DNA of 64,000 nt, from NCBI RefSeq assembly GCF_035582795.1, contig NW_027445436.1, forward strand, positions 3,656,770-3,720,769, read 5' to 3'. Source of the stretch: Mycteria americana. Taxonomy: Eukaryota > Chordata > Aves > Ciconiiformes > Ciconiidae. Below the pieces are notes generated by a model, which was not told the DNA's origin, did no database searches, and saw nothing but the letters and a program-made list of their open reading frames with translations. Each line of letters begins with the position of its first letter. Positions within the stretch are counted from its first letter, which is position 1. Shown piece by piece: positions 1-64,000 of the stretch. The position numbers and the translations under genes were made by a program.

Positions 1-2204
1 AGTTACACCTACTGCCTCTCTATTATCCAATTGCTGGATTGTGGAAATTTTAATCATCTGTGGCCTTCTTTGATCCAACAGTAATGCAATGGGATTCAGG
101 GTGGAGGTAGGGGTGGACAAGCAAGAGGTGAGGAAAGTTCAGGGAGCAGATGCACCTTTTAAATTCAGATGTCATTGTTTCAGTGTCTAAAGATTACCAC
201 CTACTTGGGAACATCACACTAGCCATGAGTTCTAGGCATACATGTGGCATCTCTGGATCTTCTAGATTTGCAATCCAATTTCTTGGTATCATGTGAAAGC
301 AGTGAGTCTCCTTTTTTCTGATTAAAAAAAAAATCCTCTTCCTGTCACTGATGAGGAACAATAAATCAAATTCTAAATGTACCTTTTCAGTGTACTGATG
401 GGACAGGGGCCAAAAGAAATAAACAGAAATTCTCCTGTTCTGAAAAATAAGATCCACTCTGCACTGGAACAAAAATCTTTCCACTTTCCAAAGTATACAG
501 CCAGAGCTTCTGAGCAGCCCATATGCCTAATTCTTCTCCAGTATGCCCAGGCCCATCTGGAGGATCAAAACTCTGAACATCAGGACTGTTCTCAAATAAC
601 AAACATCTTTATGCCAGCCAAACCCAGAGTAGCATTACTTTTTCTATTTCTTTAAAAGAAACACCTGCCTGAAGATGGGGAATTGGTATTTAGACCTTTG
701 GGGGAATGAAAATGGGGGGGGGGGGAGAAATAGTGTTACTTGTAACATTACTACAGTACTGCAGGGAAAGCTCTCCTGAGCAAATGGATGTTGATATGAA
801 ACTGCTACTACAGGCTATGAAATGATCCTGTCACCTCAAAGTAAATATGTTTAAGAACGAATTGTCTTTATTCAACAGAGATCTATTATACAAGGTGAGT
901 AGGGATTCCTTTGCCTTCTGTAAAGGCATAGGTTATACGTTACCCTGTCTGGAATGTCCACGAGAAAGTTGCTTAATACTTTCAACAGTACTTAAAGGGA
1001 AAGGGAAGGCAACTGTTATCAGTTGGGCTCCCCTTGGGGGATGCTGTGATGATAACTTTCCTGTTTAAATTTGGGAAATACATAGTGCACAAATGAATGA
1101 GCTTCATTGTCTTTGAGGTTTCCCGTGTGAGTCATGGTGTAGATTCTACATAATTACATTCAAATTACTGGGACAGGCATCAGCATGCGAACAGGTTATG
1201 GACAAACATATAGCTATGTGATTCTATCAGCTATACAAATGAAAATTAGCTCCTTTTCCATACTATTTGCCATGTTGTCTGTAGGTGTTACACATAGGTT
1301 AGTGATAATATGTAAATATGTTTTCAGAACTTAGAGAAATCTCATCTGGAGAATAAATCAATGTAAAAACCTTACAGGAAATTTGCTGAAAGCCAGTATT
1401 AGTAATTCATTTAACATCAAACCTACCAAACGTGTCTATTTTGGGGGCCCAAATACAGAAGTTTAAGCCAAATACTCTAGCAAGAGCACTTTTTCATCAC
1501 TGTTCAGACAACCTTGTTTCCACATTTCCAGTGTAGCATGGAGACACATTAAACAGACAGTGGTGAGAAAGATGGCAGAGTGGCTGTCAAGTCAAGAGGT
1601 ATTTAGAAAAGGCTTGCTAAAGGAACAGCAATACAAATATCTGTAATAAACTTCAGAGCATGTCTAATGTACCTCAGTGCTCCCAGGAACATGAGCGAAT
1701 TCAGGTGCTGCATGCTTTCTTTTCACACTTTCACTCCTGAGTAATCTGATTCATAGATATTTATTAAATATTATTTATGTCAAACAAAAGTTTCCTACAG
1801 TTCATATGAAGTGTGAATAGGAATGCTTTTTTTTTTTTAATTATCAGAATGTTTCTGAAGCTTGTTGTTCCCTGTCACCCAGAGAATTTTTCTCTGTGGA
1901 GGCTGAGGAGGAGGGGAAGGAGGGAAGGAAGTCTTGCAGAACAACCTGAGAACAAGTTTCACCACTGACCACTGCCTACTAGTCCTTTTATTTATTGCTG
2001 TTATCTTTTCTTTGCTATGAAAAGAAGTCCAAGTCTTTCCCCATGGTAAAGTACATTGTGTTTAGTGATGGGCAACTGGAACATATAATAAATGTTTTTA
2101 AAAATCAATTTCTGGTGTTCTGTGCCTTGTCTCTGAATGCAAGCAGAAATGCTTGCATTCTGCTTGCAATATAAAGGATGAAGTACATGTGCACTCATTT
2201 TTTA
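1..2204. other. AT-rich DNA without recognised gene (left arm)
   Basis: No coding pattern, repeat family or RNA gene was recognised. Visible details are a run of 12 G at 714-725, a purine-rich tract around 1900-1935, and a perfect 11-bp hairpin at 2135-2160. A good splice-donor match (CAAG|GTGAGT) sits at 891-900, but no exon could be built around it. Confidence 0.6.
2135..2160. repeat. Perfect 11-bp hairpin with 4-base loop
   Basis: GAATGCAAGCA (2135-2145), loop GAAA, then its exact reverse complement TGCTTGCATTC (2150-2160). A third, partial copy of the unit follows directly (TGCTTGCAAT). It lies just outside the 3' end of a CR1 fragment. The mirror copy is at 62405-62430. No function is evident. 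Confidence 0.8.
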
Positions 2205-2563
2205 TCTTAGAATCAGAATATCCTGAGTTGGAAGGGACCCATGAGGAGTCCAACTCCTGACTCTACATAGGGTGACCTAAAAGTTAAACCATATATCTAA
2301 GAGCTTTGTCCAAGCACTTGAACACCAACAGGCTTGGGGCCATGACGACTTCCCTGGGGAGCTTGTTCCAGTGCTTGACCACCCACTCAGTGAAGAACAT
2401 CCAGTCTGAACTTCCCCGGATGCAGCTTTAAGCATTCCCTCATGTCCTATCACTGGACAACAGAGAGAAGAGATCAGCACCTCTCTCTCCTCTCCCCCTC
2501 ATGAGGAATTTGTTGATAGCAATGAGGTCACCCCTCAGTCTCCTCTTCTCTAAGCTGAACAAA
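2205..2563 (-). mobile_element. Old CR1 3' fragment (left arm)
   Basis: On the minus strand this reads as the last part of a CR1 LINE. It encodes remnants of the ORF2 C-terminus ([15 protein letters not shown], then a tract resembling [16 protein letters not shown]), followed by the 3' UTR. The UTR ends in the family's typical sequence, seen on the plus strand as AGAATCAGAATATCCTGAG and GGAAGGGACCC. Many frame breaks mark it as older than the adjoining CR1 at 2564-4045. It starts exactly where that younger element's tail ends. Confidence 0.8.
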
Positions 2564-4045
2564 TCACAGAACCACAGAATCACAGAATCGTATAGGTTGG
2601 AAAAGACCTTTAAGATCATCAAGTCCAACCGTTAACCTAACACTACCAAGACCACCACTACACCATGTCCCTAAGCACCTCATCCAAACGTCCTTTAAAT
2701 ACGTCCAGGGATGGCGACTCAACCACTTCCCTGCGCAGCCTGTTCCAATGCTTGATAACCCTTTCAGTGAAGTAAAATTTCCTAATATCCAGTCTAAACC
2801 TCCCCTGGCGCAACTTGAGGCCATTTCCTCTTGTCCTATCACTTGTTACTTGGGAGAAGAGACCGACCCCCACCTCTCTACAACCTCCTTTCAGGTAGTT
2901 GTAGAGAGCGATAAGGTCTCCCCTCAGCCTCCTTTTCTCCAGGCTAAACAACTCCAGTTCCCTCAGCCACTCCTCATAAGACTTGTGCTCTAGACCCTTC
3001 ACCAGCTTCGTTGCCCTTCTCTGGACACGCTCCAGCACCTCAATGTCTCTCTTGTAGTGAGGGGACCAAAACCGAACACAGTATTCAAGGTGCAGCCTCA
3101 CCAGTGCCAAGTACAGGGGGACAATCACTTCCCTAGTCCTGCTGGCCACACTATTTTTGATACAAGCCAGGATGCCATTGGCTTTCTTGGCCACCTGGGC
3201 ACACTGCTGCCTCATATTCAGCCGGCTGTCAACCAACACCCCCAGGTCCTTTTCTGCCTGGCAGCTTTCCAGCCACTCTTCCCCAAGCCTATAGCGTTGC
3301 ATGGGGTTGCTGTGGCCCAAGTGCAGGACCTTGCACTTAGCCTTGTTGAACCTCATACAATTGGCCCCAGCCCATCAATGCAGCCTGTCCAGGTCCCTCT
3401 GCAGAGCCTTCCTACCCTCAAGCAGATCAACACTCCCGCCCAACTTGGTGTCGTCTGCAAACTTACTGAGGGTGCACTCGATCCCTTCGTCCAGATCATT
3501 GATAAAGATATTAAACAGAACTGGCCCCAACACAGAGCCCTGGGGCACACCACTTGTGACTGGCCGCCAACTGGAGTAAACTCCATTCACCACCACTCTT
3601 TGGGCCCGGCCAGCCAGCCAGTTCTTTACCTAGCGAAGAGTACACCCATCCAAGCCATGAGCAGCCAGTTTCTCCAGGAGAATGCTGTGGGAAACGGCGT
3701 CAAAGGCTTTACTAAAGTCCAGGTAAACAACATCCACAGCCTTTCCCTCATCCACTAGGCGGGTCACCTTGTCATAGAAGGAGATCAGGTTGGTCAAGCA
3801 GGACCTGCCTTTCATAAACCCATGCTGGCTGGGCTTGATCCCTTGGTTATCCCCTACATGCCGTGTGATGGCACTCAAGATGATCTGCTCCATCAGCTTT
3901 CCTGGTACCAAGGTCAGGCTGACAGGCCTGTAGTTCCCCGGATCCTCCTTCCGGCCCTTCTTGTAGATGGGTGTCACATTTGCTAACCTCCAGTCAACTG
4001 GGACCTCCCCGGTTAGCCAGGACTGCTGGTAAATGATGGAAACTG
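2564..4045 (-). mobile_element. CR1 LINE, 5'-truncated, RT half of ORF2 (left arm)
   Basis: Minus-strand CR1 retrotransposon, truncated at the 5' end within the reverse transcriptase. The frame from 3977 down to 2658 is open except for two stops: TAG at 3630-3632 and TGA at 3375-3377. Visible RT blocks are [68 protein letters not shown] and the catalytic KFADDTKLG (FADD at 3450-3461). The C-terminal block ends at RDMV* (2658). The 3' UTR finishes with the CR1 octamer tail, ATTCTGTG-type repeats on the minus strand, at 2564-2595. Few lesions make it one of the younger insertions here. The 5' limit is approximate. Confidence 0.92.
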
Positions 4046-7000
4046 GCTTCCAGGCCCTTCAGACTTCCAGGCACTTCATCACAAAACTGCACTTGTTATC
4101 AGCCTCAAGGGCAGGCAAGACCAGAGCTGCTACAAAGGAAGTGTAAGAAAGATGGTTGCCTGGGGCCTCTGTAAGGGAAGCATTAAATAGGGGGTGAGGA
4201 GAAGACTTCAAGAAGGACAGAATAATGTCCATTTCCTTTTGCCCTGGTTAGTCCTAGTACTGACCCTATTTTGGGGGAGTTTCAGTTCTGGATCTAATAC
4301 GTAGTGGGGAGGGGAACACTAAATTGGCTCAATTATCTGAAGACTCCTATCCATCAAAATATCTGGGTATGCATAAAAGTGTTTCAATTTTTTTTTCTAG
4401 ACTCAGTTTAACTTCTTTCTGTGCTGGGGAGCCCCTTTTCTGTCACATAGTGGGCTTGTACCATGCCCAGTTTACGCTCTGTGTATTGCAGAGTGGCTGT
4501 ATTGCATGTGGATAGTAGACCAAGTTCTTCCCAGAAGCAGTGGGCTCACTGAGCACCTGCTACACTACAAAGGTCTGCGAATGCCCCAGGAAACAGCATA
4601 AGTGTTGGTGACAATTCAAACAACTTGTTCCTAGCAGTCTTTTTTCTACAAAGGACAACTCAAGAATATACAAGGGAATAGGATGTATATTGGGTGAGAC
4701 ATTCTGGAATTGGTAGTCTAACCTTATTTACAACTTTGGGGCCTCCTTCATTGTGTAATGGATGTGTTTGTCATGTAACAGAAGAGAACCTGAAGAAACT
4801 CCACAAAAGCTGGTGGGTAGAAGTGGGCTTCTGTCAGTGCTCGAAATATTCACCTCCCCATCACCTGCTGCCAGCTTGTTCCCAAGTTGTCCCCAGGAAA
4901 GAGACCCTCTGGGAATACACCACCACAAATTGTGCTAGAAGGTCACGTGTGGCCTGGGGAAGGAATGAAGGCCGAGTACCTGAGACTTAGAAAATGATCC
5001 TGCTAAACACTTTTTGACCTTTCTTTTTAGCAGGTTTTGTTGTTGTTGCTTTTTCTATTCTGTAAGGGAAGAGATTTTATTCTAACAATAATATCTGAGG
5101 AACGAGTACACAAAAATCATAATTTGGGGATTTGGATGAAAAGTGCTCTTAATTATTTTATTGTATTCCTGCTATTGGCCACTGTAACTAACACCAGTTC
5201 ACCTCCATGAGAATGGTTGACAGAAATCTAAAAAAGTTTTTTAGTAGGGAATAATATCTAACTCTGGAAGGAATTATCTATGCCAATTCTCCTAACACTC
5301 GATAACTTTCTCATACAGCTAATTAGCCCAAGCAAAGTTTAGCTCAAGTACACTAGTAGGACTACAGCTGCACCCACTACCACTTAGTATCAAAACTGTC
5401 TTCATAAGCTAGCTCATATAGCTCAAGATGGTGTGTGTTTTGCTTTCTAGACATATCCTCAGTTTTAATGGGAAAAAGGTTCATGTTTGAGAAGATTATG
5501 TGTACCAATGAAATAACATTTTTCTTCTCACACATGCTTTGAGCCAAGCACAAGTAAAAACATGGGGCCTTGCCCTTAGAACTCGCAGGGACTATGGAGC
5601 CGAATTCTAGACTTATTTATACTAATTGCAAGGAGACAATTTGAGATTTGGCCTAGTAAAGAGAAACAATCTCTTATTCTTTCCATGTTTATTCACTGTT
5701 GAATGTTCTCAGGGAATCTTGCTTCACCCATCCCTTATTTTCCTCAGATTTTTCCTATGGGTATTTGATAGAATATTCAATTTCTGGATGTCTTTTGTAC
5801 TACTGATCACCAGCAGTGAAAACCTGGTCCCCTTGACCTAATTCTGGACCATGGTTCTCTCATTGCTCTAAGAAGTTTGCAGTCAGAGTTTCACACCTCA
5901 AACACAATCCCATGCAGCCAACTCCCCTCAACTCTCTCCTCCTTATCTGATTTCTCCTTCTCTGTTTGAACATGAGGAGAGACAGCTCAGGAGTTAATTT
6001 AACAAATCTCAAGAATATTCTCCTATAGGATGTGTCATCACTAGTAGAGATATGGGACAGATTCAGTCATGCTCTGAAGGGAGGCTGGGTGGCTTGCAAG
6101 GGTATGTGCCATGTGCAGGCAGTAATAATGGGGTAACAGGGAAAAAGCCTCAGTCCCTTTAGTTTGTTACCCCATTCCTCCTTGTCAGCTTTCAGAGTTA
6201 ATTCAAATAATCTCTCAAGTTTTTCTAACATAAAATTATTTCACTGGAATATTGGATGACTAGCAACACTAGGTAAAGCTAGCTTGCCACTAACACTACA
6301 GGCTTTTTAAACCATCGTTTGACATAATGTACTATTTCAAACTTTTGCTCTGTGTTTTGGCCAGCTCAATTTAAGAATGAGATTACAGTCAAACGTAATG
6401 TTTTTCTATGTTGCTATGACTTGTGTTAGTAGCAGCTCTGGAGAGAAGATACTTGTAACTCTCTAAGTGTTACAACCACATAGATATATGGAACACTCAA
6501 TCAGGATTTCCTTTTCTCTAGTTCCACTTAAATTTCCTAATAGATTTTATCCATGCTTACCTGTTTTAATATAAGATATTTGTACTGAATATTGTTTAGG
6601 AACTGGTGTTTATGCATGAAGAATATGAGTCTGGCAGTCAACATAGATTAATGTACTAGACTTCCATCTTCCATCTGAAGGAAAGGCATAGGCATTAACA
6701 ATTAGGATACCTCTAAAATAGCTTTGTTTGCAGACTACTGATGCTGACTGGCTTCATTGGACTACATATTCTCCAATTCCACTCTCTTACTACATTCGGA
6801 CCTTTTTTGCATTTGATATCTGTTTCTTACATGAAAGGCAATGAAGAAAACAGTTACAGTCTCCATCATGCTTATTTTTAAGGAACTATTTTTGAGCTAG
6901 CTAATAAGCACCTTTTTACATGTGATGCTGCATGAGGAAATCAGGGTTGATCAGGACAGAATGAATAAAATGTGTTTGCACAAATTCACAACAGCTATAT

Positions 7001-7187
7001 ATTCAACTGAGATAAGACAGAATGTTCTTTAGGGTTGGGTCCAGTCTTCTCAATGCATAAACTATCTTTGAAGTAGTGAAACACAGATGTCCTGATTGCT
7101 TAGCTATATAAGGCAGGCTCACTTTTGCTCTTTGTTTCTGATCTGGTGACTTTTTAATGCTTTTTCTGCATATTAAGTCACTTTCTA
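4046..7187. other. AT-rich DNA without recognised gene (left arm)
   Basis: Nothing recognised. Short open frames (for example 4694-4990 and 5626-5841) resemble no known family, lack splice or start context, and are of chance size. Confidence 0.6.
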
Positions 7188-7470
7188 CGCATCCGGTGCC
7201 GGCAGCGCGGTGTACAGGGGGTGTTCCTGAACCGGGGGAACCTCAGGGGAGCAGAGAGACCCACCAGGAGCCCGCAGCTCGCGCGAGAGCGGCTGATGAG
7301 ACCTGGGCAGGGCCAGGAGCAAACGGCGGCCAAGCCTCCCCCCACGTATAAAAGAAGCCCCTAGGGAGCGCTAGCGACTAGGAGTGCTGCGAACAGGGTG
7401 GGCAAACAGGGCGTGGCGCAGCAGTTCGCGCGGAAGGGTGCTGAAGCTCTGCTAGCTTGACCAGGGAGCA
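7188..7470 (+). promoter_or_regulatory. CR1 5' UTR / internal promoter region (left arm)
   Basis: GC-rich leader of the full-length CR1, ending at the ORF1 ATG (7471). LINE promoters lie inside their 5' UTR, so transcription in the plus direction could begin here. That is inferred from the family and no core motif was identified. A short open frame (7157-7351) crosses it and is judged to be chance. Confidence 0.6.
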
Positions 7471-8582
7471 ATGGTATCCACCCGGCAGAAGGCCATGGCC
7501 TCTCTAAGCTCTGCACCCGCCACGACTGACGCAGCTTCCCAGACAGAGCTCCGATGGGAGCATGTTGCCACCCAGGTGTCAGGCTGCAGGGTGTGCCCTA
7601 CTCTTATGCCAGTACCAAACAGCAGCAGTGAGCACACCTGTGGGAGGTGTGCCCAGGTAGAGGAAATCCTCTGCTTAGTGACAGAGCTCTGGGAGGAGGT
7701 GAGTAGGTTGAGGAGTATCAGGGAGTGTGAGAGAGAGACTGACTACTGGAATCGCACCCTACCTTCCCTGAGACAGGCCCAACAGGCAGACAGGGCGCAT
7801 GATATGGAGGGTTCCCTATCCTCTCTCCGCCTGGCTGAACACAGTGACTCAAGGGATAGGGGGCAATGGCAACAAGTTCCTGCCCGGCGCAGCAGGCGCG
7901 TCTCCTCTGTGACTACCCCACCTTCCCAGGTGCCCTTGCATAATAGGTATGAGGCTCTGCAAATGGAACCGAACAATGACGAGGACGATGGTTCATCTAG
8001 GTTGGTGGTGTCGCAAAGGTTAAGTCGGCCTACACCCTGCGTCAAAACCACTTCCATAAAGAAAAAAAGACAGGTCATTGTCATAGGAGACTCTCTTCTG
8101 AGGGGAATAGAAGGCCCAATATGCAGACCAGACCCACTTCTTAGGGAAGTCTGCTGCCTCCCTGGGGCCCAGGTTAAAGATGTGAAGAGAAAACTTCCTA
8201 CCCTGGTATGGCCCTTGGATTATTATCCATTGTTGCTTTTTCATGTAGGCAGCGACAAAGTTGCAATAAGAAGTCCAAGGGCAATCAAGAGAGACTTCAG
8301 GGCCTTGGGATGACTGCTTAAGGGATCAGGAGCACAAGTAGTGTTCTCCTCTATCCTTCCAGTTGCAGGGAATGATGAGGGAAGAAACAGGAAGACCCAG
8401 CAGATCAATACCTGGCTCCGAGCCTGGTGTCACAGGCAGAATTTGGGGGGTTTTGATCATGGGTCGGTCTACACAACACCAGGCCTGCTGGTGACAGACA
8501 GGGTGCACCTGTCTCAAAGGGGAAAAGGATCTTTGCACAGGAGTTAGCAGGGCTCATTGAAAGAGCTTTAAACTACATTTGA
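7471..8582 (+). pseudogene. CR1 ORF1 (zinc-knuckle/coiled-coil and esterase-like), broken (left arm)
   Basis: First CR1 reading frame. CR1 ORF1 proteins bind the element's RNA and carry an esterase-like domain. Seen here: an N-terminal Cys/His cluster (HTCGRCAQVEEIL), a short heptad-like helix (TELWEEVSRLRS), a charged linker, and the esterase start VIVIGDSLLRG (GDS motif). Further on come HVGSDKVAIRSPRAIKRDFRALG and, after an in-frame TGA at 8311-8313 (probably CGA to TGA), QVVFSSILPVAGNDEGRN and DHGSVYTTPGLLVTDRVHLSQRGK. About one base is missing in the A run near 8521-8526, which shifts the frame before the expected end at about 8582. Confidence 0.88.
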
Positions 8583-8754
8583 AGGGGGGAAAGGGCTTGC
8601 TAGTGGCTTGCTAGTGATAAGCCTGGGGGCGTCATGCCAATGTTTGAGGGACGGTGTGCTAGCGAGGTCCTTCAGCCTGCTCCACGATGTGCTGAGTACA
8701 CTGGAGCACATTTGAAAAGTATATACTAATGCACGCAGCACCTTAGCCATCTCA

Positions 8755-11642
8755 GTGGGGGTTGGGGATGGAGATCCATGCAGCAGCAAAGACCCAAGGG
8801 TTGTTGAAGTGTTAGAAACCACGGAAGCACCTGAAAGCAGTCACATAGGAATTAGGGCTTCTCCCCCAAAGAAGGTGGCAGGATCAATAGCCCAACTGAA
8901 GTGCATCTACACCAATGCACGCAGCATGGCAACAGACAGGAGGAGTTGGAAGCCATTGTGCAGCTGGAAAGCTGTGGCATAGTTGCAATCACAGAAACAT
9001 GGTGGGATGGCTCGCACAACTGGAGTGCGGCGATGGATGGCTATAAACTCTTCAGGAGGGATAGGCAAGGCAGGAGAGGCGGTGGGGTAGCCCTGTATGT
9101 TAGGGAGTGTTTTGATTGTCTCGAGCTTAATGACGGTGACGATAGGGTTTAGTGCTTATGGGTAAGAATCAGGGGGAAGGCCAACAAGGCAGATATTGTG
9201 GTGGGAGTCTGTTATAGACCACCCAACCAGGATGAAGAGGCAGACAGAATATTCTATAAGCAGCTGGGAGAAGTCTCACAATCGCTAGCCCTTGTTCTTG
9301 TGGGGGACTTCAACCTGCCGGATGTCTGCTGGAAATACAATACAGCAGAGAGGAAACAGTCTAGGAGGTTCCTGGAGTGTGTGGCAGATAACTTCCTGAC
9401 ACAGCTGGTGAGTGAGCCAACTAGGGAAGGCGCCCCGCTGGACCTCTTGTTTGTGAACAGAGAAGGACTTGTGGGTGACGTGACGGTTGGAGGCTGTCTT
9501 GGGCATAGCGATCACAAAATGACAGAGTTTTAGATTCTTGGAGAAGTAAGGAGGGGGGTCAGCAGAACTGCTACCTTGGACTTCCGGAGGGCAGACTTTG
9601 GCCTGTTTAGGGGCCTGGTTGACAGAGTGCCTTGGGAAGCAGTCCTGAAGGGCAAAGGAGTCCAGGAAGGCTGGACATTCTTCAAGTAGGAAATCTTAAA
9701 GGTGCAAGAGCAGGCCGTCCCCATGTGTCGAAAGACGAGCCGGCAAGGAAGAAGACCGGCCTGGCTGAACAGAGAGCTTTGGCTGGAACTCAGGAAAAAA
9801 AGAGAGTTTATGACCTTTGGAAGAAGAGGCAGGCAACTCAGGAGGACTACAAAGATGTCGTGAGGTTATGCAGGGAGAAAATTAGAAGGGCCAAAGCCCA
9901 ACTAGAACTTAATCTGTCTACTGCTGTAAAAGACAATAAAAAGTGTTTCTATAAATACATTAACAACAAAAGGAGGGCTAAGGAGAATCTCCATCCTTTA
10001 TTGGACACAGGGGGAAACATAATGACAGAGGCTGAGGTACTTAATGCCTTCTTTGCCTCAGTCTTTAATAAAGATCGGTTGTTCTCCAGGTACCCAGCCC
10101 CCTGAGCTGGAAGACAGGGATGGGGAGCAGAATGAAGCCCCCATAATCCCAGGGGAAATGGTTAGCGACCTGCTACACCACTTACACACACACAAGTCTA
10201 TGGGGCCGGATGGGATCCACCCAAGGGTACTGAGGGAGCTGGCAGAAGTGCTCACCAAGCCCCTTTCAATCCTTTATCAGCAGTCCTGGCTAACCGGGGA
10301 GGTCCCAGTTGACTGGAGGTTAGCAAATGTGACGCCCGTCTACAAGAAGGGCCGGAAGGAGGATCCGGGGAACTACAGGCCTGTCATTCTGACCTCAGTG
10401 CCAGGAAGGTTATGGAGCAGATCATCTTGAGTGCCATCACATGGCACGTACAGGACAACCAGGTGATCAGGCCCAGTCAGCATGGGTTTATGAAAGGCAG
10501 GTCCTGCTTGACTAACCTGATCTCCTTCTGTGACAAGGTGACCCACTTAGTGGATGAGGGAAAGGCTGTGGATGTTGTTTACCTGGACTTTAGTAAAGCC
10601 TTTGACACCGTTTCCCACAGCATTCTCCTGGAGAAACTGGCTGCTCATGGCTTGGACGGGCGTAGTCTTCGCTGAGTAAAAAACTGGCTGGCTGGCCAGG
10701 CCCAAAGAGTTGTGGTGAATGGAGTTTACTCCAGTTGGCGGCTGGTCACAAGTGGTGTTCCCCAGGGCTCAGTACTGGGGCCAGTTCTGTTTAATATCTT
10801 TATCAGTGATCTGGATGAGGGGATCGAGTGCACCCTCAGTAAGTTTGCAGGTGACACCAAGTTGGGCGGGAGGAGTGCTGATCTGATTGAGGGTAGGAAG
10901 GCTCTGCAGAGGGATCTGGACAGGATGGATCGATGGGTCGAGGCCAATTGTATGAGGTTCAACAAGGCTAAGTGCAAGGTCCTGCTCTTGGGTCATAACA
11001 ACCCCATGCAGGCTTGGGGAAGAGTGGCTGGAAAGCTGCCAGGCAGAAAAGGACCTGGGGGTGTTGGTCGACAGCCGGCTGAATATGAGGCAGCAGTGTG
11101 CCCAGGTGGCCAAGAAGGCCGATAGCATCCTGGCTTGTATCAGAAATAGCGTGGTCAGCAGGACCAGGGAAGTGATTGTCCCTTTGTACTCGGCACTGGT
11201 GAGACCACACCTTGAATACTGTGTTCGGTTTTGGGCCCCTCACTACAAGAAAAACATTGAAGTGCTGGAGTGCATCCAAAGAAGAGCAATGAATCTGGTG
11301 AAGGGTCTAGAGCACAAGTCCTATGAGGAGCTGCTGAGGGAACTGGGATTGTTTAGCCTGGAGAAAAGGAGGCTCAGGGGAGACCTTATTGCTCTCTACA
11401 ACTACCTGAAAGGAGGTGGTAGAGAGGTGGGGGTCGGTCTCTTCTCCCAAGTAACTAGTGATAGGACAAGAGGAAATGGCCTCAAGTTGCACCAGGGGAG
11501 GTTTAGATTGGATATTAGGAAATTTTACTTCACCGAAAGGGTTATCAAGCATTGGAACAGGCTGCGCAGGGAAGTGGTTGAGTCGCCATCCCTGGAGGTA
11601 TTTAAAAGACGTGTAGACCTGGCACTTACGGACATGTTTTAG
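8755..11642 (+). pseudogene. CR1 ORF2 (endonuclease-reverse transcriptase), dead (left arm)
   Basis: Second CR1 frame: an apurinic-type endonuclease followed by reverse transcriptase. Endonuclease blocks seen: LKCIYTNARSM, IVAITETWWDGSHNWS, RRGGGVALYVRECFDC, VVGVCYRPPNQDEEAD, LVLVGDFNLPDVCW, and GHSDHKMTEF ending in a stop near 9533. RT blocks seen: [42 protein letters not shown] and [17 protein letters not shown]. The catalytic box reads FAGD (10844-10855) instead of FADD because codon 10850-10852 is GGT. Frame changes lie near 8930, 9540-9800, 10080-10110, 10400-10430 and 11020-11060, with further in-frame stops. The protein cannot be made and the RT would be inactive. Confidence 0.92.
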
Positions 11643-11724
11643 TGGTGGACTTGGCAGTGCTAGGTTAACGGTTGGACTTGGTGATCTTAAAGGTCTTTTC
11701 CAACCTAAACGATTCTATGATTAT

Positions 11725-13519
11725 ATTCAAGACAATTCATAATGATAGGATTCAGCCAAAGGGAACGTCACTTATAGAAGACAGTATCTTTTTTTTTTTT
11801 CCTTACATAAACTAGATTGTGCTGGACTGAAAATATTTTAAAACAAAAGTGATTTTTTTTTACTCTTAATATGTTAAATCCATGGCATTTCTTAACATAA
11901 AGTGCATACTTACTAAGACAACTTCATGTACAGCCATATTTCCCAACATTTTCCTGTTTTTCAGAGTTCTTCCTGAAATGTTTTGAGCATGATTTTTCAA
12001 AGGTGATGAGAGCCTACTGCCTCTGCTGAGCTTATTTACAACTTCAAGTAGTCATGAAAACCCACTGTGACTTACATTCGATATATAAGAACAAGAATAA
12101 TGAATATGTCTGAAACTTTTGGCAACATCTGAGTGCCACAGATGTTATATCAAATATTGAGAACATCTGAAAGAAATAACCACAATGTACAGACCATCAT
12201 ACATAACTGTAGTATTAAAAAGTGGAAGTATATTCAAAATTTATATTCCTTTCTCTACCTTTTTAACTGAATATGTGTTATAATAAAGTCTTACATACTA
12301 ATAGTTTTGTTTTCCTTTTACTCAGTCCTCTGTTGGATTCATCATAATCCTATATTTAAAGCATCAGTCTGTTGTCATGGAAAGGAGAGCTCACAAATTC
12401 ACTCTTAGAACTTCATGACAGGATCAAATATAATAAGAAAATGGGGCTTGAAAAGAAGGAAGCCACTGTTTAAAAAGCAAAACTTAGGTAACAAATTTAT
12501 TCAAATGAATGTTGACACGTTCCCTATGTAACATTTCTCTGAGATCAGATTTTTCATCTTTTTAGTAGCCTATTTTTACTATTTTTATTTATCTAAGACT
12601 GTTCAATGTCACATGCTGGTTAAAAACTTCTTACTAGCTGTATTCTGTGGTCTGTAAGGCTTGTCAGATACAGCACATCTTGGAGGAAAAAATGCACTTA
12701 TAAAATGCTCAGTGGCACCAATTAAGCTACCTTTCTGTTCCCATTGCAGAATGTAACCAGCTGTTATACTGTCATTAATAGAAAACTAGCAACAAAGGTA
12801 AGAAACAGATTAACAATAACAATTTGAAGAGAGAACAATTTGTGGAAAAAGAAGAGGTTGCTGAAACCTTCCTAATATATTTGTAAAAATCCCATTAAAT
12901 GGCAAAGAAATTTCTCTCAGCTATAGCACTAAGAAGCCTTATGAAAAGGATAAAATTTTAAGAAGATACTCTTTTCCTCAGCATTTCCCTATTGGCTAGT
13001 TTAGATTGTTTGCCACTTACATTGCTTTTTGGATATCCCATTCTTAAGTGTCCACCTTTTCCCATAGCAGGTGTAAGTTCCAAAAGACTATAGAATCTAC
13101 CAGAGGAACTTGGTATCCTAAAAGTTAGGTGTTGAAATGCTCAGTATTATGATACCCAGTTCCCTTTTTGAAGAACTTAAAAGTCAAGTTCTCTTTTGAT
13201 ACCTGAGAAAACTGATGAATGTCAAGGTTGTACAAAATAACAGAGGCCACAGTGCTTACATTAAAGATGCACAATTACCAAGTGTCTTAGAGGACCCCGA
13301 GTTCCTCGTCTCCTAATCATACAGCTAGACCTCATAAAAGATGCAGGTGAAGCATGTTGTAGATCTGTTCCATTCTGTCCACTTTCTCATAGACACAGGG
13401 ACAAATGAGCTATGCCCAGATCTTACCTAAACATGGAGTCAGGAGACAGCTGGAGCATGCAACTAGATCAGGGTAGGTGGAGACTATCTGAAGTCCCATT
13501 GTTTACATATGGCCTGGGA
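11725..13519. other. AT-rich DNA without recognised gene (left arm)
   Basis: Nothing recognised beyond a run of 12 T near 11790. No open frame of note. Confidence 0.6.
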
Positions 13520-13580
13520 GATCATAGAATCATAGAATAGTTTGGGTTGGAAGGGACCTTTAAAGGTCATCTAGATCCAA
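13520..13580 (-). mobile_element. CR1 3' end, very short (left arm)
   Basis: About 60 bp matching only the CR1 terminus. Read on the minus strand it has GATGACCTTTAAAGGTCCC, then CTTCCAACCCAAAC, then two ATTCTATG octamers. This is an extreme 5' truncation. Mirror copy at 50985-51045. Confidence 0.88.
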
Positions 13581-15386
13581 GAAGTAGAAATAGATATCCC
13601 CTTGTCCACTGTTCTATGGTCTGGGTTATTGTGCAAGATAAATTCATAAACCATTTCTTGTTATTCACTTCGTGCAATATTTTGAAAAACCCCTGTATCA
13701 ACAACAGCTGTACATCTAAGACCCCAATCCAATAACCATTGCCATTAATGGGAATGCCCACGCTGACTTTGAAAAGAATTGAATTGAGCCAAGATGTTAA
13801 AAAGAAAAGCTTATTCTGTGAAAAAGTCTTAGCTATGTTATAAAGTTAGGCACTCTAAGATTCCTTATAGCTAACCTATTCCATCTTCATAAGAAGAATG
13901 GGTTTATGCTACCTAAGATTAGATTATTAGTATCTAATTGGAAGCCAGGCATAAACAACTTTTTTCAGTCAGCACTTCGTTAAATTTACAAGAGAAAACT
14001 TGTATTTAAGCTGAATCAAGAAAAATAAATAAATTCTTATCAATGAGAACAAGTAAGGTATTTCCCATAGGATGAACTGAAAATAAATAATTTGAGAGTT
14101 TTAAAATTAGTCTGGAAAAATATTGAAGAATATATTCTGCATTGATGGTAGATGTGACTTAACTGGATTTTTCCAACTGTAGTGTCTGTGATTCATTCTC
14201 TGAAATCAAAGTAAGGAAATGGGCTCAGAAAAATTATTATCTACTCAAAGGAATTGCAACTTTCTTTTCTTCCTACATTTTCCAAAAGTAATTAATAATT
14301 TTTTTTTTTTACTACTATAGCCTAGTTAAAAAATTTCAAAAACCTCTTTGTTGGACTATACAGCTTTTTCACATTACAAATGTGAAATAACACTTAGAGA
14401 AATTTACAACTTTCAAATGTGTATTAAGTTTTCTTTTTATCTGCATGTTTGAACTAAATCAAGTTCCTAGTTAGATATGTATGCAAATTTTGATCTAATG
14501 AAATAACACTATTTCAAGATAGAAATGGGTCTTCTTACCGATATAATTTTTAGTGCTCTACAATAAAATAATAGTAGCAATAAATTGACATTTCAAGAAG
14601 TTATTGATGAGGTCATAAAGTCTTTAATTAGCTAGGAATCAGATGTGATAGCATTTGCGTCAAACTCTGATAGCAACTCAAAGATAATGAAAATAATTTA
14701 TAAGTTAAAGAATCACTTCCAAAAGTGTCATTATAATAGACACATATTTATTAAATAGAACCATAATTCAAAAAGCACTCAAGGAGCAGAGATAGCTAAA
14801 ACACTACCTGACTTTTTCATGTATTAGGGAACAGTAAGTTTTCAACAGTGGCTGAAGGCAGATCCAGAATAAATCACAAAGTCCACATATGCATTTTTAT
14901 ATGTTAGAAAAAGAAAATATGTCATCCAATTATATTCAACTTCACTCTGTAAGTTTTGAGTTGCAACTATAGAGATGCAACTAACATCTAATAAAAGCCA
15001 GACTGTAAATTGCAATACAACCCTCCTACCCCCTCTTAGTAAGAAGCGTGAGAATGACTCCTTAGTCTACATACCAGTAAATCAGATTCTCCTCCAGCAT
15101 CTCCAATCTGCTATATTGTTGGCAAGAGTAAATCCACATACAGCTGAGCCTATGATGTTTCAGACCTCTCTAAGTGGGGAAAGAAAGAACACATGATTTG
15201 TATAGCTGTAGATAAGGACATGAATTCCTTGACATTTACCTAAATGTTGATTCTTTGTTTGTACTCAGACACCGATCTGATCAGCATTATTCCCAAGTAC
15301 ATTACAAATATAAATTAATTTCATACACAATGATTTCTAAGGCAGGAAAGTTTTGTTAAGCAGATGAGCAATTGGGGCAGAGACAA
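13581..15386. other. AT-rich DNA without recognised gene (left arm)
   Basis: Nothing recognised. The frame at 14975-15196 has no family resemblance and no coding context. Confidence 0.6.
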
Positions 15387-16368
15387 ATTACAGAACTGCA
15401 CAAAAGTAGGGCTAAAGGAACTTCAAGGGATGGAGTTATTTATCCCCTCTCCCAGGAAAATAACATCCTGACAGATCCTCGTATAAGCTGTTCTTAAAGA
15501 TTTAAAACAATGGAGACTTCACAGCCTCCACAAGTGATTTAGTCTAGTGCTTCCCCATACTTTCTGTGAGGTTTCCCAAATTTCCAGTCCTGTTTTCTTG
15601 CTGCTGTTTAAGCCTATTATTTCTCATCTTATCCCTCCTGAATACCGACAATAAATAATTACCACAGCAATGTTTTATGTACTTGAAGATTCCTATCTGT
15701 TCTCTTCCTCAGTCTTCTCTTTTTTTATTTAGGTTAATCAACCTCATTTTCTCCCAGTCTTTCCTGTAGGTCCTGCATTTGATGATCTCCTTCTCATGGC
15801 CCTATTCTAGATTCTCTACCATTGGTTGGATTTTGCTTAATGTTTTTCTTCTTGAATGTGATGTCCAAAACTGGAAACGTCCAAAACCTTCATAATGCAG
15901 AAGAATTACTATGTGTATCTTGTAAGCTGTGCTCCTGTTTATACATTCCAATATGCTTTTTTCCAACAGCATGAGCACATTGACCCATGATCAGCTTGCA
16001 ATCCATTATAAGTCACAGGTACTCCCCATGGAGGCCTGTCCTGAGCCAGTTGCAGCTCGTGTTGCGTTTGGGCAATTGAACATTCTTGTCTAAATATAGT
16101 GTTTTGCATTTACTAGTGAACATTATCCCATTTGCTTCTAGATAATTTCTCCAATTTTGCCATCATAATTTTGAATTTTAAACCTGTCTTCCACTTTACA
16201 GACAGTCCCTCTCAGCTTCACATTGTCTGCAAATTTAATAAACACATTATTACATTTTCATATGTTTAATGAAAATATTAAACAGAATGGACCTAAGAAG
16301 AGACTCCTGCAAAATCCCACTTGATTTAGTGTTTGTTTTATAATAAATAACTCCTAACTCTTCACAAG
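15387..16368 (-). mobile_element. Ancient CR1-like LINE, 3' half (left arm)
   Basis: Minus-strand decayed LINE. Read from 16368 downwards it has a degraded match to [19 protein letters not shown] and then FADDTKL (translation about LLRSILFNIFIK, ICRQCEAERDC). C-terminal fragments and a CR1-type 3' end near 15400 follow. Stops and frameshifts are dense, so it is far older than the other CR1s. It is split from its 5' part (16980-17483) by the LTR at 16369-16979. Confidence 0.75.
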
Positions 16369-16979
16369 TGTTGTGGTTTAACCCTGGCCAGCAACTAAGC
16401 ACCACACAGCCGCTCGCTCACTCCCTCCCCCAGTGGGATGGGGGGGAGAATCGGAAGGGTAAAAGTGAAAAAACTCGCGGGTTGAGATAAAGACAGTTTA
16501 ATAATTAAAAAAAATTAAAAACATTTGTAAGAAAAAAACCCAACAAACAAAGAGAGAGGAAAATAAAACCCAAGAAAAACAGGTGATGCAAAAGAAAACA
16601 ATTGCTCACCACCAACCAACCGATGCCCAGCCAGTCCCTGAGCAATGGCAGCCCCTGCCAACCTCCACACACACACACACACACACACACACCCAAGTTT
16701 TACTGCTGAGCACGACATCATATGGTGTGGAATATCCCTTTGGTCAGTTGGGGTCAGCTGTCCTGGCTGTGTCCCCTCCCAACTTCTTGTGCACCCCCAG
16801 CCTACTCGCTGGCAGGGCAGTGTGAGGAGCAGAAAAGGCTTTGACACTGTGTAAGCACTGCTCAGCAATAACTAGAACATCGGTGTGTTATCAACACTGT
16901 TTCCAGCACAAATCCAAAACATAGCCCCATACCAGCTACTATGAAGAAATTTAACTCTATCCCAGCCAAAACCAGTACA
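16369..16979 (-). mobile_element. Solo LTR of an endogenous retrovirus (left arm)
   Basis: An LTR of about 610 bp with no internal viral sequence. On the minus strand it starts TGTACTGGTTTTGGCTGGGA and ends in the family's common 3' end (GGGTTAAACCACAACA). Orientation follows from the ATTAAA poly(A) signal, seen on the plus strand near 16495. It belongs to subfamily II, sharing its middle with the LTR at 40017-40550. It contains (CA)13 at 16667-16692. A clean target duplication is not visible; a possible 5-bp ACAAG repeat would require a non-canonical end. It interrupts an ancient LINE. Confidence 0.9.
16667..16692. repeat. (AC)13 microsatellite
   Basis: Thirteen AC units inside the LTR. The mirror tract at 47879-47898 has ten GT units. 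The 6-bp difference is the only indel found between the arms. It creates spurious open frames that translate the repeat as runs of Thr-His or Val-Cys. Confidence 0.97.
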
Positions 16980-17483
16980 AGGTATCATCATACTACTACT
17001 TTTGCATCCCCATTATGGCAATTTCATCTTGATCAGACTTCCCTAGCATCCATCATGTGAGACATAAAAGCCTTACAGTAGTTAAGATATATAGCAGGAG
17101 TTTCTTTGCTAACTCTCAAGTGTTTACAAATAGTTTGTTTGATTATTTATTCCAGAATTTTCAATAAATCAAACTGATCCATAATTTTTCAGGTTTTCTC
17201 CCCTCCTCTTTTTGAAAGAAGCAAAGAGGCTTCTTCTTTTCCAGAGCATCACCCCAGTTCTCAAGGGGTTCTCAAGTACTCCAGTGTCTGAGATGATAGC
17301 TTGAGATAATTGTTTAAGCAAAAATCTTACAGGACAATTCGTAAGAGTCCAAAGATTAAATTCTTTTTGGTCGATTTGAAAGCATCCAGTTCACTTAATA
17401 TTCTTATTCTATCCTACACAGGTATTGTCTTGGCCACTTACTTGCATTAACTTTTATTAGAAAACACCGATCCAAAAAAAGCA
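16980..17483 (-). mobile_element. Ancient LINE, middle part, cut at arm boundary
   Basis: Continuation, upstream in element sense, of the LINE at 15387-16368. It encodes decayed RT fragments (about GRKPEKLWISLIY, corresponding to the region before the QHGF block). At 17483 similarity to the right-arm copy stops in the middle of the motif that on the right reads FYAFFGLVFSN (CR1 AFFASVFN). The sequence inwards (17484 on) does not resemble the LINE. Confidence 0.72.
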
Positions 17484-19156
17484 GTTTTTCCTGTGGCCAA
17501 GGGATTTGTGCAACACAACACAGGCCTGAAAACTCACTCCAGTTTGGTCGGGGAGTTAGATCACTACCTCCCTGGTGTACAATGGTCTTCCAGTCAGGAT
17601 CACTACACCTGCTAAGGGTGTTTTCCAAGCTGTCTACAATCCTTGAGAGTGAGAGTCTAACACTAAGAATTAGACTCAGTTCTTTCACAAGGCTATAATT
17701 AGCCTGCTAACAGTGCATGCACCGCTTCAAGATACAATAACCATTAAAAAGTCACACAAAGATCTCCTGCATGGAACAAAGATGACTTCTTGTCTTTCTG
17801 CTAATCATTGCTGTGTGACAATCTTTTGACAATATCATCAATAAGGCAGCTCTGAGTAACTAAAAATTTCAAATCTCCCTGGTCCTTGGAAACTTCTGAA
17901 CAAGGTATAGGGAAGCTGGAACTTAGTACACTGTCTGGTGAGCTGTTTTTGCCAAGAGCTGAAAATGGGTGTTCCTGATGACATTGTAAGGTCAGTTTTC
18001 TCCCTTCTGTGCTGTTGGCCATGAGAAATTGCTGATCTACCTGTGTACCTGTGTGTGATCTACCTTCTTTCAATCATGTTCAAGCATAATGTGTGCCATT
18101 CCTTCTTGAACGTTGCAGGGTGCCTATTGCTTTCCCTTCTCCAGTACTTTTATGTGGTGCGCTCCAGATTTCCCACTCATCATTTCTCCTGCTCAAGTCA
18201 CATGTAGAGGGATGCTAGAAGTGATTTTTTTTCTTGTTGTTGTTGTTGCAGGGATATTCATAGCACTTCTTCTGTCTATATACTTAATATACACTTCATA
18301 AAATGGCACATTTTTACATTCTTGAGGACTTTCCAGTGATTTTTCAGTCTAATCTTAAAAATGAATGGTGATACGTGTTTCTACTTTCCACAGTATTGGC
18401 AGCATTACCTCAGAGTTTCAGTAACTGCAGTGTTATTTACATTAATGGCACATGCTCATTAATTAAAAGAACCTTTTTGAAAATACTTCTCATCTTTATT
18501 GTGTTCAAAATATTCAGGTGAAATCAAATATTTACTTCAATCCTGAAGAGTTTTCTGTTCTCTAGATTCTCTTTGAATCTAAGTAGGGTAACGTGCTAGT
18601 TTCCAGTACAGTTTCCACAAATGTTCCCATATGCATGGAAATATTTTGATTAATACTTTGAACTGCAGTCAAATGACCCGCCTCTTTCTTTACTGTATTT
18701 TATTTCTGGCTTAGATCTTTATTAAAATCACAGTAACACGTATTTTATAGAACTTTCACTACTACTCATCTTGAGCAGGAAGCCCTGAAGGACTTGGTTA
18801 GTATTAAACATTTTTGAGTACTGATAACATTAAATATATAAAATGATTGGTGAATATAGTTTTCTCTGACTGCATTGTTATGTACTAAATACCCTATGGA
18901 TATAAAGAATGCAATGCAAGGAAACCAAGGATAATACTAGAAGTCACCATATCTCCAGTTAATTCCAGGGTGTGTATGTATATACATATGCATATGCATA
19001 TGTATAAATTCATTAAAATACGTTTCATATATCATGACCTTAAAAAGTATTTTATTCTTATTTCCATCCAAACTGTATGTTATTTGGAATATTATTTTGT
19101 ACTGTGTGTGGGCTATATTAAAGGTGAGGAATTAAAGCCTTTTCCCTGTGACTGGG
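17484..19156. other. Spacer DNA without recognised gene, upstream of NFIL3
   Basis: First unique sequence inside the left boundary. No LINE, LTR or coding match was recognised. Open frames at 17404-17688 and 17801-18073 (minus) look accidental, and the first crosses the arm boundary. A (TTG)n tract lies near 18235-18250 and an alternating (TA/CA)-rich palindromic stretch near 18973-19008. Confidence 0.55.
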
Positions 19157-19732
19157 TGTCGTGGTTTAACCCCAGCCAGCAACTAAGCACCACCCAGCCG
19201 CTCGCTCACTCCCCCCTGGTGGGATGGGGGAGAGAATTGGAAGAGTAAAAGTGAGAAAACTCGTGGGTTGAGATAAAGACAGTTTAATAAGGAAAGCAAA
19301 AGCCGCACACACAAGCAAAGCAAAACAAGGAATTCATTCACTCCTTCCCATGGGCAGGCAGGTGTTGAGCCATCTCCAGGAAAGCAGGGCTCTATCACGC
19401 GTAACGGGTACTTGGGAAGACAAACGCCATCACTCCGAATGTCCCCCCTTCCTTCTTCTTCCCCAGCTTTATATGCTGAGCATGACGTCATATGATATGG
19501 AATAGCCCTTTGGTCAGTTGGGGTCAGCTGTCCCAGCTGTTTCCCCTCCCAACTTCTTGTGCACCTGGCAGAGCATGGGAAGCTGAAAAGTCCTTGATTT
19601 AGTATAAGTACTACTTAGCAATAACTAAAACATCTCTGTATTATCAACACTGTTTTCAGCACAAATCCAAAGCATAGCCCTATACTAGCTACTATGAAGA
19701 AAATTAACTCTATCCCAGCCAAAACCAGCACA
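19157..19732 (-). mobile_element. Solo LTR, subfamily I
   Basis: A 576-bp LTR. The minus strand begins TGTGCTGGTTTTGGCTGGGA and ends with GTTAAACCACGACA. A TATA-like box and ATTAAA signal occur in the order expected for a minus-strand LTR. It shares its middle (AAGCAAAAGCCGCACAC on the plus strand, then a CTCCTTCCCATGGGCAGG stretch) with the LTRs at 32739 and 20610. Flanking 5-mers CTGGG and CTGAT agree at three of five positions, so the target duplication is decayed or rearranged. No viral genes are attached. Confidence 0.9.
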
Positions 19733-20017
19733 CTGATGAATCCCCTTTCTAGTAATGGTGGGCTCTGTAGTCTATTACCATTATCAAGGCTCTATATTCT
19801 ACATATTAGAAGATTAGGAGTGGAGCGGGGAAAATCAATGTGGGTAAAGGTTATTAGACTTGCACAATGAATAACTCGAGGACATAAATATAAATGAATT
19901 CGTAGATTTATTGTGGAGGGAAGGTATAGATAAGTATGATAAAAGATCAGGGACAGATAAACTGAAAAGTATTCAATGGACTCGTGTAGTTTCTGAATTT
20001 GCCTTCTGTTAGGAAGG
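19733..20017. other. Unrecognised sequence between LTR and CR1
   Basis: About 285 bp without a recognised repeat or gene. Confidence 0.5.
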
Positions 20018-20609
20018 AATCACAGAATCATACAGAATCACAGAATGGTTGAGATTGTTATACACCTCTGGAGGTCTTCTGGTCCAACTCCCCTGCTCAA
20101 GCACGGACACCTAGAGCCAGTTGCACTGGACCACGTCCAGGAGGCTTTTGAATATCTCCAAGGAGGGAGACTCCACAACTTCTCTGGGCAACGTATTCCA
20201 GTACTCAGTCACCCTCACAGTAAAAGAAGTGTTTCTTGATGCTCAGACAAAACAACCTCCTGCATTTCATTTTGTGGCCATTGCCTCATGTTCTGTCAGT
20301 GGACACCACTGAAAAGAGCCTGGCTCCATCATCTTTACACTCTCCCTTCAGGTATTTGTATATGTTGTTAAGATCCCCCCCTGAGCCTTCTCTTCTCTAG
20401 GCTAAACAGCCACAGCTCTCTAAGCCTTTCCTTATAGTAGAAATGCTCTAGTCTGTTAGTGATCTTTGTAGCCCTGTGCTGGACTCTCTCCAGTATGTCC
20501 ATGTCTCTCTTGTACAGGGGAACCCAGAACTGGACACAGGACTCCAGGTGTGGCCTCGCCAGTGCTGAGTAGAGGGGAAGGATCACCTCCCTCGACCTGC
20601 TGGCAACCT
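20018..20609 (-). mobile_element. CR1 3' fragment fused to an LTR
   Basis: Minus-strand CR1. The octamer tail lies at 20018-20046 (ATTCTGTG/ATTCTGTATG units on the minus strand), preceded by the 3' UTR and the ORF2 C-terminus. The minus frame from 20607 reads [40 protein letters not shown] and [17 protein letters not shown]1 similarity ends at about 20606 and LTR similarity starts at 20610, making a chimeric junction that gives a mixed 100-residue frame at 20368-20670. Confidence 0.88.
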
Positions 20610-21032
20610 CGAGTAGGCTGGGGGTACACAAGAAGTTGTGAGGGGACACGGCTGGGACGGCTGACCCCAAGTGACCAAAGGGCTATTCCATACTATATGG
20701 CGTCATGCTCAGTATATAAAGCTGGGGAAGAAGAAGGAAGGGGGGGGACATTCGGAGTGATGGCGTTTGTCTTCCCAAGTAACCGTTACACATGATGGAG
20801 CCCTGCTTTCCTGGAGATGGCTCAACACCTGCCTGCCCATGGGAAGTGGTGAATGAGTTCCTTGTTTTGCTTTGCTTGTGCGCGGCTTTTGCTTTCCCTA
20901 TTAAACTGTCTTTATCTCAATCCACGAGTTTTCTCACTTTTACTCTTCTGATTCTCTCCCCCTTCCCAGTGAGGGGGGAGCGAGCAAGCGGCTGGGTGGT
21001 GCTTAGTTGCTGGCTGGGGTTAAACCATGACA
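20610..21032 (+). mobile_element. Truncated LTR, subfamily I, plus strand
   Basis: The last 423 bp of the LTR, opposite in direction to the other spacer LTRs. It keeps TATATAAA (20713-20720), the ATTAAA poly(A) signal (20900-20905) and the 3' end GGGTTAAACCATGACA. About 150 bp of U3 are missing at the CR1 junction. It points towards the NFIL3 promoter, which starts about 1 kb further on. Any promoter effect is inference. Confidence 0.88.
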
Positions 21033-22079
21033 CTGTCAGCCCAAATACTTTGCTCCAGAGGGCTATCTGCATTGACATATAAATACAAGATGACAGAGTA
21101 ATATAACAGGGCTATCTTAGTGAGGACTGTGCTATTTTGGTAAGAGCGTTTAACAGGATGAAATCAGGAATAATTTCTGTTCTGGAACTAGAATTTAATA
21201 AAGAAAATTTTTTCTGTTGTCTTCAGATATTTTATTTGTGGAAGAAAAAAAGGGAGTGATAAACCTGTGAAGAAAAAAAATGATGAAAACGTCACAAAAT
21301 CAAATGTGTATACATTCAAACACATTATGAAAGAGTTGTATTTCTTGCTGGCCATGTGTAATTTTCTAAAATGGAGGTTAAACAAGGGTCAAACCAACAC
21401 CAGACTCTTCTATTTAGTCTTCCTTTTTTGTAATACTCTGCAAAGAGAAGTATGGTTTGAGGGTTTGGGAGATGTTGAACTGCAGGCAGGCACTCAGTCC
21501 CTATCGAGGAATTACCTTGTTACGGCGAGTAGGATTAGAAACAATGTAAATGGGTTCTCCAAAATATTTCCTCACTTTTGAGCATTTCAGCACTGGGATG
21601 AGAGCAGCAATGAAATTAGTGGAAGAAATATAGTAAAACCCTTCATCCTTGAAGATCAGTAAAAGAAAACACTGGCTGTACTCTCTGATGCATACAGTGT
21701 AAGCTTTGTAGCTCATAGCACAAAATGTCAAGTGGCGTAACAGCAGGAAATACACCCAACAACTGAGCCAGCGTATCTTCAGCAAGCTTTTTCTTTTTTT
21801 CTCTTTCTTTTATTTTTTTTGTTTGCGAGTCAAAGATTAAGTTTAATTAATTGGAGGATTACCCGTATGCCATGGCTAGATGGCAGATATGTGCCTTAGA
21901 AAGACAGTTTTTCAGTCTTGTGCAATTACTTTGAAATGATAATGCTTCTGCCAGATCAGAGGTTTTTATTTTTACACTGATCAGATACAATATAATTACA
22001 CTATATACCAAGTAAACGGTAAGGCTGAGAGAGCTACAGCTCAATTAATTTTCCCTGACAATAAAACCGACAGCACTCA
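21033..22079. other. Unrecognised sequence, immediate NFIL3 5' flank
   Basis: AT-rich, no repeat family recognised. Short frames at 21267-21581 and 21501-21785 have no coding features. Confidence 0.5.
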
Positions 22080-22124
22080 AACCTCTGCATAAATCTCCCT
22101 CGGAACAAGCAAGAAGCCCTCTCC

Positions 22125-22161
22125 ACGCACGCACACACGCACGCACGCACGCACGCACGCA
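22125..22161. repeat. (CGCA)n tetranucleotide repeat
   Basis: ACGC-type repeat of about 37 bp, with one CACA interruption, at the upstream edge of the CpG island. Its complement occurs at 22521-22546. Alternating purine-pyrimidine with CG steps is a Z-DNA-prone composition. Confidence 0.92.
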
Positions 22162-22308
22162 GCCGCGTACCAGCCTGCTGCGGCCCCCGCGGAGCACGGA
22201 GCCTTTCGCGGCCCTGGCCCAGCGGAAGCCCACCGTACACGCCCCACCGCTCCCGCAGAACTTTGGAAAGAACACCCCCTTCCACGCTGCCCCAGCTCGC
22301 CAGGGACG

Positions 22309-22318
22309 ATTACGTAAA
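22309..22318 (+). promoter_or_regulatory. D-box / NFIL3 binding site in NFIL3 promoter
   Basis: ATTACGTAAA matches nine of ten positions of the NFIL3/PAR-bZIP consensus RTTAYGTAAY, with an intact TTACGTAA palindromic core. It lies about 70 bp upstream of the GC boxes and about 110 bp upstream of the CCAAT pair. NFIL3 protein represses through such sites and DBP, TEF and HLF activate through them. Autoregulation and circadian control are therefore plausible but inferred. Confidence 0.75.
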
Positions 22319-22421
22319 TGTCAGCCCCACCCCCCTTCCGCGCGCTGCCCCCCTACTGTACCACACACAGCCCCAGCGGCGCAAGGGGCGGGGTGTCCAG
22401 CCCCGCCCCCCGGCAGCCTCC

Positions 22422-22457
22422 ATTGGCCATCCCCCGAGAGTGCTCGGCGTGTATTGG
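22422..22457 (-). promoter_or_regulatory. Pair of inverted CCAAT boxes
   Basis: ATTGG at 22422-22426 and 22453-22457. The 31-bp spacing, about three helical turns, is typical of cooperating NF-Y sites in CpG-island promoters. Two GC boxes lie directly upstream. Confidence 0.6.
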
Positions 22458-22520
22458 GGTGTTGCTGCTGTCACTTGCAGTTGACTGACAGGCCGGCCGG
22501 CCGGCCGGCCATGAGAGAGA

Positions 22521-22546
22521 GTGCGTGCGTGCGTGCGTGCGTGCGT
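22521..22546. repeat. (GCGT)n tetranucleotide repeat
   Basis: A 26-bp run of GTGC/GCGT units directly after the (GGCC)5 block. It is the reverse complement of the repeat at 22125-22161, so the two bracket the core promoter as an imperfect inverted repeat about 360 bp apart. Confidence 0.92.
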
Positions 22547-22599
22547 AGTTCTGACCTACTAACATACATCCTTTCGTGTTGCCACAGGCTTTCTCACTC

Positions 22600-22710
22600 A
22601 CTCTGGGTTACCCTACGTCCGGACAAGTGAGACATTGTTGTTTGCCCGTCCTTACCCGCCTCGCCTCGGCCAGGTGTGGGGGATGCTCCGCTTACCGCGC
22701 TGCACTGAAG
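22600..22710 (+). other. NFIL3: Candidate NFIL3 non-coding exon 1 end (splice donor)
   Basis: The best splice-donor match in the island is CTGAAG|GTAGGA, with GT at 22711-22712. A second, GCCTGAAG|GTAACA, has GT at 22861-22862. Either would join to the acceptor at 35195-35196 to make a 5' UTR. The exon start is not visible and the left coordinate is nominal. This is inference from gene structure and no transcript was seen. Confidence 0.35.
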
Positions 22711-23869
22711 GTAGGAATGCGCGCTCAGAGTGGCGTCATGTGCGGGAGCCTGGGGGGGAGGGGGAGCGGGGGGCGCGCGTGTGGGTACGGAGCTGTTTGC
22801 TGTGTGCGTGTGTGTATAACGTTTTGCTGGCGTGTCAATGCCGGGGCTCGGCGCCTGAAGGTAACAGGCACGACGTGTGCGTGAGTATGAAAGGCCATGG
22901 TAATTTCGGTGCAGAGTTAAGGATTAGGTCGTTAATTACAACCCTTTTGTGCGTTTACGAGAAAAATCGGAGTTATGTGCCGATGGATTGTCAGAGGTCG
23001 CCGGAGAGATCCCATTTTCACATGGTGTTGAGGGATGTTGTTTGTAGGCAAACTGAATGGTAGCAGTCTGTCCCACAGCCCCCGTGTTTTGCTAGGCTGT
23101 GTTTGCCCAAGCCTTTTTCGTCACTTTTGTCGCTGTTTTTCAGACTCTACGGAACCGATCACATAATAGTTCCTGGAAATGTTGCATTATGTAACCACAA
23201 TATTTGCTGGCAGGCTAGGAAGAAGGAGCTAATTATACGATTTTATAATCTTGCTACAAAGAAACTGGGACAATCACTCTTAAAAATGTAACTAACAGAT
23301 TTTGTTAAAGTACATTTAATAAGGAGACAACTGGGTAAGTGGGGAGGTAACTCATGCTCGCTGACCATGTGTTGTGTACCTTAAAATGAAATTTGTGTTA
23401 ATCTATATTTAGCCCTATCACATTTTAGCAATTGTGGCTTCCCGGTCTTTTCTCCAGAGCTGTGCATATAGACGTTCAAGGCCATTTGCTTGGATTTTTA
23501 ACTCCATGCTTTCAGAGCTCTTTTGATAAGGCTGTATTTTTAGGAAGGCATTTTACCTAGACACTAAACAATTTCTTTGGTACTGGCTTTTACTTGTCAC
23601 CCTTTTAAAAGAGGAGAACATGTAATTTAAGAGAGGAATGAATTTAAGAAAATGTCAGCAGTGCTGAAGAAGTGAGATGGCCTGCCTGTGTGACAGCTGC
23701 AGTGGGCTCAGGTGAAGAAGTAACGCCAGGCTCAGGGGGCAGAGGAGTACCCCAGTCCCACGAAATTGGGCATTTTAGTGTGGCACACAACAAAAGCAGA
23801 AGTAGGTCAGTATGACGTTCTCGGTAGCACTAATCTTTGGTTAGTTGGTGCGTGATCACGGCTGGAATG

Positions 23870-24530
23870 CGTGCGCTGTGGGTCACGGGGAATGCTACCA
23901 AAGGGAGTATCGCAGCAGTGCTGGTATGGGGCGGGGGGTCCCGATCCCGCGCCCCAGCGGCTCTGACCGCCCCGAGGACTTGCACAACACGGGGCGTGGA
24001 GGTTGTTGTGTCCTTCTCCTGCTGGGGATGGCGGCGGGCTGGGACCTTTCCAACGTCCGCGCGGCAGCGGGCGAGGGCTGAGGGCACTGCCGCGCCCCGC
24101 CGTTCTGGGGCTGGGGCAGGCACGGCGGCAGAGGCTTGCGAGGTCAGGAGGGGTGATAACGCGGGGCAACTTTGAACAGAGCGGGCCGGGCGCTATGCAC
24201 CGCCGGTCACGTAGCGGGACGCCTCGCCGCCGCGCCCCGCCCGCCCGTCTCCCCCTTGTGGGGGCGTCGGTGCGCCGCAGAGCGGCGGGACCGCGGGGCG
24301 GATGTCATGTCTGACCGACGCTTTCAGTCAGGGCGAATCGGACAAAGAGAGCCCCGAGCTCCCTGCCCGAGGGTCTCCCCGTGGGCAGGTGTCCCCTCCC
24401 ACTACCCGCCCGGCGGCCCAGGGGCAACCCTCTCTTCCCCCCCTCCCCCCGGGATTTCGGCCGTGCCCTGCTGCCACAGGTTGGGTGCCACTGTAGGAAG
24501 GGTACAGCTCACAGATAGGCAGTAGAAATC
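23870..24530. promoter_or_regulatory. Second GC-rich block in NFIL3 intron 1
   Basis: A further CpG-rich block about 1 kb into the presumed first intron, with many CG steps and Sp1-like strings. It could be an intronic enhancer, an alternative first exon or the edge of one broad CpG island. Overlapping open frames here (for example 23837-24175 and 24172-24525) are typical of GC-rich DNA, where stops are rare, and are not called as genes. Confidence 0.45.
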
Positions 24531-26887
24531 TTCCCCCCCCCCGATTTGAATATTTAGGATTTCTCCTTAACTCACAAACAATGAAAATTGGCCATTTTCC
24601 AGTTCTGTTGTTGGCAAGTCATTTCGACATTTCAATGGCAGAAGCTGTGGCTGGAAGTCCCATGTTCTGGTGTCATCTTGTGCTCTGTCCTTGACAGAAG
24701 GCTATCTTGAAAGTTGCTGATGATAACTTGTCTTTAAATATGAGGCAATTTGTGTGTGTGTGTGTGCCTAAAATGGTCTTCTAAGTAGACAAAACCAAAA
24801 TTACCGTGTTTTTGACTAAACCCTCCAAAGTGAAAATTTAGTATCACAACCATGGTGGTATGTTCAGTATAAGTGTTGTAGGTAGTAACAGTAAAATTTT
24901 TTTTTTTAAAAGGTGTTTTTTTTTTATAACATGCACAAACTTTTCTGCTACTTGATTGTTGGGGTCAAGTACAGTTTTGCCATAGTAAAGCTGTTTGGAG
25001 TTACTGTGTTTAAAAAAAAATAAATATTTTTTTTTCCTTGTCCTTATAATTTGAATGCTTGCACTCAGTTTCATTGTGTTCACTAGTATGTATGTAACCT
25101 ACTTTGAGTTATCTTTGTTCTCCTCAGTAATTAATTCAGTCCAGAGCCTAGTTTAAAATATTGCTATGGGCATTAGTTTTACCATCCTTATTCAATTAAA
25201 ATGTTGACTTAGATAAGAAATGTGAATGAATAAGGCTTCAGGTTTTGGTCCAAAGACCTGATTTAAACCAACCAAATCAAGGATTACTGATTGAAGATCC
25301 TTAATATCATTGGCACTATCAAATATATCATTATGAGTTCTCACATTGCAGATGTCTTTATTTGACTGTTGAAGTATTAACAGTTTGTAAAATTATTTGC
25401 CTTTATTTTCCATTCTTATTTATTTTCTATTTTTAATTCATCTTATTCTCTAAAGGACTGTTAACTAGCTTTCAGAATATCCAGCTTCCTGAATTTGACT
25501 TCAAGGCTTCAAGTTTCATTTGGAATTTATTTATTTATTTTAAAGGACCTGATTTGAAAGGTGTCAAAAAGCTTAGAGTCTTCCCACGAGCAATAGGAAC
25601 TTAAATGACCTCTTCACAGCTTATCTTATCCTAAGAAGGAAAAGTATTTTCCATGCTTTGGCTGAAACTTGTAGAACATATGTGCATTCTATCTATTGCA
25701 ATAAAAGGAATGCACAGTCTAGAAAAGATATCAGTACTCTGTTGCTTTTTTCAATCCTTTATCTTGAAATACAGCTCATCAATAAAATAAACCTTTAGCT
25801 CATTCTAACTTGACTTATTTTAACAAATAGTTGTGCAAACTATGTTTATTCAATAGTTTCCTTTTCCAGACAGCAATCTTGCTGCTGTTATAACATTGCT
25901 ATGATGCAATAATGTGTACAATTGAGTCTTATTACACCCTGTTAAGCAATGTATCTGACTCCTCAACTTAATTGACTCTTCTAGGTGACCTTGTCATGAT
26001 TATTACAGTCAGTTATGAGATATAAATGTGCTTAGGATGTGTAATAGGAAAAAAAAATGCAAGTTCCTGTGGCCTATTTTATGACAAAATGACAGTTGAT
26101 TTCAGTGTTAGTATTTTACAGTGTTTGGGGGGGGAGGAATTTCAAACAAGATATTTGTAACTGTCTAATACTGATGGTGATGACTGTCAAAAATAAGATT
26201 GTGTAAACAAGGGCATACTTGGATGTGATTCAAAATGTAATAGAAGCAATGTTTCTGAAAACTTTTTGGTCTTAAAGGTATACCTAAAATGGATTAGTAT
26301 TGGGACCTTGTTAAATATCCTGCTTTTTTTTTTTCTTTTTCAAATTCACATGTTGAATTGATCCATGTCCAAGTTAGCATACTCTGAGACTGAATCTGGT
26401 CACAGATATTATATAAATCTATTTATTTTCTGTTAGAAAGAAAGCCTTATTTAAAATATTTTTCCTTTTTTTGTTAGTTGCTACATCTTGGTGTAGCTTT
26501 CAGTTCTGTCCCCAAAGTATTTAAATAATAAACCAGTTTTTGCCATAGAGATGGCTTCACAGCAGTTAGCAATATAGGTGCCAGTCCTGCAAGACCTCCT
26601 TTTATGATTAGAGCCGAACACTTGGACTCTCAATCAAGAAAATGAGGCTTTGTGCGTGCAGTAGTTTTCCCTTCTGGACTATCTTGCAGGATTAGAGCTC
26701 TAAAGATTGCTATTTCTCCATTTCATTTGCAGTGAGTGGTAGAGATCAAGACTTTTTACAGGCAATGTTTATTTTATATATTTGTACTTCAGTTTTTATA
26801 TAATAAGATGCAGGGTTAGAGCATCAGCTGGGATTTACTAACATAATTTTACTGCCTTTTAATAGAGTTATATGAATTTAGATCACC
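24531..26887 (+). other. NFIL3 intron 1, proximal part, nothing recognised
   Basis: AT-rich intronic DNA. A (TG)n tract lies near 24751-24766 and poly(A/T) runs near 24895-24925 and 25010-25035. No repeat family or exon was recognised. Confidence 0.55.
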
Positions 26888-29800
26888 TGAAGATCTGGTC
26901 CATGCTTAACATTTGTAAGACTACAGTTAAAGCATGTTATTAAGGGCATTGTCCCAATGCCTCTTAAACACTGACAGGCATGGGGCATTGACCACCTCTC
27001 TAGGAAGCCTGTTCCAGTGTTTGACCACCCTCTCGGTAAATAAATGCTTCCTAATGTCAACTCTGAACCTCCCCTGATGCAGCTTTGAGCCATTCCCACG
27101 TGACCTGTCACTGGATACCAGAGAGAAGAGATCAGCACCTCCCTCTCCACTTCCCCTCCTCAGGGAGCTGTAGAGAGCAATGAGGTCAACCCTCAGCCTC
27201 CTTTTCTCCAAAATAAACAAGCCAAGAGTCCTCAGCTGCTCCTCATAGGACATGCCTTCCAGCCCTTTCACCAGCTTTGTTGCCCTCCTCTGGACGCATT
27301 CAAGGACCTTAACATCCTTCTTAAATTGTGGGGCCCAGAACTGCACACAGTACTCCAGGTGAGGCTGCACCAACGCTAAATACAGTGGGATAATCACCTC
27401 TTTTGACCGGCTGGTTATGCTGTGTTTGATGCACCCCAGGATGCTGTTTGCCCTCTTGGCTGCCAGGGCACACTGCTGACTCATATTGAGCCTGCTGTCA
27501 ACCAGCACCCCCAGGTCCCTTTCTGCAGGGCTGCTCTCCAGCCACTCCTCTCCCAATCTATACTTGTGTCCAGCGTTACTCCATCCCAGGTGCAGAATCC
27601 AGCATTTGGACTTGTTAAATTTCATGCCATTGATGATTGCCCAATGCTCCAATCTATCTAGATCCTTCTGCAAGGCCTCTTGCCCCTCAAGAGAGTCAAC
27701 AGCACCTCCCAGATTGGTATCATCAGCAAACTTGCTGATGGTGCATTCAACCCCTGCATCCAGATCGTTGATAAAAATATTGAACAGGACTGGCCCTAGA
27801 ATTGAGCCCTGAGGAACACCGCTGGTGACTAGTCACCAGCCAGGTGTAGCCCCATTCACTGCAACCCTTTGAGCCCTGCCCTTCAGCCAGTTCTTCACCC
27901 AGCACACCATGAACCTGCTCATCCCACAGTTGGACAACTTGCCCAGAAGGATGTTGTGAGGGACAGTATCAAAAGCCTTCCTAAAATCCAGAACAACTAC
28001 ATCCACATCCCTTCATCTAGTAGGCAGGTGACCTTGTCATAGAAGGATATCAAATTAGTGAAACAGGACTTTCCCTTTGTGAACCCATGTTGACTGTGCC
28101 TGATGATTGCATTGTCCTTTAAATGCCTTTCAGTAGCACCCAGTATGATCTTCTCCATAATTTTTTCCTGAGGTAGAGGTGAGACTAACAGCTCTGTAGT
28201 TTCCTGGGTCTTCCCTCATGCCCTTTTTGTAAATTGGAATAACATTGGCTAGCTTCCAGTCAGCGGGGACCTGCCCAGACTCCCAAGACCTTTGGTAGAT
28301 GATTGAAAATCCAGATCTTTTCAAATCTCTTTCATTACAGCTTTAACTGGTGATAGACATATTCCATACCTGTGGTAGATGATCGAGAGGGGTCCTGCCA
28401 TAACATCCGCTAGCTCCTTCAGTACCCTGGGATGAATCCCATCAGGCCCCATGGACTTATGAACATTCAGCTGATACAGCTGGTCCCTTACAATTTCATT
28501 GTCCACAAATGGAAAGTCACTGTACCCACACTCGTAGTCCTCCAACTCAGGGGATCGGGCAGCCCAAGGTCTATCAGTATTATTAAAGACTGAGGCAAAA
28601 AAAAGCATTGAATGCCTCTGCTTTTTCTTCATCCCTATTAGTCAGATGACCATCTTCAACAAGTATTGGTCCAATATTTTCCTTAGACCTCCTCTTGCTA
28701 TTAACATACTTTAAAAAGCCTTTTTTGTTGTCTGACACAATGCTGGCCAGTTTCCACTCTAGTTGAGCTTTGGCCTTTCATGTCTTCTCCCTGCATATAC
28801 GAACCACAGCTCTGTAATCTTCCTGCGAAGCCTGACCTTGCTTCCAGAGATCATACAATTTCTTTTTCGTCCTGAGTTCCAAAAGGAATTCCCTGTTCAG
28901 CCAAGCTGGTCTTCTGCCCCGCTTGCTTGATTTATGACACAATGGGATTGCCTGCTCCTGTGCTTCTAAAAGGTGGTTCTTAAAAATTGACCAGCACTCG
29001 TGGACTCCTAAGCCCTTAAAAGCAGATTCCCAGAGTACTCTGCTAAATAGTTTAAAGTTTGCCCTCCTGAAGTCCAGAGTAGCAACTCTGCTGTCCTTTT
29101 TTCTCATTACACTGAAAATTTTAAACTCAACCATTTAATGATCACTGTGGCCAAGACAGCCACCTATCATCACATCTCCCACGAGTCCTCCTCTATTCAC
29201 AAACAACAAGTCTAGGAGGGCATCTTTCATAGTTGGCTCACTGAGTACCCGTGACAAGACATTATGTGCTGGAAACTTCAAGAATTTCCAAGACCTGCTC
29301 TTCTCAGCAGTATGATACTCCCAGTTGATGTCTGGGAAGTTGATACTCCCATAAGGACAAGGGCTACTGATCCAGCAATTTCTTCTAATTGCCTATAGAA
29401 TAACTCATCACTGCTTACATCCTGTCTGGGCGATCGGTAGTAGGCTCCCACTACAACATCTCCTTTGTTTTCCATCCCCCTAATCCTCACCCAGAGGCTC
29501 TCAACCACATCATCCCTAACTGTAAGGCCTGTACAATCAAACCTCTCCCTTACATACAGAATTCAACTCCTCCACCTTGCCTGCCCTGCCTATCCTTCCT
29601 GAACAGCCTATAGCCCTCCATCCCAGCACTCCAGTTGTGGGACTCATTCCACCAAGTCTCACTAATCCCATTGATATCATAGCTCTGGGAGCTGACCAAT
29701 GCTTCCAGTTCATCCTGTTTGTTTGTCATACTGCGTGCGTTGGTGTTACAAGCATTTCAGATACGCTCGTGAGCCCTCAGTGCTCCCTGGAGCAGCGTAA

Positions 29801-30240
29801 ATGTTCCCACTAGCATTGCCACCCTCAGGGGATGCCATGCCAACCCTTGGCTTACCTTCAGCTCTCCTGTTGGTATCCCTTCCCCCATCGATTCTAGTTT
29901 AAAACTCTCTTGATCAGTCCCACCAGCTTACGCCCAAAGATGTGTTTTCCCCATCGGGACACGTGGATCCCATCAGGCCCCAGCATACCTTGTGCCTTGA
30001 AGGCTCTTCTGTGGTTTAAAAACCCAAAGTTTTGGCGCAGGCACCAGTCCTGGAGCCAAGTATTGATATCCTCGGCTCACCTATTTCTTCAAAAGTCTAC
30101 CCCCATTAGTGGGAGGATTGAGGTAAACACTGCCTGTGCTCCCGAATTTTTTAGCATTCTTCCCAGGGCTCTGAAGTCTCTTTTGATCAACCTCAGACTT
30201 TTTGTTGCGACATCATTTGTACCCACATGAAAGAGTTCAA
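26888..30240 (-). mobile_element. CR1 LINE of about 3.35 kb inside NFIL3 intron, antisense
   Basis: Minus-strand CR1 reaching from the ORF1 esterase region to near its 3' end. Read downwards: FHVGTNDVA and LIKRDFRALG-like codons near 30230-30165; endonuclease pieces (29508-29278, VVESLWVRIRGMENKGDVVVG); a linker (29134-28778); [21 protein letters not shown] with intact FADD near 27720; and the ORF2 C-terminus open from 27673 to 26927 (248 codons). The usual octamer tail is not seen at 26888. The copy is broken by several frameshifts and by an insertion of about 60 bp near 28305-28385. It is more decayed than the CR1 at 2564-4045. Confidence 0.93.
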
Positions 30241-32738
30241 TAATAGAAAGCTATTTGTCAGAATAATTAACATTTGATTTTGGTTTTTTGTTTTGTGGCC
30301 CTTAATTAGGGGAAAACAATTAAAAAAAATCATGAATTTCAGTATTTGAAATTAGGGATGCTGAGATTTTATTTGCAGAACATTGTTACTATTAAGTTAT
30401 TGCTTTGTGCAATCTAGTTTTTCCTACTGTCGAGTGATGTGATATTTAAATAAAATGGCATGATATATATGTATAATTAAAACTCAGAGAAGCAAAAGTA
30501 ATTTATATATTACTTTATATAAATATTTAAAGTTTTTCCTGGTTTTGGACAAATTGAACAGGTCTTATAGAATTATACTGACTTTCTAAGCAAGTTGAAG
30601 AAAATATAGGTTGAATTTGCACCTGTTAACCTTGATTGACCTTTCTGAGCAACAGCTATTTTTAACATGTGTTTAGATCTCTCCAAATAATAATTTTACT
30701 TTCATAATTTGTGTATTTTACCTTTGGGAAGAAAACTATACTTTCATGAGTTAATTTGTAGTTATTAGGATAAACAGTAACTTAACTAATTTTCCTAACA
30801 ATGAAAGTCTTTTATATAAATTACATATGACATCAACTTTCTGGATACAGCTTGGAGTTGGGTAATATGAAAGTGCAATAGTATTCCAAGTGCCATGATG
30901 AGCTTATTCATTTTTTTTATATTTGATTGAAAAGTGTCAATAAATGAATGATTCTTGATGTTTGCATAAATTATATTGTATAGACACATACCATGATTTT
31001 CTTTCAATAAGACAAAGAAAATCAACATTTTAGCAAAAATGCTTCATCTTGTATGAAGCATCATCAGCAGTGTTCCACTGACCTAATTACATGTTGATCC
31101 TGGAACCATAAACACTTAAAATGCCTATTAAGTTGTAAGAAAAGGGAACCCTAATGCAGGAGCAATAGTTCTGTATTTCTCCATGTTGCTGTAATAGATT
31201 CAGCAGTAATTGGTGGTAACATTGGTACTGTACATTTTGTTTCCTTCTTTGACCTTGGATAACCTATAATAGCGTAACATCCAGTTACCCAATGTTTCCA
31301 GAAAGTTTGAACTTCATTTGCTCCCCATTGCCTAGATCCTCTTGCCCACAAATCTAGGGATAATATCACTATTCCTGTGGAGTCGGCATCAAAATTTTTC
31401 TTCAGCAGGAACAGAATTTCACTGAAGGTGCTAGATATAAGGCAAGAAAGAGTATGTTGGATGATTTCAGTAGAGGTTGGTTTGGGCTTTGGAGGCCACA
31501 TCCTCAGTTAAAGAGGATTTCTTAATTATTATAGACCTGAAAGGTGCAGAATTTCATGGCATACTTTTTGTCCATGAAGTTGTGTATCCATCAACTAAAA
31601 TTAAACTCAGTTTCCTCCCCTGTATGTGCATAATATTATTTCTGTACCTCATAAAAGTCTTGAGGTAGTTAGCAAATGTTTTTAAAATGCTTTGTAGATA
31701 GAAAGTACAAAATATATTCTTCAATATTTCAAAGTACAGAGTACAAACTGGTCATGTTTGGTTATCTATGAGCAGGTTCTATACTATCCCTGGTATGTGA
31801 ACAAATTTTTAAAATACATAACCTTTGACAGAATGCTAGCAATAACATAATTAATGATACCTATGTGGAACATGGAAAACAACAACTAGAAATATGTGCA
31901 GTCATATGAATGTGAGCTTTTATTGTTTTTCAACACTTTGCTACATAGTGGTTTGAGCTGTTTGTTTATTAAAAAGACAGTGATAAATGCATGGTTCTTT
32001 AAAGTGGGAAGTTATTTTGCATTTTTTTTCCTTTTTTTTTTTTAAGGACAGGTAAATTTTGAAGACAGCTTTACAAAAGTGAAGTTTGTTTGAAAGCATC
32101 TGACTGCTTGAAATGGGATTTAATTTAGTTTTTTAGAATTGCTATCAAAACGTTAGAGCAACAGAATTAAATAATTAGATATCTCATTACAGAATACGTT
32201 TTGAAAAATTAAGCTTGGAGATAATGTGAATTATTTTGATAAATACAAATAATAATATGCAGTTACTCTGGAGAAGCATATGTATGTGTAGAGACCTATG
32301 TGTGTATTGTAAAGCAGAACTGACTTATTTAATTAAATTACAAAGAACAGAGGCAAGATTGAAGGACTGGGTCACAACCCTTTGACACATTTCAAGTATT
32401 ACAATCTGAATATGCAAGTCCCCAGGGTCAGATTCTTAATGTACTATTCTGACATGGATAAATTAAATTTTCCTGATTTCTGCATATGTAATTTATTGCT
32501 TAAATAGTATGAATTCTATGGAAGACTCATTAATATTTGGATCTGGGATTGTATCCTGCTTCTATTGAAGCCAATGGCAAAATTGCTGTGGGAGCAAGAC
32601 TGGATCTGTAACTGATAGGGTCGAGTGTTATTACACTGTTACATTGGCACTCAATGTCATTAACATCAAGCAACAACAACAAAAATATCTTTAATAATGA
32701 CTAATGTAAGGTACTATTAAATGTTGGTTTTATAATAC
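30241..32738 (+). other. NFIL3 intron 1, middle part, no supported gene
   Basis: AT-rich intronic DNA. A 116-codon minus-strand open frame at 31151-31501 (begins MWPPKPKPTSTEIIQ) is unusually long for this composition. It resembles nothing recognised and has no splice or promoter context. Confidence 0.5.
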
Positions 32739-33324
32739 TGTCATGGTTTAACCCCAGCCGGCAACTAAGCACCACACAGCCGTTCGCTCACTCCCCCCTC
32801 ACTGGGAAGGGGGAGAGAATCAGAAGGGTAAAAGTGAGAAAACTCGTGGGTTGAGATAAAGACAGTTTAATAGGGAAAGCAAAAGCCGTGCACACAAGCA
32901 AAGCAAAGCAAGGAATTCATTCACTCCTTCCCATGGGCAGGTAGGTGTTCAGCCATCTCCAGGAAAGCAGGGCTCCATCATGCGTAATGGTTACTTGGGA
33001 AGACAAACGCCATCACTCTGAACGTCCCACTCTTCCTTCTTCTTCCCCCAGCTTTATATGCTGAGCATGATGCCATATGGTATGGAATATCCCTTTGGTC
33101 AGTTGGGGTCAGCTGTCCTGGCTGTATCCCCTCCCAAATTCTTGTGCGCTGGCAGAGCATGGGAAGCAGAAAAGGCCTTGAGGCCTTGACTCTGTGTAAG
33201 CACTGTTCAGCAATAACAAAAATATCAGTGTGTTATCAACACTGTTTTCAGCACAAATCCAAAGCATAGCCCTATACTAGCTACTATGAAGAAAATTAAC
33301 TCTATCCCAGCCAAAACCAGTGCA
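32739..33324 (-). mobile_element. Solo LTR with 5-bp target duplication, in NFIL3 intron
   Basis: A 586-bp LTR, TG...CA ends, flanked by a perfect 5-bp duplication AATAC (32734-32738 and 33325-33329). It is minus-oriented, antisense to NFIL3, and belongs to subfamily I. The duplication length fits ERVL-type rather than ERVK-type (6 bp) integration. Only one LTR remains, so the provirus was lost by LTR-LTR recombination. Confidence 0.95.
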
Positions 33325-35196
33325 AATACTTTATGAGGGAGTGATAAAACAATTGGAAAATTAATCATAAGGGAAAATATTGGAATTTGAAATATAATCA
33401 GAGGAATCATTACATTTCATTAATTTACATGTAAATACTGATGTTTTCCAGTGGAATTATAAAATGCAAGTGAAGCGAAATGGCCATTTTTATTGAAGAC
33501 ATTTTGCCATTATAATCAGATGGAATTTGATTTGTTTACAGACTCAGTATTGGGCTGATCCACGTGGAGAACTATTAACAAACTAGGGCTTTTGAGTCCT
33601 GTTTGTAAAGTTGCAATTTCAGTTACCATGATAAAAGTGGTCAGGGAATATGTGGAAAGAGCTAGAGCTTTATTGTTGTTTTGTTACCTGACTAAAGCAA
33701 TGGCATTAGAACTAATTAAATAAATATCAAACCAGTAAGACTGACATAAAAATTGTGACTTACACTTTTGTCTTGACTACTTTACTGATGTACTCTGGCT
33801 GAAAGCAGAGTTGAATGCTGCATGCAAAACCACCACTGTTTTGATACACACTTATATTTGCTGTAGACTTACAAGCTACCAATTCTATGTTCATTCTACT
33901 TGTTCCAGGAACAATGTGTACAGGAGGGAGACTGGCCAAAACAGGAGTTACCAGTGCTAAAACAAGCAGATTACGCCCTTGAATGCCCCAAACTATAGAA
34001 GGCCTGTGAAGCAAGGGACATGAACTCTGCAGCTTGTTGGATTTTAAGTGTAGGTCAACACCAGTATCTGGCTGCATGAAACTGTTTGAACTTGCAATTG
34101 AATTTTCATTGATTAAATAGAAGATCATACTGATGAGCTATTCCCATGGTCTGCATGCGTTTAGAAGAAAACCTTTCTGCTCTTTATTATTGTCAGTTAC
34201 TATCATTACTAATATTTTCCCTAAACTGTAGTGTTGGACAGACACCAAAGTGGCATAACTTTGAGCTGGAGACCATACAGATAGATACAAAGACATAGTT
34301 CTTGTCCTGAAACAGTCTTATTTAAGAGAAAACATGCTGCTTCTGTATTTGCCAGAATTATGTGTGCATTTACTAGTTTGAATTGATATGATTGATCAAA
34401 AAGGGATTTTAAAACTTGAAGCGTGTGCACGTGTGTATACACACATGCACGCAACACACATTTTATATATATATAAAAATTTACAGGATACAAAAGCAGT
34501 AGTTAAATGTTTAATAACTTTAATGGATAGCAGTGTTATTTTAAGATAATAGAAAGCACTCTAGCTTCTCTAAATCAGCTTATGTTATTTTTAATCTGTG
34601 GAGGACCTAAATATATAGCATTTCCAAATCGTGCACCACAGCTGTTTTCTGAAGAGATGTTTTAATTTGGAAGGACAAGATACTTTCTAGTGCTGCTCAT
34701 CAGCATATCTGGTGTTCAGTAGTGTTAAGTGCTAGGTTTAAGTTGGTCAGTGATATTATGGAAAGTTCTGTGACATTATTGTCAGATCAAAATTCAAATA
34801 TATAAATTTTTTTATTAATTTTCCTTGGATCATATTGTATTTGTTTTGGAAGCAAATCTGCTACCTAGGTATCATAAAGCTTAGAATATCAGTTGTTTCA
34901 GTGTCAAGCTTCCTTCATATTACAGCAGGTTTAATGAATCAAATGGTAGTCTAAGCTTTTTATTGAAAGTTACTTTTGAATGCCCCAAACCAGCAATTCC
35001 TAAACAGTAATCAAATTTTCTATTTATTGAAGGTTATTTAGAAGATTCTCATCACCTCTGCCAAGAAAATTGGATCTAGACACTTCTGTTTGAGAATATG
35101 AAACAAAAGGAAGAATATGAGTGGATTTCAAAGTACTGCATTAAGTTGTGGTATGAGAAGTACTGGGGAAATAGTTTGCTCTGTTGCTCATTGTAG
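33325..35196 (+). other. NFIL3: NFIL3 intron 1, distal part with splice acceptor
   Basis: No repeat family was recognised. At the end, a pyrimidine-rich tract TTTGCTCTGTTGCTCATTGTAG gives an acceptor AG at 35195-35196, 21 bases before the NFIL3 ATG. That fits a coding exon with a very short 5' UTR stub. Confidence 0.55.
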
Positions 35197-35217
35197 ATCT
35201 ATTACAAATTGTTTCTG

Positions 35218-36582
35218 ATGCAGCTGAGAAAAATGCAGACCCTTAAGAAGGAACACGGACCTGTTGACAGAAGTAGTAATGTGGACAAAATCATGGTACT
35301 TAAGTCTACTTTAGCAGAAGTGTCTGAAGAATTGTCTACAAATGAAGAGATACTACTCACTGAAGCAAGTAGTGGAAAAAGCAAATCTTCAGCTTGCCGG
35401 AGAAAGCGAGAATTCATTCCAGATGAAAAGAAAGATGCTATGTATTGGGAGAAAAGGCGGAAAAATAATGAAGCTGCTAAAAGATCTCGTGAAAAACGAC
35501 GACTGAATGACCTCGTCTTAGAGAACAAACTAATTGCACTGGGAGAGGAGAATGCCACATTGAAGGCAGAGCTGCTTTCTTTGAAGCTGAAGTTTGGTTT
35601 AATTACTTCTGCAGCCTATGCCCAAGAGATACAGAAACTCAGTAGCTCAACAGCTGTGTATTTCCAAGATTATCAAAGTTCCAAATCAAATATTAACTCA
35701 TTTGTGGATGAACATGAACCATCTATAGTTGGTAGCAGTTGTATTTCTGTCATTAAACATTCTCCTCAAAGCTCTATGTCTGATATGTCAGTAGAGCATA
35801 CTCAGTCAAGTTGTATGCAAAACAACTGCAGAAGTCCTGAAAATAAGTTCCAGATTATAAAACAGGAGCCCATGGAATTAGAGAGAGAGCCAAGAGATGA
35901 CAGAAGTTTACAGAAAGCATCCATATATCCACACTACATGGGAACTACCTTTAACATGTACTCACATTCTCCTCCTCTCTTCCAAGTCAATAGGTCCTCC
36001 AGTAATTCCCCCCGAAACTCAGAAACTGATGACAGTGCAGTTGGAAAGTCATCTGATGGAGAAGATGAACAGCAGGTTCCTAAGGGTCCAATCCATTCCA
36101 CAGTTGAACATAAAAATATTCATGCAACAGTTAAAGTTCCAGAAGTGAATTCTTCAGCTTTGCCTCACAAGCTTCGAATTAAAGCCAAAGCCATGCAAGT
36201 TAAAGTGGAAGCAGTAGATAATGACTATGATGCTGCACAGAAACTATCATCACCTATTGATATGTCATCAAAAAGACATGTTGAGCTTGAAAAACACACT
36301 GCACAAAACTTGGTGCATTCTTCTCGCACTCCTTTCTCAGTTCAAGTGACTAATATCCAAGACTGGTCTCTCAAACCAGAACTCTGGCATCAAAAGGAAC
36401 TCAATGTAAGAATTCAGAGTGGTTGCAAAACTGAAATTGTTGAAATAAAAGACAGTATCTTCAATGTCTCTGAGTCAGAGAACCTGTATTTGAAGCAGGG
36501 CATAACAAACTTATCTGCAGAGGTTGCTTCCTTTAAAAGACTTATACCTACACAAGAAATCTCTGCATCAGACTCTGGTTAA
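35218..36582 (+). CDS. NFIL3: NFIL3 (E4BP4), bZIP transcriptional repressor
   Basis: Intact 454-residue protein, close to the 462 of human NFIL3 and alike along its whole length. NFIL3 is a nuclear bZIP repressor that binds D-box sites (RTTAYGTAAY). It opposes DBP, TEF and HLF in the clock and is needed for NK and innate lymphoid cells. Seen: the pre-basic segment [20 protein letters not shown] (58-77), basic region 79-95 ([17 protein letters not shown]) with the NFIL3-type NNEAAKRSR, and leucine zipper about 96-124. Then come [11 protein letters not shown] (176-186), IKQEP and VKVE (sumoylation-type motifs near 215 and 329), and the repression-domain region about 280-420. The C-terminus is SASDSG. 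ATG 35218 is chosen because MQLRKMQ is the conserved start; the frame is open a few codons upstream without another ATG. A single coding exon is normal for this gene. No lesion was seen. Confidence 0.98.
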
Positions 36583-36865
36583 GTTACAACTGAATAAAGG
36601 CTTATTGTTTTTTTTTTTAAAAACAATGTCATTTGCAATAGATCAATATGTTTTGTATTATGCTGACTTATCACTGGACTTGTGATGTCATTTCACTGTA
36701 ATGTTCACATAATGTCTGGTGTCTTTTTGTGCACAAATTATTATGGAGACTAGGCTGTGTTATGATCATTATGCCTTGTGTATAGTCAAGTAGCTGGTAC
36801 GAAGGCTATATATAGTGAACTTTGTTTTCTTTTTCTTCTTCTAAAGAATGCAAGTTACCAGTTAC

Positions 36866-36871
36866 AATAAA
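36866..36871 (+). terminator. NFIL3: NFIL3 poly(A) signal (preferred)
   Basis: AATAAA about 285 bases after the stop codon. Alternatives lie at 36593-36598 and 37076-37081. It is chosen for its distance from the stop and for the end of the conserved-looking 3' UTR text. Usage cannot be read from sequence alone. Confidence 0.55.
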
Positions 36872-37099
36872 ATATTGGTGACAAACACAAAACATCTACT
36901 CCAGTTCAATTGACTTTTATGAACTTGTAAATATGTTGTTAATTAAAAAAAAAAAAAGGCTTGTTTCTTACACTGTGCTCAACTTAACTTATATGTTTGG
37001 TTTTTACAGCCAAACTTTACACATATTTTAAATTGTATTTTTTTTCCTTAAGACCTCTTTTTAGAAAAGAATTGAAATAAAGTGGATATTTATAAATAG

Positions 37100-40016
37100 T
37101 ATCCAATACATAGCCTTAGCTTTCTTTAACTTACTTCTTAGTATAAATTAACCAAAAGCCACACAAATTCTAACACAGTAATTGTCATATCAAGGAACTT
37201 TTTCTCCTGTCTCAAATGAGAGAGAGAGTATTGGGTTTCCTGAATGGCTTACTATAACAAACTTTTTTCAGTATTATAACTTTGTGTTTTAGATTAAATT
37301 AGTTATGTTGGACTTGTGCATCTTCAAGTTTTAAGAGCCTTGAAGTGACAGAATTGGACAATGTCGTCTTTGCCAAGGGCTGTGCTTATGCCTGTACAGG
37401 CATGGAAAGAAGTATGGTCAAAGGCTACTGGATCTGTAAACTCTGAGCTTAACTTGGCAAAATCTATATAAGGACAGGCAATAGTAAGTAGCAGCATTAG
37501 AGGAGATAATCTGCTATTTCAGCTCCCACTGTGGGGCATAACAGAATTGTAAGTATGAAATAAGGCTTACAACCAATATGGCTTTGGTTTTAATGGCTTA
37601 GTTAACTGAACTGGAATACCCTGGCTGACTACAAGGCATTTTGCTAGAAATTCTTAAATATAAAACAGAATATGTGGAGAACAATCCAGATAGTACTAGC
37701 CCCTTTAAATTTGCATAGACGGGGACTTCTGCATATGATGACTGGACAGGATTTTAGTGTTCTTGTCTGAGAAGAGCCGTTGGAGCATGGAGATTGTATT
37801 GCATCATACCCCCTTGGCTGGGCTTACCAAAGTCTTTCATTTAAAAAATAAAAATAATTTATAAATAGAACATAGATTTGGCAGAAATCCTTCTCAAGAT
37901 AATTCCCCATTCTCTTAAAGTACTAATAAATCAGAATAATAAATAAGCACTTTCTGAAAAAGTTCTTTATGGAAATGTTCCATTATAGATCATGGAAATT
38001 AACAGACTTAAAATACTAATTAAGAAAACAGAATGGAGTTAGTGATTTTTAATTTCATATTTGACTAGAGTGAGAGGAAGTTTGTTGATTTATTTTTGGG
38101 ATGAAGAGGAGTCTGAGTTTCTTCTGATAGCTCTGAAGTTTGGTCCAGCAGTCAGGGCAATGGCAAAACTCCCTGATGTCAGCAAGGCCAGGATTTTATT
38201 CTATATTTTTTTCAGGCACTGATGATTCACAGTCACATTCTGGGTGGACCTTGGCACAGAAATCACTGGTACAATTTGAACTTTTTTGAGTTCTCTAATT
38301 GCTGAGCTGTATTTGTGACATTGAGAGTTAATAACACACAGAGATTCCTTTCTCAAAAATTGCTTGTTATTCTTTTCTCATGCCTTAATAATATGATAGA
38401 CCCCATAGTCAGGCTCTCTATATATTTGGTAATTAATATAGATGACATCTCAGTGTTACTGAAAATAAGATCAAGATTACTGCATGAAAAAAAAAAAATA
38501 CATTGAATGACAGGGATATGACACACCAGGCAGTGACTGCTACTGGCTTTTTGCTTGCTAAATATCTTCTGCAAGCAACCACGAAATTCTTTAAATATTT
38601 CATATATTATTTATCACATGTAATGTGTTCTAGGAGAGGACTTAAAAATCTCAGTGTTGCTATGTGTGTAAGCCTAGATCTATTGTGTTTTGGGGGTTTT
38701 TCAATTTATTTTTACTTACTGTTTGTCATAAATGAAGAATATTATCCTCCTTTTAGCTCATATTTTCCACTATTTTGTGTATTTCTTTTGTGCAATTAAT
38801 ACTTAAAAGCAATGATGTAGTTAATTTGTTGAAGTGTGTCATTGCAAGTAAGCTATAGCATGGAACTTAGGAGCACAATCAGATGCTATTTATGCCCCCC
38901 CCCCTTTAGTATTTGAAAAAAGAAATAATTTGTCTTTTGTTCAAAACTAGAACTAATTACAACATGATTTTATATTATGTTCATCGTATTAGTCCAATAT
39001 GTAGGTCAGTAGGTGTTATCTCTACAATTCTGCAGTTGATGACAAATCATTCTATGCCCAAGTTATTACTTCTATGGCTAAAATTTGTAGTATCTTCCAT
39101 AAACTGAAGTTATAAAATGCAGGAGTGTAGGTGGTTCATATAAAGCTAGATTTTTGTCTACAGTCTCATCCTCTAAACTGGACAACTGAAAAATAAATTT
39201 GGTGTAGCTGACCTCCTCACCCAGCCCCATCTTTAGCCTGCCTTCCTCCAGCATGTCGTATCAGGGAAGAGGAAGAATTGCCACTGATTGGTAGGAGGGA
39301 TGCAGTGGGACTCTGCTCCCATACTCCAACTTTCAGCAGCAGTGGCTAATAAATTAGAACATAAATAGTAAGAATATATTTTCCTGTCCTATCTCACAGG
39401 AACACTTAAAAGATGGGTATGGTTATGGTTATGTGTAAGTTTACACTGCAGATTTATATTGTTACCCTTTCACATGTCTGAGTTTATATATGGCATATTT
39501 AAAAAACAGATAAGAATCTTTATATCCCCAGGAGTAAATTATTCACTGTTAAAAATGTGTATAAGTGGTGATTTTGGCATGTGGATATGCTTATTTTGGA
39601 AAAGGATATGTAACATGAATGCTCTTATACTCTGTCAAATCCTGTGGAAAACAAATCAAACTTGAGAAGTGGGATAGACTTTTATTTTGGTCAAGTTAGG
39701 CATATACTAGAACTATAGTGACTGAAAAATGTCCGTAGGGTATGCTTTCAAATGAGAATGTTAAGAAAGGTCATATATGGAAACTGGAAACCCCACTGAT
39801 TTATCAATACAGAAATTGTCATTTTTCATGGGAACATAGGAATTATCATGCCAGATAAGTTTGATTAGTCCTGAATCTTGCCTTTGATAATTGTTAGTAT
39901 GAAAGGCTTCACAGAAAACTTTAAGAAAGCCCATGGAAAATAACTGTTGATTAACAAGGTAAGTTTTTTCCTGGTGACATCAGGTAGTGGTTGATTGATA
40001 CTGTGAAGTGTGTGTG
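37100..40016. other. NFIL3 downstream DNA, nothing recognised
   Basis: AT-rich sequence with scattered poly(A/T) and a poly(C) run near 38896-38905. Short frames (38315-38506, 38503-38799, 39459-39665) show no family or splice context. Confidence 0.55.
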
Positions 40017-40550
40017 TGTTGTGGTTTAAACCCAGTCAGCAACTAAGCACCACACAGCCACTTGCTCACCCTCCCCCCGCCCCTGGTGGGATGGGGGAGA
40101 GAAATGGAAAAAAAGTAAAACCCGTGGGTTGAGATAAAGACAGTTTAATAGGACAGCAGAGGAAGAGATAATAATGATAAAAGAATGTACAAAACAAGAG
40201 ATGCACAATGCAATTGCTCACCACCCACTGACTGATGCCCAGCCCGTCCCTGAGCAGCGACCGCTACCCCCCGGCCAACTCCCCCCAGTTTCTATACTGA
40301 GCATGACGCCATATGGTATGGAATAGCCCTTTGGCCAGTTTGGATCAACTATCCTGGCTGTGCTCCCTCCCAGCTTCTTGTGCACCTGGCAGAGCAGGGG
40401 AAGCTGAAAAGTCCTTGACTAGTGTAAACATTACTTAGCAACAACTAAAACATCAGTGTATTATCAACATTATTCTTGTACTAAATCCAAAACACAGCAC
40501 TATACCAGCTACTAGGAAGAAAATTAACTATCCCAGCCAAAACCAGGACA
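40017..40550 (-). mobile_element. Solo LTR with 5-bp target duplication, subfamily II
   Basis: A 534-bp LTR, minus strand, TG...CA ends, flanked by GTGTG at 40012-40016 and 40551-40555. The left copy lies in a short (TG)n tract, so part of the match could be chance. Its middle (CAATTGCTCACCACCCACTG, GATGCCCAGCCCGTCCCTGA) matches the arm LTRs and not those at 19157 or 32739. Confidence 0.93.
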
Positions 40551-43500
40551 GTGTGTCAGTCCCTCTTTTAAATCTGCCTAACTTAATTATTTATAAATAC
40601 AGTAATATATTTTCATGTTTCATCAGCATCTATATTTTTGTAGATATAAAGATTGAATATAGATATGCTTTTCTGAATCCCTTCAAACTTCTGCCTTCAG
40701 TAAAGCTTATGTATTGCATAGGATAATGATATATTTAAATCTTATTAGTATTATTCTTTATAGCCAAATATCCCCTTGTTCATGAATAGGAGATGGGTAA
40801 ATGGCAATACCTGATTTATCTTCTCTTATTATTTTGTATGTTTTCATTATGGCTCTTATGTCCATGTGAGAGGTTCATGAGAATACATAGTGTTCATTTT
40901 CTGTAGAACTTAACAGAAACATACAATTGCACCATAAACACATTTCTGAAGTTATATTAAAATACCAAATTCTACAAATCTTTTCTACTTGCTAGTATAC
41001 ATATATGCTTTTGAAAATAGGCGATGCACAATGAATTTAGCAGAAAACCCACAGAGAATGTAATTAAAATATGGCCTTTATTAACACCATATTGTTTTTA
41101 AAATACTTTCACAGTTTATTGTACAATACAAGCTTGGTAACTACAAGAATACAGCAAAATAATTTTTAGTATTTATTGCATGAGAATGAGTAGCACATAT
41201 TGTTCCATTACAGAATGCCAAGTTCAAAGTTAAAAATACTAGGCCAAATCCTGAGGCCTTTAACTTAGTGTCAGATTCTACTTTCCTTATTCAAGGGGAC
41301 TTTTTTATAAGTTGAATAAGGGATTTACTCAAACTGAGTAAGATTACCAGGACATAATCTTTACTGTTCACTCATGCTGCAGAGTCCTACTGATTTTCAG
41401 TATCTCTAAGGCTAACTCTCTTGTGACACAATAGTGATATGTGAGTCAATTAATATTACTGGAGTTACAGAGAACTTTCTCATGTAGAAAGAGAAGGCAG
41501 CCAGGTCTTCAACTATTATTTATTCTATGTCAGCTCTAAAAGGGCTGGGTGAATTATGAGCAAAAGCTCAGAGTAAAGGCATAGTGTTTATTTGCTTGAA
41601 AGAGAAAGCAGCAGAAGACATTTACTCTTATAATTCCAAATATTGCAGGAACACATCTACACTTTTTATGATTCTGCCAGCTATTATCTGTGTGCCAATC
41701 CTAATGTATGAAGTAGAGTTATGGTGATTCCTCCTCATCTCTCCTCTTTTAACACTATGGAGCTCCACAAGATTACAAGACCAAATGCAGGGCCTGCAAC
41801 TCTGCTCTGATTTTATGTGGGTTTTCATCTGTTGTAAGCATCCTTCTTGCCTTTGCTACATCTGAGAGATCTGATCTGAGAAAACCTGCATCAGCCCAAG
41901 AGGTTCTGGGGAAGCTACACGTGCATCTAATACTATTGACATTCAGGTACCACGGTCAATTTTTCCTCCTCTCTCCCCTGCACAAATGTATACACAACTT
42001 AAAATGTCAGACAGCTATTATACTTTTCCATGCTACTCAGATTCTTGGATGTGCAAATGGCTGAATGGGCATCTAAATAACTTACATATGTAAAAACCTA
42101 CATTTGTCCCGATATCTCTATGTGCCAGAGTCAGCATCCATTATATCTACATTTCTGAGGCATGACATTAAACCTCTGTCTCTTTCTAACAATTTAGACC
42201 TCTAAAAATTATCTGTGTTATATATAAATACACTGAGAACATATTGCATTGATTTCCATCGGATTTGTATTACGCAGCCCTGGAAGCCAGGATGTTAATG
42301 GTATGTATAACAATCAGAAAGTACTAAAGCATAATACTATATCATATAAAATAGTTGAAAATATTATAAAATGTGATGAGAACCATTGTAGCAGAACACA
42401 GTGTTCCTTTCTCTGGGCCCTGTTCCCATTAAGGATTTAGAAATACTAGAGGGATTTCAGAGGAGACCAAAAGTAAAATAATCAACTGTCAAGGGTTGAT
42501 CCATGAATTAAAAGTAAACATTTAACTAGTCCCCAATATACATGTCAACATCATATGTAGTTCACAATATACATGTTAACATAGATTGAAGTATTTAGTT
42601 CCCATTCTTAAAAAAGGCTTGGTGACACATTTTTTTTAAAAGCCTGTTAAAAATGTGAACGTACAAATGTCAAAGATATTTATGTAAGAAAAGCTACATT
42701 GGACAAGAGACTGTGACAGTTGGACAACATATATTCTCTATAAATATTGTAGGGGGCTGGAAGGAATTGCTTATATTTTCTAATTTTCTGTAAGAATAGT
42801 GAGATTACTTTGAAAAGAAGATTTTAGCTTCTTTTATCACGAGTTATTTATGACAGTGAAAACTAGAAAACTGGGAGAAAGACGAACAATCCTGATTTGA
42901 TGGTATTGCAAGGTAGTGTTAACAGGCATGGAAGGGACAAATAGTCTCTCAGGTGATGCATTGATATACATCAATTTCTAGACCAACAACAAATTTTACT
43001 GTAAATCCTAGCAAAACAGTGCAAGATACATGGAAATTAAGAAGAAAAATCCATGCCTTGTATCTTTTATTAGAATGGTGCAAGTGTGCTACTCATAGGC
43101 AGGTGTGAGAACTTTTAAAATAACAAGAAACAGAATATAACAGCAAATGTCATATCAGAACCTCCTATAAATATAGTCACGGTGACACAAAAATATCTGA
43201 GGCTCCTCTGGAACTTTCTATGTCTGCATTAGATCCCTAGTATGTGGTTTATGTAATATCTATGTACTAGTCTTTTCAGGTATGGGAAAAATGTAAGTGT
43301 GGCCTGCAAAATGACATCCAGAGGGAACACTAACTCATCTGCAGTCTGGCAGTCTGAATTCTTTATAAACCACTCTGTTTTGCCAGAAATGTCTCATCTT
43401 AACAAGTGCAGGATTGTGGTTGAGAACAAAATTGACTTATCTGCCTTCAAAAAAAAATTGCTACAAACTCCTCACTTATTTATTTATGATTGTGTTTGAT

Positions 43501-46439
43501 GTGATAAACAGTTAAGTAGCATGTCAGAATGTACGAAAAGTCAGCTGGCTCTCAGAAGATTACTTTATATATACAAAGTGATATAATGAAATTGAGTAGT
43601 AAGAAAAGTGTGAGAGCCTTCAGGAGCCATTATATAACTAATCTATTACAATCTGTCCATGTGACACTTGCTAATCTGATGCTTTCATCCATTAGCTTGC
43701 TTCCTTGCAAGTCTGCAGTGTTTGTTTATTTTTCTTCTGATAACTCTTCTCATATAAAACTCATGGGATAAAGCTCCTTAAGGAAGATACTCTCTTCCTC
43801 TTCATGTTTGACTTCAAGAGATCACAGAGAGACTCCAGAGACAGATATCTTCTGTCTACATTTTTTCATGGCTCACATAGTGAGCTAACTGTAATTCTGT
43901 TATCTTACTGTGGCTTTAATATGACATAAATTTTCTGACAACATTGAATTTACATGATATTTACATGAAATGAAGGAATTGGAAACCAGCCTTCAGCAAG
44001 GATCTCATTTTATTATGGCAGAATCTTTTTGTATAATATAATAGAGGTGTTGGCAACAGGAAGAATATAAAAAGGCAAATAAAAAGGCAAAGAAAGCAAC
44101 AGTTAGTGTATTCTTGGTCATGTAGCTGTGGTTTGATAGCTCAGGCCATGTTATTTATTATACAAGTCTTTTTTACAGAATGTGGTGTTATAACTGGTTT
44201 TCAGTATTATTTTCTTTGTCAGTTTCAGCTTTGTTAAATGTTTCTTTATCATCTCTGAAAATGCTCAGCTCCAAAAACTGTAGTAATTATGCTTACTTCA
44301 TGTAAACAAAACATTTTTGTTGCCATTGTGAAAGCTGTAAAACAGGAAGCAAAATGTGCTCCTTTGAGAGGTAGGGAAGGGCTGGGACACCAGACAATCT
44401 ATTTTTTTAAAGACTGCATACAATCACTTTTTTTTTCACCTACTCTCTTTCCAAGTATCCCTGAGTCAGCTGATGTTACAGTCCTGAAACATCCACAGTG
44501 TGGTGTCCTACATATGGCGAATGAAGATTTTCCTGAACTGCAGCATATTCTTTCATTTGAATTTCAGTCATGACCATTCATGGTTATTAAAGCACTTTGG
44601 TAAAGGAAAAAAGAAACAAAACTACAGATGCCAGTAATTTTTATTTACATTTGAGGATGACTAAAGGTCCAAGGTCAGTCTGCAACTCAATAAAAAGATT
44701 ACTAAATCTGAGATATGAGAAGAGGGACAGGTTTACTGGAATATGAAGTGTTTTTCTTGGAAATTATACAGTGTATGTGTTTGCTTATTTTTCTATTTAT
44801 AACATGAAACGTTACTGAAGCACATTTTTTCTGTGTAATGTGAAGTGTTGCATGGATTTTTGAATGCATAGATAATGGTGAAATATGTTCAAAAGCAGCT
44901 GTTATTAAACTGACCCAGTTTTCTTTTAAAATCCTTAGGAAACAATAATGATAATTAATAAACAGGTTTGTATAATGGGTTTTGCACCTGAGTTGAAAAG
45001 AAAATGTTTTGCATGTGGTGCTGAGTAATTTTTGTAACACTTTAACAGTATTTTTCTAGCACTGCAAGCTACTTTTTCACAGTTTAATACAAAACACAGT
45101 GTCTGTTCAAAACTTCTGGTAATTTTATGCCTTAGTACATTTCTGAAGTGTTCACTAGAGAAACGGGAGCTCTAATGTTCTTGTGTGTGATCATTTTACC
45201 TCTCAAAGGTTATGGGAAAGAACATTAAAATGGGGTAAAAAGAATATGCAATGAAATCAAAATAATTTCTCTCAACGTGGCTGATTAAGTACAGCATCAG
45301 ACAGGAAGTTAAGTAAACATGCAGTCACAGAAAAAAAATCCTACACTGGGGGAAAGACTCCTTTGGTTCTTTTTATAAGAAGAATTGCTAGACAGCAACT
45401 TTAATTCTCACAAGAACTTTGTTACAAACTTTGTGCTCAACTTTTGTAGTTTATCCTGTCAAGCAGAAAGTACAACCACGTGCAGCATGAGAGGAACATT
45501 TCCGTTTGTATGACAAATGTCACTTGAAAATGGGCTTTGCTTTTAATTTAGAACACTGTAAACACATCAGGAGAAACTAGTTTTGATCATTTGCCAAATA
45601 TTGCACAAGTATTTAGACTAATAAACAGTCTTATATAACAGGAAGTGTACTGTGTTTTTTATGTGTTCCCACAATTTTTGATAGAAAGTCTCATCCCTTC
45701 TGTTTCACAGATGTTTCTGAAGAAAGGAAAAAACCCCACTAGATAAAATAGTATGTATTATTATCAAAAAGCATTTCAATCATCAGCTAAAGATTTAGGG
45801 AGCATTAATAGTACAATATAAATAAGAGTACATTTTAATTAGAGGGTTCTGCTCACTGATTAGTCTTTCAGACCCCAGGTTAAAGTCATGCCTTACTGAA
45901 TAAAATATGATGTATAGTTAAAAGATAATCATAGGGCCTAACATCTCATTATTTTAATTGTGTAAATTACACAGTAAGGCATATTCAAGCTGGTAGTCAA
46001 ACCAACTTGTCTGATTTCCTACGGTATTATTAAAGCATGGGGATCAGACCTAAGAATGTACAATGCACCAAATGTTCTGTCTCACACTGTCATTACCAAG
46101 ACTATGGTATGCACAGAGCACTTGGTTTGTTTTGTAAACTTTGTGCTGGACTCTCCCTTTTGTATCCAAAATGTCACAGGAAGGAAGCAAGCCCAAACAA
46201 CCTCCATGTCTTTAAGGCATGATAAAAGCTCTCTTATTTATGTTCCCTTACCATCCCACTCAAAGGGCTCATGACAGTATGGAACAAGCAAAAGTAGTTC
46301 CAAACATGCAAAGAATATTTCTAGTATTAGTTCTCCAAATAAATTGGGGGAGAGGCACATTAGATCAGAGTATGCATTTATGAATTTGAGTGATCTTATT
46401 TATATTTGAGTTTTTACAGGAGAAAGATTGTTCTGTGGT
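40551..46439. other. Spacer DNA downstream of NFIL3, nothing recognised
   Basis: About 5.9 kb of AT-rich DNA with no recognised gene, LINE or LTR. Frames such as 44289-44573, 44702-45040 and 46037-46222 are short and unlike known families. Conserved regulatory DNA of NFIL3 could lie here but cannot be told from a single sequence. Confidence 0.55.
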
Positions 46440-47591
46440 TGACAGAGGTGACTTGGACTAAATTCTGCAGAAATTTGGTGTGACCTTGGGGAAGGTGCAG
46501 GACAGTATGCAGACAGCTCAGCAAGTTCTTGGAATGAGTTGGTAATATTTTTTTGATGCAGACAGTGAAGTATGCAAGTAGTGAAAGAGCTTTTTAAAGT
46601 TTGATCCTAACCAATGAGGTTGAGAATGTGAGAGTGCAAAGTAAAGTGAATTGGAGTGACCATGAAATGGCAGAGCTAATAATTTTTAAATAGAGGAGAA
46701 AAGTAAAATAAAAATAGCAGTCTCAAATAAATGTAGAGATCAGGAAGACAAATCAAAGGGGTAAAAGGTTAAGAAGAACTGGCAAAAAAAATATACTAAG
46801 GACACAAAGTAGAAGATGGGGAATGTAGGAAGGGAACAATTTGCTTAATGATGCGTTTCACTGACAATAAACATAAGCAAAGCATACAGAAAGTGGAAAA
46901 GGTTCAGTTATATAAGCACATATAAAGAAAGTCTGAGGAGGAAAATGAGCTATAGATATCATCAGTAACAAGAAATCATCCTATAAGCTCATCAGCAGCA
47001 TGATACTGAGAAGGGAATTGATGCTCTACTACAGAACAGAAAGAAGCAGATAATTATAGACAATGCAGAGAAAGTTGAAGGGTTTTATGCTTTTTTTGGA
47101 TTGGTGTTTTCTAATAAAAGTTAATGCAAGTAAGTGGCCAAGACAATACCTGTGTAGGATAGAATAAGAATATTAAGTGAACTGGATGCTTTCAAATCGA
47201 CCAAAAAGAATTTAATCTTTGGACTCTTACGAATTGTCCTGTAAGATTTTTGCTTAAACAATTATCTCAAGCTATCATCTCAGACACTGGAGTACTTGAG
47301 AACCCCTTGAGAACTGGGGTGATGCTCTGGAAAAGAAGAAGCCTCTTTGCTTCTTTCAAAAAGAGGAGGGGAGAAAACCTGAAAAATTATGGATCAGTTT
47401 GATTTATTGAAAATTCTGGAATAAATAATCAAACAAACTATTTGTAAACACTTGAGAGTTAGCAAAGAAACTCCTGCTATATATCTTAACTACTGTAAGG
47501 CTTTTATGTCTCACATGATGGATGCTAGGGAAGTCTGATCAAGATGAAATTGCCATAATGGGGATGCAAAAGTAGTAGTATGATGATACCT
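46440..47591 (+). mobile_element. Ancient LINE, 5' part, running through arm boundary
   Basis: Plus-strand decayed CR1-like LINE. Remnants: an endonuclease end (about WSDHEMAELIIFK near 46650, compare CR1 GHSDHKMTEF), a basic linker, then KVEGFYAFFGLVFSN (about 47070-47120, compare CR1 AFFASVFN) and RT fragments beyond. It crosses the inner arm edge at 47088 without change of character, so the sequence on both sides was one element before the inversion-duplication. Exact ends are uncertain. Confidence 0.7.
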
Positions 47592-48196
47592 TGTACTGGT
47601 TTTGGCTGGGATAGAGTTAAATTTCTTCATAGTAGCTGGTATGGGGCTATGTTTTGGATTTGTGCTGGAAACAGTGTTGATAACACACCGATGTTCTAGT
47701 TATTGCTGAGCAGTGCTTACACAGTGTCAAAGCCTTTTCTGCTCCTCACACTGCCCTGCCAGCGAGTAGGCTGGGGGTGCACAAGAAGTTGGGAGGGGAC
47801 ACAGCCAGGACAGCTGACCCCAACTGACCAAAGGGATATTCCACACCATATGATGTCGTGCTCAGCAGTAAAACTTGGGTGTGTGTGTGTGTGTGTGTGG
47901 AGGTTGGCAGGGGCTGCCATTGCTCAGGGACTGGCTGGGCATCGGTTGGTTGGTGGTGAGCAATTGTTTTCTTTTGCATCACCTGTTTTTCTTGGGTTTT
48001 ATTTTCCTCTCTCTTTGTTTGTTGGGTTTTTTTCTTACAAATGTTTTTAATTTTTTTTAATTATTAAACTGTCTTTATCTCAACCCGCGAGTTTTTTCAC
48101 TTTTACCCTTCCGATTCTCCCCCCCATCCCACTGGGGGAGGGAGTGAGCGAGCGGCTGTGTGGTGCTTAGTTGCTGGCCAGGGTTAAACCACAACA
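47592..48196 (+). mobile_element. Solo LTR (right arm)
   Basis: Mirror of the LTR at 16369-16979 and 6 bp shorter because (GT)10 at 47879-47898 replaces (AC)13. In this orientation the LTR is read directly: start TGTACTGGTTTTGGCTGGGA, ATTAAA near 48064, end AACCACAACA. It lies inside the ancient LINE. Confidence 0.92.
47879..47898. repeat. (GT)10 microsatellite
   Basis: Counterpart of the 13-unit tract at 16667-16692. It is three units shorter and marks the only length difference found between the arms. Confidence 0.97.
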
Positions 48197-49178
48197 CTTG
48201 TGAAGAGTTAGGAGTTATTTATTATAAAACAAACACTAAATCAAGTGGGATTTTGCAGGAGTCTCTTCTTAGGTCCATTCTGTTTAATATTTTCATTAAA
48301 CATATGAAAATGTAATAATGTGTTTATTAAATTTGCAGACAATGTGAAGCTGAGAGGGACTGTCTGTAAAGTGGAAGACAGGTTTAAAATTCAAAATTAT
48401 GATGGCAAAATTGGAGAAATTATCTAGAAGCAAATGGGATAATGTTCACTAGTAAATGCAAAACACTATATTTAGACAAGAATGTTCAATTGCCCAAACG
48501 CAACACGAGCTGCAACTGGCTCAGGACAGGCCTCCATGGGGAGTACCTGTGACTTATAATGGATTGCAAGCTGATCATGGGTCAATGTGCTCATGCTGTT
48601 GGAAAAAAGCATATTGGAATGTATAAACAGGAGCACAGCTTACAAGATACACATAGTAATTCTTCTGCATTATGAAGGTTTTGGACGTTTCCAGTTTTGG
48701 ACATCACATTCAAGAAGAAAAACATTAAGCAAAATCCAACCAATGGTAGAGAATCTAGAATAGGGCCATGAGAAGGAGATCATCAAATGCAGGACCTACA
48801 GGAAAGACTGGGAGAAAATGAGGTTGATTAACCTAAATAAAAAAAGAGAAGACTGAGGAAGAGAACAGATAGGAATCTTCAAGTACATAAAACATTGCTG
48901 TGGTAATTATTTATTGTCGGTATTCAGGAGGGATAAGATGAGAAATAATAGGCTTAAACAGCAGCAAGAAAACAGGACTGGAAATTTGGGAAACCTCACA
49001 GAAAGTATGGGGAAGCACTAGACTAAATCACTTGTGGAGGCTGTGAAGTCTCCATTGTTTTAAATCTTTAAGAACAGCTTATACGAGGATCTGTCAGGAT
49101 GTTATTTTCCTGGGAGAGGGGATAAATAACTCCATCCCTTGAAGTTCCTTTAGCCCTACTTTTGTGCAGTTCTGTAAT
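48197..49178 (+). mobile_element. Ancient LINE, 3' half (right arm)
   Basis: Mirror of 15387-16368. The degraded RT active-site region lies near 48245-48370 (about LLRSILFNIFIK). C-terminal fragments and a CR1-like terminus follow (TCCATCCCTTGAAGTTCC, then TAGCCCTACTTTTGTGCAG) ending near 49178. Confidence 0.75.
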
Positions 49179-50984
49179 TTGTCTCTGCCCCAATTGCTCA
49201 TCTGCTTAACAAAACTTTCCTGCCTTAGAAATCATTGTGTATGAAATTAATTTATATTTGTAATGTACTTGGGAATAATGCTGATCAGATCGGTGTCTGA
49301 GTACAAACAAAGAATCAACATTTAGGTAAATGTCAAGGAATTCATGTCCTTATCTACAGCTATACAAATCATGTGTTCTTTCTTTCCCCACTTAGAGAGG
49401 TCTGAAACATCATAGGCTCAGCTGTATGTGGATTTACTCTTGCCAACAATATAGCAGATTGGAGATGCTGGAGGAGAATCTGATTTACTGGTATGTAGAC
49501 TAAGGAGTCATTCTCACGCTTCTTACTAAGAGGGGGTAGGAGGGTTGTATTGCAATTTACAGTCTGGCTTTTATTAGATGTTAGTTGCATCTCTATAGTT
49601 GCAACTCAAAACTTACAGAGTGAAGTTGAATATAATTGGATGACATATTTTCTTTTTCTAACATATAAAAATGCATATGTGGACTTTGTGATTTATTCTG
49701 GATCTGCCTTCAGCCACTGTTGAAAACTTACTGTTCCCTAATACATGAAAAAGTCAGGTAGTGTTTTAGCTATCTCTGCTCCTTGAGTGCTTTTTGAATT
49801 ATGGTTCTATTTAATAAATATGTGTCTATTATAATGACACTTTTGGAAGTGATTCTTTAACTTATAAATTATTTTCATTATCTTTGAGTTGCTATCAGAG
49901 TTTGACGCAAATGCTATCACATCTGATTCCTAGCTAATTAAAGACTTTATGACCTCATCAATAACTTCTTGAAATGTCAATTTATTGCTACTATTATTTT
50001 ATTGTAGAGCACTAAAAATTATATCGGTAAGAAGACCCATTTCTATCTTGAAATAGTGTTATTTCATTAGATCAAAATTTGCATACATATCTAACTAGGA
50101 ACTTGATTTAGTTCAAACATGCAGATAAAAAGAAAACTTAATACACATTTGAAAGTTGTAAATTTCTCTAAGTGTTATTTCACATTTGTAATGTGAAAAA
50201 GCTGTATAGTCCAACAAAGAGGTTTTTGAAATTTTTTAACTAGGCTATAGTAGTAAAAAAAAAAAATTATTAATTACTTTTGGAAAATGTAGGAAGAAAA
50301 GAAAGTTGCAATTCCTTTGAGTAGATAATAATTTTTCTGAGCCCATTTCCTTACTTTGATTTCAGAGAATGAATCACAGACACTACAGTTGGAAAAATCC
50401 AGTTAAGTCACATCTACCATCAATGCAGAATATATTCTTCAATATTTTTCCAGACTAATTTTAAAACTCTCAAATTATTTATTTTCAGTTCATCCTATGG
50501 GAAATACCTTACTTGTTCTCATTGATAAGAATTTATTTATTTTTCTTGATTCAGCTTAAATACAAGTTTTCTCTTGTAAATTTAACGAAGTGCTGACTGA
50601 AAAAAGTTGTTTATGCCTGGCTTCCAATTAGATACTAATAATCTAATCTTAGGTAGCATAAACCCATTCTTCTTATGAAGATGGAATAGGTTAGCTATAA
50701 GGAATCTTAGAGTGCCTAACTTTATAACATAGCTAAGACTTTTTCACAGAATAAGCTTTTCTTTTTAACATCTTGGCTCAATTCAATTCTTTTCAAAGTC
50801 AGCGTGGGCATTCCCATTAATGGCAATGGTTATTGGATTGGGGTCTTAGATGTACAGCTGTTGTTGATACAGGGGTTTTTCAAAATATTGCACGAAGTGA
50901 ATAACAAGAAATGGTTTATGAATTTATCTTGCACAATAACCCAGACCATAGAACAGTGGACAAGGGGATATCTATTTCTACTTC
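49179..50984. other. AT-rich DNA without recognised gene (right arm)
   Basis: Mirror of 13581-15386. Nothing recognised. Confidence 0.6.
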
Positions 50985-51045
50985 TTGGATCTAGATGACC
51001 TTTAAAGGTCCCTTCCAACCCAAACTATTCTATGATTCTATGATC
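50985..51045 (+). mobile_element. CR1 3' end, very short (right arm)
   Basis: Mirror of 13520-13580, here in sense orientation: GATGACCTTTAAAGGTCCC, then two ATTCTATG octamers. Confidence 0.88.
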
Positions 51046-52840
51046 TCCCAGGCCATATGTAAACAATGGGACTTCAGATAGTCTCCACCTACCCTGATCT
51101 AGTTGCATGCTCCAGCTGTCTCCTGACTCCATGTTTAGGTAAGATCTGGGCATAGCTCATTTGTCCCTGTGTCTATGAGAAAGTGGACAGAATGGAACAG
51201 ATCTACAACATGCTTCACCTGCATCTTTTATGAGGTCTAGCTGTATGATTAGGAGACGAGGAACTCGGGGTCCTCTAAGACACTTGGTAATTGTGCATCT
51301 TTAATGTAAGCACTGTGGCCTCTGTTATTTTGTACAACCTTGACATTCATCAGTTTTCTCAGGTATCAAAAGAGAACTTGACTTTTAAGTTCTTCAAAAA
51401 GGGAACTGGGTATCATAATACTGAGCATTTCAACACCTAACTTTTAGGATACCAAGTTCCTCTGGTAGATTCTATAGTCTTTTGGAACTTACACCTGCTA
51501 TGGGAAAAGGTGGACACTTAAGAATGGGATATCCAAAAAGCAATGTAAGTGGCAAACAATCTAAACTAGCCAATAGGGAAATGCTGAGGAAAAGAGTATC
51601 TTCTTAAAATTTTATCCTTTTCATAAGGCTTCTTAGTGCTATAGCTGAGAGAAATTTCTTTGCCATTTAATGGGATTTTTACAAATATATTAGGAAGGTT
51701 TCAGCAACCTCTTCTTTTTCCACAAATTGTTCTCTCTTCAAATTGTTATTGTTAATCTGTTTCTTACCTTTGTTGCTAGTTTTCTATTAATGACAGTATA
51801 ACAGCTGGTTACATTCTGCAATGGGAACAGAAAGGTAGCTTAATTGGTGCCACTGAGCATTTTATAAGTGCATTTTTTCCTCCAAGATGTGCTGTATCTG
51901 ACAAGCCTTACAGACCACAGAATACAGCTAGTAAGAAGTTTTTAACCAGCATGTGACACTGAACAGTCTTAGATAAATAAAAATAGTAAAAATAGGCTAC
52001 TAAAAAGATGAAAAATCTGATCTCAGAGAAATGTTACATAGGGAACGTGTCAACATTCATTTGAATAAATTTGTTACCTAAGTTTTGCTTTTTAAACAGT
52101 GGCTTCCTTCTTTTCAAGCCCCATTTTCTTATTATATTTGATCCTGTCATGAAGTTCTAAGAGTGAATTTGTGAGCTCTCCTTTCCATGACAACAGACTG
52201 ATGCTTTAAATATAGGATTATGATGAATCCAACAGAGGACTGAGTAAAAGGAAAACAAAACTATTAGTATGTAAGACTTTATTATAACACATATTCAGTT
52301 AAAAAGGTAGAGAAAGGAATATAAATTTTGAATATACTTCCACTTTTTAATACTACAGTTATGTATGATGGTCTGTACATTGTGGTTATTTCTTTCAGAT
52401 GTTCTCAATATTTGATATAACATCTGTGGCACTCAGATGTTGCCAAAAGTTTCAGACATATTCATTATTCTTGTTCTTATATATCGAATGTAAGTCACAG
52501 TGGGTTTTCATGACTACTTGAAGTTGTAAATAAGCTCAGCAGAGGCAGTAGGCTCTCATCACCTTTGAAAAATCATGCTCAAAACATTTCAGGAAGAACT
52601 CTGAAAAACAGGAAAATGTTGGGAAATATGGCTGTACATGAAGTTGTCTTAGTAAGTATGCACTTTATGTTAAGAAATGCCATGGATTTAACATATTAAG
52701 AGTAAAAAAAAATCACTTTTGTTTTAAAATATTTTCAGTCCAGCACAATCTAGTTTATGTAAGGAAAAAAAAAAAAGATACTGTCTTCTATAAGTGACGT
52801 TCCCTTTGGCTGAATCCTATCATTATGAATTGTCTTGAAT
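51046..52840. other. AT-rich DNA without recognised gene (right arm)
   Basis: Mirror of 11725-13519. Nothing recognised. Confidence 0.6.
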
Positions 52841-52922
52841 ATAATCATAGAATCGTTTAGGTTGGAAAAGACCTTTAAGATCACCAAGTCCAACCGTTAA
52901 CCTAGCACTGCCAAGTCCACCA

Positions 52923-55810
52923 CTAAAACATGTCCGTAAGTGCCAGGTCTACACGTCTTTTAAATACCTCCAGGGATGGCGACTCAACCACTTCCCTGCG
53001 CAGCCTGTTCCAATGCTTGATAACCCTTTCGGTGAAGTAAAATTTCCTAATATCCAATCTAAACCTCCCCTGGTGCAACTTGAGGCCATTTCCTCTTGTC
53101 CTATCACTAGTTACTTGGGAGAAGAGACCGACCCCCACCTCTCTACCACCTCCTTTCAGGTAGTTGTAGAGAGCAATAAGGTCTCCCCTGAGCCTCCTTT
53201 TCTCCAGGCTAAACAATCCCAGTTCCCTCAGCAGCTCCTCATAGGACTTGTGCTCTAGACCCTTCACCAGATTCATTGCTCTTCTTTGGATGCACTCCAG
53301 CACTTCAATGTTTTTCTTGTAGTGAGGGGCCCAAAACCGAACACAGTATTCAAGGTGTGGTCTCACCAGTGCCGAGTACAAAGGGACAATCACTTCCCTG
53401 GTCCTGCTGACCACGCTATTTCTGATACAAGCCAGGATGCTATCGGCCTTCTTGGCCACCTGGGCACACTGCTGCCTCATATTCAGCCGGCTGTCGACCA
53501 ACACCCCCAGGTCCTTTTCTGCCTGGCAGCTTTCCAGCCACTCTTCCCCAAGCCTGCATGGGGTTGTTATGACCCAAGAGCAGGACCTTGCACTTAGCCT
53601 TGTTGAACCTCATACAATTGGCCTCGACCCATCGATCCATCCTGTCCAGATCCCTCTGCAGAGCCTTCCTACCCTCAATCAGATCAGCACTCCTCCCGCC
53701 CAACTTGGTGTCACCTGCAAACTTACTGAGGGTGCACTCGATCCCCTCATCCAGATCACTGATAAAGATATTAAACAGAACTGGCCCCAGTACTGAGCCC
53801 TGGGGAACACCACTTGTGACCAGCCGCCAACTGGAGTAAACTCCATTCACCACAACTCTTTGGGCCTGGCCAGCCAGCCAGTTTTTTACTCAGCGAAGAC
53901 TACGCCCGTCCAAGCCATGAGCAGCCAGTTTCTCCAGGAGAATGCTGTGGGAAACGGTGTCAAAGGCTTTACTAAAGTCCAGGTAAACAACATCCACAGC
54001 CTTTCCCTCATCCACTAAGTGGGTCACCTTGTCACAGAAGGAGATCAGGTTAGTCAAGCAGGACCTGCCTTTCATAAACCCATGCTGACTGGGCCTGATC
54101 ACCTGGTTGTCCTGTACGTGCCATGTGATGGCACTCAAGATGATCTGCTCCATAACCTTCCTGGCACTGAGGTCAGAATGACAGGCCTGTAGTTCCCCGG
54201 ATCCTCCTTCCGGCCCTTCTTGTAGACGGGCGTCACATTTGCTAACCTCCAGTCAACTGGGACCTCCCCGGTTAGCCAGGACTGCTGATAAAGGATTGAA
54301 AGGGGCTTGGTGAGCACTTCTGCCAGCTCCCTCAGTACCCTTGGGTGGATCCCATCCGGCCCCATAGACTTGTGTGTGTGTAAGTGGTGTAGCAGGTCGC
54401 TAACCATTTCCCCTGGGATTATGGGGGCTTCATTCTGCTCCCCATCCCTGTCTTCCAGCTCAGGGGGCTGGGTACCTGGAGAACAACCGATCTTTATTAA
54501 AGACTGAGGCAAAGAAGGCATTAAGTACCTCAGCCTCTGTCATTATGTTTCCCCCTGTGTCCAATAAAGGATGGAGATTCTCCTTAGCCCTCCTTTTGTT
54601 GTTAATGTATTTATAGAAACACTTTTTATTGTCTTTTACAGCAGTAGACAGATTAAGTTCTAGTTGGGCTTTGGCCCTTCTAATTTTCTCCCTGCATAAC
54701 CTCACGACATCTTTGTAGTCCTCCTGAGTTGCCTGCCTCTTCTTCCAAAGGTCATAAACTCTCTTTTTTTCCTGAGTTCCAGCCAAAGCTCTCTGTTCAG
54801 CCAGGCCGGTCTTCTTCCTTGCCGGCTCGTCTTTCGACACATGGGGACGGCCTGCTCTTGCACCTTTAAGATTTCCTACTTGAAGAATGTCCAGCCTTCC
54901 TGGACTCCTTTGCCCTTCAGGACTGCTTCCCAAGGCACTCTGTCAACCAGGCCCCTAAACAGGCCAAAGTCTGCCCTCCGGAAGTCCAAGGTAGCAGTTC
55001 TGCTGACCCCCCTCCTTACTTCTCCAAGAATCTAAAACTCTGTCATTTTGTGATCGCTATGCCCAAGACAGCCTCCAACCGTCACGTCACCCACAAGTCC
55101 TTCTCTGTTCACAAACAAGAGGTCCAGCGGGGCGCCTTCCCTAGTTGGCTCACTCACCAGCTGTGTCAGGAAGTTATCTGCCACACACTCCAGGAACCTC
55201 CTAGACTGTTTCCTCTCTGCTGTATTGTATTTCCAGCAGACATCCGGCAGGTTGAAGTCCCCCACAAGAACAAGGGCTAGCGATTGTGAGACTTCTCCCA
55301 GCTGCTTATAGAATATTCTGTCTGCCTCTTCATCCTGGTTGGGTGGTCTATAACAGACTCCCACCACAATATCTGCCTTGTTGGCCTTCCCCCTGATTCT
55401 TACCCATAAGCACTAAACCCTATCGTCACCGTCATTAAGCTCGAGACAATCAAAACACTCCCTAACATACAGGGCTACCCCACCGCCTCTCCTGCCTTGC
55501 CTATCCCTCCTGAAGAGTTTATAGCCATCCATCGCCGCACTCCAGTTGTGCGAGCCATCCCACCATGTTTCTGTGATTGCAACTATGCCACAGCTTTCCA
55601 GCTGCACAATGGCTTCCAACTCCTCCTGTCTGTTGCCATGCTGCGTGCATTGGTGTAGATGCACTTCAGTTGGGCTATTGATCCTGCCACCTTCTTTGGG
55701 GGAGAAGCCCTAATTCCTATGTGACTGCTTTCAGGTGCTTCCGTGGTTTCTAACACTTCAACAACCCTTGGGTCTTTGCTGCTGCATGGATCTCCATCCC
55801 CAACCCCCAC
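52923..55810 (-). pseudogene. CR1 ORF2, dead (right arm)
   Basis: Mirror of 8755-11642. It has the same endonuclease and RT blocks, the same FAGD substitution at the catalytic box (codon at 53713-53715) and the same frame breaks. Shared lesions show they predate the duplication or were spread between the arms by gene conversion. Confidence 0.92.
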
Positions 55811-55982
55811 TGAGATGGCTAAGGTGCTGCGTGCATTAGTATATACTTTTCAAATGTGCTCCAGTGTACTCAGCACATCGTGGAGCAGGCTGAAGGACCT
55901 CGCTAGCACACCGTCCCTCAAACATTGGCATGACGCCCCCAGGCTTATCACTAGCAAGCCACTAGCAAGCCCTTTCCCCCCT

Positions 55983-57094
55983 TCAAATGTAGTTTAAAGC
56001 TCTTTCAATGAGCCCTGCTAACTCCTGTGCAAAGATCCTTTTCCCCTTTGAGACAGGTGCACCCTGTCTGTCACCAGCAGGCCTGGTGTTGTGTAGACCG
56101 ACCCATGATCAAAACCCCCCAAATTCTGCCTGTGACACCAGGCTCGGAGCCAGGTATTGATCTGCTGGGTCTTCCTGTTTCTTCCCTCATCATTCCCTGC
56201 AACTGGAAGGATAGAGGAGAACACTACTTGTGCTCCTGATCCCTTAAGCAGTCATCCCAAGGCCCTGAAGTCTCTCTTGATTGCCCTTGGACTTCTTATT
56301 GCAACTTTGTCGCTGCCTACATGAAAAAGCAACAATGGATAATAATCCAAGGGCCATACCAGGGTAGGAAGTTTTCTCTTCACATCTTTAACCTGGGCCC
56401 CAGGGAGGCAGCAGACTTCCCTAAGAAGTGGGTCTGGTCTGCATATTGGGCCTTCTATTCCCCTCAGAAGAGAGTCTCCTATGACAATGACCTGTCTTTT
56501 TTTCTTTATGGAAGTGGTTTTGACGCAGGGTGTAGGCCGACTTAACCTTTGCGACACCACCAACCTAGATGAACCATCGTCCTCGTCATTGTTCGGTTCC
56601 ATTTGCAGAGCCTCATACCTATTATGCAAGGGCACCTGGGAAGGTGGGGTAGTCACAGAGGAGACGCGCCTGCTGCGCCGGGCAGGAACTTGTTGCCATT
56701 GCCCCCTATCCCTTGAGTCACTGTGTTCAGCCAGGCGGAGAGAGGATAGGGAACCCTCCATATCATGCGCCCTGTCTGCCTGTTGGGCCTGTCTCAGGGA
56801 AGGTAGGGTGCGATTCCAGTAGTCAGTCTCTCTCTCACACTCCCTGATACTCCTCAACCTACTCACCTCCTCCCAGAGCTCTGTCACTAAGCAGAGGATT
56901 TCCTCTACCTGGGCACACCTCCCACAGGTGTGCTCACTGCTGCTGTTTGGTACTGGCATAAGAGTAGGGCACACCCTGCAGCCTGACACCTGGGTGGCAA
57001 CATGCTCCCATCGGAGCTCTGTCTGGGAAGCTGCGTCAGTCGTGGCGGGTGCAGAGCTTAGAGAGGCCATGGCCTTCTGCCGGGTGGATACCAT
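55983..57094 (-). pseudogene. CR1 ORF1, broken (right arm)
   Basis: Mirror of 7471-8582, with ATG at 57092-57094. It has the same in-frame TGA (56252-56254) and the same one-base loss near 56039-56044. Confidence 0.88.
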
Positions 57095-57377
57095 TGCTCC
57101 CTGGTCAAGCTAGCAGAGCTTCAGCACCCTTCCGCGCGAACTGCTGCGCCACGCCCTGTTTGCCCACCCTGTTCGCAGCACTCCTAGTCGCTAGCGCTCC
57201 CTAGGGGCTTCTTTTATACGTGGGGGGAGGCTTGGCCGCCGTTTGCTCCTGGCCCTGCCCAGGTCTCATCAGCCGCTCTCGCGCGAGCTGCGGGCTCCTG
57301 GTGGGTCTCTCTGCTCCCCTGAGGTTCCCCCGGTTCAGGAACACCCCCTGTACACCGCGCTGCCGGCACCGGATGCG

Positions 57378-60300
57378 TAGAAAGTGACTTAATATGCAGA
57401 AAAAGCATTAAAAAGTCACCAGATCAGAAACAAAGAGCAAAAGTGAGCCTGCCTTATATAGCTAAGCAATCAGGACATCTGTGTTTCACTACTTCAAAGA
57501 TAGTTTATGCATTGAGAAGACTGGACCCAACCCTAAAGAACATTCTGTCTTATCTCAGTTGAATATATAGCTGTTGTGAATTTGTGCAAACACATTTTAT
57601 TCATTCTGTCCTGATCAACCCTGATTTCCTCATGCAGCATCACATGTAAAAAGGTGCTTATTAGCTAGCTCAAAAATAGTTCCTTAAAAATAAGCATGAT
57701 GGAGACTGTAACTGTTTTCTTCATTGCCTTTCATGTAAGAAACAGATATCAAATGCAAAAAAGGTCCGAATGTAGTAAGAGAGTGGAATTGGAGAATATG
57801 TAGTCCAATGAAGCCAGTCAGCATCAGTAGTCTGCAAACAAAGCTATTTTAGAGGTATCCTAATTGTTAATGCCTATGCCTTTCCTTCAGATGGAAGATG
57901 GAAGTCTAGTACATTAATCTATGTTGACTGCCAGACTCATATTCTTCATGCATAAACACCAGTTCCTAAACAATATTCAGTACAAATATCTTATATTAAA
58001 ACAGGTAAGCATGGATAAAATCTATTAGGAAATTTAAGTGGAACTAGAGAAAAGGAAATCCTGATTGAGTGTTCCATATATCTATGTGGTTGTAACACTT
58101 AGAGAGTTACAAGTATCTTCTCTCCAGAGCTGCTACTAACACAAGTCATAGCAACATAGAAAAACATTACGTTTGACTGTAATCTCATTCTTAAATTGAG
58201 CTGGCCAAAACACAGAGCAAAAGTTTGAAATAGTACATTATGTCAAACGATGGTTTAAAAAGCCTGTAGTGTTAGTGGCAAGCTAGCTTTACCTAGTGTT
58301 GCTAGTCATCCAATATTCCAGTGAAATAATTTTATGTTAGAAAAACTTGAGAGATTATTTGAATTAACTCTGAAAGCTGACAAGGAGGAATGGGGTAACA
58401 AACTAAAGGGACTGAGGCTTTTTCCCTGTTACCCCATTATTACTGCCTGCACATGGCACATACCCTTGCAAGCCACCCAGCCTCCCTTCAGAGCATGACT
58501 GAATCTGTCCCATATCTCTACTAGTGATGACACATCCTATAGGAGAATATTCTTGAGATTTGTTAAATTAACTCCTGAGCTGTCTCTCCTCATGTTCAAA
58601 CAGAGAAGGAGAAATCAGATAAGGAGGAGAGAGTTGAGGGGAGTTGGCTGCATGGGATTGTGTTTGAGGTGTGAAACTCTGACTGCAAACTTCTTAGAGC
58701 AATGAGAGAACCATGGTCCAGAATTAGGTCAAGGGGACCAGGTTTTCACTGCTGGTGATCAGTAGTACAAAAGACATCCAGAAATTGAATATTCTATCAA
58801 ATACCCATAGGAAAAATCTGAGGAAAATAAGGGATGGGTGAAGCAAGATTCCCTGAGAACATTCAACAGTGAATAAACATGGAAAGAATAAGAGATTGTT
58901 TCTCTTTACTAGGCCAAATCTCAAATTGTCTCCTTGCAATTAGTATAAATAAGTCTAGAATTCGGCTCCATAGTCCCTGCGAGTTCTAAGGGCAAGGCCC
59001 CATGTTTTTACTTGTGCTTGGCTCAAAGCATGTGTGAGAAGAAAAATGTTATTTCATTGGTACACATAATCTTCTCAAACATGAACCTTTTTCCCATTAA
59101 AACTGAGGATATGTCTAGAAAGCAAAACACACACCATCTTGAGCTATATGAGCTAGCTTATGAAGACAGTTTTGATACTAAGTGGTAGTGGGTGCAGCTG
59201 TAGTCCTACTAGTGTACTTGAGCTAAACTTTGCTTGGGCTAATTAGCTGTATGAGAAAGTTATCGAGTGTTAGGAGAATTGGCATAGATAATTCCTTCCA
59301 GAGTTAGATATTATTCCCTACTAAAAAACTTTTTTAGATTTCTGTCAACCATTCTCATGGAGGTGAACTGGTGTTAGTTACAGTGGCCAATAGCAGGAAT
59401 ACAATAAAATAATTAAGAGCACTTTTCATCCAAATCCCCAAATTATGATTTTTGTGTACTCGTTCCTCAGATATTATTGTTAGAATAAAATCTCTTCCCT
59501 TACAGAATAGAAAAAGCAACAACAACAAAACCTGCTAAAAAGAAAGGTCAAAAAGTGTTTAGCAGGATCATTTTCTAAGTCTCAGGTACTCGGCCTTCAT
59601 TCCTTCCCCAGGCCACACGTGACCTTCTAGCACAATTTGTGGTGGTGTATTCCCAGAGGGTCTCTTTCCTGGGGACAACTTGGGAACAAGCTGGCAGCAG
59701 GTGATGGGGAGGTGAATATTTCGAGCACTGACAGAAGCCCACTTCTACCCACCAGCTTTTGTGGAGTTTCTTCAGGTTCTCTTCTGTTACATGACAAACA
59801 CATCCATTACACAATGAAGGAGGCCCCAAAGTTGTAAATAAGGTTAGACTACCAATTCCAGAATGTCTCACCCAATATACATCCTATTCCCTTGTATATT
59901 CTTGAGTTGTCCTTTGTAGAAAAAAGACTGCTAGGAACAAGTTGTTTGAATTGTCACCAACACTTATGCTGTTTCCTGGGGCATTCGCAGACCTTTGTAG
60001 TGTAGCAGGTGCTCAGTGAGCCCACTGCTTCTGGGAAGAACTTGGTCTACTATCCACATGCAATACAGCCACTCTGCAATACACAGAGCGTAAACTGGGC
60101 ATGGTACAAGCCCACTATGTGACAGAAAAGGGGCTCCCCAGCACAGAAAGAAGTTAAACTGAGTCTAGAAAAAAAAATTGAAACACTTTTATGCATACCC
60201 AGATATTTTGATGGATAGGAGTCTTCAGATAATTGAGCCAATTTAGTGTTCCCCTCCCCACTACGTATTAGATCCAGAACTGAAACTCCCCCAAAATAGG

Positions 60301-60519
60301 GTCAGTACTAGGACTAACCAGGGCAAAAGGAAATGGACATTATTCTGTCCTTCTTGAAGTCTTCTCCTCACCCCCTATTTAATGCTTCCCTTACAGAGGC
60401 CCCAGGCAACCATCTTTCTTACACTTCCTTTGTAGCAGCTCTGGTCTTGCCTGCCCTTGAGGCTGATAACAAGTGCAGTTTTGTGATGAAGTGCCTGGAA
60501 GTCTGAAGGGCCTGGAAGC
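57378..60519. other. AT-rich DNA without recognised gene (right arm)
   Basis: Mirror of 4046-7187. Nothing recognised. Confidence 0.6.
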
Positions 60520-62001
60520 CAGTTTCCATCATTTACCAGCAGTCCTGGCTAACCGGGGAGGTCCCAGTTGACTGGAGGTTAGCAAATGTGACACCCATCT
60601 ACAAGAAGGGCCGGAAGGAGGATCCGGGGAACTACAGGCCTGTCAGCCTGACCTTGGTACCAGGAAAGCTGATGGAGCAGATCATCTTGAGTGCCATCAC
60701 ACGGCATGTAGGGGATAACCAAGGGATCAAGCCCAGCCAGCATGGGTTTATGAAAGGCAGGTCCTGCTTGACCAACCTGATCTCCTTCTATGACAAGGTG
60801 ACCCGCCTAGTGGATGAGGGAAAGGCTGTGGATGTTGTTTACCTGGACTTTAGTAAAGCCTTTGACGCCGTTTCCCACAGCATTCTCCTGGAGAAACTGG
60901 CTGCTCATGGCTTGGATGGGTGTACTCTTCGCTAGGTAAAGAACTGGCTGGCTGGCCGGGCCCAAAGAGTGGTGGTGAATGGAGTTTACTCCAGTTGGCG
61001 GCCAGTCACAAGTGGTGTGCCCCAGGGCTCTGTGTTGGGGCCAGTTCTGTTTAATATCTTTATCAATGATCTGGACGAAGGGATCGAGTGCACCCTCAGT
61101 AAGTTTGCAGACGACACCAAGTTGGGCGGGAGTGTTGATCTGCTTGAGGGTAGGAAGGCTCTGCAGAGGGACCTGGACAGGCTGCATTGATGGGCTGGGG
61201 CCAATTGTATGAGGTTCAACAAGGCTAAGTGCAAGGTCCTGCACTTGGGCCACAGCAACCCCATGCAACGCTATAGGCTTGGGGAAGAGTGGCTGGAAAG
61301 CTGCCAGGCAGAAAAGGACCTGGGGGTGTTGGTTGACAGCCGGCTGAATATGAGGCAGCAGTGTGCCCAGGTGGCCAAGAAAGCCAATGGCATCCTGGCT
61401 TGTATCAAAAATAGTGTGGCCAGCAGGACTAGGGAAGTGATTGTCCCCCTGTACTTGGCACTGGTGAGGCTGCACCTTGAATACTGTGTTCGGTTTTGGT
61501 CCCCTCACTACAAGAGAGACATTGAGGTGCTGGAGCGTGTCCAGAGAAGGGCAACGAAGCTGGTGAAGGGTCTAGAGCACAAGTCTTATGAGGAGTGGCT
61601 GAGGGAACTGGAGTTGTTTAGCCTGGAGAAAAGGAGGCTGAGGGGAGACCTTATCGCTCTCTACAACTACCTGAAAGGAGGTTGTAGAGAGGTGGGGGTC
61701 GGTCTCTTCTCCCAAGTAACAAGTGATAGGACAAGAGGAAATGGCCTCAAGTTGCGCCAGGGGAGGTTTAGACTGGATATTAGGAAATTTTACTTCACTG
61801 AAAGGGTTATCAAGCATTGGAACAGGCTGCGCAGGGAAGTGGTTGAGTCGCCATCCCTGGACGTATTTAAAGGACGTTTGGATGAGGTGCTTAGGGACAT
61901 GGTGTAGTGGTGGTCTTGGTAGTGTTAGGTTAACGGTTGGACTTGATGATCTTAAAGGTCTTTTCCAACCTATACGATTCTGTGATTCTGTGGTTCTGTG
62001 A
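60520..62001 (+). mobile_element. CR1 LINE, 5'-truncated, RT half of ORF2 (right arm)
   Basis: Mirror of 2564-4045 in sense orientation. One frame runs from 60588 to 61907 with two stops (TAG at 60933-60935 and TGA at 61188-61190). It carries [23 protein letters not shown] and FADD. The octamer tail lies at about 61970-62001. Confidence 0.92.
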
Positions 62002-62360
62002 TTTGTTCAGCTTAGAGAAGAGGAGACTGAGGGGTGACCTCATTGCTATCAACAAATTCCTCATGAGGGGGAGAGGAGAGAGAGGTGCTGATCTCTTCTC
62101 TCTGTTGTCCAGTGATAGGACATGAGGGAATGCTTAAAGCTGCATCCGGGGAAGTTCAGACTGGATGTTCTTCACTGAGTGGGTGGTCAAGCACTGGAAC
62201 AAGCTCCCCAGGGAAGTCGTCATGGCCCCAAGCCTGTTGGTGTTCAAGTGCTTGGACAAAGCTCTTAGATATATGGTTTAACTTTTAGGTCACCCTATGT
62301 AGAGTCAGGAGTTGGACTCCTCATGGGTCCCTTCCAACTCAGGATATTCTGATTCTAAGA
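62002..62360 (+). mobile_element. Old CR1 3' fragment (right arm)
   Basis: Mirror of 2205-2563. It begins (TTTGTTCAGCTTAGAGAAGA) immediately after the tail of the younger CR1 and ends in GGGTCCCTTCCAACTCAGGA and an ATTCT terminus. Confidence 0.8.
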
Positions 62361-64000
62361 TAAAAAATGAGTGCACATGTACTTCATCCTTTATATTGCA
62401 AGCAGAATGCAAGCATTTCTGCTTGCATTCAGAGACAAGGCACAGAACACCAGAAATTGATTTTTAAAAACATTTATTATATGTTCCAGTTGCCCATCAC
62501 TAAACACAATGTACTTTACCATGGGGAAAGACTTGGACTTCTTTTCATAGCAAAGAAAAGATAACAGCAATAAATAAAAGGACTAGTAGGCAGTGGTCAG
62601 TGGTGAAACTTGTTCTCAGGTTGTTCTGCAAGACTTCCTTCCCTCCTTCCCCTCCTCCTCAGCCTCCACAGAGAAAAATTCTCTGGGTGACAGGGAACAA
62701 CAAGCTTCAGAAACATTCTGATAATTAAAAAAAAAAAAGCATTCCTATTCACACTTCATATGAACTGTAGGAAACTTTTGTTTGACATAAATAATATTTA
62801 ATAAATATCTATGAATCAGATTACTCAGGAGTGAAAGTGTGAAAAGAAAGCATGCAGCACCTGAATTCGCTCATGTTCCTGGGAGCACTGAGGTACATTA
62901 GACATGCTCTGAAGTTTATTACAGATATTTGTATTGCTGTTCCTTTAGCAAGCCTTTTCTAAATACCTCTTGACTTGACAGCCACTCTGCCATCTTTCTC
63001 ACCACTGTCTGTTTAATGTGTCTCCATGCTACACTGGAAATGTGGAAACAAGGTTGTCTGAACAGTGATGAAAAAGTGCTCTTGCTAGAGTATTTGGCTT
63101 AAACTTCTGTATTTGGGCCCCCAAAATAGACACGTTTGGTAGGTTTGATGTTAAATGAATTACTAATACTGGCTTTCAGCAAATTTCCTGTAAGGTTTTT
63201 ACATTGATTTATTCTCCAGATGAGATTTCTCTAAGTTCTGAAAACATATTTACATATTATCACTAACCTATGTGTAACACCTACAGACAACATGGCAAAT
63301 AGTATGGAAAAGGAGCTAATTTTCATTTGTATAGCTGATAGAATCACATAGCTATATGTTTGTCCATAACCTGTTCGCATGCTGATGCCTGTCCCAGTAA
63401 TTTGAATGTAATTATGTAGAATCTACACCATGACTCACACGGGAAACCTCAAAGACAATGAAGCTCATTCATTTGTGCACTATGTATTTCCCAAATTTAA
63501 ACAGGAAAGTTATCATCACAGCATCCCCCAAGGGGAGCCCAACTGATAACAGTTGCCTTCCCTTTCCCTTTAAGTACTGTTGAAAGTATTAAGCAACTTT
63601 CTCGTGGACATTCCAGACAGGGTAACGTATAACCTATGCCTTTACAGAAGGCAAAGGAATCCCTACTCACCTTGTATAATAGATCTCTGTTGAATAAAGA
63701 CAATTCGTTCTTAAACATATTTACTTTGAGGTGACAGGATCATTTCATAGCCTGTAGTAGCAGTTTCATATCAACATCCATTTGCTCAGGAGAGCTTTCC
63801 CTGCAGTACTGTAGTAATGTTACAAGTAACACTATTTCTCCCCCCCCCCCCATTTTCATTCCCCCAAAGGTCTAAATACCAATTCCCCATCTTCAGGCAG
63901 GTGTTTCTTTTAAAGAAATAGAAAAAGTAATGCTACTCTGGGTTTGGCTGGCATAAAGATGTTTGTTATTTGAGAACAGTCCTGATGTTCAGAGTTTTGA
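62361..64000. other. AT-rich DNA without recognised gene (right arm, window edge)
   Basis: Mirror of 565-2204, including the hairpin (62405-62430) and the 12-C run (63840-63851). The arm continues past the window. Confidence 0.6.

Follow-up and report, generated by a model that had tools for sequence, protein, structure and literature searches.

How did two inverted copies of at least 16.9 kb, set on either side of a long spacer that carries the gene NFIL3, come to be almost identical? The question is raised by the window, the whole stretch of 64,000 nucleotides that was analysed. A sequence-only reading had offered three answers: a recent duplication, continuing gene conversion between the arms as on sex-chromosome palindromes, or an assembly error. 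The sex-chromosome option is now strongly supported by a W-like NFIL3 copy; the data do not tell duplication from conversion, and the commonest forms of assembly error are unlikely. We consider it probable that this is a W-linked palindrome whose arms of at least 16.9 kb, non-coding and CR1- and LTR-like, with no gene detected in a partial search, enclose a 29.6-kb spacer with the W copy of NFIL3 (NFIL3W) and are kept alike by conversion.

Comparison of the window with itself (blastn) aligned 565-17483 (+) with 64000-47088 (-) over 16,919 columns with two mismatches and one gap (99.953% identity, gap counted), confirming the inverted arms and the spacer of about 29.6 kb that had been read from the letters, with both inner edges exact to the base. 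The palindrome and the differences between its arms are as follows.

565-17483, + strand: left palindrome arm, at least this long (blastn self-comparison)
47088-64000, - strand: right palindrome arm, inverted copy of 565-17483 (blastn self-comparison)
17484-47087, no strand: spacer, 29,604 bp, outside the inverted repeat (self-comparison)
12606, partner 51959, no strand: arm difference, A versus G in the right arm read in the same direction (arm alignment)
17469, partner 47102, no strand: arm difference, G (within a CpG) versus A in the right arm read in the same direction (arm alignment)
16666-16691, no strand: CA microsatellite, 26 bases in the left arm versus 20 in the right, a 6-bp gap (arm alignment)

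A large inverted repeat with arms more than 99.9% alike is characteristic of Y and W palindromes, and a chance origin of a 16.9-kb inverted match is ruled out. The outer ends of the arms lie outside the window because position 565 pairs with its last base (64000); if the arm continues, the partner of 1-564 would be in the bases past 64000. The two substitutions among 16,913 paired bases amount to 0.012% (Poisson 95% interval 0.0014-0.043%), and one of them (17469/47102) is 15 bp from the inner edge. Base-by-base alignment of the arms bears out the earlier observation that one microsatellite is the sole exception to an absence of net indels, the only gap being the 6 bp in the CA run. The long homopolymers are indeed equal, with seven of at least 8 bases in each arm (longest run 12), and none of the three arm differences is within one. 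The inner edges at 17483 and 47088 are sharp: no repeat with a second copy in the window crosses either of them, and the bases beyond the two edges, read by eye, have no common homology. A transposon at the inner edges was rejected for want of an edge-spanning repeat, a test that an element present once in the window would escape.

NFIL3 is present once in the window, in the spacer.

35218-36582, + strand: intact NFIL3 coding exon, 454 amino acids plus stop, W-like copy, very probably NFIL3W (open frame, Pfam, solved chains, tree, residues)
22001-25000, no strand: CpG-rich stretch (CpG observed/expected 0.92, 0.56 and 0.76 in three 1-kb bins)

The gene had been named correctly: its frame matches PF06529 (Vert_IL3-reg_TF; E 1.5e-171), the bZIP domain PF07716 (Pfam), and two solved chains named nuclear factor interleukin-3-regulated protein. 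Protein searches used 35215-36579, from one codon before the ATG through the last sense codon. Possession of the bZIP and Vert_IL3-reg_TF domains together with a place inside the W-like clade described below characterizes the W gametolog of NFIL3 (E4BP4), and this protein has both. The CpG-rich stretch upstream of the exon likely contains the NFIL3 promoter and 5' non-coding exon.

The NFIL3 gene of birds is on the Z, and some birds have a W gametolog. A first tree of 48 rows combined the window with 47 of 120 proteins listed (2,618 matched; 8,000 candidates scored): 44 rows named as birds, one unnamed row (P0025) and two reptile outgroups. The second tree leaves out Lamprotornis (a mosaic at the diagnostic sites, of 556 aa) and Turdus (385 aa at 78% coverage); it contains 46 NFIL3 proteins and is rooted on Alligator and Sphenodon. 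In it, 24 W-like rows group with the window in one clade with support of 100/99, up from 84/97 for the same split with Lamprotornis and Turdus included. The other 21 rows, among them emu, tinamou, guineafowl, two ducks and the two reptile outgroups, are outside it. Two species, Nycticryphes and Ptilorrhoa, are represented by one copy in the W-like and one in the Z-like group. The position of the window inside the W-like clade shifts between the two trees. The best four listed matches to the window protein are those of Pygoscelis papua, Accipiter gentilis, Calonectris borealis and Otus sunia (95, 95, 94 and 93% identity, respectively), and a 407-sequence cluster with Cathartes aura as its representative, also among the matches listed, is at 91%. 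The W-like rows used are all Neoaves. Among the rows used, guineafowl, ducks, emu and tinamou have Z-like NFIL3 only, which fits a split of the gametologs, or a loss, outside Neoaves.

Residues were compared at 16 diagnostic positions, defined as those at which the groups differ and a single residue is shared by 80% or more of the rows within each; the lists of W-like and Z-like rows came from the first tree, which contained the window, and Lamprotornis, Turdus and the window were left out when the residues were defined. The window protein has the W-like residue at all 16. Alligator has the W-like residue at 302 and gaps at 231 and 233, and the Z-like Ptilorrhoa row has it at two of the 16 (334 and 341). 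Lamprotornis has the W state at seven positions and the Z state at nine, in a row longer than the others (556 aa). Either chimeric Z/W gene models or assemblies, or remnants of conversion between Z and W, may account for the Lamprotornis (P0037) and Z-like Ptilorrhoa (P0006) rows. Because the window falls in the W-like clade (100/99), carries all 16 residues, and the collared flycatcher has NFIL3W among its tabulated W genes (PMC4468903), the palindrome is very probably W-linked, judged by one gene's tree and residues, with NFIL3W in its spacer. The DNA is most likely from the W of a Neoaves female. Location on the Y or W, another mark of a Y or W palindrome, is indicated here by the gene tree and residues alone.

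Part of each arm is retroelement sequence, listed here with the copies in the spacer; the names CR1, ORF1 and LTR are our assignments.

7456-11722, + strand: long decayed CR1-type LINE, left arm, resembling the spacer copy 26925-30250; mirror copy 52843-57109
2282-4049, - strand: CR1-type fragments, left arm (self-comparison); mirror copy 60516-62283
16367-16987, + strand: solo-LTR-like element, arm (self-blastn); mirror copy 47584-48198
19157-19728, 20623-21033 (partial), 32739-33320 and 40013-40558: LTR-like copies, spacer (self-comparison)
20003-20607 and 26925-30250: CR1-type pieces, spacer (self-comparison)

By self-comparison and translated search, CR1-type and LTR-like pieces cover about 6.7 kb of the 16.9-kb arm, and 2578-4049 and 10257-11722 are 91% alike. 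The long LINE has an open ORF1-like frame (7456-8313, 285 codons) and a reverse-transcriptase part broken by stops. The Pfam match to RVT_1 is in the spacer frame 26927-27832 only, and the arm frames are linked to it through similarity to the spacer copy. Pfam found nothing above cut-off in four of the seven left-arm frames of at least 150 aa, two of which (2658-3374 and 10956-11642) resemble the RVT_1-bearing frame, and no match (E 0.01) in 10 of 19 further left-side frames of at least 70 aa, one of them (197-526) outside the arm. A TssC match in frame 9623-10102 (E 0.00018, below cut-off) was taken as chance. An ampliconic palindrome would have gene copies in both arms; no arm gene was detected in this partial frame search, which short exons could escape; Rfam at gathering scores gave nothing in the window, and ARAGORN with bacterial settings gave no tRNA. 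By eye, the LTR-like copies 32739-33320 and 40013-40558 are about 550-580 bp long and bounded by TG at the start and CA at the end, and each seems to have a 5-bp target duplication (AATAC, and GTGTG within a GT repeat, respectively); copies 16367-16987 and 19157-19728 have no perfect target duplication by eye.

Under the reading we favour, that of arms kept alike by conversion, the inverted duplication probably arose through replication- or repair-based copying. Since the W is without a recombination partner along most of its length, its arms could pair with each other, and arm-to-arm gene conversion would then keep them alike, falling off close to the edge of the spacer. Intrachromatid crossing over between the arms would flip the spacer with NFIL3W. 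Two observations, each weak, lean toward conversion, a further mark of Y and W palindromes. The first is the edge-proximal substitution (15 bp), in a place where conversion is expected to break down; the chance of one of two substitutions being so near the edge is 0.0018 under random placement, for a single site chosen post hoc, and it could instead date from the formation of the junction. The second is base composition outside repeats, CpG island and coding sequence, with G+C of 36.4% in the arms (19 blocks) vs 34.0% in the spacer (37 blocks; 500-bp blocks, our own masks; permutation p 0.038), the direction expected of GC-biased conversion in a weak contrast that may be regional. A plain chi-square on the masked G+C (4.3e-6) was set aside in favour of the block permutation because neighbouring bases are not independent.

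The strongest alternative, possible though somewhat unlikely, is a genuine inverted duplication on the W, alike in its arms only because it is young, with no need of conversion. Bird substitution rates are 1 to 2.3e-9 per site per year. At these rates two substitutions in 16,913 bases correspond, with no conversion, to an age of about 26,000-59,000 years (limits about 3,000-214,000), so that the count fits an origin some tens of thousands of years ago, and the stops that break the retroelement frames are identical in both arms, as the mirrored frames show. Against a young duplication is the same edge-proximal substitution, one of only two, with its post hoc probability of 0.0018 under a uniform clock. 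The clock date was computed and is not decisive; if conversion acts, the age of the arms is free.

Assembly error, in which one arm was written twice via a chimeric read, a false graph loop or a misjoin of distant W copies, would also yield near-identical arms, but we consider it unlikely. Plain re-use of bases is not expected to leave two transitions and a difference in microsatellite length, and there is no N anywhere in the window. A hairpin foldback would leave no 29.6-kb spacer, and a haplotype duplicate is unexpected on a W, hemizygous as inferred from the tree; both forms are unlikely because of the three arm differences, the 29.6-kb unique spacer and W hemizygosity. A misjoin of two real, distant arm copies is a possible form of the error. 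A Z-linked or autosomal location, with an NFIL3 that is a fast or duplicated copy and not the W gametolog, is compatible with W-like rows that carry no chromosome label but scarcely credible given the clade support of 100/99, W-state residues at 16 of 16 positions and two species with one copy per group.

The favoured W-linked, conversion-kept palindrome has human parallels on the Y and on the X, a chromosome that recombines in females. The Y palindrome P6 has an arm divergence of about 0.02% and a spacer of 45,959 bp aligned, and conversion there, measured across 378 chromosomes, was much commoner than inversion (PMC3723533). The present palindrome resembles P6 in an arm divergence of the same order (0.012% vs about 0.02%) and in its long spacer; it differs in that P6 is on a mammalian Y with arms of about 104 kb aligned, and in that conversion was measured there and is inferred here (PMC3723533). 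On the human X, the inverted repeats of HsInv0389 flank FLNA and EMD, and inversion of their spacer is recurrent (PMC3961182). Intact genes between inverted repeats are common to both loci, whereas FLNA and EMD are on an X and their inversion was shown by genotyping, against one assembly here (PMC3961182).

In birds, New World sparrows and blackbirds have a W-linked palindrome with signs of conversion (Davis et al. 2010, per PMC3403216), likewise on a bird W; there the region with such signs includes part of a CHD1W intron, whereas here NFIL3W is in the spacer and arm genes were not found. The Pekin duck W has 38 palindromes, 15.2-345.5 kb in size and built of nested repeats, which are said to contain no robustly expressed functional genes (PMC7787181). 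The present palindrome differs in having an intact W-like gametolog in its spacer, and the two duck NFIL3 rows in the tree are Z-like. It has also been proposed that palindromic inverted triplications are the starting point of inverted copy-number changes, the spacer becoming longer through subsequent rearrangements (PMC10766186). By title and abstract, none of the papers listed on NFIL3 with a palindrome, on NFIL3W or on W-linked palindromes covers this locus, subscription literature being mostly outside that scope, and NFIL3 is absent from the main text of PMC7692361. W palindromes are already known, and that of NFIL3 is probably a further case.

It is odd in the place of its retained gene, in the spacer instead of the arms. 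A common account of palindromes on sex-limited chromosomes invokes the benefit of conversion to genes in the arms. Because NFIL3W is in the spacer, arm-to-arm conversion cannot repair it, and if the palindrome is real, its upkeep would not be explained by gene protection. It is conceivable, if unlikely, that an old W palindrome kept by conversion acts as a flip cassette in which single-copy NFIL3W inverts repeatedly between female lineages, its regulatory surroundings varying with orientation. If real, the palindrome would provide, in the orientation of its spacer and the differences between its arms, a marker for intrachromosomal recombination on a W.
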